This document shows positions 1 through 64,000 of a stretch of 64,000 bases of DNA, in pieces. The notes below the pieces were generated by a model, which saw only the letters and a program-made list of their open reading frames with translations, searched no databases and was not told where the DNA came from. Every line of letters begins with the position of its first letter. Position 1 is the first letter of the stretch. Origin of the DNA: Harmothoe impar (Eukaryota > Annelida > Polychaeta > Phyllodocida > Polynoidae). The stretch lies in contig OX381716.1 of assembly GCA_947462335.1 (NCBI GenBank), positions 3,778,438-3,842,437 of the forward strand, given 5' to 3'. The translations under genes and the position numbers were made by a program.

Positions 1-130
1 GTATAGAATGCAAACATGCACATAGCTCTGGAACTAAACATGATAGAGAGATAAATTGAACATTTCTGAACTCCTCTCGCCAAGACGCTTCGTTTGGCGC
101 TACCCCGAAGACTCTAAGTCGAAGCGTTCT
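1..130. repeat. Dispersed repeat, inverted relative of 45.2-45.4 kb
   Basis: The segment with 'catgatagagagataaattg' and the following 'gaacatttctgaactcctct' reappears in reverse orientation at 45225-45310 and again at 45370-45430. It runs off the left edge. The remainder of 131-530 shows no gene that I can support. Confidence 0.7.
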
Positions 131-538
131 ACTCGCCAAAATTTCCAAACAAAGTCAAATTTCACAAAAAGTAGGGGGGATGGAGGGCTGACACACTAGG
201 GCATAATAAACATGACATTTCTGCATCTAACGAGCCTAATAAGGTGAATATTGGTTGAGATTTACCTTCGATATGAGCCATTTTCAAGAATTTGATTCAA
301 GTTGAGAAATGACAGTCCGGTCTGAGTCCTTGTGTACAATTTTAGAGCATATTCTTAGTTTGGATCGGGCCACTGTCACTGTGCTGAAGATCTATCATTT
401 GATCATTGGCTCTGTTTTAAGTTTAAACACCGGTCTTCGTCATTTTGCGGAATAACCCGGCTACTGAGCTGTCCGCAATTTCACCCCCCAAATAGAGGAA
501 GCCTAATCTATCAATGACAACAAAAATTGCAGACTTAC

Positions 539-619
539 CTTGTATATTTGAGCTGTAATCCATGAAATTAGCCAATTTGGTACCGAATCATCGTCCCTCG
601 GCGTTCTACTGCCCGCCAT
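539..619 (-). CDS. Candidate first coding exon of a gene running off the left edge
   Basis: On the minus strand an ATG in good context (AACATGGCG) at 619-617 opens 27 codons (MAGSRTPRDDDSVPNWLISW, then ITAQIYK). The exon ends at AAG followed by a consensus donor GTAAGT (plus 538-533), in phase 0. Start context plus a perfect donor suggests a real 5' coding exon whose remaining exons lie to the left or outside the window. I could not identify a second exon in 1-500, and the peptide is too short to assign a family. It may be a host gene, one of very few here. A chance ORF with a chance donor cannot be excluded. Confidence 0.4.
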
Positions 620-648
620 GTTGGATTTACATACCGGAGATTGCCGAA

Positions 649-1021
649 GCGCTCGATAAACAAATTATTTTTTTATCAAGGCGGTAATACTGTCAAAAAT
701 GTCAGCAAATGCCTCTATATTACCTGTAGGAGTAATAATATTACCTTGAAAGTCCGTAATTTGCTCTATTTCGGAAGATAAAATGTCCGTATCGACCCCC
801 CGAGCATTTCCGAGTTGCACTCTCGCGAGATCCCATGAAGCGGCGAGATGGCCGTTTTGTTTACTTTGCCGAAATCCGGCACGCACATTATCTTCCGAAA
901 TACAGCAAATTGCGGACTTTGAAGGTAATATTATTACTCCTACAGGTAATATAGTGGCATTTGCGGACATTTTGGACAGTTTAACCGTCTTTATCAATAA
1001 ATAATTTGTTTATCGAGCGCA
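649..1021. repeat. Foldback/MITE element with about 130-bp inverted arms
   Basis: Left arm from 649 (gcgctcgataaacaaattat) to about 782 is repeated inverted from about 887 to 1021 (ataatttgtttatcgagcgc). About 105 bp of unrelated sequence separates the arms. Because the arms are inverted copies, both strands encode nearly the same peptide (core NIITPTGNI); that is a by-product of the palindrome, not evidence of a gene. No clear target-site duplication is visible. Confidence 0.8.
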
Positions 1022-1084
1022 CCATAACCGGAAGCGATCATTGTCGTAGAACGGGAAACCTTTTCTCAAGAATCCGACGAGTCA

Positions 1085-1320
1085 AGTTTCGGCGACTAAA
1101 CTTTGCTGAAAATCAATCAATCCTCCTTAATTTGGCCATGTAAGTAGTAAATTATTGCGGATTATCAAAGAATAATATGTTTTCTTTACGTTGTCAGCTT
1201 TTAAGGCAGGAGAAACAATGATAAGTCGTGGAAAATGGACTTCAAGCGAGACGAGTCAGTGAACTCGCTGACTCGCCTGTAAAAAAGTCAACTTCGAGGA
1301 AGGTTATTATTGTAATCTGT
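1085..1320. repeat. Long inverted repeat, partner at 19755-19995
   Basis: From 'gtcaagtttcggcgactaaa' through 'gactcgctgactcgcctgta', the segment matches 19995-19755 in reverse complement with few differences. It contains an internal imperfect palindrome around the gactcg motifs. About 18.4 kb separates the two copies. Confidence 0.8.
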
Positions 1321-1477
1321 TAAATCAATACCAGGTTACACCTTTATACCAGGTTTGATACCTAACCATAAATTGTGAATATTAATCTAGTTAGATGTGA
1401 ATATTAATCTAGTTAGCCTAGCTTAGCTTAGTTTAGTTTAGCTTAACTTTGTTAGTTTTGAAATCAACTAGAAGTTA

Positions 1478-1855
1478 GTGGGAATGCTATGGTGTGGTTG
1501 GGATACCGGTAAATACCACCCCATGTACACATATGAGAAAATGCGCTGGACCCCAGCCAGGTTGGTATACGCTTTTAAATGCATACTATGTGCATGGCAG
1601 CTACTCAGTCACACCGGGTTCAGTGGTAACAACTGGCCCCGATGGGAAAAGGCGCCTATGTCAGAGTGCCTTAATGAGGCTACACTACTAGGACCAGCTG
1701 CCCCCAGTTATAAGTTTGCAAACACTTGTTATGAACATTGTACTCTTTGTATAACACTGTATCCTTTCTTATATGTCTCTGCACTTTTTTATACATATGA
1801 TTGGTGTGTCCCCTCAAAAGTAGTCAACCCCCCGAGCATTGACGGGCGCGGATAG
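1478..1855 (+). pseudogene. Frameshifted 5' part of LINE A ORF2 (putative)
   Basis: This open frame ends in ...PPSIDGRG just where the endonuclease frame begins with ADRFTLRAAKG. The two frames overlap (about 1824-1855), and a single-base indel in the gggcgcgg stretch would join them into ...SIDGR-ADRFTLR. I therefore read it as the N-terminal part of the same ORF2, shifted by one base, not a separate gene. A weak Gly-Pro stretch (TTGPDG, in the neighbouring frame near 1640) is where some related LINEs carry a 2A-like motif, but the motif is not intact here. Confidence 0.4.
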
Positions 1856-4796
1856 GTTTACATTAAGGGCTGCGAAGGGCTTTAAAATAGGTCATGTAAA
1901 CTGTAGAAGCTTTAATGAAGAGACAAGGCCGATTGTACATGAAACACTAGACGCACTGGATGTGTGTTGTCTAACAGAAACCTGGTTGGACGACACCCAC
2001 ACAAATGCCAATATACTCTGGCCAGGCAGGCAGTATCACCGCCTGGACAGAGATAGTAGAGCAGGGGGCCTATTGATCTACCTGAAAAATGACATAGCCT
2101 TGTTTTCAGACCAAATCGAGGATCTCTGTGTCATGTCAGATAAAATGGAAACCCTTGCCATCACCATAAAGAAACCACAAGTCAGGTCTAAACTGGTACT
2201 TAATGTATACAGACCCCCTAAGTGTAAAGTAGCAGACTTTCTATTTGATCTAGATATTATGCTGAAGAAGGTATACAAGGACCATGGCAACGCCGAGGTC
2301 TGGTTGCTGGGTGACCTAAACGTAAACTTACTGGACACACAAAATAATGAAACAATTGCCCTTGAGAACTTAATGGGCCAGAAGGGTCTACTTGGTAAAA
2401 TCATGGCCATCACTAGACCTAAGGATGATTCTGGTACATGTATAGACCTGATCTATACTAACTGTCACTGTGTGTCGGCCAGCGGGGTTATGGTTGAATT
2501 GATAAGTGACCATTTCCCTGTGTACGCCTGCAGGAAGAAGGATCAGGTGGTAACCCAACAGCTAAGTTTCAGAGGTAGAAGCTATAGGCGGTACATCTGT
2601 GAAGACTTGCAGGACCATCTGGCCTGTAATGACTGGTCAGCATTCTATGACGCAAATGATCCAAATGTCAAATGGGAAATCATTAGAACATCTATACTAG
2701 AATACATGGACCAGGAGTGCCCTATTAAGGACATTACCTGCAAAGACCATGCAAATGAATGGATGACCAATGACATACGGGAAACCATGCTAGATAGGGA
2801 CAGGGCAGTTAGAACCTACTTAACAAAGAGAAGTACGGCCGGGCTAGAGATAGTAAAGAGACAGCGGAGGAGGGTAGCTAAGACATGCAAGAAGGCTAGG
2901 GGGTCAAGTGTCAAGGACACACTAGAAGAGAGCAGGGGTGATAGCAAAAGATTCTGGCGAATAATAAATAGTTTTTTAAACCCCAAGGATAAATCCACTT
3001 CCGCATCATTCATGGACGATAAAGGGGAAAGACACAGTGGCCAAGATGCGGCCACCTTCTGTAATGATTATTTTGCTGATATTGGGGAAAAATTGTTTGA
3101 TGAGAATGAGACAAACTTTGGTAGGCCTATAGAAGATGAGCTTGATCTGGACATCCTTTTGAATAACATCAGGGAGGCAGCGGATTTGGCAGGGGAGGAG
3201 AAATGGCTCAAGGGCATGCTAGTCTTCACCCATGAGGATATTATAAAAGTGGTCAATTCTATATCAGTAGAAAAGTCCTCAGGACTAGATTTTTTATCTG
3301 CCAAAGTGTGTAAAGATGCCTTCACTGTTCTCATACCCCAACTTAGAAATTTGTTTAACAGCAGCATTGAGTTGGGAATTTTCCCAAAAGAGTGGTCTAG
3401 GGCACTGGTTGTCCCAATACCAAAGTCTGGCCAATTGTCACAGGTGGCCAATTGGAGGCCAGTGAGCCTACTACCCCTTCCAGGCAAGATGCTAGAGAGG
3501 CTGGTTCACCAATATGTCACGGCAATTCTGGAAGAAGGCAAGCTTTTATCTGACAAACAATACGGTTTCAGGAAGGGTAAGGGCACAGCTGACGCAGTGT
3601 TCGATTTAATTACAGACATGTATACTGCCAGGGACGAGGGTCAAGCAATGGGGGTTTGTTACATAGATTTTAGTAAAGCCTTCGATTCCATACACCAGTC
3701 TCTACTAGTCAATAAATTAAATGCATATGGTCTGGGCTCTGGGTTTGCTGACTGGCTGGGGGATTATCTAAGGGGAAGATGTCAAAGAACAATGCTCAAC
3801 AATAGCCAATCATCTTCTAAAACGGTCAAATTTGGGGTCCCACAGGGTTCTATCCTGGGGCCCCTCCTTTTTATCATGTTCATAAATGACATCAACAAAG
3901 TTGTAGAGCATTGTAGGCTACAGCTTTATGCAGATGATATAGCCCTCATAGCCAGCGGCAATGATACTACCAGGGTCCACGAACACTTACAGTCTGACAT
4001 GAATAGAATAACAGCCTGGTGCCAGCAAAACGGCCTCACTATCAACGCTAAAAAGACTAAGGTGGTGTGGCATGGCAGCAAATCGCAGATAGATAGGTTA
4101 AAACTACAAAGTGTAAAGGTCAAAGGTATAGCACTGGAAAGTCCAGAGAGCTACCAATATCTAGGGGTTGAAATTGATAGTAAACTAACTATGTCTAAGC
4201 AGGTGAACAACACTATCAGAACTGTTAGTTACAGGCTAATTAATCTTGGGAGACTGAGGTATATGGTCGACAAGACTACGGCACTACAGATTTACAAACA
4301 AACTGTAGTGCCGTACTTTGATTATTGCAGCTTCCTGTGTGATGGGTCTACTGCAGCAGCAACCATGAAAATGCAGAGGCTACAAAACAGGGGCCTTAAG
4401 ATCTGTAAGGGAAACTATGACAGAATACCGACAGTGCAGCTACATGCCGAGAGTAAAGTGCAGCTACTCGCTGATAGAAGGAAGCAGCAATTACTATTAC
4501 TAATGTACAAACAGTCAAAAAAACTGAATCTGAGACCGGTAGCAAACCCAAGAACTAGGTCAGATCATAAAGTCAAATTTGTTATTAAGAGGCCCAGATT
4601 AGAACGCTTCAAAAAGAGCCCATTTTATAGGGGAGTGAAGTTGTGGAATCGTCTGAAGCCAAGAGTCCAACTGTCTGAGTCAAAGGAACAGTTCCAGAAA
4701 AGATGTGCGGCGGATTCTGATGACTCCTCTGATGAGGAGTCAGACCACGCCCCGTCCTCCTCAGACTCAGAAGAGGAGGGGAGAATGGAAGCGTGA
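1839..4796 (+). CDS. LINE A ORF2: AP-like endonuclease plus reverse transcriptase
   Basis: Non-LTR retrotransposon polyprotein that nicks target DNA and copies its own RNA by target-primed reverse transcription. About 985 uninterrupted codons. The N-terminal endonuclease shows HVNCRS, LTETWLDD, VYRPP, GDLNVNL, DLIYTN and SDHFPV. The central reverse transcriptase shows RPVSLLPLPGKMLE, YGFRKGKGT, DFSKAFDSI, GVPQGSILGPLLF and the catalytic YADD. A thumb region with YQYLGVEID follows, and the C-terminus is a very acidic Ser/Asp/Glu tail. No RNase H is seen, which fits CR1/L2/Jockey-type elements; the clade needs a tree. The frame opens after a TAG and lacks an early ATG, because the N-terminus lies in another frame (1478-1855). 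All catalytic motifs look intact, so it is recent, but it is probably not autonomous unless the frameshift is an error. Confidence 0.93.
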   Translation: MTGADRFTLRAAKGFKIGHVNCRSFNEETRPIVHETLDALDVCCLTETWLDDTHTNANILWPGRQYHRLDRDSRAGGLLIYLKNDIALFSDQIEDLCVMSDKMETLAITIKKPQVRSKLVLNVYRPPKCKVADFLFDLDIMLKKVYKDHGNAEVWLLGDLNVNLLDTQNNETIALENLMGQKGLLGKIMAITRPKDDSGTCIDLIYTNCHCVSASGVMVELISDHFPVYACRKKDQVVTQQLSFRGRSYRRYICEDLQDHLACNDWSAFYDANDPNVKWEIIRTSILEYMDQECPIKDITCKDHANEWMTNDIRETMLDRDRAVRTYLTKRSTAGLEIVKRQRRRVAKTCKKARGSSVKDTLEESRGDSKRFWRIINSFLNPKDKSTSASFMDDKGERHSGQDAATFCNDYFADIGEKLFDENETNFGRPIEDELDLDILLNNIREAADLAGEEKWLKGMLVFTHEDIIKVVNSISVEKSSGLDFLSAKVCKDAFTVLIPQLRNLFNSSIELGIFPKEWSRALVVPIPKSGQLSQVANWRPVSLLPLPGKMLERLVHQYVTAILEEGKLLSDKQYGFRKGKGTADAVFDLITDMYTARDEGQAMGVCYIDFSKAFDSIHQSLLVNKLNAYGLGSGFADWLGDYLRGRCQRTMLNNSQSSSKTVKFGVPQGSILGPLLFIMFINDINKVVEHCRLQLYADDIALIASGNDTTRVHEHLQSDMNRITAWCQQNGLTINAKKTKVVWHGSKSQIDRLKLQSVKVKGIALESPESYQYLGVEIDSKLTMSKQVNNTIRTVSYRLINLGRLRYMVDKTTALQIYKQTVVPYFDYCSFLCDGSTAAATMKMQRLQNRGLKICKGNYDRIPTVQLHAESKVQLLADRRKQQLLLLMYKQSKKLNLRPVANPRTRSDHKVKFVIKRPRLERFKKSPFYRGVKLWNRLKPRVQLSESKEQFQKRCAADSDDSSDEESDHAPSSSDSEEEGRMEA

Positions 4797-5760
4797 TGGC
4801 GAATCATAAATTAGGTATGAGGAAAGGAAAGATTGAATGCAGTTCACATATTACCTTTACATACATATTATTTTTTCGTGTGGACTACTTATTCCTTGTT
4901 TTTTGCTTGCTTTGTTTTTGTTCTTGCTCTTATTTCCTTTCCTTGGACTGTTCCATGACCACAAAAGTCAGACTGGGCCAACTTAGAAGTCCCAGTACAG
5001 TACATCAGGTGATCATGTCATATGCATATCATATGCCTATTGTTTGTACTTTGTTTGTATCCTGTTTGTATTTATTGTTTTCTGCCATTTACTGCTGTTT
5101 TTTTACAAATGTCATGCTCAGTGCTGACCTGAAAAGCCCTTAACATTCGCAGTCTACCTTTTTTGTACCGTATAAGAAGCTCATTGGACACTATGGGACA
5201 CACACCAATCATACTACTCTTTCACTGTGATATACTTCTCTATGTTTATCTTGTCATTTTTATCATCACTGTTATCATTACATGCTAAATATAGTTGTTA
5301 CTAAGTCGAAAATACATGAATCCAAGACACTAATGGCTTCCTCTGTGAATGACCAGGACAATGAACAATGGATATATAGTCAAACTAAGGCCGCGTTGAG
5401 GTCACCACTGATACTGATACACTTACAGTATCATTAATTATACATATAACATGAATTGTAAGAACATATGCTCAAGCCAAATATTATGATAATATCTCTA
5501 AATGAATTGCTGTTAATTGTTATTATATATGTAGTCAATATGCTCCGACAGAGTATGTACCGATTCTGAATCATGACGTTATATGAATACCATCACTTTC
5601 CTTCAGTTACAAATGAAAACATCACACGGCTTTAAACCATGTAATACTTTGTAATAAATGAGTCTCGTTTAGAGCTCACTGAAACGAAATTACTTTTAAT
5701 CCCCTTCAGTTTGAATCACTTTAGTTTGAATCCTCTTTAGTTGTAATGCCTTGTACTGTT
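4797..5760. other. LINE A 3' flank, no gene seen
   Basis: Probably the 3' untranslated region of LINE A followed by unique A/T-rich DNA. No poly(A) or simple tandem tail marks an obvious 3' end. No coding potential that I can support. Confidence 0.4.
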
Positions 5761-5763
5761 ACC

Positions 5764-5985
5764 CTATAAGGATGGCATGATGCCATAATGCGTCATGCTC
5801 TTGGTCGTCATGATGCATACATGCATTCAAGCATCATCCTTACCTTGTTGGGTTGAGACACTCCTGACGGGTTGTCATGATGCATCAATACAGCACAAGC
5901 GAGTTACTCGCCAGGGCTGCATTGGTGCATCGTGACGACAAATGTCATCTTTAGCAACATCCATCCTTACAGGGTCAATCTCCTT
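5764..5985. repeat. TTAA-type palindromic MITE, copy 1
   Basis: Contains the family signature: gatgcatc..., 'gcgagttactcgccagggct', and an end 'gacatccatccttacagggt'. Imperfect palindrome of nested inverted segments. Confidence 0.65.
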
Positions 5986-7073
5986 TAGTTTAAATCCCCT
6001 TTGGTTTAAAACCCCTACTGAACCTCCCCACAACCTTACCTGTGTGACCCGCTCACACCAATATGTGTATGGTGCCTCCTGTTTCCTGTGCTAGGTCCCC
6101 CCACAGCACCCAGTGACTGGGTATGTGGGGCAGGCCCTGGGCCACATGCCTGCTACCAATGGGGCAGGTAACATCAGCAGGTGGCCTGTCACTTGGTGAG
6201 TTACCGCAACACCTCGTGTATAGGCCCCCGTTTGTATGGAAGTAACACAGCTAGTGTCCCCAGTTCACAAAGACACATTATTTTACGTCAAAATAACATT
6301 TTTTTAGACTATATATATCATTATGCCATGGTAAGGAGCCTTAGAGAAACTTTGTATAATGTTATAAAATGCTGTATAAGGTTTTTTGTTCACTGGGCGG
6401 TTTATTGGATCTTTAAAAAGTCAGGATATGGCTAATACGCAAGAATGTTTTCATACCTAGCATGTGATTGCCCTATCTATAAACCACTGCAGTCCATACA
6501 CTCACTGCAGTGTTGTAAATCCTGGGGAGTGTACCAACTCTAAAGGGTTGGCATAGTGCTTGCATGTAACACTGAGGAGTTACTCATCAGGGATGTATCC
6601 CTGTATCATATTAAAAATGGTCATTATGCATTAATGCCTGATGCGGCCATTAAAGGGTTAATGGATAGTGCCATCCGTCTATGTAGAGAAGTCACAGAGT
6701 CAGTTTGCTGCTACCAGGGTGTGGGATAGCTGTGTACCAGCCGATCAGAACACCTCAAATTGGTCTTAGTTACCATGGCAACCTGACATGTCACCAAGCA
6801 ACGGCTACATTGTTCAATCAGCCACCTGGTGGAGCGGAAGTTCACTAAGTGAGGGAAGTCTGGTACAGTGATACCCTGACCAACGGTCTAAACTTTGTGT
6901 GTCCGTGTGAGTGTGTGGGTGTGGGTGTGGGTGGTATAATAGTACCCTGGGTGATCAGTCAGAACAACTGCCAAACTCATGGGATAACTGTATTTGTCAA
7001 TAGTGTAATTTTGTGCAATTGACTAGTTTTTTCATATGATTTCTTCCGATAGAGTGTTTTTATTATTTTCCAA
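5986..7073. other. No gene seen; one perfect X-box and part of a MITE
   Basis: Unassigned DNA. A MITE-like fragment lies at about 6570-6665. A perfect palindromic RFX X-box (gttaccatggcaac) lies at 6769-6782. A GT-rich stretch is at about 6897-6935. Confidence 0.4.
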
Positions 7074-7202
7074 ATCCTTGGCTCATGACTTGGTCATCAT
7101 GATGCACCAATGCAGCACCAGCATGTTACTCACAGAGGCTGCAATAGTGCATCATGATGACAAATGTCATCTTTTCAAGACATCCGTCTTTAGATAGTTA
7201 AG
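7074..7202. repeat. TTAA-type MITE, partial copy
   Basis: Shares 'catcatgatgcaccaatgca' and 'atcatgatgacaaatgtcat' with the family and ends near 'catccgtctttagatagtta'. Confidence 0.55.
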
Positions 7203-7674
7203 ATTAATGGGAGCTTCCTCCAGGGCAGACGCTTAGTGACACTTGGTGAACAGTCTGACTTATCTTACACCTGGGGGCAGGTGTGTGTGTGTGTGTGTGT
7301 GTGTTGGGGGGGGGTACAGTTGAGTGTGGTGGTAGGGCCTAAAATAATATGGTTTCTGGTAACCCAACATTACCTAGAGACCAATGCAGTAAGAAAGGGT
7401 GACAGTCAGAGAAGTTGCTGATAAAGTTTTTGAACATTTCTGAAGCGTGATCGACAAAAACATATAATTTTTTTTTTTTTTATTTAACGAACAATTTTCT
7501 ATAAATATACAACTTTCCCTGAGAGTTCTACAATTATTTCACCAAAGTAATATGACTTCATTGAAAGCATTTACATCTCTCAATTTATCATATATCATTG
7601 ATCCAAAGTTTATTTGAACACAAAGATCATAACCTTTGGTGTCATTCCAGCCATTTTCATCAAATTCAGAGAAT

Positions 7675-8885
7675 AATCCCCACCCCACCTCCTCAGATTT
7701 GAATGTGCTTCCTTCCTAATGTAGACATATATATAGCTCTATTCATTATATATAATGAATAGAGCTTTGCAAAAAATTAAGGCAGAATTCCTATTATGTC
7801 AGATCCTACAGGCTCACAAACAGGACGAAGCAAGTACACTTTTTCTATAACTTATTTCTGGGCCATTTCCTAGGGCCTATAATTCGGAAATAGCTTGGGT
7901 TGAGGATGTGTCATTTTCTGAACTGGTTCTATGGATTACTGGCATGAGGCAAATATAAAATCAAAGTGTACAGCATAAAATTTCCCATATTGCTTTGTGG
8001 TCAAACTTTGGAAATACACCTTTCCCTTTGAGCATGAAGGTGGGTTCAGAGAGTTCTCCCGGCAGTAGAATTTATTACAATTGGGCCATAATTGATTTTC
8101 TGTGTCTATATAAGTATCTTAATAGGCATATGTATTACCTTAAGTAAACAAAGATTATTCAGGGAAATATGACTGTCTGAAAATGACACAGAAATAGAAT
8201 TGGCACTTTTGACCCCCAAATATGGCCATGTGGGATAGGTGAACCCAACCCAGAATATGATATATTTAAAATAGCTATATCTCCCCCTCATATTGATGTA
8301 AGAAAGAAGCTGGGTTCTCATTTCCTTCATGATGTTGTAATCCATGAGAAACACTGATTTTCCTTGAAACTGACTATGAGGACATGTTTAGGTAGCTCTC
8401 CAATCAAAAGTAGTTTTCATGAAGTGTTCCTATTTTGGTTTCTATATCTACCTACATATGCCTATTAAGATAGTTATATAGACACAGAAAAACAATTATG
8501 GCCCAATTGTAAAGAATATTATTGGTGGGAGAACTCTCTGAACCCGCCTTCATGCTCAAAGGGAAAGGTGTATTTCCAAAGTTTAAACACATATAGGAAA
8601 TTCTATGCTATACACTTCAATATTACATTTGCCTCATGCCAGTAATCCATAGAACCAGTTCAGAAAATGACACATCCTCAACCCAAGCGATTTCCGAATT
8701 ATAGGCCCCAGGAAATGGCCCAGAAATAAGGTAAAGAAAAAGTGTACTTGCTTCATCCTGTTTGTAGGATCTGACATAAAAGGAATTCTGCCTAAATATT
8801 TTGCATAGCTCTATTTGTCATATGAGTCTACATTAGGAAGGAAGCACATTCAAATCTGAGTAGGTCAAGTGGGGAGCCGTTGATG
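7675..8885. repeat. 1.2-kb foldback element with about 430-bp inverted arms
   Basis: Left arm 7680-8130 and right arm 8440-8880 are inverted copies. For example, 'ccatttcctagggcctataa' on the left matches 'ttataggccccaggaaatgg' on the right. The 300-bp centre holds an open frame of 82 codons on the minus strand (8106-8354) without recognisable similarity. A perfect 32-bp palindrome at 7735-7766, centred on attatatataat, lies in the left arm and is not mirrored in the right. Confidence 0.85.
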
Positions 8886-9175
8886 AAATTCAACGGAGTT
8901 ACTCTTTGTAAAATAAAAAATATATGTGTAAAAAATCTGACCTACCTTACCTATTTATTTCCTTCAAATTACCTTAGCCCACCACCAACCACCCTACCCT
9001 GTGTGGGTTACAGGTGTGTGAGGGGCGGGGGTATCTCACCCTACCCTACCCTGTGTGGGGTATGTGTGTGTGTGTGCGGGGGGTATCTTACCCTACCCTA
9101 CCCCTTCCTACCTGGAGGTATGCCGCACCTGTTGTACTCCGTCACTGAGCCCCAACACTGTAGGTATTCAATTAG

Positions 9176-9400
9176 TCCTTTAACCCATTGAGGACAGATG
9201 TCACTAAAAGATGACATTTGTAGTCATGATGCACCGATGCAACCCTTGCAAGCTACAGTCTGGGGATGCATTGCTACATCATGCTGACCCTCCAGGTGTC
9301 TCAAACCCGGAGGTGCAGCATGATGCTTGAATGTAGCACTAGCGAGTTACTCACCAGGGCTGCATTCATGCATCATGATGACTAAGGGCATGATCCATTA
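9176..9400. repeat. TTAA-type palindromic MITE, copy
   Basis: Begins 'ttaacccattgaggacagat' and holds the two inverted segments around 'tgcattcatgcatcatgatg'. A shorter related piece lies at 9812-9882 and ends in 'gcggtccttagagggttaa'. Between them, 9400-9810 has short tandem 'ttgaatcaacat' units near 9440-9500 and no supported gene. Confidence 0.65.
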
Positions 9401-10309
9401 CTACAGAACTCCCAGTGAGCACAAAATTCAGTTCAACATTGGATCAACATTGAATCAACATTGAATCAACATTTACAACCAGTTATCAATGTTGAATCAA
9501 TGTTCTGTGTCCAGACACACAGGGTAAATACCAAAGTTTGTATAGAAATGCCATACATTACCAGCCTGCATATAGGTCATGACAATGAACATGTAGATAG
9601 GAAACTAAGTGCTCTGCACTGTCTGCACCCTGGTGGTAGGTCGGAGTACTAGCAGTACTTGGCGGTATACTCTATCTTTGACCTGCTGGCCACAAAAGGC
9701 TTCCCTAATGGGCTTACTGCTGGACCGGATAGCCTATGTCTTTGGGAAATTAGCCTGGGCTGCATAACACGAAATGGGCCTGGGCAATCCCAGGAGAAAT
9801 AAACAAATTAACAACAGCATGATGCATCATTATGACCTAGGGCATGATGCATTAAGGTATGATGCGGTCCTTAGAGGGTTAAGGTGGCAGTGGGGAAGAA
9901 CCCCAGGTGCACTGCTCTAGCAGTAAGAAGGTCAGACAGTGTGGGGCAACTACATCCCCAGCCTCGCTATAACCTGCATCTCTGCTTAAGGCAGCCGATC
10001 ACTCTCAGAACCTACTTAGCACCCTGGTCGCCCAAAGATATTGCTATAAAATCCCGTAACCCAAATGTTTAAAATGAGGTAGTGTCAGTAAGTGTAGAGT
10101 AGTATTATAATGTGGGAGTTTATCACCAGTCAGTTCAGACATCAGGGATTAGGTGTAGGGTAGCAGTTTGTCGACAGGCTGGGAGTTTACCACTTGTCAG
10201 CCAGATATACATCCTGTAGATGTAAATGTTGGCTACACTTGAGAAATGTTCAAAAACATTATCACCAACTGTTCTGAAAAGTCACCTTTCTTGCTGCATT
10301 AATCTATAG

Positions 10310-10815
10310 ATAATACTGTCAGGACCCTTACCTAGTTACAGGAGTCTGTACAGGACTAGGTACCACCAGGACCCTCACCTAGTTCTGGCAGGAGTCTGTA
10401 CAGGACTAGGTACCACCAGGACCCTTACCTGGTTGTGGCAGGAGTCTGTACAGGACTAGGTACCACCAGGACCCTTACCTAGCTGTGGCAGGAGTAAAGG
10501 ACTAGGTACCACCAGGACCCTTACCTAGTTGTGACAGGAGTAAAGGACTAGGTACCACCAGGACCCTTACCCAGTTGTGGCAGGAGTAAGGGACTAGGTA
10601 CCACCAGGACCCTTACCTAGTTGTGGCAGGAGCCTGGGTAGGACTAGGTAGCACCAGGACCCCTACCTGGTTGTGGCAGGAGTCGGGGTATGACCAGGAC
10701 CCCTACCTGGTTGTGGCAGGAGTTTGGGTACGACCAGGACCCTTACCTAGTTGCGGCAGGAGTCTGGGTACCACCAGGACCCTAACCTAGTTTTTATATG
10801 AGTCTGTACAGTACT
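10310..10815. repeat. Minisatellite, about 50-bp unit, roughly 10 copies
   Basis: Units of 'caggacccttacctagttgt' + 'ggcaggagtctgtacaggac' + taggtac. Unit length drifts from about 50 down to about 45 bp toward the right. The preceding 9883-10310 and following 10815-11230 hold no supported gene. Confidence 0.9.
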
Positions 10816-12189
10816 AACAGTGGGTGCGGGAGGAAGAAAGGCGGTGCTGTACTGTCTACTATTTACGTAAAGCCCCCTACAGATGGTGCCCCCTGACCCG
10901 GGCCCCTTTAAGTTCAATGTTGATGCTCAACGTGAATAAAACAATCAAGTAGAGGCCCTGCGGCTGCGGTATGTGGGTGAACTTTACACACTCCATGCAG
11001 ATGTTTGCTGCCTTTACTCGCCAACTCTATCTCTGCTCCAACTTTATAAGATGGCTGCTAAGTGGTTGGGCTAATCTATAATTGTAGTAGGGCCCCCCTG
11101 GGATGATGGAAAAGGCTGTGAATCTGCTTTGTTTAGAATTATTGACGGTGAAATTGGGTGTATAGGGGAGGGGGTTATAGGATACATGTGTTGTATGGGA
11201 ACGGGTGGTGTGGAGAAATACTCCCATGCTCTCCACATAGTGCATAGTGCATGAATGCATCATGTCCTTATATATGAATGCAGCCCTGGTGAGTAACTCA
11301 CCAGTGTTGCATTCAAGCATCCAGCTGATAATACAGGTTTGAGACACTCCTTTTTTTCCCAATTGTTGCTCAAGGCTTCATGAAAGTCTGTTCAGAACTG
11401 ATTCAAAATAATTTAGCGATGTTGTAACCAAAACCATTTCACTGGTACCTTTACTTGCAATCCCCAATACCCAACACCCCAAATATCATCATTTCCTTGA
11501 ACCATTTTTTTGAGAAAATTGCCTTGGCTTCTTCTAAGCAAATAAACACCCAGGGCATTTGGTACCACTGGGGTGGCCCTGTTATGAGGCCATAATTTAC
11601 GAGTCATGTTCCCCTGGGTCATTAACTGTAGGTTGTCCAGTGGTGAGTGCAAGTAGTGTAGATAGGGTGGATAAGATGCTAGTGCTGGTGTTGGAATGCC
11701 CACACCTGTAGTGTGTTACTGAGTACTGGTGGTGTATTGGTAGAGGGGGGGTGTATGTGTGGGAGGTGGGGGACTGTATGTGGGGGGTGTAGATAGTGTA
11801 GATAAGGAGCTAATTGTAGCAGTAGGAATGCCCCACAGCTGCAGTATGTTATTGCTTACAGGGGGTGCATGGGGGGGGGGGTTATAGGATACATGTGTTG
11901 TATGAGAACGGAGGGTGTAGAGGAATTCTCCCATGCTCTTCATTTCAGCAGCTACTTATATCTCAATAGCTTGCCTTGTAACTCACATTTAAAGCAACCA
12001 GGAACAATGACAAACATCTGTACAACATTTATACAAAACCAATTTTATATGTGAGGATGAGATACTAAACGGCTGCCTTAACCCCTTGCATTGCACTATT
12101 CTGCCCTTAAAGGGCTACCTTCTTCCCTTGTTTCACACTATGCTGCCCTTAAAGGATTACATGGTGCTTAAACTTCATACAATGCTGCC

Positions 12190-12380
12190 TCTGAAGTGTT
12201 ACATCCAATCCCTATTTCCTGCAATGATGCCCTCAAACCTTCAAATCCTTGGTCATCATGATGCATCATGCCGACTCTACAGGTCTATGGACAGGTCAGC
12301 ACCAGGGATTACTTGCCATGGTTGAAATGGTACATTATGCCAACAAATTACCTCTTTTAGTGGCATGCTGTCCTTAACCC
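12190..12380. repeat. TTAA-type MITE, diverged copy in the left arm
   Basis: 'tggtcatcatgatgcatcat', then 'acctcttttagtggcatgct' and 'gtccttaaccctc'. The right-arm counterpart is at 61600-61750. Confidence 0.55.
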
Positions 12381-13324
12381 TCTTATTGCCAGCAGGCCAC
12401 TAAAGCAGCCAGAGAATCCAAGCTATTGATATAGTACTCAAAAGTTATGAAAGGTTACAAGTTCTTATCAAAGCACCCCATGTTATTCCATTAGTGTTTA
12501 CAAAGAATGTTTAGTCAGTAGCCTAGATAGTGGCTCATTTTAATTTTTGATATTTATAGTTTTTCAAATCCTTGGAAAACATATTGATACATCTGTTGGT
12601 GAGAGTGTTAAGGGTTAAATGGCTGCCTTAGGCCCCACCAGTCATCATCAGCCCCAGGTGTGAAAACACCCGGCACCAAGTGGCCTTGACCTTTCTGTAG
12701 ACGCTAATGGCCGCCACCGCTTATCCCGCTCTCCACATTACCCACAACACCCTCCGGTTCCTGTCAGCTATAGACCAATGCAGCAAGAAAGGCTGACCTT
12801 TCAGAAAAGTTGTTGATAAAGTTTTTGAATATTTCTGAAGCATGACTGAAAAATATATAAAAGATAGATAACATTATGAGGATTCTGCTAAAACCAACCT
12901 CATTATAAAAAATGACTCTGTCTTGCTGCATCGGTCTATACCAGGGTGAGGTTTGTGTTGGTGGTGTGGAATTTAACGTTGTAGTACTTTACATGATTAT
13001 TTATATCATAGGGAGTCTGCACGGTCTGTGGTAAAATACTCCTCAGCTCCTACGCTGGGACAAATAAAGGAAGGGTTCCGGTGACCTGATCATAAATTTC
13101 AAAGGTAGTAAGGACAAAGTTCTTTTTTCTTTTCCTTTAACTTATCTGTTCTCAGACAAAGAATACCCAGGAACAGTTGTGTCAGCAATGATTTCTTAGT
13201 GCATGATATTGTAGTGATATAGACCCTACTAGTCCTGCAGCCATGGGGGTTAACCTTGCACTAGAGTACACCTATTGGATTTCTCGCTCCTACACCATAA
13301 ATATTGCACTGTCCCCCCTATATA

Positions 13325-13720
13325 TTTTTGCTATGACAACTGGTTGCTTAGCAACAGCCATTCTAGTTGTGTATTTGCCTAGCAACCCATGTTTACCTCC
13401 TTCCTAGCTCCACTCTAACCATACCTACCCCCACTAAAATGAGCCCAGGGATTTTAATAGGGTCAACCACATGTTGCTATGACAACCGGTTGCTCAGCAA
13501 CAGCCATTCTAATTGTTTATTCGCCTAGCAACCCATGTTTACCTGCTTCCTAGCTCCACTCTAACCATACCTATCCCCACTAAAATGAGCCTGGGGATTT
13601 TTATAGGGTCAACAACACATGTTGCTATGACAAGCGGTTGCTTCGCAATGGCCATTCTAATTGTTTATTTTCCTATCAACCCATGTTTCCCTCATTCCTA
13701 GCTTGATTCTAGTCCCTGTA
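13325..13720. repeat. Three tandem copies of a 145-150-bp unit containing X-box-like motifs
   Basis: Units start at about 13329, 13474 and 13624 (gctatgacaa..ggttgct). Each includes ttgctatgacaac-type half-palindromes, 'cctagcaacccatgttta' and 'tagctccactctaaccata'. Confidence 0.85.
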
Positions 13721-14261
13721 GCAGGGATCCAGGACCTTTAAAATGGCATAATCACTAAGTGTATCCCACTCATAATTCGAATAATGTTCTAGTTTACTAT
13801 GTGGTTAAGTGTGAGTGGTGAGAATACACCTTTAACTAATTGTGCAAAGAGTCCAGTCCCCTACAGCATGAAGGACCCTTAATTAGTTGTGGTAGGAGTC
13901 CATGACCCTTGATGAATTGTAGCAGGAGTATGGGATCCCTACCTAGTTGTAGCAGGAGTCTAGAAGCCTGGTTGTAGCAGGGGTTCAATACTAAGTAGAC
14001 TGACCCTACCCCCCTCAGCCCCCCCCCTCCCTAGCTACTCCCCCCCCCCCTGGCCCTCATCCATCAGCTGTCCCATACAGTGGCAGCTGGAGGCTGAGTT
14101 GGCACCGTGCCAGGACCTCCTCCAGTACCCAGCACCACCTGGGCTACCTCTACTATGCACATCCATGCTCTCCTAGGTGCACGGACAAACATTTAGAGCA
14201 TAATCTTAATGCCATCTTAGACTCTCTTAAAATTATCACTTAGCAAATGAAGATGGCGCCA

Positions 14262-15205
14262 CTAGTAGCACCCACACACCTCATCTCCACTACAGAGGGT
14301 AGGTTCAGCTACAGTCACCCACACACCTTACCTCCACTACACAGGGTACATTCAGCTACAGTCACCCACACACCTTACCTCCACTACACAGGGTAGATTC
14401 AGCTACAGTCACCCACACACCTTACCTCCACTACAGAGGGTAGATTCAGCTACAGTCACCCACACACCTTACCTCAACTATATTCAGTCACCCACACACC
14501 TCACCTCCACTACACAGGGTAGATACAGCTACAGTCACCCACACACCTTACCTCCACTATAGGGTAGATTCAGCTACAGTCACCCACACACCTTACCTCC
14601 ACTACACAGGGTACATTCAGCTACAGTCACCCACACACCTTACCTCCACTACACAGGGTACATTCAGCTACAGTCACCCACACACCTTACCTCCACTACA
14701 CTGGGTAGATTCAGCTACAGTCACCCACACACCTTACCTCAACTACACAGGGTAGATTCAGCTACAGTCACCCACACACCTCACCTCCACTACACAGGGT
14801 AGATTCAGCTACAGTCACCCACACACCTTACCTCCACTACACAGGGTGGATTCAGCTACAGTCACCCACACACCTTACCTCCACTACACAGGGTAGATTC
14901 AGCTACAGTCACCCACACACCTTACCTCCACTACAGAGGGTAGATTCAGCTACAGTCACCCACACACCTTACCTCCACTACACAGGGTAGATTCAGCTAC
15001 AGTCACCCACACACCTTACCTCCACTACACAGGGTGGATTCAGCTACAGTCACCCACACACCTTACCTCCACTACACAGGGTAGATTCAGCTACAGTCAC
15101 CCACACACCTTACCTCCACTACACAGGGTAGATTCAGCTACAGTCACCCACACACCTTACCTCTGCTACACAGGGTAGATTCAGCTACAGTCACCCACAC
15201 ACCTA
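14262..15205. repeat. Minisatellite, 47-bp unit, about 19-20 copies
   Basis: Unit: 'cagctacagtcacccacaca' + 'ccttacctccactacacagg' + gtagatt. The homologous right-arm site (60055-60150) has only about two units, so this is an arm-specific expansion. Flanking 15210-16020 shows no supported gene. Confidence 0.95.
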
Positions 15206-17079
15206 GGGTATATCACCACCTGATGCAGGGAAATGGTCGATTGCATATTTTAACACTATAAATTAATAATTTCCCAGGGTGGAAAATAGAGTTGACCCCT
15301 CATATGGGCAGAGTCATTAGCAGTTTGACTCTTTATAATAACCATAGGCATGTGGGGGACACAGATCGCTCCATTACTTTTTCCTGTGTTGAAGTGTCTC
15401 CTTGTGGCAAACTGTCCAAAAATAATGAAATATGAAATATATAAGATTTGTACCTCAAATCATCGCTGCTGAATGCCATTTCCTACTTGTTATTGACTGT
15501 GATTTTACAATATTTGATGATAAACCATTTGTGATATACTTGTTTTGTGAGACACTGTGATAGTAAATGCATCAACAATAACGGTGCATGAGACATGGAA
15601 ATGTTTGGTCAATGAATGAATAAAACCCTCCAAAAAAAAGACTACCAGGTCATCAGTATAATGACTTTGATTCATCAACTGGGCTGACTTTAACTCCTCT
15701 GTAGTGATGACTTTTCTACGTGTCCAGGTGTTCACTGCAGACGCAACAAGGAACAAACTGAACCATTTTACCTGTTATCTTAAAAACCCATTTTTCTAAG
15801 ATGGTGCCACTGTATGGTCCAAATCTTTAGATGTTGATGGGTTTGGTTATAGTTCTGTTACAGTTTCATAAAAGAATAAGAAGAAAAAAGAGAGAAAGAA
15901 AGAGAGGGTGTGGGGGAAGAGCCCCTGATATAGACAACAATTTTACCAACTTATAAATAGTGTTGCCATCTAGGATAGGCCTGGGAACTGAAAAAGATTA
16001 CCAGAAAAGTGGGCATTTTAAGATTACAGGTAAAATGAGTGGCGTCTAGTCACTTGGTGAGTTTGTCCCCACGAGCAGTGCAGACATGTGGCAGTGATGG
16101 GAGTGGAGGAGTGCCTATGGTTACAGGAGCATGGTAAAGCACTCACCATGGAGAACTGATGGCCGGTCTCACACTGCTGATCACACACACACAGCACACA
16201 CACAGCCCACCTACTGCCCACCCACTGCCACACAAAGCAGCAGACCAACATTCTTAGGGAATGATCATTTTTTAACAACAAGGGGGGGAGGGTGGTCAAT
16301 TTAGGGGGATAACCAAAAAATTGCACCTATTTATAGCATTAAAGTCTGTGCGTTACTTTAGCCCAAAGCCCTGCTCAATTTCAAACTTTTTTGGGGGGGG
16401 GGCCGGAACCAAAAGAATTTCTGAACCCGTCCCGTGGGGGGGGGGAGGGAAATTTTGACCTGCTCATGCCAAAATCCACTGACCCCCCCTCCTCCTGTTA
16501 AGAAATGACCACTCTCTTAAGCTACTGCCGTAATAAGCCATTTCACCACCTGAGCTAAAATCCTACGAAAAGGTGGATTCATATCAGTAAGCGCTAGATA
16601 GGCCAATGCAGAACCTCATATGGCATACACTTACAATGAAGGTCCCCTCTCCATAAGAGATCTATGAATCTGAAAATATTCCAAAATGGTGTTTTTTCTG
16701 TCCATGCAACTTGTTGAGTATTTAATCCTTGTTTGTAACTATTACTTTTGCCCTTGTTTTTACATTTCATAGATTCTGGGGGAACATGGGGATGATGCCA
16801 AAGGGAGGAGAGTGACTGACTATTATCCTGCTTGGAGAGTGTACAGCTGAGAGCTAATGGACAGGATGAGGCGGTTTTCAGTTTGGGTGAATCTGCATGA
16901 CTATGAGGCAATCAGAAAAGTAATTATTGCTTGGCACCGAGAGAAGGGCACTCCCCCCTCTGGGCGGTGCTGCTGGGGTTGGAAAGGCTGTATGTTAGCA
17001 GCACCATGTTTTAGGGAGTTCCCTACGTCGCACTGTAAAGTTTAGCATGTAACCTGCACCTAGACATTAACACTTTAAG

Positions 17080-17252
17080 CACTTTGCAGTACTACATTCA
17101 AGCATCAGGCTGACCTTATGAGGTTAAGACACTCTCAAAGGGTCGGCATGATGAACTAATGCAGCACCAGAGAGTTACTCATCAGGGCTGGATTGGTGCA
17201 TCATGACGAAAAATGTCATCTTTCAGCAACATCCGTCCTTAAAGGGTTGAGT
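17080..17252. repeat. TTAA-type MITE, copy
   Basis: 'gagagttactcatcagggct' and the end 'acatccgtccttaaagggtt'. Confidence 0.6.
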
Positions 17253-17564
17253 AGTGTCTAGAATGCCTTGTTTAATCTCAGGCTAAAGGTGGAAACTGCA
17301 CTCATATATATGACTTGTACCTGGGCTTTGATTGTAAGCCAGACTTTACAGTCACAGCAAATATATACATGTAGTTAGGTTTGTCTAAACTGCTTGTTTA
17401 ACTTTCACTTTTTACTGCACTTCTTGGCTACATTCCAGCCTCATGCAAAACCTCATAACTCACACCTCTTACTATATAATACTAATCCTAGATATTGGTA
17501 CTGCCTGGTCCACTGGGAGGCCATTAATATACTCTCAACTTTGTATAAAGTTGCTTAAATTGGA

Positions 17565-18320
17565 TGGTTCACACAGTGAGATACAGCCTGGACCCTTCTC
17601 TGTCTGTAGAACTGACCCTGGACTGGACTGTAATTGGTGAGGGTTCACACAGTGAGATACAGCCTGGACCCTTCTCTGTCTGTAGAACTGGCCCTGGACT
17701 GGACTGTAATTGGTGAGGGTTCACACAGTGAGATACAGCCTGGACCCTTCTCTGTCTGTAGAACTGACCCTGGACTGGACTGTAATTGGTGAGGGTTCAC
17801 ACAGTGAGATACAGCCTGGACCCTTCTCTGTCTGTAGAACTGACCCTGGACTGGACTGTAATTGGTGAGGGTTCACACAGTGAGATACAGCCTGGACCCT
17901 TCTCTGTCTGTAGAACTGACCCTGGACTGGACTGTAATTGGTGAGGGTTCACACAGTGGGATACAGCCTGGACCCTTCTCTGTCTGTAGAACTGGCCCTG
18001 GACTGGACTGTAATTGGTGAGGGTTCACACAGTGGGATACAGCCTGGACCCTTCTCTGTCTGTAGAACTGACCCTGGACTGGACTGTAATTGGTGAGGGT
18101 TCACACAGTGGGATACAGCCTGGACCCTTCTCTGTCTGTAGAACTGGCCCTGGACTGGACTGTAATTGGTGAGGGTTCACACAGTGAGATACAGCCTGGA
18201 CCCTTCTCTGTCTGTAGAACTGGCCCTGGACTGGACTGTAATTGGTGAGGGTTCACACAGTGGGATACAGCCTGGACCCTTCTCTGTCTGTAGAACTGAC
18301 CCTGGACTGGACTGTAATTG
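17565..18320. repeat. Minisatellite, 76-bp unit, about 10 copies
   Basis: Highly homogeneous 76-bp units: 'gggttcacacagtgagatac' + 'agcctggacccttctctgtc' + 'tgtagaactgaccctggact' + ggactgtaattggtga. The main variants are gag/ggg and tgacc/tggcc. No matching array exists in the right arm. Short frames that cross it are repeats, not genes. Confidence 0.95.
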
Positions 18321-18464
18321 TTCAGGATGCAGAAATCATCAAGACTGAGGGACAATGTAACGCAAACTACAAAAACAACAACACAATTCTGAGTTATTTT
18401 CATATATTTTTTTTTTTCATATATATTTTTATATATCCATGAAGGCCAGTAAAATGCCTAAATG

Positions 18465-18748
18465 CAACACTAGTAAATCACTCGTCAGGCTTGCATTAAT
18501 GTACATTGCCACAAGAGGAAAGTGCATTAATGCATCATGCAGCCCTTAACCTTTTAATGCATCATGCCATTTGTCGTCATGATGCGTTAATGAGTAACTT
18601 GCCAGTGCTGCATTGGTGCATCATGCCAACGGTATGGGGTTGATATACTCCTGAAGGGTTGGCATGATGCACCAATGCAGCCCCAGCGAGTTGCTCGACC
18701 GGGCTGCATCGGTCGATCATTTAGTGACATCCATCCTTAAAGGGTCAA
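18465..18748. repeat. TTAA-type MITE, well preserved copy
   Basis: A nearly full-length member: nested inverted segments around 'agcgagttgctcgaccgggc', several gatgcatcatg boxes, and the terminal 'catccatccttaaagggtc'. The family signature TTAA followed by CCCTTT resembles piggyBac-type ends; that assignment is inference. Confidence 0.7.
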
Positions 18749-19754
18749 TATATGCTTGAGATATAATTTCTGTGCTTCAGACATCATACAGCATAACAGA
18801 TTTTGCAGGAAGCTGGAAAATGACATTTGATGTAAAAAGCCTGGGGAGTCTTTACGAACAGATTAGCCAGTCGTCATAATGAGATTTTCATCAAAACTAA
18901 TTAATTTTGGGAGTTGACAACAAAGGCAAATGTACATGTTATTTCACAAACCATAAATCTACCCATATATGCATGTTTTTTGATTTTTTACAACATGAAT
19001 ATGCATTTGGTTTACATTGATAAAAGTCACAGAGAGACTCTGGGATAATCACCATCTGGAGCTGGGTTTAAGCTGTCTGGAGGCTGCCAATAAAATAACA
19101 CTAGTGACAAAATGTCAGGATGATATGTTTTATAATTAACCCTTTAAGGGTTGCATAGTTCTTCATTGCACCAACTGTATACCTGAATCATATATTCTAA
19201 ATAAGATCATCAGTCTCTAATGTTATAATTGTATACACACGCCCAAAATATAACTGGTCAGGAGGATATCGACCATTGTTTTGATTGTTGTATTTTGAAA
19301 AATCATTTATGAATAGATTGTGAATAGAATCAAATGCATCATCAAAGGGTCAGTCATTGCAGCACGGACAGTGTGAGGGAAAGACAATGAGGCTTCGATT
19401 ATCCCACCATCAATGATATGGCTCTTTGTCAGGGACAGTTCTATACAGGCCATGTATATAGGATTCAATTATCTGGCAGTTTTAACATCCGGCCATGTTT
19501 TTCCATGAATGGAGGCGGTCGGATTATCGAGCTCTCACTGTACAGATCTTGGGGCCTCAGCATTAACTACATCCAAGTCATATTTATAAATTGAGAACAT
19601 TTAACACCCATCCTCGCGTGTGTGTGGAATAATTCACACCTCACCTCACCAAAGGCTCCCCCCCTCTTTTGAACTATAGTAAAGTGTGGGCTTTTTTCTA
19701 AAATCGGGCCTCATGAGGGGTTGCAAATATTAACACACCTCCTGTCACTAATTT

Positions 19755-19995
19755 AACAGATTACAATATTAACCGTCTTCGAAGTTGACTAATTTACAGG
19801 CGAGTCAGCGAGTTCACTGACTCGTCTCGCTTGAAGTCCATTTTCCACGACTTATCATTGTTTCTCCTGCCTTAAAAGCTGACAACGTAAAGAAAACATA
19901 TTATTTTCTTTGATAATCCGCAATAAAATTCAACTCAAATGTCCAAATAGAAGAGGATTGATTGATTTTCGACAAAGTTTAGTCGCCGAAACTTG
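19755..19995. repeat. Long inverted repeat, partner of 1085-1320
   Basis: Reverse complement of 1085-1320, including 'gtcagcgagttcactgactc' and 'gattgattgattttcgac'. It sits immediately inside the inner end of the left arm. Confidence 0.8.
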
Positions 19996-21181
19996 ACTCG
20001 TCGTATTCTTGAAATTTGTCCATTTTTTTACGACAACCAAAGGGGTCACAATCGAGTTTTTTTTTTTTTTCATTTTTGCCGCTTTATTGTTACAAATGAC
20101 ATCTGAAATGATGGATGTAACAGTGAAACGCTGTAATATTATGTTTTTATTAGTTATCACCATATTCACGACAGTGTTGTACGTAAATCGTCATGTTGTC
20201 AAGGTGACTTGCATAAATTAACGTAAATCGTCATGTTGTCAAGGTGAAGGTCAACGCGGCCGAGGGAGAATCATTGTTTACAAAATGTCTTAGCGTTCTT
20301 CTGTGTCAACAACGTGTTGTTATCATCAATAAGGTATCCAAAATAAAATGAAAGTGGTATTCTTTCTATATTATTGTTTCAAAATAGGTTAAAATGATTC
20401 AAGTGGACGAAAACTATTATTAATTTGCCAGTCGGGGAAGACATACGCAACGTATGCTCCCCGCGGTCGCTCCTGGCCGCCTTAAGTAGGTCAAATCCTG
20501 CGCAGACTGGATGCGCATCAACTACCGTCGCTGTCAGTTCTGAAAGTCGGCGGCGTCTCACTTTCTAAATATATTATCCATGTATTTCAGTCTAATGGCA
20601 ATGTATAAATACACCCAGTATATCTATTTACCTCTGTTCTGCAAGTGGTGTGTGCTTTTTAGACTAAAAACAATAAAGAAACGTCTGTTATCTATCATTC
20701 TGCGAACCCGGTGTCTGCGCTAAAATGTAAACAATGCTGTCAATCTCAGCCCGGCAATTTTCAAAAGCCAAAACCCGATCGTTTCCTTCCAGGGAATTAA
20801 CTATAATTTATATACTGGACCACAAGACTACATTCAACTGTTGCCAAGTCATGGGGAATATAGTTTTATAAAGCATACGTCAAATCCAGTTGTTTTTATT
20901 GGCTTGGCAACCCCTGGCATGAAAAAGTTGTCTCTCGGTCTAGGGAGCCGGTCTAGGCCTACGAATTGAATTTTTCAGTCATTCCGTCAGCTAGTCTCAT
21001 ATTGTGGAATGTCACCACAACATATTTTTTTTAGGGGACTAGGCCTATTTACACATACATCAATATAGCTTATTTGCAAGTAGGGGGGGGGGTTAAACTG
21101 GGGGTGAATAGAGATATTGAATCTGAACCTTTAGTATAGATTGGGGGTCCTTAAAAGGACCTTTGTTGGTGGGGGGGGGGG
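19996..21181. other. No gene seen
   Basis: Unassigned DNA. A short tandem duplication 'acgtaaatcgtcatgttgtc'+aaggtga occurs at about 20180-20206 and 20221-20247. The section 20440-20570 is GC-richer than its surroundings but has no supported gene. Confidence 0.4.
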
Positions 21182-21601
21182 TTACTCTTCAATTGATTTT
21201 TTTTTGGACACACAGTCAGGACAGTCCGGACAGTATGCTGCTCTACCTCTGTTTTGAAAGTCTTTCAAGGCAGTCTCCCTCCTTTCTAACTCATCATCCA
21301 TATGCTTCTTTATTTTCTTTGCAAACTGCAGAATTCTTTCCTTCCTTTCCTTCTCCTTCCTTTCTTCTTCCTTGATCTTTTCCCTGTCCTTTCTCTTCTC
21401 TTCCTTGAACTTCCTCACCTCCTCCCTCTCTCTTATCATGGCTGCCTGCCTTTCCAACCTCACTAGTCTCCGCTCCTCCATTTCTCTATCCATGTCTGGC
21501 TCATGCCACCCATACTCATAGCTAGTATCTAGCCATGGTGGTAAATATCCTAGCTCTCCTACTACACCGTCGTCTAATACTTTTTTCAGGAAATCGTCCA
21601 T
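21182..21601 (-). CDS. Short charged coiled-coil protein with a TATA promoter
   Basis: 139 codons from ATG 21601-21599. The frame extends six codons further upstream without an ATG. The N-terminal 40 residues (MDDFLKKVLDDG..., ELGYLPPWLDTSYEYGW) look globular. From about residue 45 to 115 the chain is almost pure Glu/Lys/Arg helix (REREEVRKFKEEKRKDREK) and should form a long single helix or coiled coil. The end has a CPDCPDC cluster that could bind metal. A TATAAAAG box 46-53 bases upstream of the ATG implies a short 5' UTR. Family unknown. It lies just upstream of, and divergent from, the promoter of the replicase cluster, so it may belong to the same element. Confidence 0.5.
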   Translation of the reverse strand: MDDFLKKVLDDGVVGELGYLPPWLDTSYEYGWHEPDMDREMEERRLVRLERQAAMIREREEVRKFKEEKRKDREKIKEEERKEKERKERILQFAKKIKKHMDDELERRETALKDFQNRGRAAYCPDCPDCVSKKKSIEE

Positions 21602-21646
21602 ACTGACGCAAGTCACCAAATGACACTTGTGTCTGTGTGGAGTGTG

Positions 21647-21654
21647 CTTTTATA
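21647..21654 (-). promoter_or_regulatory. TATA box (TATAAAAG) of the coiled-coil gene
   Basis: Minus-strand TATAAAAG, with a predicted start site near 21623 and an ATG at 21601. A second TATA-like box (catataaaag) lies at 21771-21762. Confidence 0.5.
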
Positions 21655-22330
21655 GGCCTAGCGTCTATGAGCGCGGACGTCTGTGTACTCCCCCCTCTCC
21701 TCCAAATTTTTTTTTTTACTGAACCTGACATAACCTAAAGTTGTGTTTCTTGCGGAGCACACTTTTATATGTTGCACTGTGTTGTGTCCTCAATAAAATA
21801 CCATTTGAAGTGCATAAAATACATCATAAGTTACATGTATGTATGCAAAAAATTTTTTAAAAAAATTATCGTCTTTGTTAAAGTTATTTAGATATTATTT
21901 CCATGGAGTTTTGATGGTTGTGGTCATGTTCATATAATGTTGGCCATAAGGTACACATAAAGTACTAACATAAACTTATAATAACATGAATGTGGTATAT
22001 TTTATTCTAACAGTAAATAGCAAACTCAAATTAGAACACATAACATTAAATATTATTGATAATATTAGGTATTTCATTTATAAACAAGCACAGCTTGCAA
22101 GACCCAGTCGACTTCAGTTGACAACGTTCAACTAATCCATCTTGTGCTGTATGCCATACACGTTTAAAATAATCTTATTTGTATTCATGTCTCAATATTT
22201 GAATTCCTATTTACATTATGCTTTATTTCTCCAACATATTCATTGCTTTGTTGTTCATCCAAATACAATGGTAATAGTAAAACTGGGCGTAAACCGGCCA
22301 TTGAGTAGGAAAGAAAACATCAAGAGTTGT

Positions 22331-22760
22331 GCGGTATCATTAAGCCCCGCCCCCATCTCCAAATATGGCACACCAACCAAAGGCGTGCGGTATCATTAAG
22401 CCCCGCCCACATTTCCAAATATGGCACGCCATCCAGTGGACGCCCATCAATCACAGGACACTGCCGCACGCTCATTGGTTGATGTGTCAGTGACGTCAGA
22501 GAAGTAGCGACAAAGTTTCACCGCCTGAGGATCATCAAAGTGTACTTTTGAAGAAATAAAACTATTTTTCATCAAAATATAGGTGTCAATGCATATTACA
22601 TCCTAAAATAACTCTTATTTTCGCTTTTCAATGGTTATTTTTGATGGAGAGTTGATGAAACGAGCAATTTATAGACCGTCACCGCCACTTCGGGTTTGTT
22701 GACATCGGACTATAAGAGAGCGCTTCAGACAAGTTTGAAGGCATTCTGAGTTCTTTCAAG
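22331..22760 (+). promoter_or_regulatory. Compact composite promoter of the replicase cluster
   Basis: Two 56-bp direct repeats each hold a GC box (ccccgccc at 22345 and 22401) and a perfect CArG/SRF box (ccaaatatgg at 22359-22368 and 22415-22424). An inverted CCAAT box (attgg, 22474) and a perfect CRE (tgacgtca, 22491-22498) follow. A TATA-like tataaga at 22711-22717 predicts a start near 22741, and a strong splice donor (aag|gtgagt) lies at 22760/22761. The element order and spacing are those of a signal-responsive RNA polymerase II promoter. Which genes it drives is inferred from position. Confidence 0.6.
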
Positions 22761-22987
22761 GTGAGTGTCAAGACGTGCGCACTGTTGGTTATTATTTTTG
22801 CTGTGGAAATGTCATGTAAATCTCAAGTAAATTTTGTGAAATTCAGGTAAAATTCAATTGACAACAAATTTATGCTACCTACGGTTATTTTAATGTGAAT
22901 AACTTCGGTAAATAATGTTAATTAAACACATATGTGGTTCATTCATTCATTCATTCACACATTCTTTCTTTTTTCTTGGACACCCAG

Positions 22988-23158
22988 TTCCCAGAATACA
23001 GCCTCGGCATTCTCCAAGTCAATTCACAGTTCAACATCATCATCATCATCATCATCAAGTCAATTTCAAGTTCAAGTTCTGAGATCAAGACACTCCACGT
23101 CAATCACTGTGTCAACTTCAAGTGTATATCAAGATCAAGACACTCCACGTCAATCACC
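22988..23158 (+). other. ATG-free leader exon (putative second 5' UTR exon)
   Basis: Bounded by an acceptor (ttcttggacacccag|ttccc) and a consensus donor (atcacc|gtaagt). I find no ATG in its 171 bases, as expected of a 5' leader. It contains (atc)n and two copies of 'agacactccacgtcaatcac'. With the first leader exon (about 22741-22760) it could be spliced to any acceptor downstream at 26811, 27355, 27951 or 28908. Confidence 0.5.
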
Positions 23159-23690
23159 GTAAGTTGTTTTCTTCAATATACAAAGAAATAGGAGAGTAAC
23201 TGTGTGTGTGTGAGTGGGGGGGGGGGGCAGGGGTCAGATGCTAAGACGTCACATCTCACAGTTCCTGTCCTATATTAGGGTTATTGAGTTGTTGGTTTAA
23301 AGCAAACACTTTTCAAAAAAATTGTCCGCATTTTCAGAATCATTTAGTCTGTATATCCTTCTTCTGGGCTTAAAGTTGAGAAGTATAATATGGCTAACTT
23401 ATGAATAAGAATAAAGTCATATTCCGTTGTAAAATGGAGCCACCTGTTTGCAAATTAGTCTTTTAAAAAAAACTACCGTAAATTCAGTGCAGTGTGTTTG
23501 CTTTTACACCATCTCAAGTTGTTTGTTTTATGTTTTCATGTGCATATCATTTTCTGGTGTCATGTAAGATGTATTCAAGTATGAAGTCGCCAAAATGCAC
23601 TGACTCACAAGGTCAAGACTAGGTCTTACCAGACCACAGTTTATGATCTTTGGACGGTGGTGTTTATGCACATATCATGACGAACCTTTT
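23159..23690. other. Intronic or unassigned DNA
   Basis: Follows the leader donor. Contains a G-run at about 23216-23228. No gene seen. Confidence 0.35.
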
Positions 23691-24035
23691 GAGAGTGTAT
23701 CAATCCCATAGCATTGGTATCATGCATAAATGCAGTCCTCACGAGTTCATGTCACTCTGCAAAGAAAGGGCATACTCCATCAACCCTTGAATGACAGCAT
23801 CATGGCCCAATGTATCATCCTCTTTTGTCGTCATTATGCATGAATGCAGCAAGTAACTCGTGAGGCGTGCATTCAAGCACCATGCCAACCCTACATGGTT
23901 GAGACACTCCGGGTCTGCATCATAACACTCGCTGGGGTTGGGGCTGCATTGGTGCATCATTCCATCAAATGTTAGCTTTCAGTGACATGCCATCCTTAAA
24001 GGGTTAAAGCACTCTGCTGTCTTAAAGGGTTAACA
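23690..24035. repeat. TTAA-type MITE, long copy
   Basis: Has several gatgcat/atgcatga boxes, 'gacatgccatccttaaaggg' followed by ttaa, and an internal inverted repeat. Confidence 0.65.
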
Positions 24036-24099
24036 AGTGTATTATTATGTTAAATTTGTTACTTGAAAAAATCTATAAAGAATTTATGGCAAGCATGTT

Positions 24100-24885
24100 C
24101 TAGCGGTATTATTATTATGATATGATCTCTATAATTTCAAAATTCTCAGATTTCAAAATTCCCCAACCCCCCCCCCCGGAAGTAACAAATTGACCCATTT
24201 TCCTGGAAATATTTTTTTCTGTAACTTCAAGGTCTATATTAGATTGTGTACAAGTGTCATATTTGAGAAATAGGCTTAACTCCCCGAAATGGCCACTTTA
24301 GTTTTGGTCACATTGGTCTGTCAGTCCATACCGGTACTGTGTAGTTTAAGTTGTGCTCAGATTTCAAAATTCCCCAACCCCCCCCCCACTGAAGTAAAAA
24401 ATTGACCCATTTTCCTGGAAATAATTTTTTCTGTAATTTCAAGGTCTATATTAGATTGTGTACAAGTGTCATATTTGAGAAATAGGCCTAACTCCCCGAA
24501 ATGGGCACTTTAGTTTTGGTCACATTAGTCTGTCAGTCCATACCGGTACTGTGTAGTTTAAGTTGTGCTCAGATTTCAAAATTCCCCAACCCCCCCAACT
24601 GAAGTAAAAAATTGACCCATTTTCCTGGAAATATTTTTTTCTGTAATTTCAAGGTCTATATTAGATTGTGTACAAGTGTCATATTTGAGAAATAGGCCTA
24701 ACTCCCCGAAATGGGCACTTTAGTTTTGGTCACATTGGTCTGTCAGTCCATACCGGTACTGTGTAGTTTAAGTTGTGCTCAGATTTCAAAATTCCCCAAC
24801 CCCCCCCCCCCCCCGCAAGTAACAAATTTCAAGGTCTATATTAGATTGTGTGCAGGTGTGATATTGGAGATATAGGCCTAACCCT
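24100..24885 (-). repeat. About four units of the 210-bp satellite, inverted relative to 46-49 kb
   Basis: Units start at about 24148, 24356, 24570 and 24779 with 'ctcagatttcaaaattcccc' followed by a C-run. Each contains 'accggtactgtgtagtttaa'. Reverse complement of the 46052-49225 array; the last unit is internally deleted. Confidence 0.9.
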
Positions 24886-25039
24886 TTATATGATATGTTT
24901 ATAGGTCAATCCTAAATTAACAAATTCTCCACTCAAATTTTCTCACTCTACACATAAGTACCGGTATCATAATTTCCATTATAAAAACTGGGACGCTAGA
25001 GAACTCATCAAAAATGCTAGCCTCTTTACCAACATTGGT

Positions 25040-25740
25040 GTGTCACATTTCACATATCTGTATTTATGCCTATTTAAAATTATGCGTGTACAGGTCAAGC
25101 GTAATACAGGAGAAATGGTAGCAAGGTCCACTTATAAATGCCGTTCCCACCAAGAACGTGTTTCTGTTAGTAGCATTGCCTATATAAAATGGGTATTTAT
25201 ATTTCAGAAGACCTATTCATGCAACTTGCACATACCTTAGTACACTACTTAACTGTTCAGGGGTGGCATCATCTATTTATGTATCATTCCTTTTGCCCTC
25301 ATTATACATCAATTTATGCATAAATGCATTTCTAGAAATGTGTATGTGTAACTGGCATGTGAAGCAACAATCTCATTCTGGCCAGTGCCATAGTCTATAT
25401 GTAAAAAAAAAAAAGTGGGCGTAGTGTGCCCTGTATAGTATAGGGGGCGCCACGTCAAGAATACATATCAGGCAGTAGCATTGCCTATGTAAAATCTCAA
25501 GATATAATTTTACAGGCTATTTCAGTCATACACAGGGCGTATTTGTATGGTACAGGGGGCGCCACCCCAACAACACCTATCAGCCAGTACTATTGCCTAT
25601 TTAAAACTGAAAATATAATTTTACAGTGTATTTCAGTCACACACGGGACGTATTTCTAGCACGCTGAAACTATAAGTACACATGTCAGCCAGTAGCCTTG
25701 CATATGTAGAAATTCAATATATAAGTCATGTAACTATGCA
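25040..25740 (+). repeat. Diverged tandem 105-115-bp repeat with GGCGCC box
   Basis: Units share 'agtagcattgcctatgtaaa' and 'gatataattttacaggctat'; two contain a run of g followed by ggcgccac. Direct-orientation relatives lie at 43180-43540 and 44262-44372. The following 25740-26760 shows no gene that I can support. Confidence 0.8.
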
Positions 25741-26766
25741 TGGTTCTATTCAACAATATTTTGGTCTGCCATCGTCACAAGTGTAACAGTCCAGTTACTC
25801 TGAAAATATCAAGGTTGTATCCATCTTTCAGAAATAATAACTAACAACTAAACTAATAACAGTTGTCTGCTTGGTTGACATGTCCTTTAGTTCATTCAAG
25901 TCCCTAAAGTGATAACTGTGCTGTATAAATTTAAATGCAGTGTTGTTGGGTTGTGTATTGAATCAAGCGTAGTGTTCCTGAGTTGTTTGAAATATCTTCC
26001 TTAGTTTTATGTTAGTAAGAAAGTAAATCCCGAGTTGGTCTTAAACCAAGGTTATGTGAGTAGGTGCATGGTAAACTGGGTGTACTCACAGTTAATGTCC
26101 CTGCCACTCTCCGGTAAATCCATGTCATGTCACATATTTCACATGCCACTGCCACTGCCAGTAACTCACAGGTATATTTCCTTTAGCACTTTGCAAGTGT
26201 GTTTATTTACCTTTAATGTGAGTTATGGCTTGCAGGTGGGCCTTTTTATCACATATCACCACATGTATTACCCACTGCCAAACACAGAAGTGTTCGTTTT
26301 CACAATCATTTCATGTGATTATAGCTGGCTTTCAAGGTGGGTCTAAAACACTATCATGCACAACACACTCATATCCCACTGCCAAAAATTTCATCTTAAT
26401 GTAACATCTCCTTGATGTGTTAATTAATGGCTTTCAAGGTGGGTAGTGATGGACGTGGTCTTTTGACCTGGCTGAATTGCATACACACATCTGCTCGGTC
26501 AACATCTGCTTGATGGGATACTGAGCAAGACCTTCTTGAATAAACTGATGACTTGACATGCTTTTGATGACGTCGCAGGCCAGTATGGTTGGGGTTGTGT
26601 CGTATACTGCATATCTGAAGGTCGGCAGGTCATTTTAGTCTTCTGTGGGTGGTAGTTCCATCTATAATAACAAGAGAAATTCAATTAAACATGGCGTTAA
26701 TACTAATACTAAAAATAATAATAATTATATATTTTATTCTATGGCTGTATACAATTCATCGAAAAG

Positions 26767-26774
26767 TATAAAAG
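26767..26774 (+). promoter_or_regulatory. TATA box (TATAAAAG) just upstream of small gene 1
   Basis: It lies 46-53 bases before the ATG at 26820, so small gene 1 could have its own start site near 26797. A splice acceptor (ccctttacag) at 26811 offers an alternative, spliced origin. Confidence 0.4.
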
Positions 26775-26819
26775 TAAAGACATTCTTTAATAAAAATAAT
26801 TCCCTTTACAGGTGTCAAT

Positions 26820-27263
26820 ATGAGCTGCGACGATTTATACCTGTTTACTGTGAGAGCACATCTTGAAATTACATATGCGCAAGAGATATGGGAGTTTATC
26901 TCAAAGGGACAAAAAGAAGGGGAACCTTTCCAGAGTTACAATAGTGAGTGTCATTATTGGTATTGTGCTATCAACAACATTATAAATACTCTGCAGAAGG
27001 AGGGAGTGTTTTACCAAGTAGCTATCCACAAAGACAGCACTTGCCTCCTGTCCGACATGGAGAAAGGTTGGGGTTGTATCCACATAATATTTCAAGATCG
27101 TTTCTGTCCATTGTTCCATAAGTGGACACTAATGGACAACTGCGGTCTGAGTTATCTCAGCTCGCTGTCAAGGGAGACTGCTTACATGTTTGAGCCCATG
27201 CAAGACAACGGAGAATTTTATGTCATGGAGACAGGCAGCACAGTCGCGATGGGGAACTTTTAA
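26820..27263 (+). CDS. Small gene 1, unrecognised 147-aa protein
   Basis: ATG lies 8 bases after an acceptor-like ttccctttacag. The 147-residue product is rich in aromatic and Cys residues (SECHYWYCAI, MEKGWGCIH, FQDRFCPLFHKW) and ends METGSTVAMGNF. No signal peptide or membrane segment is evident. I do not recognise the family. Possible donors (gtaggt/gtacgt) follow the stop at 27273-27282. It is the first of four small frames immediately upstream of, and in the same orientation as, the Helitron replicase. The shared acceptor-before-ATG arrangement suggests one transcription unit with alternative splicing. Confidence 0.6.
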   Translation: MSCDDLYLFTVRAHLEITYAQEIWEFISKGQKEGEPFQSYNSECHYWYCAINNIINTLQKEGVFYQVAIHKDSTCLLSDMEKGWGCIHIIFQDRFCPLFHKWTLMDNCGLSYLSSLSRETAYMFEPMQDNGEFYVMETGSTVAMGNF

Positions 27264-27368
27264 GTCAACTGGGTAGGTACGTTGTATTGTTGTTCGTCTG
27301 TTCTGGTGGGTAACACCTAACATGGTCTACTGTCTTCTTTTCTCAAAACCCACAGTCACAGTCACGAC

Positions 27369-27917
27369 ATGTTTCCCAAATTGAGAGACCTTGCTGCTGC
27401 AGCTCTTCCTGTATGTCAGCAGGATCACTGGCTTACTAAGCGTCTGTACGCCGATGTTTTCGCCGATGAATTGCAGGTTGTGGAGATTGAGCGACCGTCT
27501 ACAGAGCTTCATGTCAATGGTCCACTTACTATTAGTCCTCTTGCCTATGGGGTCGGGTGTTTTGTCTCTCTGAACGAGGATGTGACCTATCTTTTCCCGC
27601 ATTGTGAATATCATTTTCATTCTAAAACAATTTCAAACATGTGCCAGGACGACGTTACAATGTTCATTCAGGTGTACATACGGTCGCGTGTTGTTTCGGG
27701 AGATGACTTTCTCAAGTCCACTGACCTTCACTTATTCCCCATGACTGAAGCTGTCACCCTTTGTCTTCAGCAAGCTACAGTGCTGAGGTGTGCAGAGTAT
27801 AGTTCTGTGGTCAAACGCACCATACGAATAATACCCCTGAACGATATCTCTGTTACCTGTGTCGAAACATCCATATCCGAAGACCTGTGGTTTTCAATGA
27901 GTGCGGACGAAGAATGA
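27369..27917 (+). CDS. Small gene 2, unrecognised 182-aa protein (possible beta-barrel)
   Basis: An acceptor (cttttctcaaaacccacag) ends at 27355 and the ATG follows at 27369. The product has no signal peptide or membrane segment. Residues about 50-105 (ISPLAYGVGCFVSLNEDVTY..., TMFIQVYIRSRVV) alternate hydrophobic and polar residues like beta strands, and the order faintly recalls trimeric dUTPase-fold proteins. The catalytic dUTPase motifs are not present, so any such relation would be to the fold only. This is a weak inference that needs a structure prediction. The C-terminus is acidic (SISEDLWFSMSADEE). Small gene 3 starts 44 bases after the stop. Confidence 0.6.
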   Translation: MFPKLRDLAAAALPVCQQDHWLTKRLYADVFADELQVVEIERPSTELHVNGPLTISPLAYGVGCFVSLNEDVTYLFPHCEYHFHSKTISNMCQDDVTMFIQVYIRSRVVSGDDFLKSTDLHLFPMTEAVTLCLQQATVLRCAEYSSVVKRTIRIIPLNDISVTCVETSISEDLWFSMSADEE

Positions 27918-27960
27918 ACATATGTCTATTCTTCCCTCTTCCATTTTTCAGATAAAAGTC

Positions 27961-28407
27961 ATGCCTGTTTTCACCACACTGAAACTGTTGGCATTAAATG
28001 CTGTGGTGGATAACGGATTGGAAATGTCTCCTCTGCTTGTGGCTTCCAATCCCTTTCATACCAAAACAATTTTGGCAGTGGTCAAGCAGCCCATCTTTGC
28101 ACCTGTAAAAATTGCCCTACCTCGACACGTTCAGGTCAAGTCTACAGCATTTGAATTGGGGGTATATTTTTGTTTGTCTCCTGGCATTGATGTTGTCTGT
28201 CAACTGGCTGAGTACAACAAGGAAGACAATATAATATCTTACGGCCACACGGACAAGTCTGTACAGGCTGAGGCCTGTGGATACATGGTGGAGGTGTACT
28301 ATGATTCCAGCCTTTTGCGACCGCGAGAAATTGTTGCTGAAATGTTCACCCTTGGATTTAACACGTCCATCCCCCAGTATGCTGTGTCAGAGTACATCTC
28401 TGTTTAA
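27961..28407 (+). CDS. Small gene 3, unrecognised 148-aa protein (possible beta-barrel)
   Basis: A strong acceptor (ccctcttccatttttcag, ending 27951) lies 9 bases before the ATG; the frame itself extends further back, into gene 2's tail, without a better start. The product looks all-beta: APVKIALPRHVQVKS, ELGVYFCLSPGIDVVCQLAEY, and a C-terminal CGYMVEVYYDSSLLRPREIV stretch that resembles the last strands of the dUTPase fold. Catalytic residues of true dUTPases are not visible. It may be a diverged paralogue of gene 2. The frame ends in a single TAA and then stays open in the same frame into gene 4, which is unusual. Confidence 0.6.
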   Translation: MPVFTTLKLLALNAVVDNGLEMSPLLVASNPFHTKTILAVVKQPIFAPVKIALPRHVQVKSTAFELGVYFCLSPGIDVVCQLAEYNKEDNIISYGHTDKSVQAEACGYMVEVYYDSSLLRPREIVAEMFTLGFNTSIPQYAVSEYISV

Positions 28408-28503
28408 TATGGCTACTTCACCAATGATGACACAAGGCAGACCGAGGGGGAGTGTTCAGAGGGTGATCTGAGTTCAATTCAGGCGGCGGACTATTGCGTG
28501 GAC

Positions 28504-28878
28504 ATGTTCCCCACTCCCGAATCTCCAGGTAGTCTGCCACCGAATATGGTAGTGGAGTTTGAGGACAGAGAATTGGAGCAGTATCTGAACCAAATTGTTG
28601 ACATGGATGAGTCTGTCTGGCAGGCCTGTGATTGGGGTTCATTACCTGCGGAGACATTTCAAATTGGCAACTCAGCTATGTACCCTGAAAGCGAAGGATG
28701 GGGTGAAGTAGAGGAAAACCTAGAAGAGCAGTTGGAAGTCTCCACACGGACTACTATACTCCACAAAATGACCTTTCTTTCCACGGGGGAAGTATTATTT
28801 TCCCCGTCTTCTAGAGGGTTATCTCAACAGTGTTGTGAACTGTTGTATGGTGTGTACAACAGCGACAATATAAATTAA
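28504..28878 (+). CDS. Small gene 4, acidic 124-aa protein
   Basis: The first ATG is 28504, but the same frame is open back to the TAA of gene 3 at 28405-28407 (30 further codons, beginning YGYFTNDDTRQTEGE). It is either an independent protein, a readthrough extension of gene 3, or made from a message using the acceptor-like ttcaattcag near 28483. The product is strongly acidic with spaced aromatics (VEFEDRELEQYLNQIVDMDE, WGEVEENLEEQLE), a composition seen in transcriptional activation domains. That role is speculation. No family is recognised. Confidence 0.5.
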   Translation: MFPTPESPGSLPPNMVVEFEDRELEQYLNQIVDMDESVWQACDWGSLPAETFQIGNSAMYPESEGWGEVEENLEEQLEVSTRTTILHKMTFLSTGEVLFSPSSRGLSQQCCELLYGVYNSDNIN

Positions 28879-28968
28879 AATAATTTCTCTGCTCCCTCTT
28901 TCTTGCAGCCTTCTCTGCGTTGTGCAAGGCAACATAATTAGCCATACAATACCCGTACTACAGTTGCT

Positions 28969-31059
28969 ATGGACTCTGGAGTGTTCCATGAGCAATCGTC
29001 TCAGGAAAATGGTGAAAAGTGGACTGCCGATATGTGTGGAGTCCTCCGTAATGTCTATGCGGACGTGGTAGAACGCAGAAATTTAGCGCTCAGTCCAGCC
29101 GAGTTATCAGCCATGATGGAAGATCAATGGAACGTAATGTATCCTGATAGTCCCGTGAGTGGCCTCTCCTTAATTCGTATTTACCACCTGTTAGAGGAGA
29201 AAACCCCTGCTTACTTTAATATCAGACCACCTGCCTATTCAGAATGTGTCAAGAAAGAGCCGCCAGAGAAGAAAAAGACAGTCTACACAAAGTGGACCGA
29301 GGCCATGACTGAAAACCTGGAAATGTGTGGTGCGGCAGCGTTGAAAATCGAAGCAGAGTTTAGGTTTACGGAGGAATGTAGTCTAAAATTTGGTAAATTG
29401 ATATTGGTTCAATGGAAGAAAATTTACCCAGACGCCAAGCAGTCGTCCCAGGCACTCGTAAAGCGTTACCAAAAGCTCAGGGAGAATGCAGAGCTCAGGG
29501 GATCGGTACAGTTCCCACGCGACGCTGAGTGGTTCGCAAAAAGAGACGCAGCCATTCGGTCTCATGGTCCAGGTGGAGATGCGGGGTCAGAAGAGCAGTC
29601 AGACGTTCCTCTGTTGCCCAAAGGACCAGGTGGAGACGGGTGTACAGATGGCGTGGATTATTTCAACAAAGACAAGAAGCGCAATAGAAGGGGAAAACCT
29701 ACAGTATGTTATTATGAATCTTCCCAATCTGAGGACCAATCTCAGGAACAGGCTAAGCGTAGAGCATGTGACATGGATGTTGACTTTGTTTTGGACGAGC
29801 CCTTTCTGCAACAAAATTCACATGTGGTTGGTGTAGACATTTCTGCAGAAGAGGAGGTCGATCCCCCGGTCAAATACAAGCGAAAGACAAAAGGTCCAGT
29901 TGTTTTTGATGAGGACGAAGATGTTGAAGACGAGCATGAGCAGGAAGACGTCAACGCTCCGGTGGCTGATGGAACGGCCATAGTTAAGGTAGTGAAGGCG
30001 CGAGTCAAGTGGACTCCTCATTTGGTGGAAATGCTGAAGCTTGCTATGCAGCGTACAGAAGAGCAAATTTGCATGCCCAACATCAATAGCTTCCATGGAA
30101 TGAGGTCACATCTACTTGCTGCACATTTCAATAATCTTGTGCCAGAGTGTAATGTACACCAATCAAAAATAGTCAGTAAGGCCAGTAAGCTTAAGAAGGA
30201 AAGAAAGAAAGCCAAATGGTCTGATTTACCAGGTGAAGGAAAAGAGGCTGAGACGGGACATAACGCCGGCCAGGCTGACATGCCTAATGACACGTGTTTC
30301 AATTTAAGCATTCTTAGTACTATTGTGTATAACCGTCTAATCGAGACGCAGGTAGAGCGTAGCCGAGATCGGCTGTTTCAGGCAGTTTGCTTTAATTGTG
30401 GCATGTTGCTTTATGGCAATGTAAAGTATGCTCATTTGTTCCACCGCAAGAAAGGACCGAATGAACCCCCTGCGCGTATAACATATTCGATGAGTGACTA
30501 CGAGTTTGAGCTTCCCTACGAGTTCACCGATTTGGATGGAAACACGGTGGTACATAAGTTCTATGCCTGTTATCAGTGTAGACGTCGTCCTATGAATTAC
30601 TACCCATGCACTGCCAACATCAATCCGGATCCATCTCATCCTGCCATCTTTCGGTTGCCTGAGGTTGTCAGTGCACTGCGCAACGATCACGAGAAGGGCA
30701 ATGCCTCTCTTGCCAACATATTTTCTACTACCCAGAAGGCTAACAACAAGGCACGACGTATTTGGGTCCACAAAGTTGGAGAAGTCAATGTTTTGCCGAG
30801 AGTTGCACATAACTACGCAGGCCTGTACGGTTACATGGTCAGACGTCCGGACGAGGAGGCGCAGAATGTCTCTGATGAGAGAATAGTTGCAGCTGTGAAA
30901 TTCTTTGGTCGAAACAATTTTCTGTTCAAAGATTTCAAATCAAACTATGAGACACTGTACCGGCATGCCGACATAGATCTACTTCCCACTGAGACAGACT
31001 GTCCAGATGCTCGAGGCCACCCTATATGTGAACACCTCAACGATGAATCAGTAGCATGA
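28969..31059 (+). CDS. N-terminal half of Helitron-type replicase: SANT-like repeats and zinc segment
   Basis: 696 codons in the same frame as the replicase that follows, ended by a single TGA (31057-31059). Three SANT/Myb-like helical repeats begin at KW residues 17-18, 108-109 and 347-348, probably for DNA or protein binding. Between the second and third repeats lies a charged linker with basic and acidic blocks. A Cys pair CFNC (474-477) and a second, YACYQC (C534, C537), make a plausible zinc ribbon. The stretch up to the stop resembles the conserved region that precedes the Rep domain in animal Helitrons. A strong acceptor (ctccctctttcttgcag) ends at 28908, 60 bases before the ATG. I infer one protein of about 2,190 residues with 31060-35553, interrupted by a nonsense codon or read through. 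Confidence 0.8.
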   Translation: MDSGVFHEQSSQENGEKWTADMCGVLRNVYADVVERRNLALSPAELSAMMEDQWNVMYPDSPVSGLSLIRIYHLLEEKTPAYFNIRPPAYSECVKKEPPEKKKTVYTKWTEAMTENLEMCGAAALKIEAEFRFTEECSLKFGKLILVQWKKIYPDAKQSSQALVKRYQKLRENAELRGSVQFPRDAEWFAKRDAAIRSHGPGGDAGSEEQSDVPLLPKGPGGDGCTDGVDYFNKDKKRNRRGKPTVCYYESSQSEDQSQEQAKRRACDMDVDFVLDEPFLQQNSHVVGVDISAEEEVDPPVKYKRKTKGPVVFDEDEDVEDEHEQEDVNAPVADGTAIVKVVKARVKWTPHLVEMLKLAMQRTEEQICMPNINSFHGMRSHLLAAHFNNLVPECNVHQSKIVSKASKLKKERKKAKWSDLPGEGKEAETGHNAGQADMPNDTCFNLSILSTIVYNRLIETQVERSRDRLFQAVCFNCGMLLYGNVKYAHLFHRKKGPNEPPARITYSMSDYEFELPYEFTDLDGNTVVHKFYACYQCRRRPMNYYPCTANINPDPSHPAIFRLPEVVSALRNDHEKGNASLANIFSTTQKANNKARRIWVHKVGEVNVLPRVAHNYAGLYGYMVRRPDEEAQNVSDERIVAAVKFFGRNNFLFKDFKSNYETLYRHADIDLLPTETDCPDARGHPICEHLNDESVA

Positions 31060-34000
31060 TCTGTCCCTCTGGACCCTGAAAGGGGTTTGCCACGTCTTAA
31101 TCCACATGAGGACATCATCGGTGTCCAACATTCACGCGAATTTGCTGTGGACCTCAATAAGGGCATCTCATACAGGGATAAGCAGTTGGAGGCAAAGGCA
31201 TGGACATGGCTATTTCCATATGGTCATGGGAGTTGGTTTGAGCGTTCCGATCTCAAACCAATGCAGTACATCAAGCTCCGGGTTCTCTGCTATGATTCCC
31301 GGTGGAGATCCGACATCAACTATTCGTTCTTTTGGGTGGACCGCTTGATTAAAGATCGCTTATTCTATGTGGCGAAAACCAGAGTCATTACTACTGAGCC
31401 GGGTACCGAGGTTCCCAATGTGGGTCAGCTACGAGAGAGTAATTCCAGCACCGAAGGAAAGTTCTCGCAGTTTGGAAGTACACTGCCAAACACTGTGGTC
31501 GGCAGTAAGTCATATTGGAAGGCGAGGCTGCTTGAGCTGGTGGCCGTCAGTACGGAATTGGGACAGCCAGACTTCTTCATCACACTCACACAGAACGACG
31601 GATGGCCCGAACTGCAAACGGTGGTGAAGCATGGCTATGGGGCCTATCCAACAGTACCTGATGGTCGAATCTGTACAGATTCAAACACGTCGTCGACGGT
31701 TCTCTTCTCGGTGGAGACAACTGTCGCATTCTTCAAACGTTTCGCACAGTTCAAGTCTTATGTGCTGCAGAACGAAAACGGCCCCATTGGTAAGGTCCGT
31801 GATTCGTGGTACAGAGTAGAATTTCAAGGGCGCGGAGCTATTCATATTCACATGGTGGTGTGGTGTGAGCCCGGCACTATTCCAGCGGATGCGGTGAGAG
31901 CTGAATTTCCCCGGCCGGAGAGCCGTGAACAGCACAAGGACTCTGTAAAGGAAATGCGGAATGTGGTGGGCCAGTTCCAAATCCACGAGTGTCGTCCAGC
32001 CAGATGTTTCCCTCGAGTGGCAGGCAAAATCATCAGAAAGTGTAAGTACGGATTCCCATTTGAACTGACAGACGAGGATGGGCCTGCCGAGGGTGGCATC
32101 CGCTACAACTACAAGAGACGTCATGAGGAAGACGTCAGGGTATCGTCGTACAACCTGTCTATTCTTTTGACTTGGCAGGCACATATGAACATTCAGCGAG
32201 TGACCCATTCTGGTTGGGAGATGTACTTAGCCAAGTACATCAGTAAAGCCGAGCCGTCCTTTGACATGCTCTTGCCCGAGGAGACAAGCGAGGTGGAGAG
32301 GTTCCTGCGCACACGTCTCATCGGCAGATTGGAAGCTGACTGCATACTTCTGGGGTACAACATGTGTCGCTGCACCCGTGAGGTTGTCTTCTGTCTGACC
32401 TCCATCAATCCGAACATGCGGTGCATGAAGAGAAATATTCACCTTAAAGGAGATCCCGACTCAACCGACATCTACTACGACAATGGATTGATGAAGTATC
32501 TGGATCGTCCTTCCCAGTTGAAGGACATGCTGTATGCCGAATATGTCAAGTGTTACAGATTAGTAGCGAGTGTAACGTCCGATCTACATGAGGAACAGGA
32601 AGAGTATCATCCAGAGTTTGAAGATGACGCTCCTCCACTGAAAGATGCCAAGGGACGTTTACTCAAGAGACGCAAGCAAGGCAAAGAAGCCGTCCCGCGC
32701 TGGCGGTTCTGTCTGCCTTATGGTGAATCTCAGGAGGCGTATTATGAGCAAATTCTCGTCCAAAGGTTCCCTTGGACTACAGACACAATCGGCAGCATCA
32801 TTTCACCCGATAATGTGTCAAAGACTTATCAGGAGGAGTGTGCCATCCGTGACCTCATTGACAAGCAGTCAGACGCTGAGACTATGTTGCGTGAGGCTGC
32901 CGTCCGTGGATTTGATATGCGATTCATTAAGACCATAGCTCAGCATATGGTGGACAAGGAGTGGATGACCACTGAGGAGACTGACGCGTTGCTTGGGCAA
33001 ATTGAGGAAAACCGTCCTCCAGTGGTCGAAAGACGTAAGCAGGTTGAGGTGGACGACGAGGATGAATTTGATATGGGAGACATGGGAGTGAGAGCGCCAC
33101 CTATGGAGGACATAGATGCTTTGAAAGCTCAGTTGAATGCCGACCAAAGGCGAGCTCTGGACTACATGAATGGTGAAATAGCTGCAGAAAGACAGTTACT
33201 CGTCAACGTAGTTGGTGCTGCCGGCACTGGGAAGTCCTTCTTGCTGAAAACATTTATTGCATGCTGCCGACAACAACACCATCTCACTGTCAAGGTTATG
33301 GCCAGTACAGGGATAGCAGCTCATCTGATAGGAGGCTGTACTGTTCACAGTGCTTTTAAAATGGATATAAAAGCCCAATCCTTTCTGTACAAGGGCAGAG
33401 TTATTGCCAAAATGATGAGGGAAACTGATGTCTTCATCATTGACGAGTTCTCGCTGTTGGAGGCGAAAGTCATGATGGAAATAGATAACGTCATGAAGGG
33501 CATGTCCTGTGGCAAGTATAACCATACACCATTCGGTCACAGACATGTGGTATTGTTGGGGGATCCGGCTCAGCTGCCAGCCATTGATTTGGATATTTAT
33601 GGCATTTGGACGTGGAACGGTTTCTTCAAATCTATTATACTGAATGAGGTCATGCGTCAAGACGACCCAGAGTTCCTGGCCATGTTACAGGACGTCAGGC
33701 GTGGTAACCTCAATCAAACATCTTTGGCCACACTGCGAAAACGTGTATTCCCTCCTTCTTCCTACCCGAAACATGCAGCAGATTATGGCGTAAACGATGC
33801 GGTCATCGTGTCTCATCGTGTCGACAGGGATTCAATAAACAACGCCATACTTGAGAACATGGAGGGAGAGGAAACAGTTTTTACGGCCATCGACCTCAAC
33901 AAGCAAGGCAATCCTGCCACGGCTGAGGAGTCAAAAAACATTGACATTTTCCAGAAAAGTTCTTTCCCGCGAGAGATACGTCTCAAGGTTGGAGCTCGGG

Positions 34001-35553
34001 TCATTCTCCTGAGAAACATGGAAATAGAGGCCGGATGGGTCAATGGCACTAGGGCTGAGGTTGTGCGAATCGTCAGCCAGAACTGTATTATCATATGTCA
34101 TCTGGTCGACGGTACGGAGTTGTTGTTGGGACGTGTTGAACAAGATGTCGCTTACGAGCATGCAACTGGCTCGCTAATGAGGAACCAGCTGCCTATTACA
34201 CTGGGATGGTGTCTTACAACTCACAAGGTCCAAGGTATGACACTGGATCGGGCGTATGTTAAAATGGACGGTAAATTCTTTGCCAGTGGTCAGGCGTACA
34301 CCGCACTGAGCAGAGTGCGACGGTGTTCTGATCTCACTCTGTTTGCCTTCGAACCAGTGGCAGTACGTCTCAGCCCGAGACATGCCTTAGTGCTGCAATA
34401 TATGGAGTCTACTAATGTCCTTTCTCCTGACGCCAAAGACATCAAGAGTAAAGAGATGAGGGCTCTGGTGAATCTCATAAAAAGTACACCGTATGACCCA
34501 GAAAAAGAGCTGAAAAGGCAGGCCCGAAGTAAGAAATTCAAAAAGTTTATCAATGACTCTGTCAAGAGGGCCAAAGGAATTCCAGTTTCAAATCCTAGGA
34601 ATAAATCCAAAACGTCGAAAAGGCCAGCTCCAAGTTCAAGTCCGAGCAAGAAATCAAAGACGTCGAAAAGGCCAGCTCCAAGTTCAAGTCCAAGCAAGCC
34701 AAATAAGCGAAAGAGGGCGTCGGATCCTCCTGCTACTAAGGTTGCCGACGAGGCTGGTCATGATAATGCCGCAGAGCAGCCAATACCTGGATCTGGTCAA
34801 GCTGGGGAATCCTGCCACTCTCCGCCTGTTTCCAAAGGTGTTTGTCGAACTATTCCCAAGGTGCGACAAGGAGGCATAGTGCGTTACCAAGCCAGGGCCG
34901 GTCCCCTTTCTGACGCCCCAGAAGTGTTCATGTGGAAGAAGTCTCTGGCTAACCACATGCTGAACGAGGACTGTCATCGTACTCCCCTCATACCAGTCGA
35001 CCGGTTTCCTTCTATGGTGCCCCAAAGTCATGTCACATCTCTCAATGATGCTGGCATGGGACTTGACGTCATAAAAGGTGATGGAAACTGCTTCTACAGA
35101 GCGATATCAAAGGAGTTGTTTGGCACACAGGAATACTACCACGTTATAAGGTTGCATGCCATTCACTTTCTGCAGCTCCATCTGGATGTCCATATGCCTG
35201 TTATTACTGATGACATGGCCATCCAACGTCTTCTGCGTAATCCTGATGTGTTGATAAGTCGACAGGATGCTGCTGACTATGTAGATAGGCATTACGAAGA
35301 CAGGACATGGGCGTATAGCGCAAACTGCTATGCTGTGGCGGGCATGCTGGGTTGTGACATCCGAGTACTTAAACTCAATCCAAAAGGTGACTCGGTTTGG
35401 CACGTGGTCTCTCCGTTGGTGGCACTGGACGACAGGATTGTCCCCGCCCCGCCACAGCATTACACTCCTGTTATCTATAATGAACAGGTTGAAGGTCAGG
35501 GCACACATTTCACTCGTTGTTACAAAATGGCACCGCTGCCTGATGTAGAGTAG
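31060..35553 (+). CDS. Helitron Rep-helicase with OTU protease domain
   Basis: Rolling-circle transposase of the Helitron superfamily; the OTU domain points to the Helentron/Helitron2 type. Open from the codon after the TGA (SVPLDPERGLPRLNPHEDI); no nearby ATG starts it, so it is a continuation of 28969-31059. Numbering from the TTG at 31087: HUH motif H253-I-H255; two catalytic tyrosines Y380 and Y384 in MYLAKYISK; PIF1-type helicase with Walker A GAAGTGKS (710-717), Walker B IIDE (784-787), GDPAQLPA, and the C-terminal motif TALSRVRRCSDL. A Lys/Ser/Pro linker with a duplicated SKTSKRPAPSSSPS follows, then an OTU cysteine-protease domain with DGNC (D1332, C1335) and a likely catalytic H1474. 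All catalytic residues look present, so decay is limited to the one stop. Confidence 0.95.
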   Translation, partial: SVPLDPERGLPRLNPHEDIIGVQHSREFAVDLNKGISYRDKQLEAKAWTWLFPYGHGSWFERSDLKPMQYIKLRVLCYDSRWRSDINYSFFWVDRLIKDRLFYVAKTRVITTEPGTEVPNVGQLRESNSSTEGKFSQFGSTLPNTVVGSKSYWKARLLELVAVSTELGQPDFFITLTQNDGWPELQTVVKHGYGAYPTVPDGRICTDSNTSSTVLFSVETTVAFFKRFAQFKSYVLQNENGPIGKVRDSWYRVEFQGRGAIHIHMVVWCEPGTIPADAVRAEFPRPESREQHKDSVKEMRNVVGQFQIHECRPARCFPRVAGKIIRKCKYGFPFELTDEDGPAEGGIRYNYKRRHEEDVRVSSYNLSILLTWQAHMNIQRVTHSGWEMYLAKYISKAEPSFDMLLPEETSEVERFLRTRLIGRLEADCILLGYNMCRCTREVVFCLTSINPNMRCMKRNIHLKGDPDSTDIYYDNGLMKYLDRPSQLKDMLYAEYVKCYRLVASVTSDLHEEQEEYHPEFEDDAPPLKDAKGRLLKRRKQGKEAVPRWRFCLPYGESQEAYYEQILVQRFPWTTDTIGSIISPDNVSKTYQEECAIRDLIDKQSDAETMLREAAVRGFDMRFIKTIAQHMVDKEWMTTEETDALLGQIEENRPPVVERRKQVEVDDEDEFDMGDMGVRAPPMEDIDALKAQLNADQRRALDYMNGEIAAERQLLVNVVGAAGTGKSFLLKTFIACCRQQHHLTVKVMASTGIAAHLIGGCTVHSAFKMDIKAQSFLYKGRVIAKMMRETDVFIIDEFSLLEAKVMMEIDNVMKGMSCGKYNHTPFGHRHVVLLGDPAQLPAIDLDIYGIWTWNGFFKSIILNEVMRQDDPEFLAMLQDVRRGNLNQTSLATLRKRVFPPSSYPKHAADYGVNDAVIVSHRVDRDSINNAILENMEGEETVFTAIDLNKQGNPATAEESKNIDIFQKSSFPREIRLKVGARVILLRNMEIEAGWVNGTRAEVVRIVSQNCIIICHLVDGTELLLGRVEQDVAYEHATGSLMRNQLPITLGWCLTTHKVQGMTLDRAYVKMDGKFFASGQAYTALSRVRRCSDLTLFAFEPVAVRLSPRHALVLQYMESTNVLSPDAKDIKSKEMRALVNLIKSTPYDPEKELKRQARSKKFKKFINDSVKRAKGIPVSNPRNKSKTSKRPAPSSSPSKKSKTSKRPAPSSSPSKPNKRKRASDPPATKVADEAGHDNAAEQPIPGSGQAGESCHSPPVSKGVCRTIPKVRQGGIVRYQARAGPLSDAPEVFMWKKSLANHMLNEDCHRTPLIPVDRFPSMVPQSHVTSLNDAGMGLDVIKGDGNCFYRAISKELFGTQEYYHVIRLHAIHFLQLHLDVHMPVITDDMAIQRLLRNPDVLISRQDAADYVDRHYEDRTWAYSANCYAVAGMLGCDIRVLKLNPKGDSVWHVVSPLVALDDRIVPAPPQHYTPVIYNEQVEGQGTHFTRCYKMAPLPDVE

Positions 35554-35871
35554 CACGTCTGGAACAGTCATTGTGTATATATGTAGTCAGCCACTCAAAA
35601 ATATTTTTAAACCAATTAAAAACTGCAGTCCTCACCTATGTCAAACGGTGTGTTTGTGCATCATCAATGCAGTCCTGGCCGAAAACACAGTTCAATTTGT
35701 GTGGCCAGTTTGTGCATCTGCAGTCCTGGTGTGGCATACGGCTAATGTCAACCAGATTGTGCATACAGTATAAACCATAACAAAAATCAAAGCATCGCTA
35801 CAGACATCTTTCATCTAGGTGGGTAAAAAATCAAATAAGTGTTACCGTTTATTTATTTATTTACTATTCAT

Positions 35872-35877
35872 AATAAA
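35872..35877 (+). terminator. Poly(A) signal AATAAA for the replicase cluster
   Basis: AATAAA about 320 bases after the replicase stop. I see no comparable well-placed signal between small genes 1-4 and the replicase, which fits 3'-co-terminal transcripts. Confidence 0.5.
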
Positions 35878-36082
35878 CGCTCATTTGAAATACGCACAAA
35901 TGTTATTAAAGAAAAGAAATATTTCATTTGCTGATATCTTAGCTGTATTTATCTGTCAATTGTGTAAGAATGTTTTATCTTGATAGTCATTGTACTAATA
36001 CTACTACTACAGCTACTAATAAGTTATCGGTAGCTGTAATTGTCTTACCATATTCTTAAAGTCTGCTTGTGTTGAATGGCAG

Positions 36083-38600
36083 ATGAGTGACGTCTGTACG
36101 GCTGCAGACCTTGGACATGTGCGAGGGGTGGTGGTGGGCGACTCCCTGCTGAGGTGGGCCGAGCTCCCGGGCTTTGTATACATACCAGTGGCAACGAGCG
36201 CACAGTTAAGATGCAATCTGCAGAAAGTTCGTAAGGAGATTGGAAACTGCCTCGTGGTATGTTGCGGGTCCAACGACCTGGCGGACGGATCAAGTTACCA
36301 GGATGTGGTATCACATTTAATCGAGTTCAAAAATGAGGTAACTATCTAGGCTTCACAGTATTATACGTTAAAGTACTATAATCTAATAATAATACTACTA
36401 TCCTATAATATAATAATATAAGTCATAGGTAATGTATTGTACAAAGTAGTAGCGGCCTGATAATTTACGAAAAACTACATTTTTTATGAGAAAGGGTTAA
36501 AAAATATGGAATATTCAGCAGACACGGTTTGTTATCTTCCACATATCTCTGTTTGTGACCGTGAAATTTTGGTGTAGGGCAGGGGCAAGCCTAAGCGGGA
36601 AAATTTTCACTTTGAATATTTTGTGTCGTGGCTATGCGGACTACGACAATCGTGTACCAAATATCATAATTTACAAAAAACTTTATTGGGTGAGAAATGT
36701 TTGGGGGGGGGGGGGGAAATGCAATCTTTACCATAATCAGTGTGTGAATAATATTATTGTCAATATTTTTAGGCCAGCAGGCTTTTCGATGAAGTTTTAA
36801 TATGTACTGTGCCACGGCGCCGACAGCTCAAACCCTTCGTGCGGAAGACTCTGAACAAGTGAGTGCAATGTTTTTCAAGTCGGTCAAATATAAAACATGG
36901 AATACAGTTTACTTTAGGAATGCGTACATGTCTGTGTTGCCAGTAGTTTAATTTTTTTTTTAAAGAAAAATGCAATTGGTCAAGAAATTAAATTATCTTT
37001 AAGAAAGTTGGTGTTCACTTTCAACCCATCAACATTTCATTGCCTTGAAATTTGGTGTAGTAAATGAAACGCTAAGTTTTAATAAGTGACTCACCTTAAC
37101 AATATCTGAATTTTCAGACGCATCCGTTCCCACTTCGAGGGCAGGGTGATTGACTTGGATCGTGCCCTGCCCGAGTTTCGGCTGTTCCGCAACGACCGCA
37201 TCCATCCATTGCGGGCGGGTCTAGTCAGAATCGAGAAAGCAGTTAGTGATGTGGTTAAGGTAAGTCTTAAGCACTATAACATTGAATCATTTAAAGAACA
37301 AATGCCAAACTTTGCACCATAGTGAAAACTGTTATTTTCATTTTATAAAAATAATAAAAAATAAGCAGACATAATAATAAAAGTAGCATTGATCTATATG
37401 AATAGTATAAATTTCATTCTGCCATCTATTTCTGCCATGTATTATTAAGTCTACACATTTTCTGCCACCAGCCTCTTAGCATGGCTGACAAGCCGGAGGC
37501 AGCCAAAGAGGAGGCTGAGGTGCCCATGGAAGCCGACAATGGGGTGGCAGTAGGGGTAGACGATGGGTCGTTCGACCAGGTTCAAGAGGTAACTATAAAT
37601 CTATGTTTTTAATGCTTCATACAGTAACACTGAATTAACTAAATGGTCAAACAGCACTACAAGGCACATGTTACTTATCTCATCATAGTTGAAATGCTGC
37701 GTGCTCATTTTTCACCGGTAAAAAGGTCATCTATTTTTTCCTGTGCTGTTCTTTTCAGACAGTTGTTTGTATATTTGTTGCTATTTGTTATCAATTCAGA
37801 TCAGTCAGACAGGTGGAGACGGAGCAGCACGGGTTGGTCAGATGCTAAGAGGGGGGGGACGGGGTATCATCAGGAGCCGACTCGGCCACAAATCAGTAAG
37901 TATCTCACATATAGAACTTCTTTGGTTTACTTTGTCTGTTATTTGTTAACGTGTATAACATGCATTACAGTTCTATACTTCTGTATGCAGTTGCTCTTTG
38001 TCATACAGGGTCAGTTTACACGTACAGTGCTTTTGGACTTACTTTGGTTTTCTTTACAGAGGGGTGGCGTACATAAACGCCAGAACGACAAGAGGCGACA
38101 TGCTCGTGGTGCTCGTGGTGGTCGGGTCCCGCCAACTCGTGGTGGTCATGCTGTATATGGTGGCGCCAACCACAAGCGGGTCCTGGGAAGTCGTGGTGCA
38201 GGGCCAGTTCACTCCATTGCGCATCCAGGGCCAGTTCACTCCGTTGCGCGTCCAGTGGCAGTTCCAGTTCCTGCGCCGCTGCCGCGTTCAGCCAAACCAA
38301 CAATTGTGATCGAAAATGTAAGTGCTTTTACAAACTTATTGAGTAAGCGCAAGTGGTGTATTTCTTTTTTTAAATTCATTTTGAAGTATTATGGTATGGA
38401 AGGGTGTTTAATGTGACAAATAGAATCGTCCATTCAATATTAATCAATTAATACATTAAATCATTTAATACATTCTCACTATGCACCGCTATGTGGTATA
38501 TCCTGCCATTGTTTAATGTGAAACATCACAATGTTAAACTTACCTGTGGTTCACTTTCTCTTTATTGTAGGCCACGTTCTACTGGGGTACAGAGATGTGA
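36083..38600 (+). CDS. Seven-exon SGNH/GDSL-type hydrolase with basic Gly/Arg-rich tail
   Basis: Exons 36083-36337, 36773-36858, 37118-37259, 37472-37588, 37800-37895, 38060-38317 and 38571-38600 join in frame (984 bases, 327 residues). Every intron is GT-AG. Exon 1 has the catalytic block GDSLLRW and the GSND block (CCGSNDLADG). Exon 2 has the core strand ILICTVPRRR-like (EVLICTVPRRR). Exon 3 has NDRIHPL, carrying the Asp and His of the triad. The fold is thus complete within 160 residues. Exons 4-6 encode an acidic linker and a tail rich in Gly, Arg and His (RGARGGRVPP, repeated GPVHSxAxP), likely nucleic-acid binding or nuclear. The ATG directly abuts an AG (atggcag|ATG). It follows the replicase in the same orientation. 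Substrate unknown. Esterase-like SGNH domains are known from ORF1 of some LINEs, but here the gene is spliced and separate. Confidence 0.8.
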
Positions 38601-38792
38601 ATAAGTCACCATGAGCCATTGAGCTGCAATCAAAACCGTCATGTATATAATATATTATAAGTTATCTTCTCCACACCTATGTATATATATCACTACCATA
38701 CATCTTATATTTTTTCATCTATTTATATATTGTATTTAATCTATGTATATATATCAGCTAATGTCAGCCAGAAAAATTATCAGAATAATGGA

Positions 38793-38798
38793 AATAAA
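38793..38798 (+). terminator. Poly(A) signal AATAAA for the SGNH gene
   Basis: AATAAA 193 bases after the stop at 38600. Confidence 0.6.
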
Positions 38799-38949
38799 AT
38801 TAATTCTTAAATTATATTGAACTCAACGACTTTGTTGCCTTCTTTGCCACACATTGAATATAGATCAGAAAAAGGAAAATAAATAAAAATTCCAAAAAAA
38901 ATCCTAGGTTTAGAAAAATTTTAAAAGAAAAAAGGTCAAAGGTAAAACA

Positions 38950-39600
38950 CATGGCTCATTCGGGCTAACTCCCGGGGGGGGGGGGCACTCTCACATTTAT
39001 GTATACCATGTGTGTACATCACCCTTAATTTAGACCCCTTTTACCGGGACAAAATCCACAAGCAACACTACTGTTTTGGCGGCATAACTCCCAGAAATGT
39101 GCAAAAATCAGGACCTTTTTCATGGGACATCACCCCAAATTTGCCAAAATCAACCCCTTATTTAACAGAAACTGTGGGACATTTTGGGTGGATATTCCAG
39201 GCCTAAAAACATATCCCTTTTCGCTCAAAATTGGCTGAAAAAGGACGCACAATGGCGGGTCGGCCCGTACCCGCCTGTGGGGCTAAAAAAGCACCCCTTT
39301 CCCGGTATTTTGTGTACGCATATAGTTACTATAGATGACATAGGGAGTGCCCCCCCCCCCCCGGGGGGCTCACTGGAAATTGAGAAATTTAGTATTCCCG
39401 CTCATATTAGATCCAGGCTGTGGGCGGGGATATTGGAGCGCCAAATTGGTTCATCATATAGAGTAATAAACTGCACTTACGGTTAGTTGAACTAAGTAAC
39501 TCCTGTCTCTGTTGTTCAATCATGCTGTAACGGCAATCTTGCACTCATACTAATTCAAATATACTTAGTAAATAACTGTTCAACATGGATATAGCCTAAT
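38950..39600. other. G/C-run-containing repeat DNA, no gene seen
   Basis: 'ggctaactcccgggg'-type sequence and homopolymer G or C runs at 38970-38985 and 39350-39370. Open frames here look fortuitous. Confidence 0.4.
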
Positions 39601-39619
39601 CGTGTTGTTTACTTGAAGC

Positions 39620-39913
39620 CGTTAGAAACCGGAAGTGACAGTCGCGCTGGTACCCGGGTTGAAATAACAGCGGGCCCAGCGTCCCAACTCAACTTTTCCC
39701 GCCTCCTTTTTTTCATGTTTTGGAGTAGTCGTCTAGCATGAATACTTAACCAAATAAACTAAAATAATGCAACAAAGCAGTATGAATAACGTAGAAATCT
39801 AATAACGTGTTGGCCCACGCTAGTCGCTACCTAGAAGAAACACATGTATTGTATTTGACGGCTTTCTGTCTGCTATGGAAAAACGCTGTTATCCGGTCAG
39901 CTTTGTGACGTCA
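39620..39913 (+). promoter_or_regulatory. Putative promoter of the spliced proline-rich gene
   Basis: An Ets-type site (accggaagtga) at about 39629 and a perfect CRE (tgacgtca) at 39906-39913 lie just upstream of the first coding exon. No TATA box is seen. Confidence 0.35.
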
Positions 39914-39956
39914 TGAAAGGCATGTCAAGTCAGGATCCAACATCCAACAAGGCAAC

Positions 39957-42019
39957 ATGTCGGCACACACTTGCCAACTTTTCCTGATGGGGAATCTGGC
40001 GATTTATCGCCCCGTGGTCGAGCCCTGGCCTGGATCTCCGGGAGGGATTTTCAGAATTCTCCATCGATATCAAGACATAAGCACTGGGACGTAAGTATCA
40101 TATAACAACTAGACAATCAGTTGCGCTATGGCTATCTGATAAAAAGTCGGCCATTTTTAAATACCTGCACCCACCCAGTAATCCCTGCTATATTTCTAAC
40201 AGTGTTAGAAAGGTGCCTGCAGAGGGGTAAAAAATAACCCTTACGTACGTTTCCAGTTTTTGAGGAACACTTGAATTGTGGTATTCACCTTTTTTCTTTG
40301 GAAATGTGCATGTGTCACTATGCTTCAATGGGTCCTTCCATTATAAAGCCCCCAGACGGGGGGGGGGGGGGTGGCTGTGTCAATTGTTGAATTCAAGAAA
40401 TGCCAATGTCCCTTGTCGATTATAAGAAATAGGTCTTGTCCCTTGTCACTAGACCCATGTCGATTTGTCGATTTTACCTGTCTGGAGCCCTATTATATAC
40501 CTTTAAGGGAGTGATCATTTTTTAACAACAAGGGGGGGGGGCGGTGTTCTTCCGCGGGATTCCCCCCCCCCCGGTAAAGGGGTTCAAATCGCCCCCCACC
40601 TAAAGGGGTGTAAAAAAACGGAAAGCCAACCCCATTTAGGGGGGGGGTGCTGTTTGGAAAAAGAAAAATACGTCTCTTTATTCTTTTTCTTTTATTCAAT
40701 TGTAATGCATGTACTAAATCACCTATTTTTCTCTCCACTTTCCACAGAGTTTTTTACTCGTACGAGGTGCTCTTTACGCCGGCCTGTCCCTGGGCCCCGC
40801 CCGGATGGCACCTCCCGTCTAACCCTCCGCAGGCACAGGCCTTGGGCCCCATGGGCCCTTTTGGGTTGGCACCGTTCGTGTGGGGGCCAACCCCCCAACT
40901 CCTAAATGGAAATTGAGGTAGGTTTTTTTGAATAGAATAATTCATTATGAACTCCACACTACTGCTTTATCCTGTAAGGGAGTGTTCATTTATTATTTAC
41001 AGGGGGGGGGGTGGTGGGTATGTGGGGGGGGGGCGTAAACATTTCCCACCCCTTCTCAGGGGGGTGGGTAAACAATTCTTAATCCTCTTGAGGGGGGGGG
41101 GCGTAAAAATTTAATTCCCTTTTTACCCAAGAAGCCCGCCCGTTACTATAGTTCAAATGGGGGGGGGGTTCGGCTAGGGAGGCGCGAAACATTACACGTT
41201 CTCTAGAAGGGGGGGGGGGCGTGATTATTTTTTCCCCCTTCCGCATGAAATCTCACCACCCTTCCCCCCCTGTAACTGTAATGTGGAATTCAATGCTGGA
41301 CAGAAATACCAAATTTCTCTCCCCCCCCCACTCCCTGAGTTAGAAAATTAAGCAAATGAGCTAGGAATATTTTTAAACATTAATTGAGGGTCTATATTTA
41401 CGTCTGTGTAAGTGGCAGTTTTTAGAATTTGGGCTAACTCCCTCAAAAAGTAACATTACTTTTGGTCAAATTGCAGTCTAAGGCAGTACTTAGAAGTTTA
41501 ATTCTGCACAGAGATACCACATTTCTCTACCCATATCCCCTGAGTCAAAAAATTTACCAAATGAGCTAGGAATACTTTTAAACCTAAATTTAGGGTCTAT
41601 ATTTACATGTGTGTGAGTGGCAGTTTTTAGACTTTGGGCTAACCTCCTAAGAAAAAAAGATTACTTTTGATCACATTGGACGCTCAGGCAGTACTGTGGA
41701 GTTTACGGTCAGACGAAAATACCAAATTTCTCTCCCCCCAGCCCCCGAGTCAAAAATCAAGCAATTATGTCTCATCTTTTTCTGGTTATGCCATGGTTAC
41801 AACGTAATAAACTATTTCATTTTACCTATTTCAGCTTTTCCCATACCAGCACATTCTGCCCACGTAAGGACATACTGCCCACGTAAGGAGAAGGAGTTGA
41901 ATATCTACACGGACGACCCTCCGTCCCCGCCTCCCACCTTATACTATACGAGCTGGGCATCTATCAAACACTTGGCACTAAATCTACAGGATACAGTTGA
42001 CTGCGTCTCTGACCTTTGA
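39957..42019 (+). CDS. Spliced small proline-rich gene with in-frame TGA (putative)
   Basis: Exon 1 39957-40090 (ATG TCG GCA, ends before gtaagt) joins exon 2 40748-40917 in phase to give STGT-VFYSYEVLFTPACPW... and a Pro/Trp-rich stretch (WAPPGWHLPSNPPQAQ, FVWGPTPQLLNGN), then TGA at 40914-40916: 100 residues. Exon 2 ends one base later at a good donor (gag|gtaggt). A third exon (acceptor ctatttcag at 41834, 41835-42019) is open in exactly the phase set by the first two exons and adds about 61 residues (FPIPAHSAHVRT, YTDDPPSPPPT, DTVDCVSDL). So the gene either stops at 100 residues with a 3' UTR intron, or is a 162-residue gene carrying one nonsense codon. Family unknown. Confidence 0.4.
40500..41280. 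repeat. Family starting 'aagggagtgatcattt' with long G-runs
   Basis: Several G-run-rich pieces begin with aagggagt(g/a)(a/t)tcattt (40506, 40977). Relatives occur at about 16255, 56093 and 59354, the second of these at the inner boundary of the right duplication arm. Exon 2 of the proline-rich gene lies within this stretch. Confidence 0.6.
41285..41730 (-). repeat. Two diverged units of the 210-bp satellite family inside an intron
   Basis: Two about 205-bp units with 'gggtctatatttac', 'gggctaactccct' and 'acttttggtcaaattgcagt' correspond to the satellite at 24.1-24.9 kb (same orientation) and 46-49 kb (reverse), but are much more diverged. Confidence 0.7.
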
Positions 42020-42434
42020 TCTTATTCTTATTGACACTTTAATCACACATTATTACATGTGTAAACACCCCCACCTCATCCCACGCCTTGTTAATGGTTC
42101 GCTTCCTTGATGTGACAATGCATTTGGATAATCATTGACTTTTAATCAAGGAATTGGTGGCATCATGTTGGAAGAAAGGATGAAGAAGGTTGAAAAGAAA
42201 GATAAAAGACATGTCAAGTATAGGAAACTTTGTGAGAACTGGTTACTTAGTCGCTTGAACACTTAGGATGAAGTCCATTGGTGACAAAACGTAAACCCCC
42301 ACATTGAATCTGAGGTTTAAACTGATTTATCCATGTGGCTTTCACCACGGTTGGGGCAAATTTTAACTTATATATATTACTCAAGTCATGTATCAGATTT
42401 AAGGGTTTATTATTTTTAAGGTACACTAAAAATG

Positions 42435-42610
42435 CATAATGGCTCACACGGGAGAAAAATGACCTGTGTGTTCAGACTGCGGTAAAGGATTCAGTCAGAA
42501 AGGTAACTTAAAGACACACATGATGACCCACACAGGAGAGAAACCTCATGTGTGTTTAGACTGTGGTAAAGGATTCAGTCAGCTAGTTAACCTGTCTTCA
42601 ATATGGTTAC
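42435..42610 (+). pseudogene. C2H2 zinc-finger fragment
   Basis: Reads HTGEK, an in-frame TGA, then one complete finger ([21 protein letters not shown]), the linker TGEKPHV and the first half of a second finger ([14 protein letters not shown]), after which similarity ends. It is a displaced piece of a tandem-finger exon of the Kruppel-type family. A TGA replaces a residue of the linker, and no start or splice context is convincing, so it is most likely a dead fragment. Confidence 0.8.
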
Positions 42611-42940
42611 AATTGTATTTCATTAAATTATGTGTAATCATAATCATACATTCCACGTAATAGGTGCACAGGGCCTACCAAGCGCACACCCCCCCCCCTT
42701 TTTTTGGCACATTCTAAAAATATAAATAACGCTAAAAAAGAAATCAATTTTGGACCCCCTTTGAACTTTTAAGTAGTGAAATTTGTCAATAATCTTTTTT
42801 TTAAATGCCCTGTGCGCTTATTACGCCTAATACTCTATTCTATTCTATTATTTAACAGATTACTATTTTTTTATCATATTGTTAATATTTAATATTGTTA
42901 ATATTTAAATACCATAATCATTCTTAGCGAATACATAACC

Positions 42941-43068
42941 AATATTGGAAGGTGAATGTGTCACTTGGTCACAGACGTAGGGGTACAGTAGACTGGACAG
43001 ACCCATGTCTCTCTAGTCTATATCACCCCCACGTCTGGGACCAAGTGACACATTCACCTTCTAATATT
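42941..43068. repeat. 128-bp hairpin MITE
   Basis: Arms 'aatattggaaggtgaatgtg'+tcacttgg and ccaagtga+'cacattcaccttctaatatt' are inverted copies around a central portion that includes two further short inverted pieces (acgtaggggt / acccccacgt). Confidence 0.85.
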
Positions 43069-43179
43069 GTATTTAATATATTCAAATTAAACTAATCAAG
43101 AAATTTGTCATATTTGTATTCAAATAAAAATCATTAATAAATATTTTAACTTTCAAGAGAAAAGTTGTTTGATACAGTT

Positions 43180-43540
43180 CATTGTTCAATTGTTCTTTTG
43201 CTCATAGATTACATTTCAAAAAAGTAAAGCATCGGCAGGTTATTCATAAGCAGGAGCCACTGGGAGCAAGGTGTACTTATATATGCCGTTCCAACCAACA
43301 ATGTTTTTCGCTTACTAGCATTGCCTATATAGAAAGTACTTTTATTTATTTTTTATCAAAATCCAATGTATATTAGCTAGGTAGCCACATAGGACCATCG
43401 TGCAATTCTGGCCAGTACTATAGTCTATATACAAAGTGGGTGTAGTGTGCTCTGTATAGTATAGGGGGCGCCACATCAACAATACATATCAGCCAGTAGC
43501 ATTGCCTATGTAAAATCTCAAGATATAATTTTGTTATGGG
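43180..43540 (+). repeat. Direct relative of the 25.0-25.7 kb GGCGCC repeat
   Basis: 'tatagtatagggggcgccac' and 'agtagcattgcctatgtaaa' match 25409-25500; the preceding part matches 25080-25200. A third copy is at 44262-44372. Confidence 0.8.
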
Positions 43541-43778
43541 TTAACCCTTTTGTGGAGGGTGGTGGGTCTGCACTGGGGGACAATATGGGAGGAGGAGGGT
43601 GGTGTAGCAAGACGAGAGGTTTTTTTTTCAGTGTGGAGACTATAAGGGGTTTTCTCATGTGGATTTTTAAATACATAAAATAAAAAATTGCATATGTTAG
43701 ATTGAGATAACTTAAACTTTTGGGAAAAATGGTTGGCCCTGAAAAGGGCCGTTAGTAGAGTGGGTGAGGTGGGAGAGC

Positions 43779-44027
43779 TCACGTCGAGTACTCCTCAAGC
43801 ATCTGTATCACTTCAGCGGGTATCTCTTGCTCCATACAGACGTCGAGCTTGGTCCTCTCGACGGTCTCTCTGATGAGTTGATCCGTCAGCTCACGGATCA
43901 GCTCATCCACCACCTCCTCCTGCACCTTTGCCACCTCCTGCTCTCGCTGGTGATCTGCTGAAAACAGCTTCTCAACCATCTCATCTATGACTGCTCGCGG
44001 AACGGCAACATATCCTATCCCCGCCAT
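43779..44027 (-). CDS. Small helical protein, 82 aa (putative)
   Basis: ATG in good context (aaaaATGGCGG) at 44027-44025. The product begins MAGIGYVAVPRAVIDEMVEK and continues as an amphipathic, charged helix (QEEVVDELIRELTDQLIRET), likely to dimerise as a coiled coil. Two perfect CRE sites (tgacgtca, 44064-44071 and 44098-44105) lie 37-80 bases upstream of the ATG. Family unknown. Like the coiled-coil gene at 21.2-21.6 kb it is short, charged, on the minus strand and at an edge of the replicase cluster; whether the two belong to one element is not shown. Confidence 0.45.
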   Translation of the reverse strand: MAGIGYVAVPRAVIDEMVEKLFSADHQREQEVAKVQEEVVDELIRELTDQLIRETVERTKLDVCMEQEIPAEVIQMLEEYST

Positions 44028-44063
44028 TTTTACAAGTTGTCTGACTCCCCAGTTGAGATCAGC

Positions 44064-44105
44064 TGACGTCACACAATTTTAAATTTCAATGAAGTTGTGA
44101 CGTCA
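44064..44105 (-). promoter_or_regulatory. Paired CRE sites upstream of the 82-aa gene
   Basis: Two palindromic tgacgtca sites 34 bases apart. A TATA-like gtataagag lies at about 44140 on the plus strand. Confidence 0.45.
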
Positions 44106-44261
44106 TCAGTGTAGGTTATTATCCGGGTTAGTATTAGTATAAGAGAACATTATTTTTCTTACATCTAGGTCTATCTGAGGGTTCGTAACTAGACCACACT
44201 GGACCTCATCCTACCAAAACCCTGCTTTACACACCTTTTATGTGGGTTCTGTCACATAGTC

Positions 44262-44372
44262 GCGTAGTGTGCCCTGTATAGTATAGGGGGCGCCACGTCA
44301 AGAACACATATCAGGCAGTAGCATTGGCTATGTAAAATCTCAAGATATAATTTTACAGGCTATTTCAGTCAG
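44262..44372 (+). repeat. Third copy of the GGCGCC repeat, adjoining a microsatellite
   Basis: Nearly the same as 25409-25520 ('gccctgtatagtataggggg' then cgccacgtcaaga), ending in 'caggctatttcagtca'. Confidence 0.85.
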
Positions 44373-44765
44373 CCACCACCAACCACCCACCACCCACCAC
44401 CCACCGACCACCCACCACCCACCACCACCCACCCACCCACCACCACCCACCACCCACCCAGCACCACTCACCCAGCACCACCCACCCAGCACCACCCACC
44501 CAGCACCACCCACCCGGCACCACCCACCCAGCACCACCCACCCCAGCACTACCCACCCAGCACCACCCACCACCCACCACCACCCACCACCAACCAGCAC
44601 CACCCACCCACCACCCACCACCACCCACCACCCACCACCCACCACCCACCACCCACCACCCACCACCCACCACCACCCACCACCCACCACCCACCACCAC
44701 CCACCACCCACCACCCACCACCACCCACCACCACCCACCACCCACCACCCACCACCACCCACCAC
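44373..44765. repeat. (CCCACCA)n/(CCACCACC)n microsatellite up to an assembly gap
   Basis: Low-complexity CCCACCACC repeats. The long Gly/Trp/Val frames on the other strand are an artefact of the repeat. Confidence 0.95.
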
Positions 44766-44965
44766 NNNNNNNNNNNNNNNNNNNNNNNNNNNNNNNNNNN
44801 NNNNNNNNNNNNNNNNNNNNNNNNNNNNNNNNNNNNNNNNNNNNNNNNNNNNNNNNNNNNNNNNNNNNNNNNNNNNNNNNNNNNNNNNNNNNNNNNNNNN
44901 NNNNNNNNNNNNNNNNNNNNNNNNNNNNNNNNNNNNNNNNNNNNNNNNNNNNNNNNNNNNNNNNN
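44766..44965. other. Assembly gap (200 N)
   Basis: Exactly 200 unresolved bases, probably a placeholder of unknown true length. Confidence 0.99.
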
Positions 44966-45140
44966 TGAACTCGAGCGGTACAAGCGGAGCGGGAGTCGCA
45001 CAGATGGGAGCCACGGGTGCAGGAGTCGCCGGAGTCGCAGGAGCAGGAGCCTTGGCCATGTGGACACAGCACTCAGAACCGTGATTAGGGGCCTCACAAC
45101 ACGTGTAGGGGCTCCACAACACGCCTAGGGGCTCCACAAC
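44966..45140 (+). repeat. Direct duplicate of 45641-45815 next to the gap
   Basis: Starts 'tgaactcgagcggtacaagc' exactly as at 45641 and stays the same for about 170 bases, including gccggagtcgcaggagcagg. At 45641 it follows an acceptor-like 'tatattttccag'. May be a true duplication or an assembly error at the gap. Confidence 0.85.
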
Positions 45141-45224
45141 ATGACTAGGGGCCCCACAACACGTGTAAGTTTCTGTTTCGACCGCGAGTAGAACACTTCC
45201 ACCTCGAGTCTTTGGCATAGCGCC

Positions 45225-45440
45225 AAATGAAGCGCCTCAACGAGAGGAGTTCAGAAATGTTCAATTTATCCCTCTATCATGTTTAGTTCCGGAGCTATGT
45301 GCATGTTAGCTAAGGGACCCCCCCCCCCCCCACCCCATCTACTATTGACTAAGAGACCAGCGCATGCGAGACGAGTTCAGAAATGTTCAATTTATCTCTC
45401 TATCATGTTTAGTTCCAGAGCTAGGTGAATATTAGTAACC
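45225..45440. repeat. Two inverted relatives of the left window edge
   Basis: 'gttcagaaatgttcaattta' plus 'tcatgtttagttcc' occurs at 45249 and 45374. Also in this stretch, 'gctgtctgtggtttaataca' plus tgtaaatacccggta is repeated at 45461 and 45521. Confidence 0.75.
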
Positions 45441-45770
45441 TTTTGTCCCCCCCCCCTGGAGCTGTCTGTGGTTTAATACATGTAAATACCCGGTATTTAA
45501 CACTCAGAAAGGTTAATAAAGCTGTCTGTGGTTTAATACATGTAAATACCCGGTAGTGACTTTAAATAAGAGGCCATGGTTCTTCAGAAGTTAAAGTTCT
45601 TTTTCTGCCATTTTATATGTAAATTCTTATATTTTCCAGTGAACTCGAGCGGTACAAGCGGAGCGGGAGTCGCACAGATGGGAGCCACGGGTGCAGGAGT
45701 CGCCGGAGTCGCAGGAGCAGGAGCCTTGGCCATGTGGACACAGCACTCAGAACCGTGATTAGGGGCCTCA

Positions 45771-46050
45771 CAACACGTGTAGGGGCTCCACAACACGCCT
45801 AGGGGCTCCACAACATGAGTAGGGGCTCCACAACACGTGTAGGGGCTCTATACCACACAAAGGGGCTCCACACCATGACTAGGGGCTCCATACTACGCCT
45901 AGGGGCTCCACAACATGACTAGGGGCTCTACAACACGTGTAGGGGCTCTACAACACATGTAGGGGCTCCATACCACACCTAGGAGCTCCACAACATGACT
46001 AGGGGCTCCACAACACGTGTAGGGGCTCCATACTACGCCTAGGAGATCCA
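45771..46050 (+). repeat. 20-bp tandem repeat, about 14 copies
   Basis: Unit close to 'gtaggggctccacaacacgt', with variants in the last bases. It runs straight into the 210-bp satellite. Confidence 0.9.
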
Positions 46051-46051
46051 T

Positions 46052-49000
46052 ACCAAAACTAAAGTGCCCATTTCGGGGGGTTAGGCCTATATCTCCAATA
46101 TGACACCTGCACACAATCTAATATAGACCTTGAAATTATAGAAAAAAATATTTCCAGGAAAATGGGTCAATTTTTTACTTCAGTGGGGGGGGTTGGGGAA
46201 TTTTGAAATCTGAGCACAACTTAAACTACACAGTACCGGTATGGACTCACAGACCAATGTGACCAAAACTAAAGTGCCCATTTCGGGGGGTTAGGCCTAT
46301 TTCTCAAATATAACACTTGCACACAATCTAATATAGACCTTGAAATTATAGAAAAAAATATTTCCAGGAAAATGGGTCAATTTTTTACTTCAGTGGGGGG
46401 GTTGGGGAATTTTGAAATCTGAGCACAACTTAAACTACACAGTACCGGTATGGACTCACAAACCAATGTGACCAAAACTAAAGTGCCCATTTCGGGGGGT
46501 TAGGCCTATATCTCCAAAATGACACCTGCACACAATCTAATATAGACCTTGAAATTATAGAAAAAAATATTTCCAGGAAAATGGGTCAATTTTTTACTTC
46601 AGTGGGGGGGGGTTGGGGAATTTTGAAATCTGAGCACAACTTAAACTACACAGTACCGGTATGGACTCACAGACCAATGTGACCCAAACTAAAGTGCCCA
46701 TTTCGGGGGGTTAGGCCTATATCTCCAATATGACACCTGCACACAATCTAATATAGACCTTGAAATTATAGAAAAAAATATTTCCAGGAAAATGGGTCAA
46801 TTTTTTACTTCAGTGGGGGGGGGGGGGGTTGGGGAATTTTGAAATCTGAGCACAACTTAAACTACACAGTACCGGTATGGACTCACAGACCAATGTGACC
46901 CAAACTAAAGTGCCCATTTCGGGGGGTTAGGCCTATATCTCCAATATGACACATGCACACAATCTAATATAGACCTTGAAATTATAGAAAAAAATATTTC
47001 CAGGAAAATGGGTCAATTTTTTACTTCAGTGGGGGGGGTTGGGGAATTTTGAAATCTGAGCACAACTTAAACTACACAGTACCGGTATGGACTCACAGAC
47101 CAATGTGACCCAAACTAAAGTGCCCATTTCGGGGGGTTAGGCCTATATCTCCAATATGACACCTGCACACAATCTAATATAGACCTTGAAATTATAGAAA
47201 AAAATATTTCCAGGAAAATGGGTCAATTTTTTACTTCAGTGGGGGGGGTTGGGGAATTTTGAAATCTGAGCACAACTTAAACTACACAGTACCGGTATGG
47301 ACTCACAGACCAATGTGACCAAAACTAAAGTGCCCATTTCGGGGGGTTAGGCCTATTTCTCAAATATGACACTTGCACACAATCTAATATAGACCTTGAA
47401 ATTATAGAAAAAAATATTTCCAGGAAAATGGGTCAATTTTTTACTTCAGTGGGGGGGTTGGGGAATTTTGAAATCTGAGCACAACTTAAACTACACAGTA
47501 CCGGTATGGACTCACAAACCAATGTGACCAAAACTAAAGTGCCCATTTCGGGGGGTTAGGCCTATATCTCCAAAATGACACCTGCACACAATCTAATATA
47601 GACCTTGAAATTATAGAAAAAAATATTTCCAGGAAAATGGGTCAATTTTTTACTTCAGTGGGGGGGGTTGGGGAATTTTGAAATCTGAGCATAACTTAAA
47701 CTACACAGTACCGGTATGGACTCACAGACCAATGTGACCCAAACTAAAGTGCCCATTTCGGGGGGTTAGGCCTATATCTCCAATATGACACATGCACACA
47801 ATCTAATATAGACCTTGAAATTATAGAAAAAAATATTTCCAGGAAAATGGGTCAATTTTTTACTTCAGTGGGGGGGTTGGGGAATTTTGAAATCTGAGCA
47901 CAACTTAAACTACACAGTACCGGTATGGACTCACAAACCAATGTGACCAAAACTAAAGTGCCCATTTCGGGGGGTTAGGCCTATATCTCCAAAATGACAC
48001 CTGCACACAATCTAATATAGACCTTAAAATTATAGAAAAAAATATTTCCAGGAAAATGGGTCAATTTTTTACTTCAGTGGGGGGGGTTGGGGAATTTTGA
48101 AATCTGAGCACAACTTAAACTACACAGTACCGGTATGGACTCCCAGACCAATGTGACCCAAACTAAAGTGCCCATTTCGGGGGGTTAGGCCTATATCTCC
48201 AATATGACACATGCACACAATCTAATATAGACCTTGAAATTATAGAAAAAAATATTTCCAGGAAAATGGGTCAATTTTTTACTTCAGTGGGGGGGGTTGG
48301 GGAATTTTGAAATCTGAGCACAACTTAAACTACACAGTACCGGTATGGACTCACAGACCAATGTGACCCAAACTAAAGTGCCCATTTCGGGGGGTTAGGC
48401 CTATATCTCCAATATGACACCTGCACACAATCTAATATAGACCTTGAAATTATAGAAAAAAATATTTCCAGGAAAATGGGTCAATTTTTTACTTCAGTGG
48501 GGGGGGTTGGGGAATTTTGAAATCTGAGCACAACTTAAACTACACAGTACCGGTATGGACTCACAGACCAATGTGACCAAAACTAAAGTGCCCATTTCGG
48601 GGGGTTAGGCCTATTTCTCAAATATGACACTTGCACACAATCTAATATAGACCTTGAAATTATAGAAAAAAATATTTCCAGGAAAATGGGTCAATTTTTT
48701 ACTTCAGTGGGGGGGTTGGGGAATTTTGAAATCTGAGCACAACTTAAACTACACAGTACCGGTATGGACTCACAAACCAATGTGACCAAAACTAAAGTGC
48801 CCATTTCGGGGGGTTAGGCCTATATCTCCAAAATGACACCTGCACACAATCTAATATAGACCTTGAAATTATAGAAAAAAATATTTCCAGGAAAATGGGT
48901 CAATTTTTTACTTCAGTGGGGGGGGGTTGGGGAATTTTGAAATCTGAGCACAACTTAAACTACACAGTACCGGTATGGACTCACAGACCAATGTGACCCA

Positions 49001-49225
49001 AACTAAAGTGCCCATTTCGGGGGGTTAGGCCTATATCTCCAATATGACACATGCACACAATCTAATATAGACCTTGAAATTATAGAAAAAAATATTTCCA
49101 GGAAAATGGGTCAATTTTTTACTTCAGTGGGGGGGGGGGGTTGGGGAATTTTGAAATCTGAGCACAACTTAAACTACACAGTACCGGTATGGACTCACAG
49201 ACCAATGTGACCAAAACTAAAGTTT
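46052..49225 (+). repeat. 210-bp satellite array, about 15 units, higher-order pattern
   Basis: Units 207-216 bp, starting 'ccaaaactaaagtgcccatt', each with a G-run of 7-14 and 'agtaccggtatggactcaca'. Four unit types can be told apart by the 'tatatctccaatatgacacc' box. In order they read about A B C A D A B C D C D A B C D, so copies have been amplified as multi-unit blocks. The following 49226-49740 has no gene apart from the LINE B 3' region. Confidence 0.95.
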
Positions 49226-49543
49226 AGGAACTCTTCAACGTGTGTATCTAAACTCATCATTGGGTCTAGAAACTCTATATCTAGGAATTCCACTACACAT
49301 TTAGAAAGTCTAGGAACTCTTCAATATATCAATCCTCATCCAAGTCAATTCATTGCTGCCCTTATAATTATTAATAAAACCAGTTTCCATTATAACAGAA
49401 GGAATTTCTTCGTTGTCATTTAAAACCTCATCAAGTTAACAAATTTCCTCACTAACTTTGAAATAAATCCCAAACACATCTCCAAATGCCTAACACGGTT
49501 CCAAACACAACCCTGCATAAATATTAAATCCAGTATCTTCTCA

Positions 49544-49594
49544 AACAAGTGAGGGCTAGCAAACAGATGGAATCTGTTTGCGCCCTCACTTGTT
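49544..49594. other. Strong hairpin in the 3' region of LINE B
   Basis: aacaagtgagggc / gccctcacttgtt outer stem and gcaaacagat / atctgtttgc inner stem with a gga loop. It lies about 150 bases downstream of the LINE B ORF2 stop on the minus strand, where a 3' recognition structure for the reverse transcriptase would be expected. Confidence 0.7.
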
Positions 49595-49742
49595 ATATAT
49601 ATAGCTATGTCGTCCTCCTTGTGTACATTTTGCCTTTTGTAATATTATTCAAAAATAAATTGCTGCTTACACAGTTATTCATTTTGATAAATGATGAGAT
49701 GAGATGAGAATGATAAGGTAAATTATGTCGTGATGAGATAAC

Positions 49743-52583
49743 TTATGGTACATTCATGAAACATTGTGGATAGTCCTTTTCTATGGCTGCTTTGAACTTC
49801 CAAAGGGTATCAATGACAGTATATTTCGGTTTTAAATCATTCCAACGCATAATTCCTCTATACAGTGAACTTCTAAGTACAATGGGTTTTAGTGAATGAG
49901 GAACCAATAGCCTTTTGCCTTGGTTTCTACGAGTAGGAAGATGCCTTCTATCCACATACAGAATATTTTCACTCAAGGAGAAAGCATAATACAATAAGTG
50001 CTTGTCGCGTCTCTCTATTAGTTTACAACATCCACTCTTAATACGCAGTTGGTCAGTAGTAAAGATAGGATCCTTCTCCAGCTTGACCTTATACACAACC
50101 CTTAGCCCCTTATTTTGAATACGCTGTAATTCTAGATTTTCCCCTTTATTCTCCCTATCCCAAATAAAATCCGCATAATCTAAGGTAGGTAAAACCATGG
50201 ATTTGTATATCGTGAGAGACGTTTCCTCATCCGTATGATCCCTTACTTTACGTAACTGACAGATCTTATTTCTTAAATTGGCAACAACATTAGCACGATG
50301 CTCAACAAATTTTAACTCAGGGTCCAGGGTTAGACCTAAGTATTGGAAGGTTGTTACTCTCTCCAGTGCTACATCGTTCAGCTTTAAAACAGGCGAAACA
50401 TTATGCATATTATTATAAAGCATCCATTTGGTCTTTTTTTCATTAACTGTCAGGCTATTGACTTTACACCAAGCACCTAGCTTATCTAGACAGGATTGCA
50501 TTTTTACAGGGTTATTTACAGAAATTACAGCGTCATCTGCATATAAGCATATGTCAAAATTGTCTATGTCCGGAAGTGAATTTATATAAATTGAAAATAA
50601 TACAGGGCCAAGTACGGAACCCTGGGGTACTCCATACACGACATCCTTCATGCTAGAAACATAATCATTAGCAATAGTACACTGTTTCCTGTTTACAAGA
50701 TAGCTATTGAACCAACTGCAAGCTTTTTCGTCAAGTCCAAATCCGGATAATTTTTTTAACATAATTAAGTGTGATACGGTATCAAAAGCTTTTTTATAAT
50801 CTAAATATAGGGAGAGGGTGGGTTTATTGTTAATTATACTAGATATGATGTTATTAAGATGTGAGGTGATTGCCGAAAGTGTGGAGTGACCAGTTCTGTA
50901 TCCATGTTGGTAGGGGGTTAAAAGTTTATGTTCATTCATATAAGCTTGCAGTCGGGTACAAATAATTCTCTCCAGCATCTTGCCAGGGAGGGGGAGTAAA
51001 CTTATAGGCCGCAGGTCATTAACATCCAATGAGTTGCTTTTCTTAGGTATAGGTACAACAGTGGCAGTCTTCCATTCTGTGGGGAAGACGCTATGCTCCA
51101 TACATCTGTTAAACAGACACATTATTACGTCAGGTATAATCAAGAAAGCATCCTTTAATACATACGACTTAATATGTTTAACACTAGAAGGCTTATTGTT
51201 TTTTATCTTCTTAATAACTTTAATAATGTCCTGATAACTAACTGGCTGTAAGAGACTCGATTTGTGAGCTGGCGCGTTGCCGGGTGCATTGTAGTTCTAC
51301 TCAGGATCGATAGGTGGCAGCAGGTTAGCCAGGTTAGCACCCAGATTCGCAAAGAAGGAATTAATAAATCCAGAACACTCATTAGGTGGAATCATATCTT
51401 TAGTGATACTATTTCTTAATTTTAGATAGGTGGATTTTGTCTTAACCGGTAGTAGCTTTCGTATACCTTGCCAGAATTTTACAGGATCATCTTTCCTGTG
51501 TACAAGAAGTGAATCAATTTTATCTTTACGACTGTAATATATCATAGATTCAACCCTATTTCGGTGGAAGTCAGCTATTCTCCAGTCATCTATATTACCA
51601 GTTAACCTAGCATCAGAATAAAGCGCATCTCTATACTGCATTGCCGTGATAATATCTGGCGTTAGCCATTCTGGTGTATATACCGGTAGTACCATAGTCC
51701 TAATAGGGCATATTGTATCAAGGCAGGCTCTAATAACTTTAATAATTTTATCCCACAGTAAATTTGGATCCTGAATGCTTACAATTTCGTCCCATTTAAT
51801 TTCGAGTTACATGTTTTTAAATTTCAGAATGTCATATTTCTTATATGAGCATGCCTTGATAACTTTCTTCTTAATCTTAGTACGTTCACATTTTATCAAT
51901 AAAAACACAGGCGTATGGTCAGCTATATGGAAGTCTATTGTCCCAAATTCACACACATTATGAATTCTGTCATTGATGTAAATATGATCTAAAAGGGTTC
52001 CAGACCTGGGTCTCGTAATTTCATTTATTAGTTGGCACATTTCATTGTTAGTACAGAAACCTTCGACATCTGAATCCTCAATGTCCTTACGGGATTACAG
52101 GTCTACATTAAAATCGCCCATAATTATTATTTTCCTGTTTTTAGTAACGCCTTTTAATAATTCAGACAACTTCTTATATAAAGACCGTAAGCTTTCCAAA
52201 TCCTTTTTAGGAGGGCGGTAGCATGTGTATATTTTATATTTGATTTTACCAATTTCAACATCGACACACAATATTTCATAGTTAACATGTATACAGCTAG
52301 ACTCATTGTCCAAGGTGGCAGTGTAAGTGTCTCTCATGTAGAGCATTAACCCCCCTGCAGTTTTATCTAGTATTGGATACCTGTCCAGTCTAAAAAACTG
52401 ATATCCTTCTAGATGCATCATAGTATCAGTTATTGTAGGGTTTAACCAGGACTCACATACCCCAGTTATGTCTGTGTTAGATATGAACGTCTTAACATTA
52501 ACCCTCTTGGGATAGGCTGATCTAGCGTTAATACATGTAAAAAGCAACCCTTTTTCCTTAGATATTCTACTGAGAATGACCAT
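49743..52583 (-). pseudogene. LINE B ORF2: endonuclease-reverse transcriptase with three in-frame stops
   Basis: A single reading frame of about 946 codons from ATG 52583-52581 (MVILSRISKEKG) to the stop at 49743, with no frameshift but with TAA at 52097-52095, TAA at 51809-51807 and TAG at 51299-51297. The endonuclease shows CINARSAY, CESWL, CYRPPKK, GDFNVD, then LLDHIYIN and IADHTPV (Ala where the family usually has Ser in SDH). The reverse transcriptase shows RPISLLPLPGKMLERI, YGYRTGHST-like motifs, DYKKAFDTV, GVPQGSVLGPVLF and YADD. No RNase H is visible. It belongs with the CR1/L2/Jockey-like elements, distinct from LINE A at the residue level. The stops make it non-autonomous unless they are suppressed. 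Confidence 0.88.
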
Positions 52584-52649
52584 TATGTATCCACAGACAC
52601 GTGACTGAGTAACAATCAATGAGGTGAGATGAATGATAGATGACAACGA

Positions 52650-53204
52650 TATTATTACATAGGTCAGTACTGGCTACGGCTAGCATTGGAGGCAATGCGC
52701 CCAGGTATATCAAAGGGCCTAAATGAATTAAGTATTTGTCATATTGACATGTATGTGTATACAGATATGAAAAAGGTAGTTTATGTAAAGAAGAAATATT
52801 TAGTTATGTTTTAAGGTTATTTAGTATGCTTCGAATAAAGAACACGCTATTCTCTAATTACATATATACACGCTATGTGCGGCTGTACTCAGCTGGTACA
52901 TTACATCATATGTGGGTCACTCTCACGGCGGGTGCCCTCTGTGACTAGGTCATATATGGTCAGTTAATGGCATTAGCAGCTATTACACACTTAGGGGGAC
53001 TGTATCCCGTTACCCTGATAGTCTGTTATGTAATATTATATTTAGTGAATATGTACTTAGCATTGGGCAGTTTAGCCTGAGCGCTTACAGTTTAGAGAAT
53101 ATACCCGGTAGTATGTACATTGTATATGCATGTCATACAGATATTTTACAAGATGTAATATATATTCCTGACATATTCCTCACATATTACCTGTGTTTTA
53201 CAAA
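52650..53204. other. Spacer between LINE B ORF1b and ORF2
   Basis: About 550 bases without a supported frame, an unusually long gap for a LINE. Confidence 0.5.
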
Positions 53205-53786
53205 CTAATTACACTTTTGGCGGTGTCTTCTTATATAGTTCTTTATCCTGCTGGCCAGTTGAACGCTGTCTTTTGTTTTCTTGTGAGGGTCTAGTCTGCT
53301 CTCGCGAATGTTCACTCTGGATCCTGAGCCTGCTGCAGGTAATGCACTATCACTTCTCCTGCTCTCTGGCGTGGTTATGTGTGGCGACAGTTTTTTGCTA
53401 AGGTCGAAAGGTATTCCACCTCCAAGCCTATATCCAGAAGCTGATTCCCTGTACTGTGTGTTGGCGCTTTCTTGTAGCATGGTGAGAATCGTATCATTCA
53501 TTAACCTTACGTCTTGTATCGGTCTTTCATTGCTGCTCGGGGTTGTAGGTGGTGGAGGGGGTGCCTGCTTCTTAGCTGTCGTCTGACTGGTGGGCGTGGC
53601 AGGTCTATCCATCTCGGCAGGGTGAGGGGGCGTGGCACTTATAGGCTGGGTATGTACCATGGCTGTTGTTGTTGTCGTAGTGGCTGGTGTTGCTGTTGTT
53701 GTTGCTGTCACAGCAGCTTGTGGTGGTGTTGCTACTGCGGTTGTAGGTGTCACAGTGACAGTTGTTGGTGTAGCTGTTACCACCAT
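53205..53786 (-). CDS. LINE B ORF1b: Thr/Pro-rich, basic C-terminus
   Basis: 193 codons from the ATG at 53786-53784, which overlaps the ORF1 stop as ATGGTGGTAA. The first 80 residues are a low-complexity Thr/Ala/Pro/Val tract, followed by a Pro run (KKQAPPPPPTTPSSNE). The last 60 residues are basic (SRLDPHKKTKDSVQLASRIK, NYIRRHRQKCN) and could bind RNA. The overlapping stop/start suggests coupled translation (termination-reinitiation) after ORF1. No family recognised. It may be a second nucleic-acid-binding component of the retrotransposon particle. Confidence 0.65.
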   Translation of the reverse strand: MVVTATPTTVTVTPTTAVATPPQAAVTATTTATPATTTTTTAMVHTQPISATPPHPAEMDRPATPTSQTTAKKQAPPPPPTTPSSNERPIQDVRLMNDTILTMLQESANTQYRESASGYRLGGGIPFDLSKKLSPHITTPESRRSDSALPAAGSGSRVNIRESRLDPHKKTKDSVQLASRIKNYIRRHRQKCN

Positions 53787-55054
53787 GGATCTTGTCCCTG
53801 GGGGTCAGTGGGTGCAGAGGGGTTATTGAAGCCACACAGTTCCTTTCTCACCTCCATTAATATATATCCACCACGGTTTCTCCCCTTCCAAGTGCCTTTT
53901 TGCAGTGCTTTGCTGTCTATGCCTGCCCCTATTCCCCAGTGTCTTGATCCTGTAGTCTCCAGAAGAAGACGCGTCTGTGTCGAGTGCAGGATGTCTTTCA
54001 GATCCTTATCTTGCGTGTACTTAAGGATGTTGAGTTCTTTTAGGAACCTTTCATCGTGGTGTCGCCATTCTGGACAGTCAATATTCTTTGCCAAGGTCAT
54101 AGCCCTCAGTGCTGTGAATGAGTCCATTATGTCCCTGGCTTTGATATCATCTTTGGCAAAGAGAGCCTTCTTGTGTGACAGACCCTGCTCTACTGAGCTA
54201 TAGATATATCCATCACATTCAATCCGGCATGGATAGAAGTTACTTAGAGGTGCCAGATGAGAATTGTAGGCCACATAGCGATCTGTTACTACCGTACGTG
54301 CATTGGCTAACTGGATATTGTCTGGTAATGCAGATAGGTTGCTGTGGGGATAGTATTTTCCGTTATAAAGGATACCTCTTCCTCGGGGTTTTGCATCTAT
54401 GTTGGCCTCATGAGCAAGCCTCGCCACCGTGGAGACCTCAGACTTCTGCTTTCTGATGGTTGGGTCCGAATCCTCACTGATAAATACATTCTTATGGTCT
54501 CTAGATGTATTAAGGCAGCTCTTTTTCGCCATGATTCTGTCCCTCGTCGCAGTCTTTGTGAAGACTACAATCATTGGTCTCTTGGTGGTGTTAGGGGGAC
54601 CCTGTCGGTATGCGTAGTCAACCTCGTATATGTCGAGTTCATCATCTATCTTTTTCAGTAGGCTGAATGCTACCTCATCCGTCTTCTCTTTGGCCACAAA
54701 AGGTAGTCCCTCTATAATGAGGTTTTTCCTTCGTGCAGCATGATCTTGTACTGCCAGAGATATGCCCAGCTCCTCAATCTCCATTGTATTAACTCGTACC
54801 TGACGCTGAGTGCGTACCATATTGGCCTTCAGTTGAGTTACTTCCCCCTCTAGTTTGGAGTGATCTTTTTTAATGTCTCGGATTTCATTTTGGGCAAATA
54901 CTAAGGACTGCTGTGTATTATCATACTCCTTTAGTATATAGTTCAGAGCCAATCCAACCTTACCCCCTATGTTGTCGGTGTGGCGAAGAACCTTGGCATT
55001 TTGCAGGTCGTTGACCAGCGTATCCACTGCGCTACGGTCTGTTGATTCCGCCAT
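53777..55054 (-). CDS. LINE B ORF1: coiled coil, RRM-like domain and C-terminal NADAR domain
   Basis: 425 codons, ATG at 55054. Residues about 45-105 form a coiled coil (EIRDIKKDHSKLEGEVTQLK). Residues 108-200 (RRKNLIIEGLPF, RPMIVVFTKTATRDRIMAKK) match the RRM-like core of L1-type ORF1 proteins. Residues about 258-407 fit the NADAR family (Pfam DUF1768; ADP-ribose/NAD-linked and N-glycosidase-like enzymes): PLSNFYP (269-275), SVEQ (287-290), KA (296-297), W330, KYTQDKDLKDILHST, LLLET, WGIG (373-376) and GRNRGGYILMEVR (391-403). All conserved positions I know for the family look present, so it may be active. A chaperone-like ORF1 fused to a nucleotide-sugar enzyme is unusual; its function in retrotransposition is unknown. 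Confidence 0.85.
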   Translation of the reverse strand: MAESTDRSAVDTLVNDLQNAKVLRHTDNIGGKVGLALNYILKEYDNTQQSLVFAQNEIRDIKKDHSKLEGEVTQLKANMVRTQRQVRVNTMEIEELGISLAVQDHAARRKNLIIEGLPFVAKEKTDEVAFSLLKKIDDELDIYEVDYAYRQGPPNTTKRPMIVVFTKTATRDRIMAKKSCLNTSRDHKNVFISEDSDPTIRKQKSEVSTVARLAHEANIDAKPRGRGILYNGKYYPHSNLSALPDNIQLANARTVVTDRYVAYNSHLAPLSNFYPCRIECDGYIYSSVEQGLSHKKALFAKDDIKARDIMDSFTALRAMTLAKNIDCPEWRHHDERFLKELNILKYTQDKDLKDILHSTQTRLLLETTGSRHWGIGAGIDSKALQKGTWKGRNRGGYILMEVRKELCGFNNPSAPTDPQGQDPWW

Positions 55055-56100
55055 TGTGTGTTGTGGTCAGTCTGGCACCGGTGTGCAACTGATATTGTCC
55101 AAATGGTCTTCAAATAGTAGAAATTCTCCGCTTTTGATCCTCACCCTCGTGTCTCCTTACCTTTACACAGCTTTCATGGAAAACTGGTAGGCAATAGAGC
55201 TTTTAATCACCTCTGTGGATGGGATATACCCGGGCGGTTCGCAAGCACGACTACACTCCAATGGACGCCATAGCCATTTATCTCAATAATGAATGACGAC
55301 CATCGTATTATTGTAGGTGCCAGAAAATCACAGCGTCAGCATCCACCCACATATTAAAAAGAGAGGACAGAGCTGATAAGTGTAGGCTTGCAATAGGCCA
55401 CACATGGTTCAGTCAGCCCTGGAATCAGAATCAGTTCCCCACCAGGGGAGTACCACTCTCCCAGCACAGTCTCAAAGAAGTTTCTGCCCAAAGGCTCAGA
55501 CTTCAGGAAATCTTTTGTTGAAGAAGGGAGGGAAGTGGTCCTACTTCTCCCCCTGCTCTCCTATCCGCATCACACACTGCAGGCTCCACACACCAAAAAT
55601 AGTCCCCAAGAACATGTCCAACTTCTACCATGAAAACATGTCCAATACGTCTGTATGTTTCAATGTTACTTCTACCTACACTCCTCTAGATATTTCCATT
55701 GGTTCATAATTGCATAAAGGAGTATTTCAAAAGCCTGGCGTGGGTAAGTGTTCAGGGTTATCTGTCACGGTTTGGCAGAGAGGAAGTAGTGCCTGTAGAA
55801 TTGAATGAGAGAGTCTGCTGGGAGATCGGGAGAACTTAAAGGTTTTGGGTTGAGGAGATAATAAGAAGCTGTCATTTAATTCCCCATTTGTCACTGTCAG
55901 CTCCAAAGCTTGTTGGGATAAAAGGTTTACAATGTAAAAGAGCTTTATGTCAAGCAGAATTCCATTTTGCAGAATTGTGTTCCTATGCTTTTATTATTTC
56001 TGTAATTCACTGTGGCACCTCAGGGTCATGTTGAAAGTCTTTATTAGAGATAGAGGGTTTATTGCTTTACATAAGTCTATACAGTGTATAAGGGAGTATT
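55055..56100. other. LINE B 5' region and unassigned DNA
   Basis: The first 300 bases upstream of ORF1 probably include the LINE B 5' UTR. The rest has no supported gene. Confidence 0.4.
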
Positions 56101-57083
56101 CATTTATTAGTGACAGGGGGTGTGTTGAAATTTGCACGGGGGGGATACAAATATAGGCCCGATTTTAGCTAACAAACCCACACGTTACTATAGTTCAAAG
56201 GGGGGAGGGAGCCTTCGGTGAGGTGAGGCATGAATTATTCCAAACACACTCGAAGATGGGTGTTAAATTTTCTCAATTTTTAAATTTGACTTGGATGTAA
56301 TTAATGCTGAGGCCCCAGGATCGGTACAGTCCGGATGTTGAAACTGCCAGATTATTTACTCCTATCTATATGGCCTGTACAGAACTGTTCCTGTCAAAGA
56401 GCCTGATTATTTAAGGTTGGATAATTGAAGCCTCACTGTAATTTCCTCACACTGTTCCGGCTGCAGTGATTGACCCTTTGATGATGCATTTGATTTTGTA
56501 GTGCGTATCTATTCATGAATGATTTTTCAAAATACAGCAATCAAAACAATGGACGATATGGTCCTGACCAGTTATATTGGGGGCGTGTATATACAATTAT
56601 AACATATGGGACTAATGACCTCATTTACTATATATGATTGGGTGTACAGTTGGTGCAAGGAAGAACTATGCAACCCTTAAAGGGTTAATTATAAAACATA
56701 TCATCCTGACATTTTGTCACTAGTGTTATTTTATTGGCAGCCTCCAGACAGCTTAAAACCAGCTCCAGATGGTGATTCTCCCAGAGTCTCTCTCTGACTT
56801 TTGTCAATGGAATTCAAATGCATATTCATGTTGTAACATATTTAAAAACATGCATATAAATGGGTATATGTATGATTTGTGAAATGATCAGTACATGGCT
56901 CAAACTCCTGACTTATGTTGTTTTAGGATAGAGGAAGGACAAATCAGAAAGTTCTTAATATATTTAAACAAGTTCATATTATTGAAAGGTATATATCTCG
57001 GCTCCTTGGAACACTTTTTGATACATCTCTAACCCTAGCTGTTGATTTTTTATTTCCTCACGAACTCGATTGTCCGTTTTTTG

Positions 57084-57477
57084 GTGACTCCGAGACCAAA
57101 ATAAGGTGATTATGTACAAAATGTCTTAAAGTACATAACAGCAACTAATAACTTTGTTAACAAACTGGGACAACATATATCTTAAGGCATTCCAAGAATG
57201 GATACCCTCAGAAAAATAGTTTTTGAAATACAGCTCGATGAATATTGAAGATTTATCAAAAATATCAAAATTTTAACAACATACTCTCATTTTACCCTAG
57301 TTCACTCAAAATGGTTTAATTAATTGTCAAAATCACTCTACAATATCCTGATGGTATATACTTTAGGAAATATGGACCATTAGGATCCTTCGTTGAAACT
57401 ACTTGGCACAGTACTGGCCTAAAAAGCGGCTATTTCACCTTATTTCAGTCTCGGAGTCACCCGGGTGACTCCGAGAC
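57084..57477. repeat. MITE-like insertion with gactccgagacc termini and perfect palindrome
   Basis: 'ggtgactccgagaccaaaat'+aaggtga at 57084 faces its inverted copy ('ttcaccttatttcagtctcg') at 57433. A perfect 30-base palindrome centred on cccggg spans 57448-57477, as if two ends were joined. A further copy of the end is at about 57640. All lie in the segment missing from the left arm. Confidence 0.7.
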
Positions 57478-58264
57478 CAAAAAAAAAAATTGTATAAATG
57501 TAGGTTAAACTAGTGGAATCATCAAATTTCTGGTGTAGAGCATTAGAGGGTGTGGATAGGAAGCAGTGGCACTAAAGATAACTAAAATATATAGGATATT
57601 AACAATTCTGTGTGGGTTTTACTATTATCAGCAAGGCGAGTGACTCCGGGACCAAAATAAGTATCACAATACATATTTGGTCCTGGAGGCTGGAATATTA
57701 GATTTTTTTCAAAATTTCTTTTTTCTGGCAAAAGACACAATAGTTACCTCACAATCTGGGGTACAAGGGATACTGTTTGGATCTTCTTTATTTACTGTAT
57801 AGTGGTATCAAAATGAATGGACATTTGAAAATTTTGCTGACAATATACACTTAAATGGCTGTGGAGAAAAAAATCGGTACATATCTAGTGAAATCCTTGT
57901 GAATCAATTGACTATACCATAGGCCTAATAGAAAATGATATCAGGGATAGGCTGTTACTGTCTTAGTAGACATGGGAGACATGTAAAACATGTCATTTAA
58001 AGGGTTTTTGATGAAAAATATTGAGCCAATACACAAAAAAAAGAAAAATCCCGAGTTGTTGGGATGTTTTCTCACATATACCAATTTCTGAAAAGATTGG
58101 TGCAAAACTGGTTATTCTGTAGGGCTATAAGCCTGAAAAGGGCCAGAAATAGCCAAAACAACATAGGTCAGAGGTTTGAGCCACTGTATTTGCCTTTCTT
58201 GTCAGCTTCCTGCAAAGTCTGCAATGATGTATGATGTATGATGCACAATAGATACCTCAAGCAT

Positions 58265-58530
58265 ATATATGTTGACCCTTTCAGGATGGATGTCAATAAA
58301 CAATGACATTTGTCATCATAATGGACCAATGCAACCCTGCTAATCAACCCGCTGGGGTTGCATTGGTGCATTATGCCAACCCTTTGGGAGTGTCTCAACC
58401 CCATAAGGTCGGCATGATGCTTGAAAGGCTAAGGGCCGCATGATGCGTGAATGCACTTTCCCCTTGTGTCAATCTGCATTAATGCAGGCCTGATGAGTGA
58501 TTTACCAGTGTTGCATTTAGGCATCATAAG
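58265..58530. repeat. TTAA-type MITE in the right arm
   Basis: 'ttgaccctttcaggatggat' and the repeated gatgc boxes; partner of 18465-18748. Confidence 0.65.
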
Positions 58531-59692
58531 GGCCTTGCATGAATTTAAGTACAAATCCCAAAAGCAATTCTCAGCTTTCAGAACAATAACTTAAATCATA
58601 ACCTTTCCAAATTGAACCTGATAGAGTTACAATGCAACATGATCATCCATAAAATGACATTACCTCCAAATGATGTAAATAATCATGCATTATGGATATA
58701 ACTCAGGCTTATGTTCTTGTTATCCTAGTTTGCATTACGTTGAGGTTTTGATTACAGCAAGTATTTGTCATGTGTCCCTCAATCCTGATTCGATTTCTGC
58801 ACACATGATGGTGCTGCTACCATACGGCCTTACCATCCCCAGCAGCACCGCCCAGAGGGGGAATCCCCTTCTCTCGGTGCCAAGCAATAATTACTTTTCT
58901 GATTGCCTTATAGTCATGCAGATTCACCCAAATTTTTACCGCCTTGTCCTTGCCCGTTAGCTCTCAGCTAGCTGTACACTCTCCAAGCAGGATCATAGTC
59001 AGTCACTTTCCTCCCTTTGGAATCATCCCCATGTTCCCCCAGAATGAAATATCAAAACAATGAAATCCGCAGGGAAAAAGTAATAGTTACAAACAAAGCT
59101 AAGATACACAATTTGTTTGTAAACAAAACACCATTTTGGAATATTTTCAGGTTTATGGATCTCCGATGGAGAGGGGACCTTCATTGCCATGTAAAGTACC
59201 GCATTGGCCTATCTTGATTTCAGTCTGCCTATTACAAATCTTTTACAACTTTTACAAATCGGGCAGACTGTGAGTCATATAGACTAACCTAGAGCCATGG
59301 AAAAGCCAGTAACAGTCGCATTATGTCATCTTACTTTTTATTCTGGCAGTAACTTAAGGGAGTGGTCATTTCCTTAACAAGAGGGGCAGGGGTCAAACCT
59401 TTTTGGTTCCCCTCCGCGGGAAGGTTGAAATTGAGTGTGCCTGACCGCTTTGAGCTAGAGTATTGCACAGACTTTAGCAGGCATGTCTCTAGGAGCCCGT
59501 ACTTAGCTCCATACCAGTCCCAGTTACTTTTACTCTATAAAAGGATGCAATTCATTTTGTCCTCTGCTCATGAGGTGTCCAAATTATTTTTGGTACCCAA
59601 GCTTCAAATTCCTTTGGTTACCCTGAAATCAACCCCCCTCCCCCCCACCTATTGACCATTCCCTAATAATGTAGGTTTGCTGCTGGTAGGGG

Positions 59693-59733
<41 letters not shown>

Positions 59734-59745
59734 TGTGTGTGTGTG
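59693..59745. repeat. (GT)n microsatellite
   Basis: About 50 bases of gt repeats, with a shorter run at 59810-59840. Confidence 0.95.
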
Positions 59746-61599
59746 GCACCCTCCATCTCCCCCCTGTTGACCATTCCCTAAGAATGTAGGTCTGCTGCTG
59801 GGTGGGGTGGTGTGTGTGTGTGTGGCACTGTGTGTGTGTGATCATCAGTGTGAGACCAGCCATCAGTTCCCCATGGTGAGTGCTTTACCATGCTCCTGTA
59901 ACCATATACCCTCCTCCACTCCTACGGCTGCCACATGTCTGCACTGCTTGTGGGGACAAACTCACCAAGTGACTAGACGCCACTCATTTTACCTGTAATT
60001 TTAAATGCCCACTTTTCTGGTAATCTCCCAAGCTTATCCTCTAGATGGCACCATGGGCAACTGTAGCTGAATCTACCCTGTGTAGTAGAGGTAAGGTGTG
60101 TGGGTGACTGTAGCTGAATCTACCCTGTTTAGTGGAGATAAGTGTGTGGGTGCTACTAGTGGTACCATCTTCATTTGCTTGGTGATACTTTTAAGATAGT
60201 CTAAGATAGCATTAAGATGGTTTAAGATAGCATTAAGATTACCCTCTAAACGTTTGTCCCTGTACCTAGGAGAGCATGGATGTGCATAGTAGAGGTTCCC
60301 CAGGTGGTGCCGGGTACTGGAGGAGGTACTGGCACGGGGCCAACTCAGCCTCCAGCTGCCTCTGTATGGGGCAGCTGATGGATGAGGGGGGATGGGAGCT
60401 GGGGGGGTTGTAGGGTCAGTCTACTTAGTACTGAACCCCTGCTACAACTAGGTCAGGTTCCTGGACTCCTAATACAACTAGGTTAAGGTACTAGACCCAT
60501 GTTACAAGTAAGTAAGGGCCCTAGACCACTGCTACAACTAGATTAGGGTATGGGTGGGGGTATTAGTGGGGATGAGGCAGGGGTTTTTTGGGGGGTGAGG
60601 GGGGAACAGTCTAGGGTCAGGCTACTTTGTATTGAACTCATGCTAAAACTAGATAAACATACTGGACTACTATAAGGTATGGGTCCACAAATCATTCCAT
60701 TTCTCTGAGGATAAGTATAACATAAGAGGCAAGAAATTTGACCTAACTACCTTCAACATTTTTGATCAGGTCACCAGAAACATGTTTTATTTATTGCAGC
60801 GTAGAAGCTCAGAAGTATTTTACCTCTCAGTCATCCATTCTGACTCTGTATGATCTAGATGAAGACGTAAAGTACTTTAATGTTAGACTCTTTACCACCA
60901 ACACAAACCTCACACAGGGTTAGACCAATGCAGCAAGAAAGTGGGACTTCATCATAATAAAGTTGTGTTTACATTGGTTTAGCAGAATCCTCAATACGTT
61001 ATCTATAATGCGCCATGTTTATAAACAACTCATATCTGGAGATTCACAGGACAATTATCTTTCAAATAGTACATATTAGAATGTGGGATTTTGAGGTTAT
61101 TTTAATATACCTCTCGTCATGCTTAAGAAATGTTCAAAACTTTATTAACAACTTTTCTGCAACGTCCACCTTTCTTGCTGCATTGGTCTGTAGCTAACAG
61201 GAACTGCAGGGTGTTGTGGGTAATATGGAGACCGGGATGAGCGGTGGCGGCCATTAGCGTCTACAGAAAGGTCAAGGCTGCTTGGTGCCGGGTGTTTTCA
61301 CACCTGGGGCTGATGATGACTGGTGGGGCTGACGGCAGCCATTTAACCCTTTAACACTCTCGCCAACAGATGTGTCAATATATTTTCCAAGGATTCGAAA
61401 AACTATAAATATCAAAAATGAAAATGAGGCACAACCAAGGCTACTGACTGAACATTCTTTGTGAACACTAATGGAATAACATGGGGTGCTTTGATAAGAA
61501 CTTGTAACCTTTCATAACTTTTGAGTAATATATCAATAGCTTGGATTCTCTGGCTGCTTTAGTGGCCTGCTGGCAAAAAGAGGGTTAAGGACAGCATGT

Positions 61600-61750
61600 C
61601 ACTAAAAGAGGTTATTTGTCGGCATGATGTACCATTTCAGCCATGGCAAGTAATTCCTGGTGCTGCACTGGGGCATTATGCTGACCTGTCCGAAGACCTG
61701 TAGGGTCGGCATGATGCATCATGATGACCAAGGACTTATAGGGTTAAGGG
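61600..61750. repeat. TTAA-type MITE, diverged copy
   Basis: 'ggcatgatgcatcatgatga' and 'gtcactaaaagaggttattt'; partner of 12190-12380. Confidence 0.55.
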
Positions 61751-62519
61751 CAGCATAGCAGGAAATAGGGATCGGATTAAACACTTCAGAGGCAGAATTG
61801 TATGAGGTTTAGGCATCATGTAACCCTTTAAGGGCAGCATAGTGTGAATAGGGGCAGAAGGTAGCCCTTTAAGGGCAGGATAGTGTAATGTTCTTTTAGG
61901 GATAAAGGCAGCCGTTTTGTATCTCATCCTCAAAAATAAAATTGGTTGTATTAATGTAGTGCAGATGTTAGTTATTGTTCCTGCTTCTTTCAAAGTTGAT
62001 TTACAAGGCGACCTATTGAATGCTTTTAGATATACATAGCCGCTGAAATGAAGCACATGAGAATATTTCTCCACACCACCCGTTCCCATACAACACATGT
62101 GTCCTATAACCCCCCCCCGCCATACACCCCATACACCCCTGTAGGCAATAACATACTCAGCACTAGCATCTTATCCAACCCATATCTACACTACTTGCAC
62201 TCACCACTGGACATTCTACAGTTAATGACCCAGGGGAACATGACTTGTACATTATGGCCTCATAACAGGGCCACCACAGTGGTACCAAATGCCCTTGGAG
62301 TTTATTTGCTGAGAAGTAGCCGAGGTAATTTTCTCCAAAAAATGGTTCAAGGAAAAGATGATATTTGGGGTGTTGGGTATTGGGGATCGCAAGTAAAGGT
62401 ACCAGTGAAATGGTTTTGGTTACAACATCGCTAAATTATTTTGAATCAGTTCTGAACAGACTTTCATGAAGCCTTGAGCAACAATTGGGAAAAAAGATTA
62501 AATTTTCTCTTTGAAGTTC

Positions 62520-62725
62520 AGAATTGTCGTCATGATGCACCAATTCAGCCTCGGTGAGTAACTCGCCGGGGCTACATTGGTGTATCATGCTTATCCTTCA
62601 GGAGCGTCTCAAACCTGTAGAATCAGCATGATGCTTGAATGCAGCACTGGTGAGTTACTCACCAGGGCTGCATTCATATATAAAGACATGATGCATTAAT
62701 GCATTATGCCATCCTTAAAGGGTTA
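62520..62725. repeat. TTAA-type MITE at the outer end of the right arm
   Basis: 'gtgagttactcaccagggct' and the end 'ccatccttaaagggttaa'; partner of 11235-11345. 62726-63240 shows no supported gene. Confidence 0.65.
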
Positions 62726-63249
62726 ACATGGCAATTGTCTTTTAAATACTTCATTATCCTTTCTAAAATGGATTTATATCCTCATGTTGTGAACAGTTGT
62801 ATCCCAATAAATAAAAGTTTTAGAAAATTGCTAATCCACACAAAACGGGACAAGTCAATTTCTTTTGTTATCTTTTTTTCCGGGGATGGTGAAGTAAAAT
62901 TGAAATCTAGGGGACTGGATTTCATGATGCAACATTTCGTGAAATTTCTTCAGGCAAATTAAAAGGCAAATCAAAACTATTACAACAAACTCTGAGAAGA
63001 CCCTGTTATGGCTGAACATCCACTTTCCTAGCAGAGCTGTCGTGCTATGTATCTCTGCCTCAACCTGCCTGTGCATATCAGACAGCGCACATCTGAGAGA
63101 AAATTGTCCTATTTAAGAGATAAATAGATTTGACATATAATTAGCTATTCAGGGTTCCAGAAAACTATTGTAGGTACTTATTATCACATATGAGTAGTAT
63201 AGTATGTATCGGAACGGGACTATAGTTAACTACTGTTTATTACTCAATC

Positions 63250-63580
63250 GATATGCAGCCAATCAGAGGCCGCCATTTGGTCACGTGACCCGTTGCCATG
63301 GTAACGTGACCTACTTAGGGCTCTCAGCCAATCAGAAGCCAGCATTCTGGGTGACCTACTGACCTACTTAGAAGCTCTCAGCCAATCAGAGGCCGGCATT
63401 CTGGTAACCATGGTAACGTGACCTACTTACGTCACGTGACCTACTTAGGCTCAGCCAATCAGAAGCCGGCATTCTGGTAACTAGGGTAACGTGACCTACT
63501 TAGGGTTTTGTTTGTAAACAACACCACGTGGCTCTCTTGTTTGTAAACAACACCACGTGACACGTGACTGTTTGTAAACA
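63250..63580. promoter_or_regulatory. Array of CCAAT boxes, RFX X-boxes and CACGTG E-boxes
   Basis: About four imperfect tandem units each hold agccaatcag (NF-Y) and 'cgtgacctacttagg'. Two perfect palindromic X-boxes lie at 63292-63305 (gttgccatggtaac) and 63404-63417 (gtaaccatggtaac). Several cacgtg E-boxes are present. 'tttgtaaacaac' (forkhead-like) is repeated three times at 63500-63580. This looks like a promoter or enhancer of a gene outside or at the right edge; no transcript start can be assigned. Confidence 0.5.
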
Positions 63581-63719
63581 AACAACTTATATATAGAAAA
63601 TAAACACAACAAGTTCCATGTTATGTTAAAATTATATTTTCAAAAAAAAGCACATCTGTTACAGCGTCTATGTGTAACTACGCGCGTTCTCATACAAACA
63701 CTATAACACTATCATACCG

Positions 63720-64000
63720 TAGCAGCAGCAGGTAGGACCGGAAGAAAAGCAAGCGCACGAGCAGAAGCGACGACACCATTTGCACCATCCGGCCGTCGCG
63801 TTGGTAGCCCTACTACCCGTCGCGCGTTCAACTGGAGCTGCTTTAAGAGTGACAAATGACGATTCTTTGTCGACGCGACTGCTAACATCAGCAGCATCAG
63901 CAGCATCGGCAGCATCGGCAGCAGCATCGGCAGCAGCGGCAGCAGCCTCGGCAGCAGCGGTAGCAGCAGTAGCAGCAGCTGTAGCAGCAGTAGCGTGAGC
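63720..64000 (+). repeat. GCA/GCG trinucleotide-type repeat at the right edge
   Basis: Imperfect gcagcatcggcagcagc units. One plus-strand frame would encode a poly-Ala/Ser tract, but with no start or flanking domain in the window I cannot call a gene. Confidence 0.6.

Follow-up and report, generated by a model that had tools for sequence, protein, structure and literature searches.

We found that a 64-kb window (the whole stretch of 64,000 nucleotides of Harmothoe impar DNA analyzed here) probably contains one copy of a Helitron-family element, in which a replicase with an OTU domain and without an AP-endonuclease is accompanied by a block of accessory genes. The replicase is real and belongs to the Helitron family. 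The block is best read as a variant form of Helitrons of known kinds, namely those with several ORFs and those associated with SGNH genes, and comprises four small genes, the replicase, a spliced SGNH-type gene and a last small spliced gene of doubtful membership. As originally predicted (one strand within 15 kb), all of these genes share the + strand and fit into 14.1 kb, and the same-strand gaps between successive genes of the block are 105, 43, 96, 90 and 529 nt. We infer that they form one mobile unit; genes 2-4 and both spliced genes would be placed in the element from strand and spacing only.

The replicase has HUH, Pif1-type helicase and OTU domains

The replicase occupies a single frame at 28969..35553 (+ strand), interrupted in this copy by one in-frame stop at 31057-31059 that the original prediction had missed. 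The HUH/Y2, PIF1 and OTU domains attributed to it were all found, both as Pfam matches (PF14214, PIF1 (PF05970), Pif1_2B and OTU (PF02338)) and as motifs. The HUH motif, RGAIHIH, is at 31831..31851 and the Y2 motif, YLAKYISK, at 32224..32247 (both + strand). Both His of the former, both Tyr of the latter with the Lys preceding the second Tyr, and the Walker A residues were invariant in alignment A1 (22 rows, taking in 21 of the 69 matches to the replicase; alignment A3 took in seven). Walker B and OTU-Cys motifs were also found. Two CxxC pairs (CFNC and CYQC; 30388..30579, + strand) form a candidate zinc site, and all four Cys were invariant in eight aligned rows.

The Pif1-type SF1 helicase (33130..34437, + strand; PF05970, E = 9.9e-27) has PIF1 helicases and Helraiser (7lcc) as relatives in the PDB, and the C-terminal OTU-type cysteine protease domain, with GDGNC (35074..35376, + strand; PF02338, E = 1e-6), has OTUD1 and OTUD5. 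An HUH nuclease with two Tyr is thus fused to a Pif1-type helicase, the arrangement that defines the Helitron superfamily. There was no match to the AP-endonuclease families PF03372 or PF14529 in Pfam at E values up to 0.1.

A single protein of 2,288 aa (P0001) spans both parts of the interrupted frame, sharing 48% identity with the first and 69% with the second. This single-chain relative, the presence of Helraiser among the PDB relatives, and the invariant HUH, Y2 and Walker A residues support the Helitron-family reading. Narrow motif patterns recovered HUH in 19, Y2 in 53, Walker A in 57, Walker B in 29 and the OTU GDGNC in 28 of the 69 matches, counts that are limited by the narrowness of the patterns and by the many partial proteins among the matches. 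Contigs bearing replicase relatives reach 3.6 Mb. In bacterial contigs, the best 80 of 138 loci matched within residues 672-1202 of the replicase query, which are the helicase and the region after it, and these matches were uninformative. There were 540 phage records with a replicase match, every one below 60% identity, and the five phage matches listed fell within query residues 695-1147.

Comparison with known Helitrons

By hand count of the match table, 34 of the 69 replicase matches had an OTU domain and six had an endonuclease domain. These six, labeled by Pfam annotation, fell together and apart from the window replicase in a quick tree with a midpoint root, in which the program flagged long branches. 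The tree had 53 rows, the second part of the window's replicase and 52 of the 69 matches; the 17 omitted were matches shorter than 1,140 aa and, removed by hand, matches without PF14214 (P0027, P0053, P0055, P0058 and P0065).

Helentrons, for which an OTU protease and additional ORFs are reported in the excerpted text of PMC4067079, share these features and an HUH/Y2-Pif1 replicase with the block. Unlike Helentrons, which are defined by a C-terminal AP-endonuclease, the replicase here has no match to this domain and groups apart from the endonuclease-bearing matches, and Helentron membership was therefore rejected. Helentrons are further marked by subterminal inverted repeats and by insertion at TT. 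The original prediction of a Helitron-like element with cargo was thus borne out for the replicase, but not for the Helentron type. The proto-Helentron-Pi of Phytophthora infestans, about 14 kb, has a RepHel without endonuclease and extra hypothetical ORFs, and by description shares both properties with the block (PMC4067079, excerpts). It differs in having an ORF with a SET domain, and neither an SGNH gene nor four small upstream genes are described for it in those excerpts. Helitron2 likewise has a RepHel replicase without an endonuclease domain (PMC3627910, excerpts).

To our knowledge, Helraiser, the canonical bat Helitron, has no OTU domain and no extra genes. Its match to the replicase (PDB 7lcc, E = 3e-27) covers the helicase only.

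Four small ORFs lie directly upstream of the replicase

The four small genes that had been predicted on the + strand are present as intronless ORFs at 26820-28878, of 147, 182, 148-168 and 124-126 aa, depending on the start. Between 26701 and 28960 there were four ATG-initiated ORFs of at least 120 codons, compared to a mean of 0.03 and a maximum of one in 300 block shuffles. Codon log-odds were at least 0.10 for genes 1-3 and 0.087 for gene 4; values of at least 0.1 occurred in 2.1% of 752 stretches. By codon statistics, the gene's own frame was the best of six for two of the four genes, which weighs against the accessory-block reading; in genes 3 and 4 it was slightly outscored by a reverse frame (0.095 compared to 0.087 for gene 4).

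Judging from its conservation, gene 1 (26820..27263, + strand, 147 aa) is a genuine gene, because it has a relative of equal length that is 83% identical. This one homologue cluster, P0070, was found on 10 contigs from three sources, the longest 17,061 bp; the longest contigs of P0001 (12,722 bp for the contig with P0001) and P0070 differ, which we counted against the best explanation. Neither Pfam nor PHROGs gave a match to gene 1 of the window at E 0.1, and the only Pfam match of P0070 was YCF90, at a sub-threshold E of 0.018. Gene 2 (27369..27917, + strand, 182 aa; codon log-odds 0.129) had no Pfam or PHROG match, and its best PDB match had an E of 0.52. Gene 4 (28504..28878, + strand, 124 aa from the ATG) likewise went unmatched in Pfam and PHROGs at E 0.1, with DUF4046 sub-threshold at 0.18. 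The excess of small ORFs over shuffles, the homologue of gene 1 and the short same-strand gaps support the reading of these genes as part of an accessory block.

Gene 3 (27922..28407, + strand) has ATGs at 27922 and 27961 and a strong acceptor-like site giving an exon start at 27952. None of 15 candidate homologues of gene 3 scored, and its best PDB match had an E of 0.21. A relative was found for gene 1 and none for gene 3, a contrast that we counted against the best explanation.

Two further ideas about these genes were unsupported. Genes 2 and 3 as paralogues gave a local alignment score 1.63 sd above 400 shuffles, a score reached in 27 of the 400. A shared leader spliced to every gene would predict acceptors throughout; exceptional ones within 70 nt upstream were found for two of six genes, gene 3 and the replicase (binomial tail 0.055), using a weak, hand-set acceptor matrix, and the idea is unsupported as a whole. 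With this matrix, three of the six internal acceptors of the SGNH-type frame scored just 2.6-4.3.

A spliced frame with SGNH-type motifs lies downstream of the replicase

An open spliced frame of 327 aa extends over 36083..38600 (+ strand) in seven exons (36083-36337, 36773-36858, 37118-37259, 37472-37588, 37800-37895, 38060-38317 and 38571-38600), with GT-AG junctions throughout, and is followed by an AATAAA poly(A) signal at 38793 (+ strand). Exons 1-3 encode the N-terminal SGNH-type domain, and the C-terminus is basic and RGG-rich. The motifs GDS, GxND and DxxH occur in order, an arrangement seen in none of 200,000 shuffles. With the domain alone as query, Lipase_GDSL_2 matched residues 50-148 at a sub-threshold E of 0.09; the whole 327-aa protein had no Lipase_GDSL_2 match in Pfam and none in the PDB. 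For the predicted SGNH hydrolase, the spliced frame and the ordered motifs were found, and the putative SGNH assignment stayed below threshold in Pfam, a point that counts against the best explanation. The small spliced gene predicted beyond it corresponds to a possible two-exon open frame of 100 aa (39957-40090 and 40748-40916, + strand) with no Pfam match, and its membership in the block is doubtful.

The element may consist of the replicase alone, or of the replicase and genes 1-4, with the two spliced genes downstream being neighbours that belong to the host or to another transposon. We consider this possible but the less favored reading. Seven exons and a separate poly(A) signal set the SGNH-type gene apart from the intronless genes adjoining it, so that it may be a neighbour. 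The 529-nt gap before it is consistent with this, as are the texim-type SGNH genes that in amphioxus and sea urchin were found separate from Helitrons (PMC4021074, excerpts). Against it, the gene is on the same strand and closely spaced, and the same excerpts describe Helitron-associated SGNH hydrolase genes of fish, called texim, of which teximY genes have up to 15 exons. By description, fish texim and the block are alike in having a multi-exon SGNH-type gene near a Helitron coding region. In fish the Helitron is 3' of texim or within its last intron, whereas here the SGNH-type gene is 3' of the replicase, and a block of four small genes is not described in those excerpts. Together with the extra ORFs of PMC4067079, the fish association supports the accessory-block reading, as far as the excerpts of both papers go.

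The search for element ends bears on the same question; neither scan found any, which we counted against the best explanation and as compatible with neighbours. Helitron2 has hairpins and asymmetric terminal inverted repeats at its termini (PMC3627910, excerpts); under strict criteria no such pair was found between 19751-26760 and 38821-46050, a scan that gave one match in total over 20 shuffles, and the ends could lie elsewhere. There were no canonical 3' ends (a hairpin followed by CTRR) in 38601-46050 with a perfect stem of at least 7 required. No second copy of any block protein was found within the 64-kb window, and this too counts against the best explanation.

Upstream repeats and surroundings

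In place of the single composite promoter that had been proposed, we found an array of four 40-nt units ending in TATA-like sequence at 25151..25712 (+ strand; start-to-start spacing 305, 112 and 105 nt). Related units also occur downstream, at 43251-43532 and 44262-44371. The upstream array is a candidate promoter or initiator-binding array. A charge-rich ORF on the minus strand (21182-21619), in the leftmost 5.6 kb of 21182..42019, was excluded from the block.

The window is rich in satellites, inverted arms and LINE ORFs, as would be expected if a decayed Helitron had come to lie beside unrelated ORFs in a repeat-rich, inverted-duplicated region. The stop in the replicase and the failure of gene 3 to find a relative among 15 candidates also fit such a chance pile-up. 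We regard it as unlikely: apart from that single stop the frames are open, the small ORFs far exceed those in shuffles, and gene 1 is conserved at 83%.

An unlikely virus-like origin of the block

It is quite improbable that the block is a multi-gene rolling-circle entity, capable of extrachromosomal existence, in which a Helitron-type OTU replicase is accompanied by a block of four conserved genes and by an SGNH-RGG protein. The virus-like entity offered as an alternative in the original prediction, an integrated rolling-circle virus or replicon with the small genes as structural or early proteins, gains from the compact run of small uncharacterized genes before the replicase and from the contigs of the gene 1 relative (10, three sources, up to 17 kb), but is very improbable given that no capsid, packaging or polymerase match was found in Pfam or PHROGs or, for genes 1-3, by PDB sequence, that gene 1 had no relative in viral contigs, that the matches in scans of viral contigs, which mostly reach close relatives, were confined to the helicase region (54 loci in one scan, at 22-31% identity), and that replicase relatives sit on contigs of up to 3.6 Mb.

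Proposed functions and significance

In bdelloid rotifers, Terminons and LTR elements likewise encode SGNH/GDSL esterases, along with further accessory ORFs (PMC6431247 and PMC5408684, excerpts); these are retroelements, in contrast to the HUH/Pif1 transposon here. The combination of an OTU replicase, a small-gene block and an SGNH-type gene was not described among the literature matches listed, which covered open-licence PMC articles.

In the accessory-block reading that we prefer, the HUH/Y2 domain would nick one strand and the Pif1 helicase would unwind it, leading to rolling-circle transposition, with the CxxC pairs and basic regions perhaps binding DNA. The OTU domain might strip ubiquitin from element or host proteins, thereby shielding the replicase. 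The products of the four small genes would act as accessory factors, and the SGNH-RGG protein could be a nucleic-acid-binding esterase that aids transmission or localization.

Helitrons are usually described as encoding one large protein with occasional captured domains. If our preferred reading is true, some rolling-circle transposons would be gene-rich, with auxiliary functions, like Polintons and Terminons. Were the multi-gene entity real instead, gene 1, with its 83% identity and its presence on 10 contigs, would be the marker of a mobile and perhaps transmissible replicon that links Helitrons to viruses. A second, differently arranged association of an SGNH gene with a Helitron, beside that of fish texim, would suggest that rolling-circle transposons have recruited esterases repeatedly, and a role of these esterases in transmission would then become testable.

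Replicase of the gene block

We found that the plus-strand gene block at 26820-35553 consists of four small intronless ORFs in a row, followed by a predicted replicase (28969-35553) whose one frame is broken by a single in-frame stop at 31057-31059. The original prediction of a replicase with HUH/Y2, PIF1 and OTU domains was borne out by both domain matches and motifs. In Pfam searches, the part after the stop matched Helitron_like_N (E 2.8e-23), PIF1 (E 9.9e-27), Pif1_2B (E 6.9e-9) and OTU (E 1e-6), and HUH, Y2, Walker A, Walker B and OTU GDGNC motifs were all found. The HUH, Y2 and Walker A residues were invariant across 22 aligned rows, as were two CxxC pairs in the part before the stop across 8 aligned rows. 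A PDB sequence search with the replicase recovered PIF1 helicases, Helraiser (helicase only) and OTUD1/OTUD5. Judged by its sequence, the replicase is a member of the Helitron family.

To place the replicase among its relatives, we scored 8,000 database candidates, and 69 proteins were retained (E up to 0.001). The closest, protein cluster P0001, was 69% identical to the second part of the replicase and 48% identical to the first. Because P0001 is a single chain of 2,288 aa that spans both parts, we interpret the two frames as one interrupted gene. A manual tally of the match table gave an OTU domain in 34 of the 69 matches and an endonuclease domain in six. A quick tree with 53 rows, 52 of them these matches, paired the window replicase with P0001 (support 100) within a group of 24 rows (support 99) and set the six endonuclease-bearing rows apart in a group of their own (support 100). 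Finer placement is unsure because the program flagged several long branches. Helentrons are defined by an endonuclease domain (PMC4067079), and a Pfam search found no match to such a domain in the window replicase. On that definition, we therefore rejected the Helentron label for this element.

Small genes ahead of the replicase

The four small ORFs (26820-27263, 27369-27917, 27922-28407 and 28504-28878, plus strand; genes 1-4) encode predicted proteins of 147, 182, 148-168 and 124-126 aa. ATG ORFs of at least 120 codons number four in 2.26 kb, whereas 300 block shuffles averaged 0.03 and never exceeded 1. With the replicase as training set, codon statistics scored genes 1-4 at 0.125, 0.129, 0.102 and 0.087, compared to a mean of -0.076 for a null of 752 stretches; for genes 3 and 4, a reverse frame slightly outscored the gene's own frame.

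Gene 1 had one relative, protein cluster P0070, found on 10 contigs from three sources. Because P0070 has the same length (147 aa) and is 83% identical, we consider gene 1 settled as a genuine gene. The longest contigs of the two clusters differ (17,061 bp for P0070 and 12,722 bp for P0001). Searches of Pfam and PHROGs at E up to 0.1 gave nothing for any of genes 1-4, and genes 1-3 had no relative in PDB below E 0.2. For gene 3, the protein database offered 15 word-sharing candidates, none of which scored. A virus-like reading of the gene block, also raised originally, has a low probability.

Candidate SGNH-type gene downstream

Downstream of the replicase, seven exons with GT-AG borders form one open frame of 327 aa (36083-38600, plus strand), with an AATAAA at 38793, beyond the frame end. 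The GDS, GxND and DxxH blocks occur in order in exons 1-3, an arrangement found in 0 of 200,000 shuffles, and the other parts of the protein are basic and rich in RGG. Searched alone, the domain had Lipase_GDSL_2 as its sole Pfam match (E 0.09, residues 50-148), below the cut-off; the whole protein gave only DUF4611 (E 0.041), also below the cut-off, and the PDB search returned one cytochrome P450 (E 0.39). The sequence suggests, but does not prove, an SGNH-type protein. Directly 3' of the gene, at 38965-39365, is a short stretch that reads as MITE-like, with G-run/C-run inverted ends. A candidate last small gene (39957-40916, plus strand) has an open two-exon frame as its sole support.

Surrounding repeats

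An array of TATA-like repeats (25151-25712) lies ahead of the block. Direct repeats with TATA-like units flank the block, at 25107-25640 before it and, as units related to the array, at 43251-43532 and 44262-44371 after it; one pair is 98% identical across 110 nt. A 210-bp satellite is present on both sides in opposite orientations (24145-24882 and 46052-49223; 87-96% identity), and a related 205-bp array (about 66%) lies between these tracts at 41299-41756. Further out, patchy inverted arms (11242-19752 and 62709-56106, about 71-95% identity) have their axis at about 37-38 kb, near the gene block; inspection of ORFs revealed no long ORF that stood out in the arms. These repeats and arms may derive from the element, from other repeats or from a segmental inversion. 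A scan between 19751-26760 and 38821-46050 found no Helitron2-type terminal pairs, and one across 38601-46050 found no canonical 3' ends; tblastn found no second copy of the replicase, genes 1-4 or the SGNH-type protein in the window.

Several other features were observed. A small minus-strand ORF starting MAGIGYVAVPRAVIDEMVEKL (43782-44031) lies between two direct-repeat units and has only Pfam matches below the cut-off, and 42463-42600 contains a C2H2 zinc-finger coding fragment with two fingers. ORFs of non-LTR retrotransposons at 1824-4793 (plus) and 49746-52673 (minus) carry both an endonuclease and a reverse transcriptase domain. A NADAR-domain ORF (53780-55066, minus; E 6e-24) lies upstream of the LINE reading frames on the same strand and is possibly ORF1 of that LINE. 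An imperfectly palindromic motif of 55-80 nt, centred around GAGTTACTCGCC, recurs about a dozen times, at 5873, 7077, 9316, 11263, 17144, 18660, 58314, 62528, 62624 and nearby. Taken together, the repeats, introns, LINE ORFs and zinc-finger fragment suggest an animal host.

Possible mechanism and relation to known systems

By analogy with the known biochemistry of these families, the HUH/Y2 domain would nick and join one strand, the Pif1 helicase would unwind the DNA, and replication would displace a single strand for insertion elsewhere. The OTU domain may shield the replicase from degradation. According to PMC9741609, activity had been shown for Helitron-encoded tegument-like DUBs, and transposon OTU domains had not been tested by then. 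SGNH esterases have been described within CR1 elements and retroelements of rotifers (PMC5408684, PMC6431247) and also next to fish Helitrons (PMC4021074), where they are proposed to act in membrane targeting or to contribute to transposition and transmission. Genes 1-4 may have regulatory or auxiliary DNA-binding roles.

Individual parts of this arrangement have precedents: proto-Helentron-Pi is an endonuclease-less Helitron relative with extra ORFs (PMC4067079), and a Helitron adjoining a multi-exon SGNH gene is known (PMC4021074). An OTU replicase without an endonuclease, together with four compact small genes, one of them conserved at 83%, and a putative SGNH-RGG gene 3' of the replicase, was absent among the literature matches listed.
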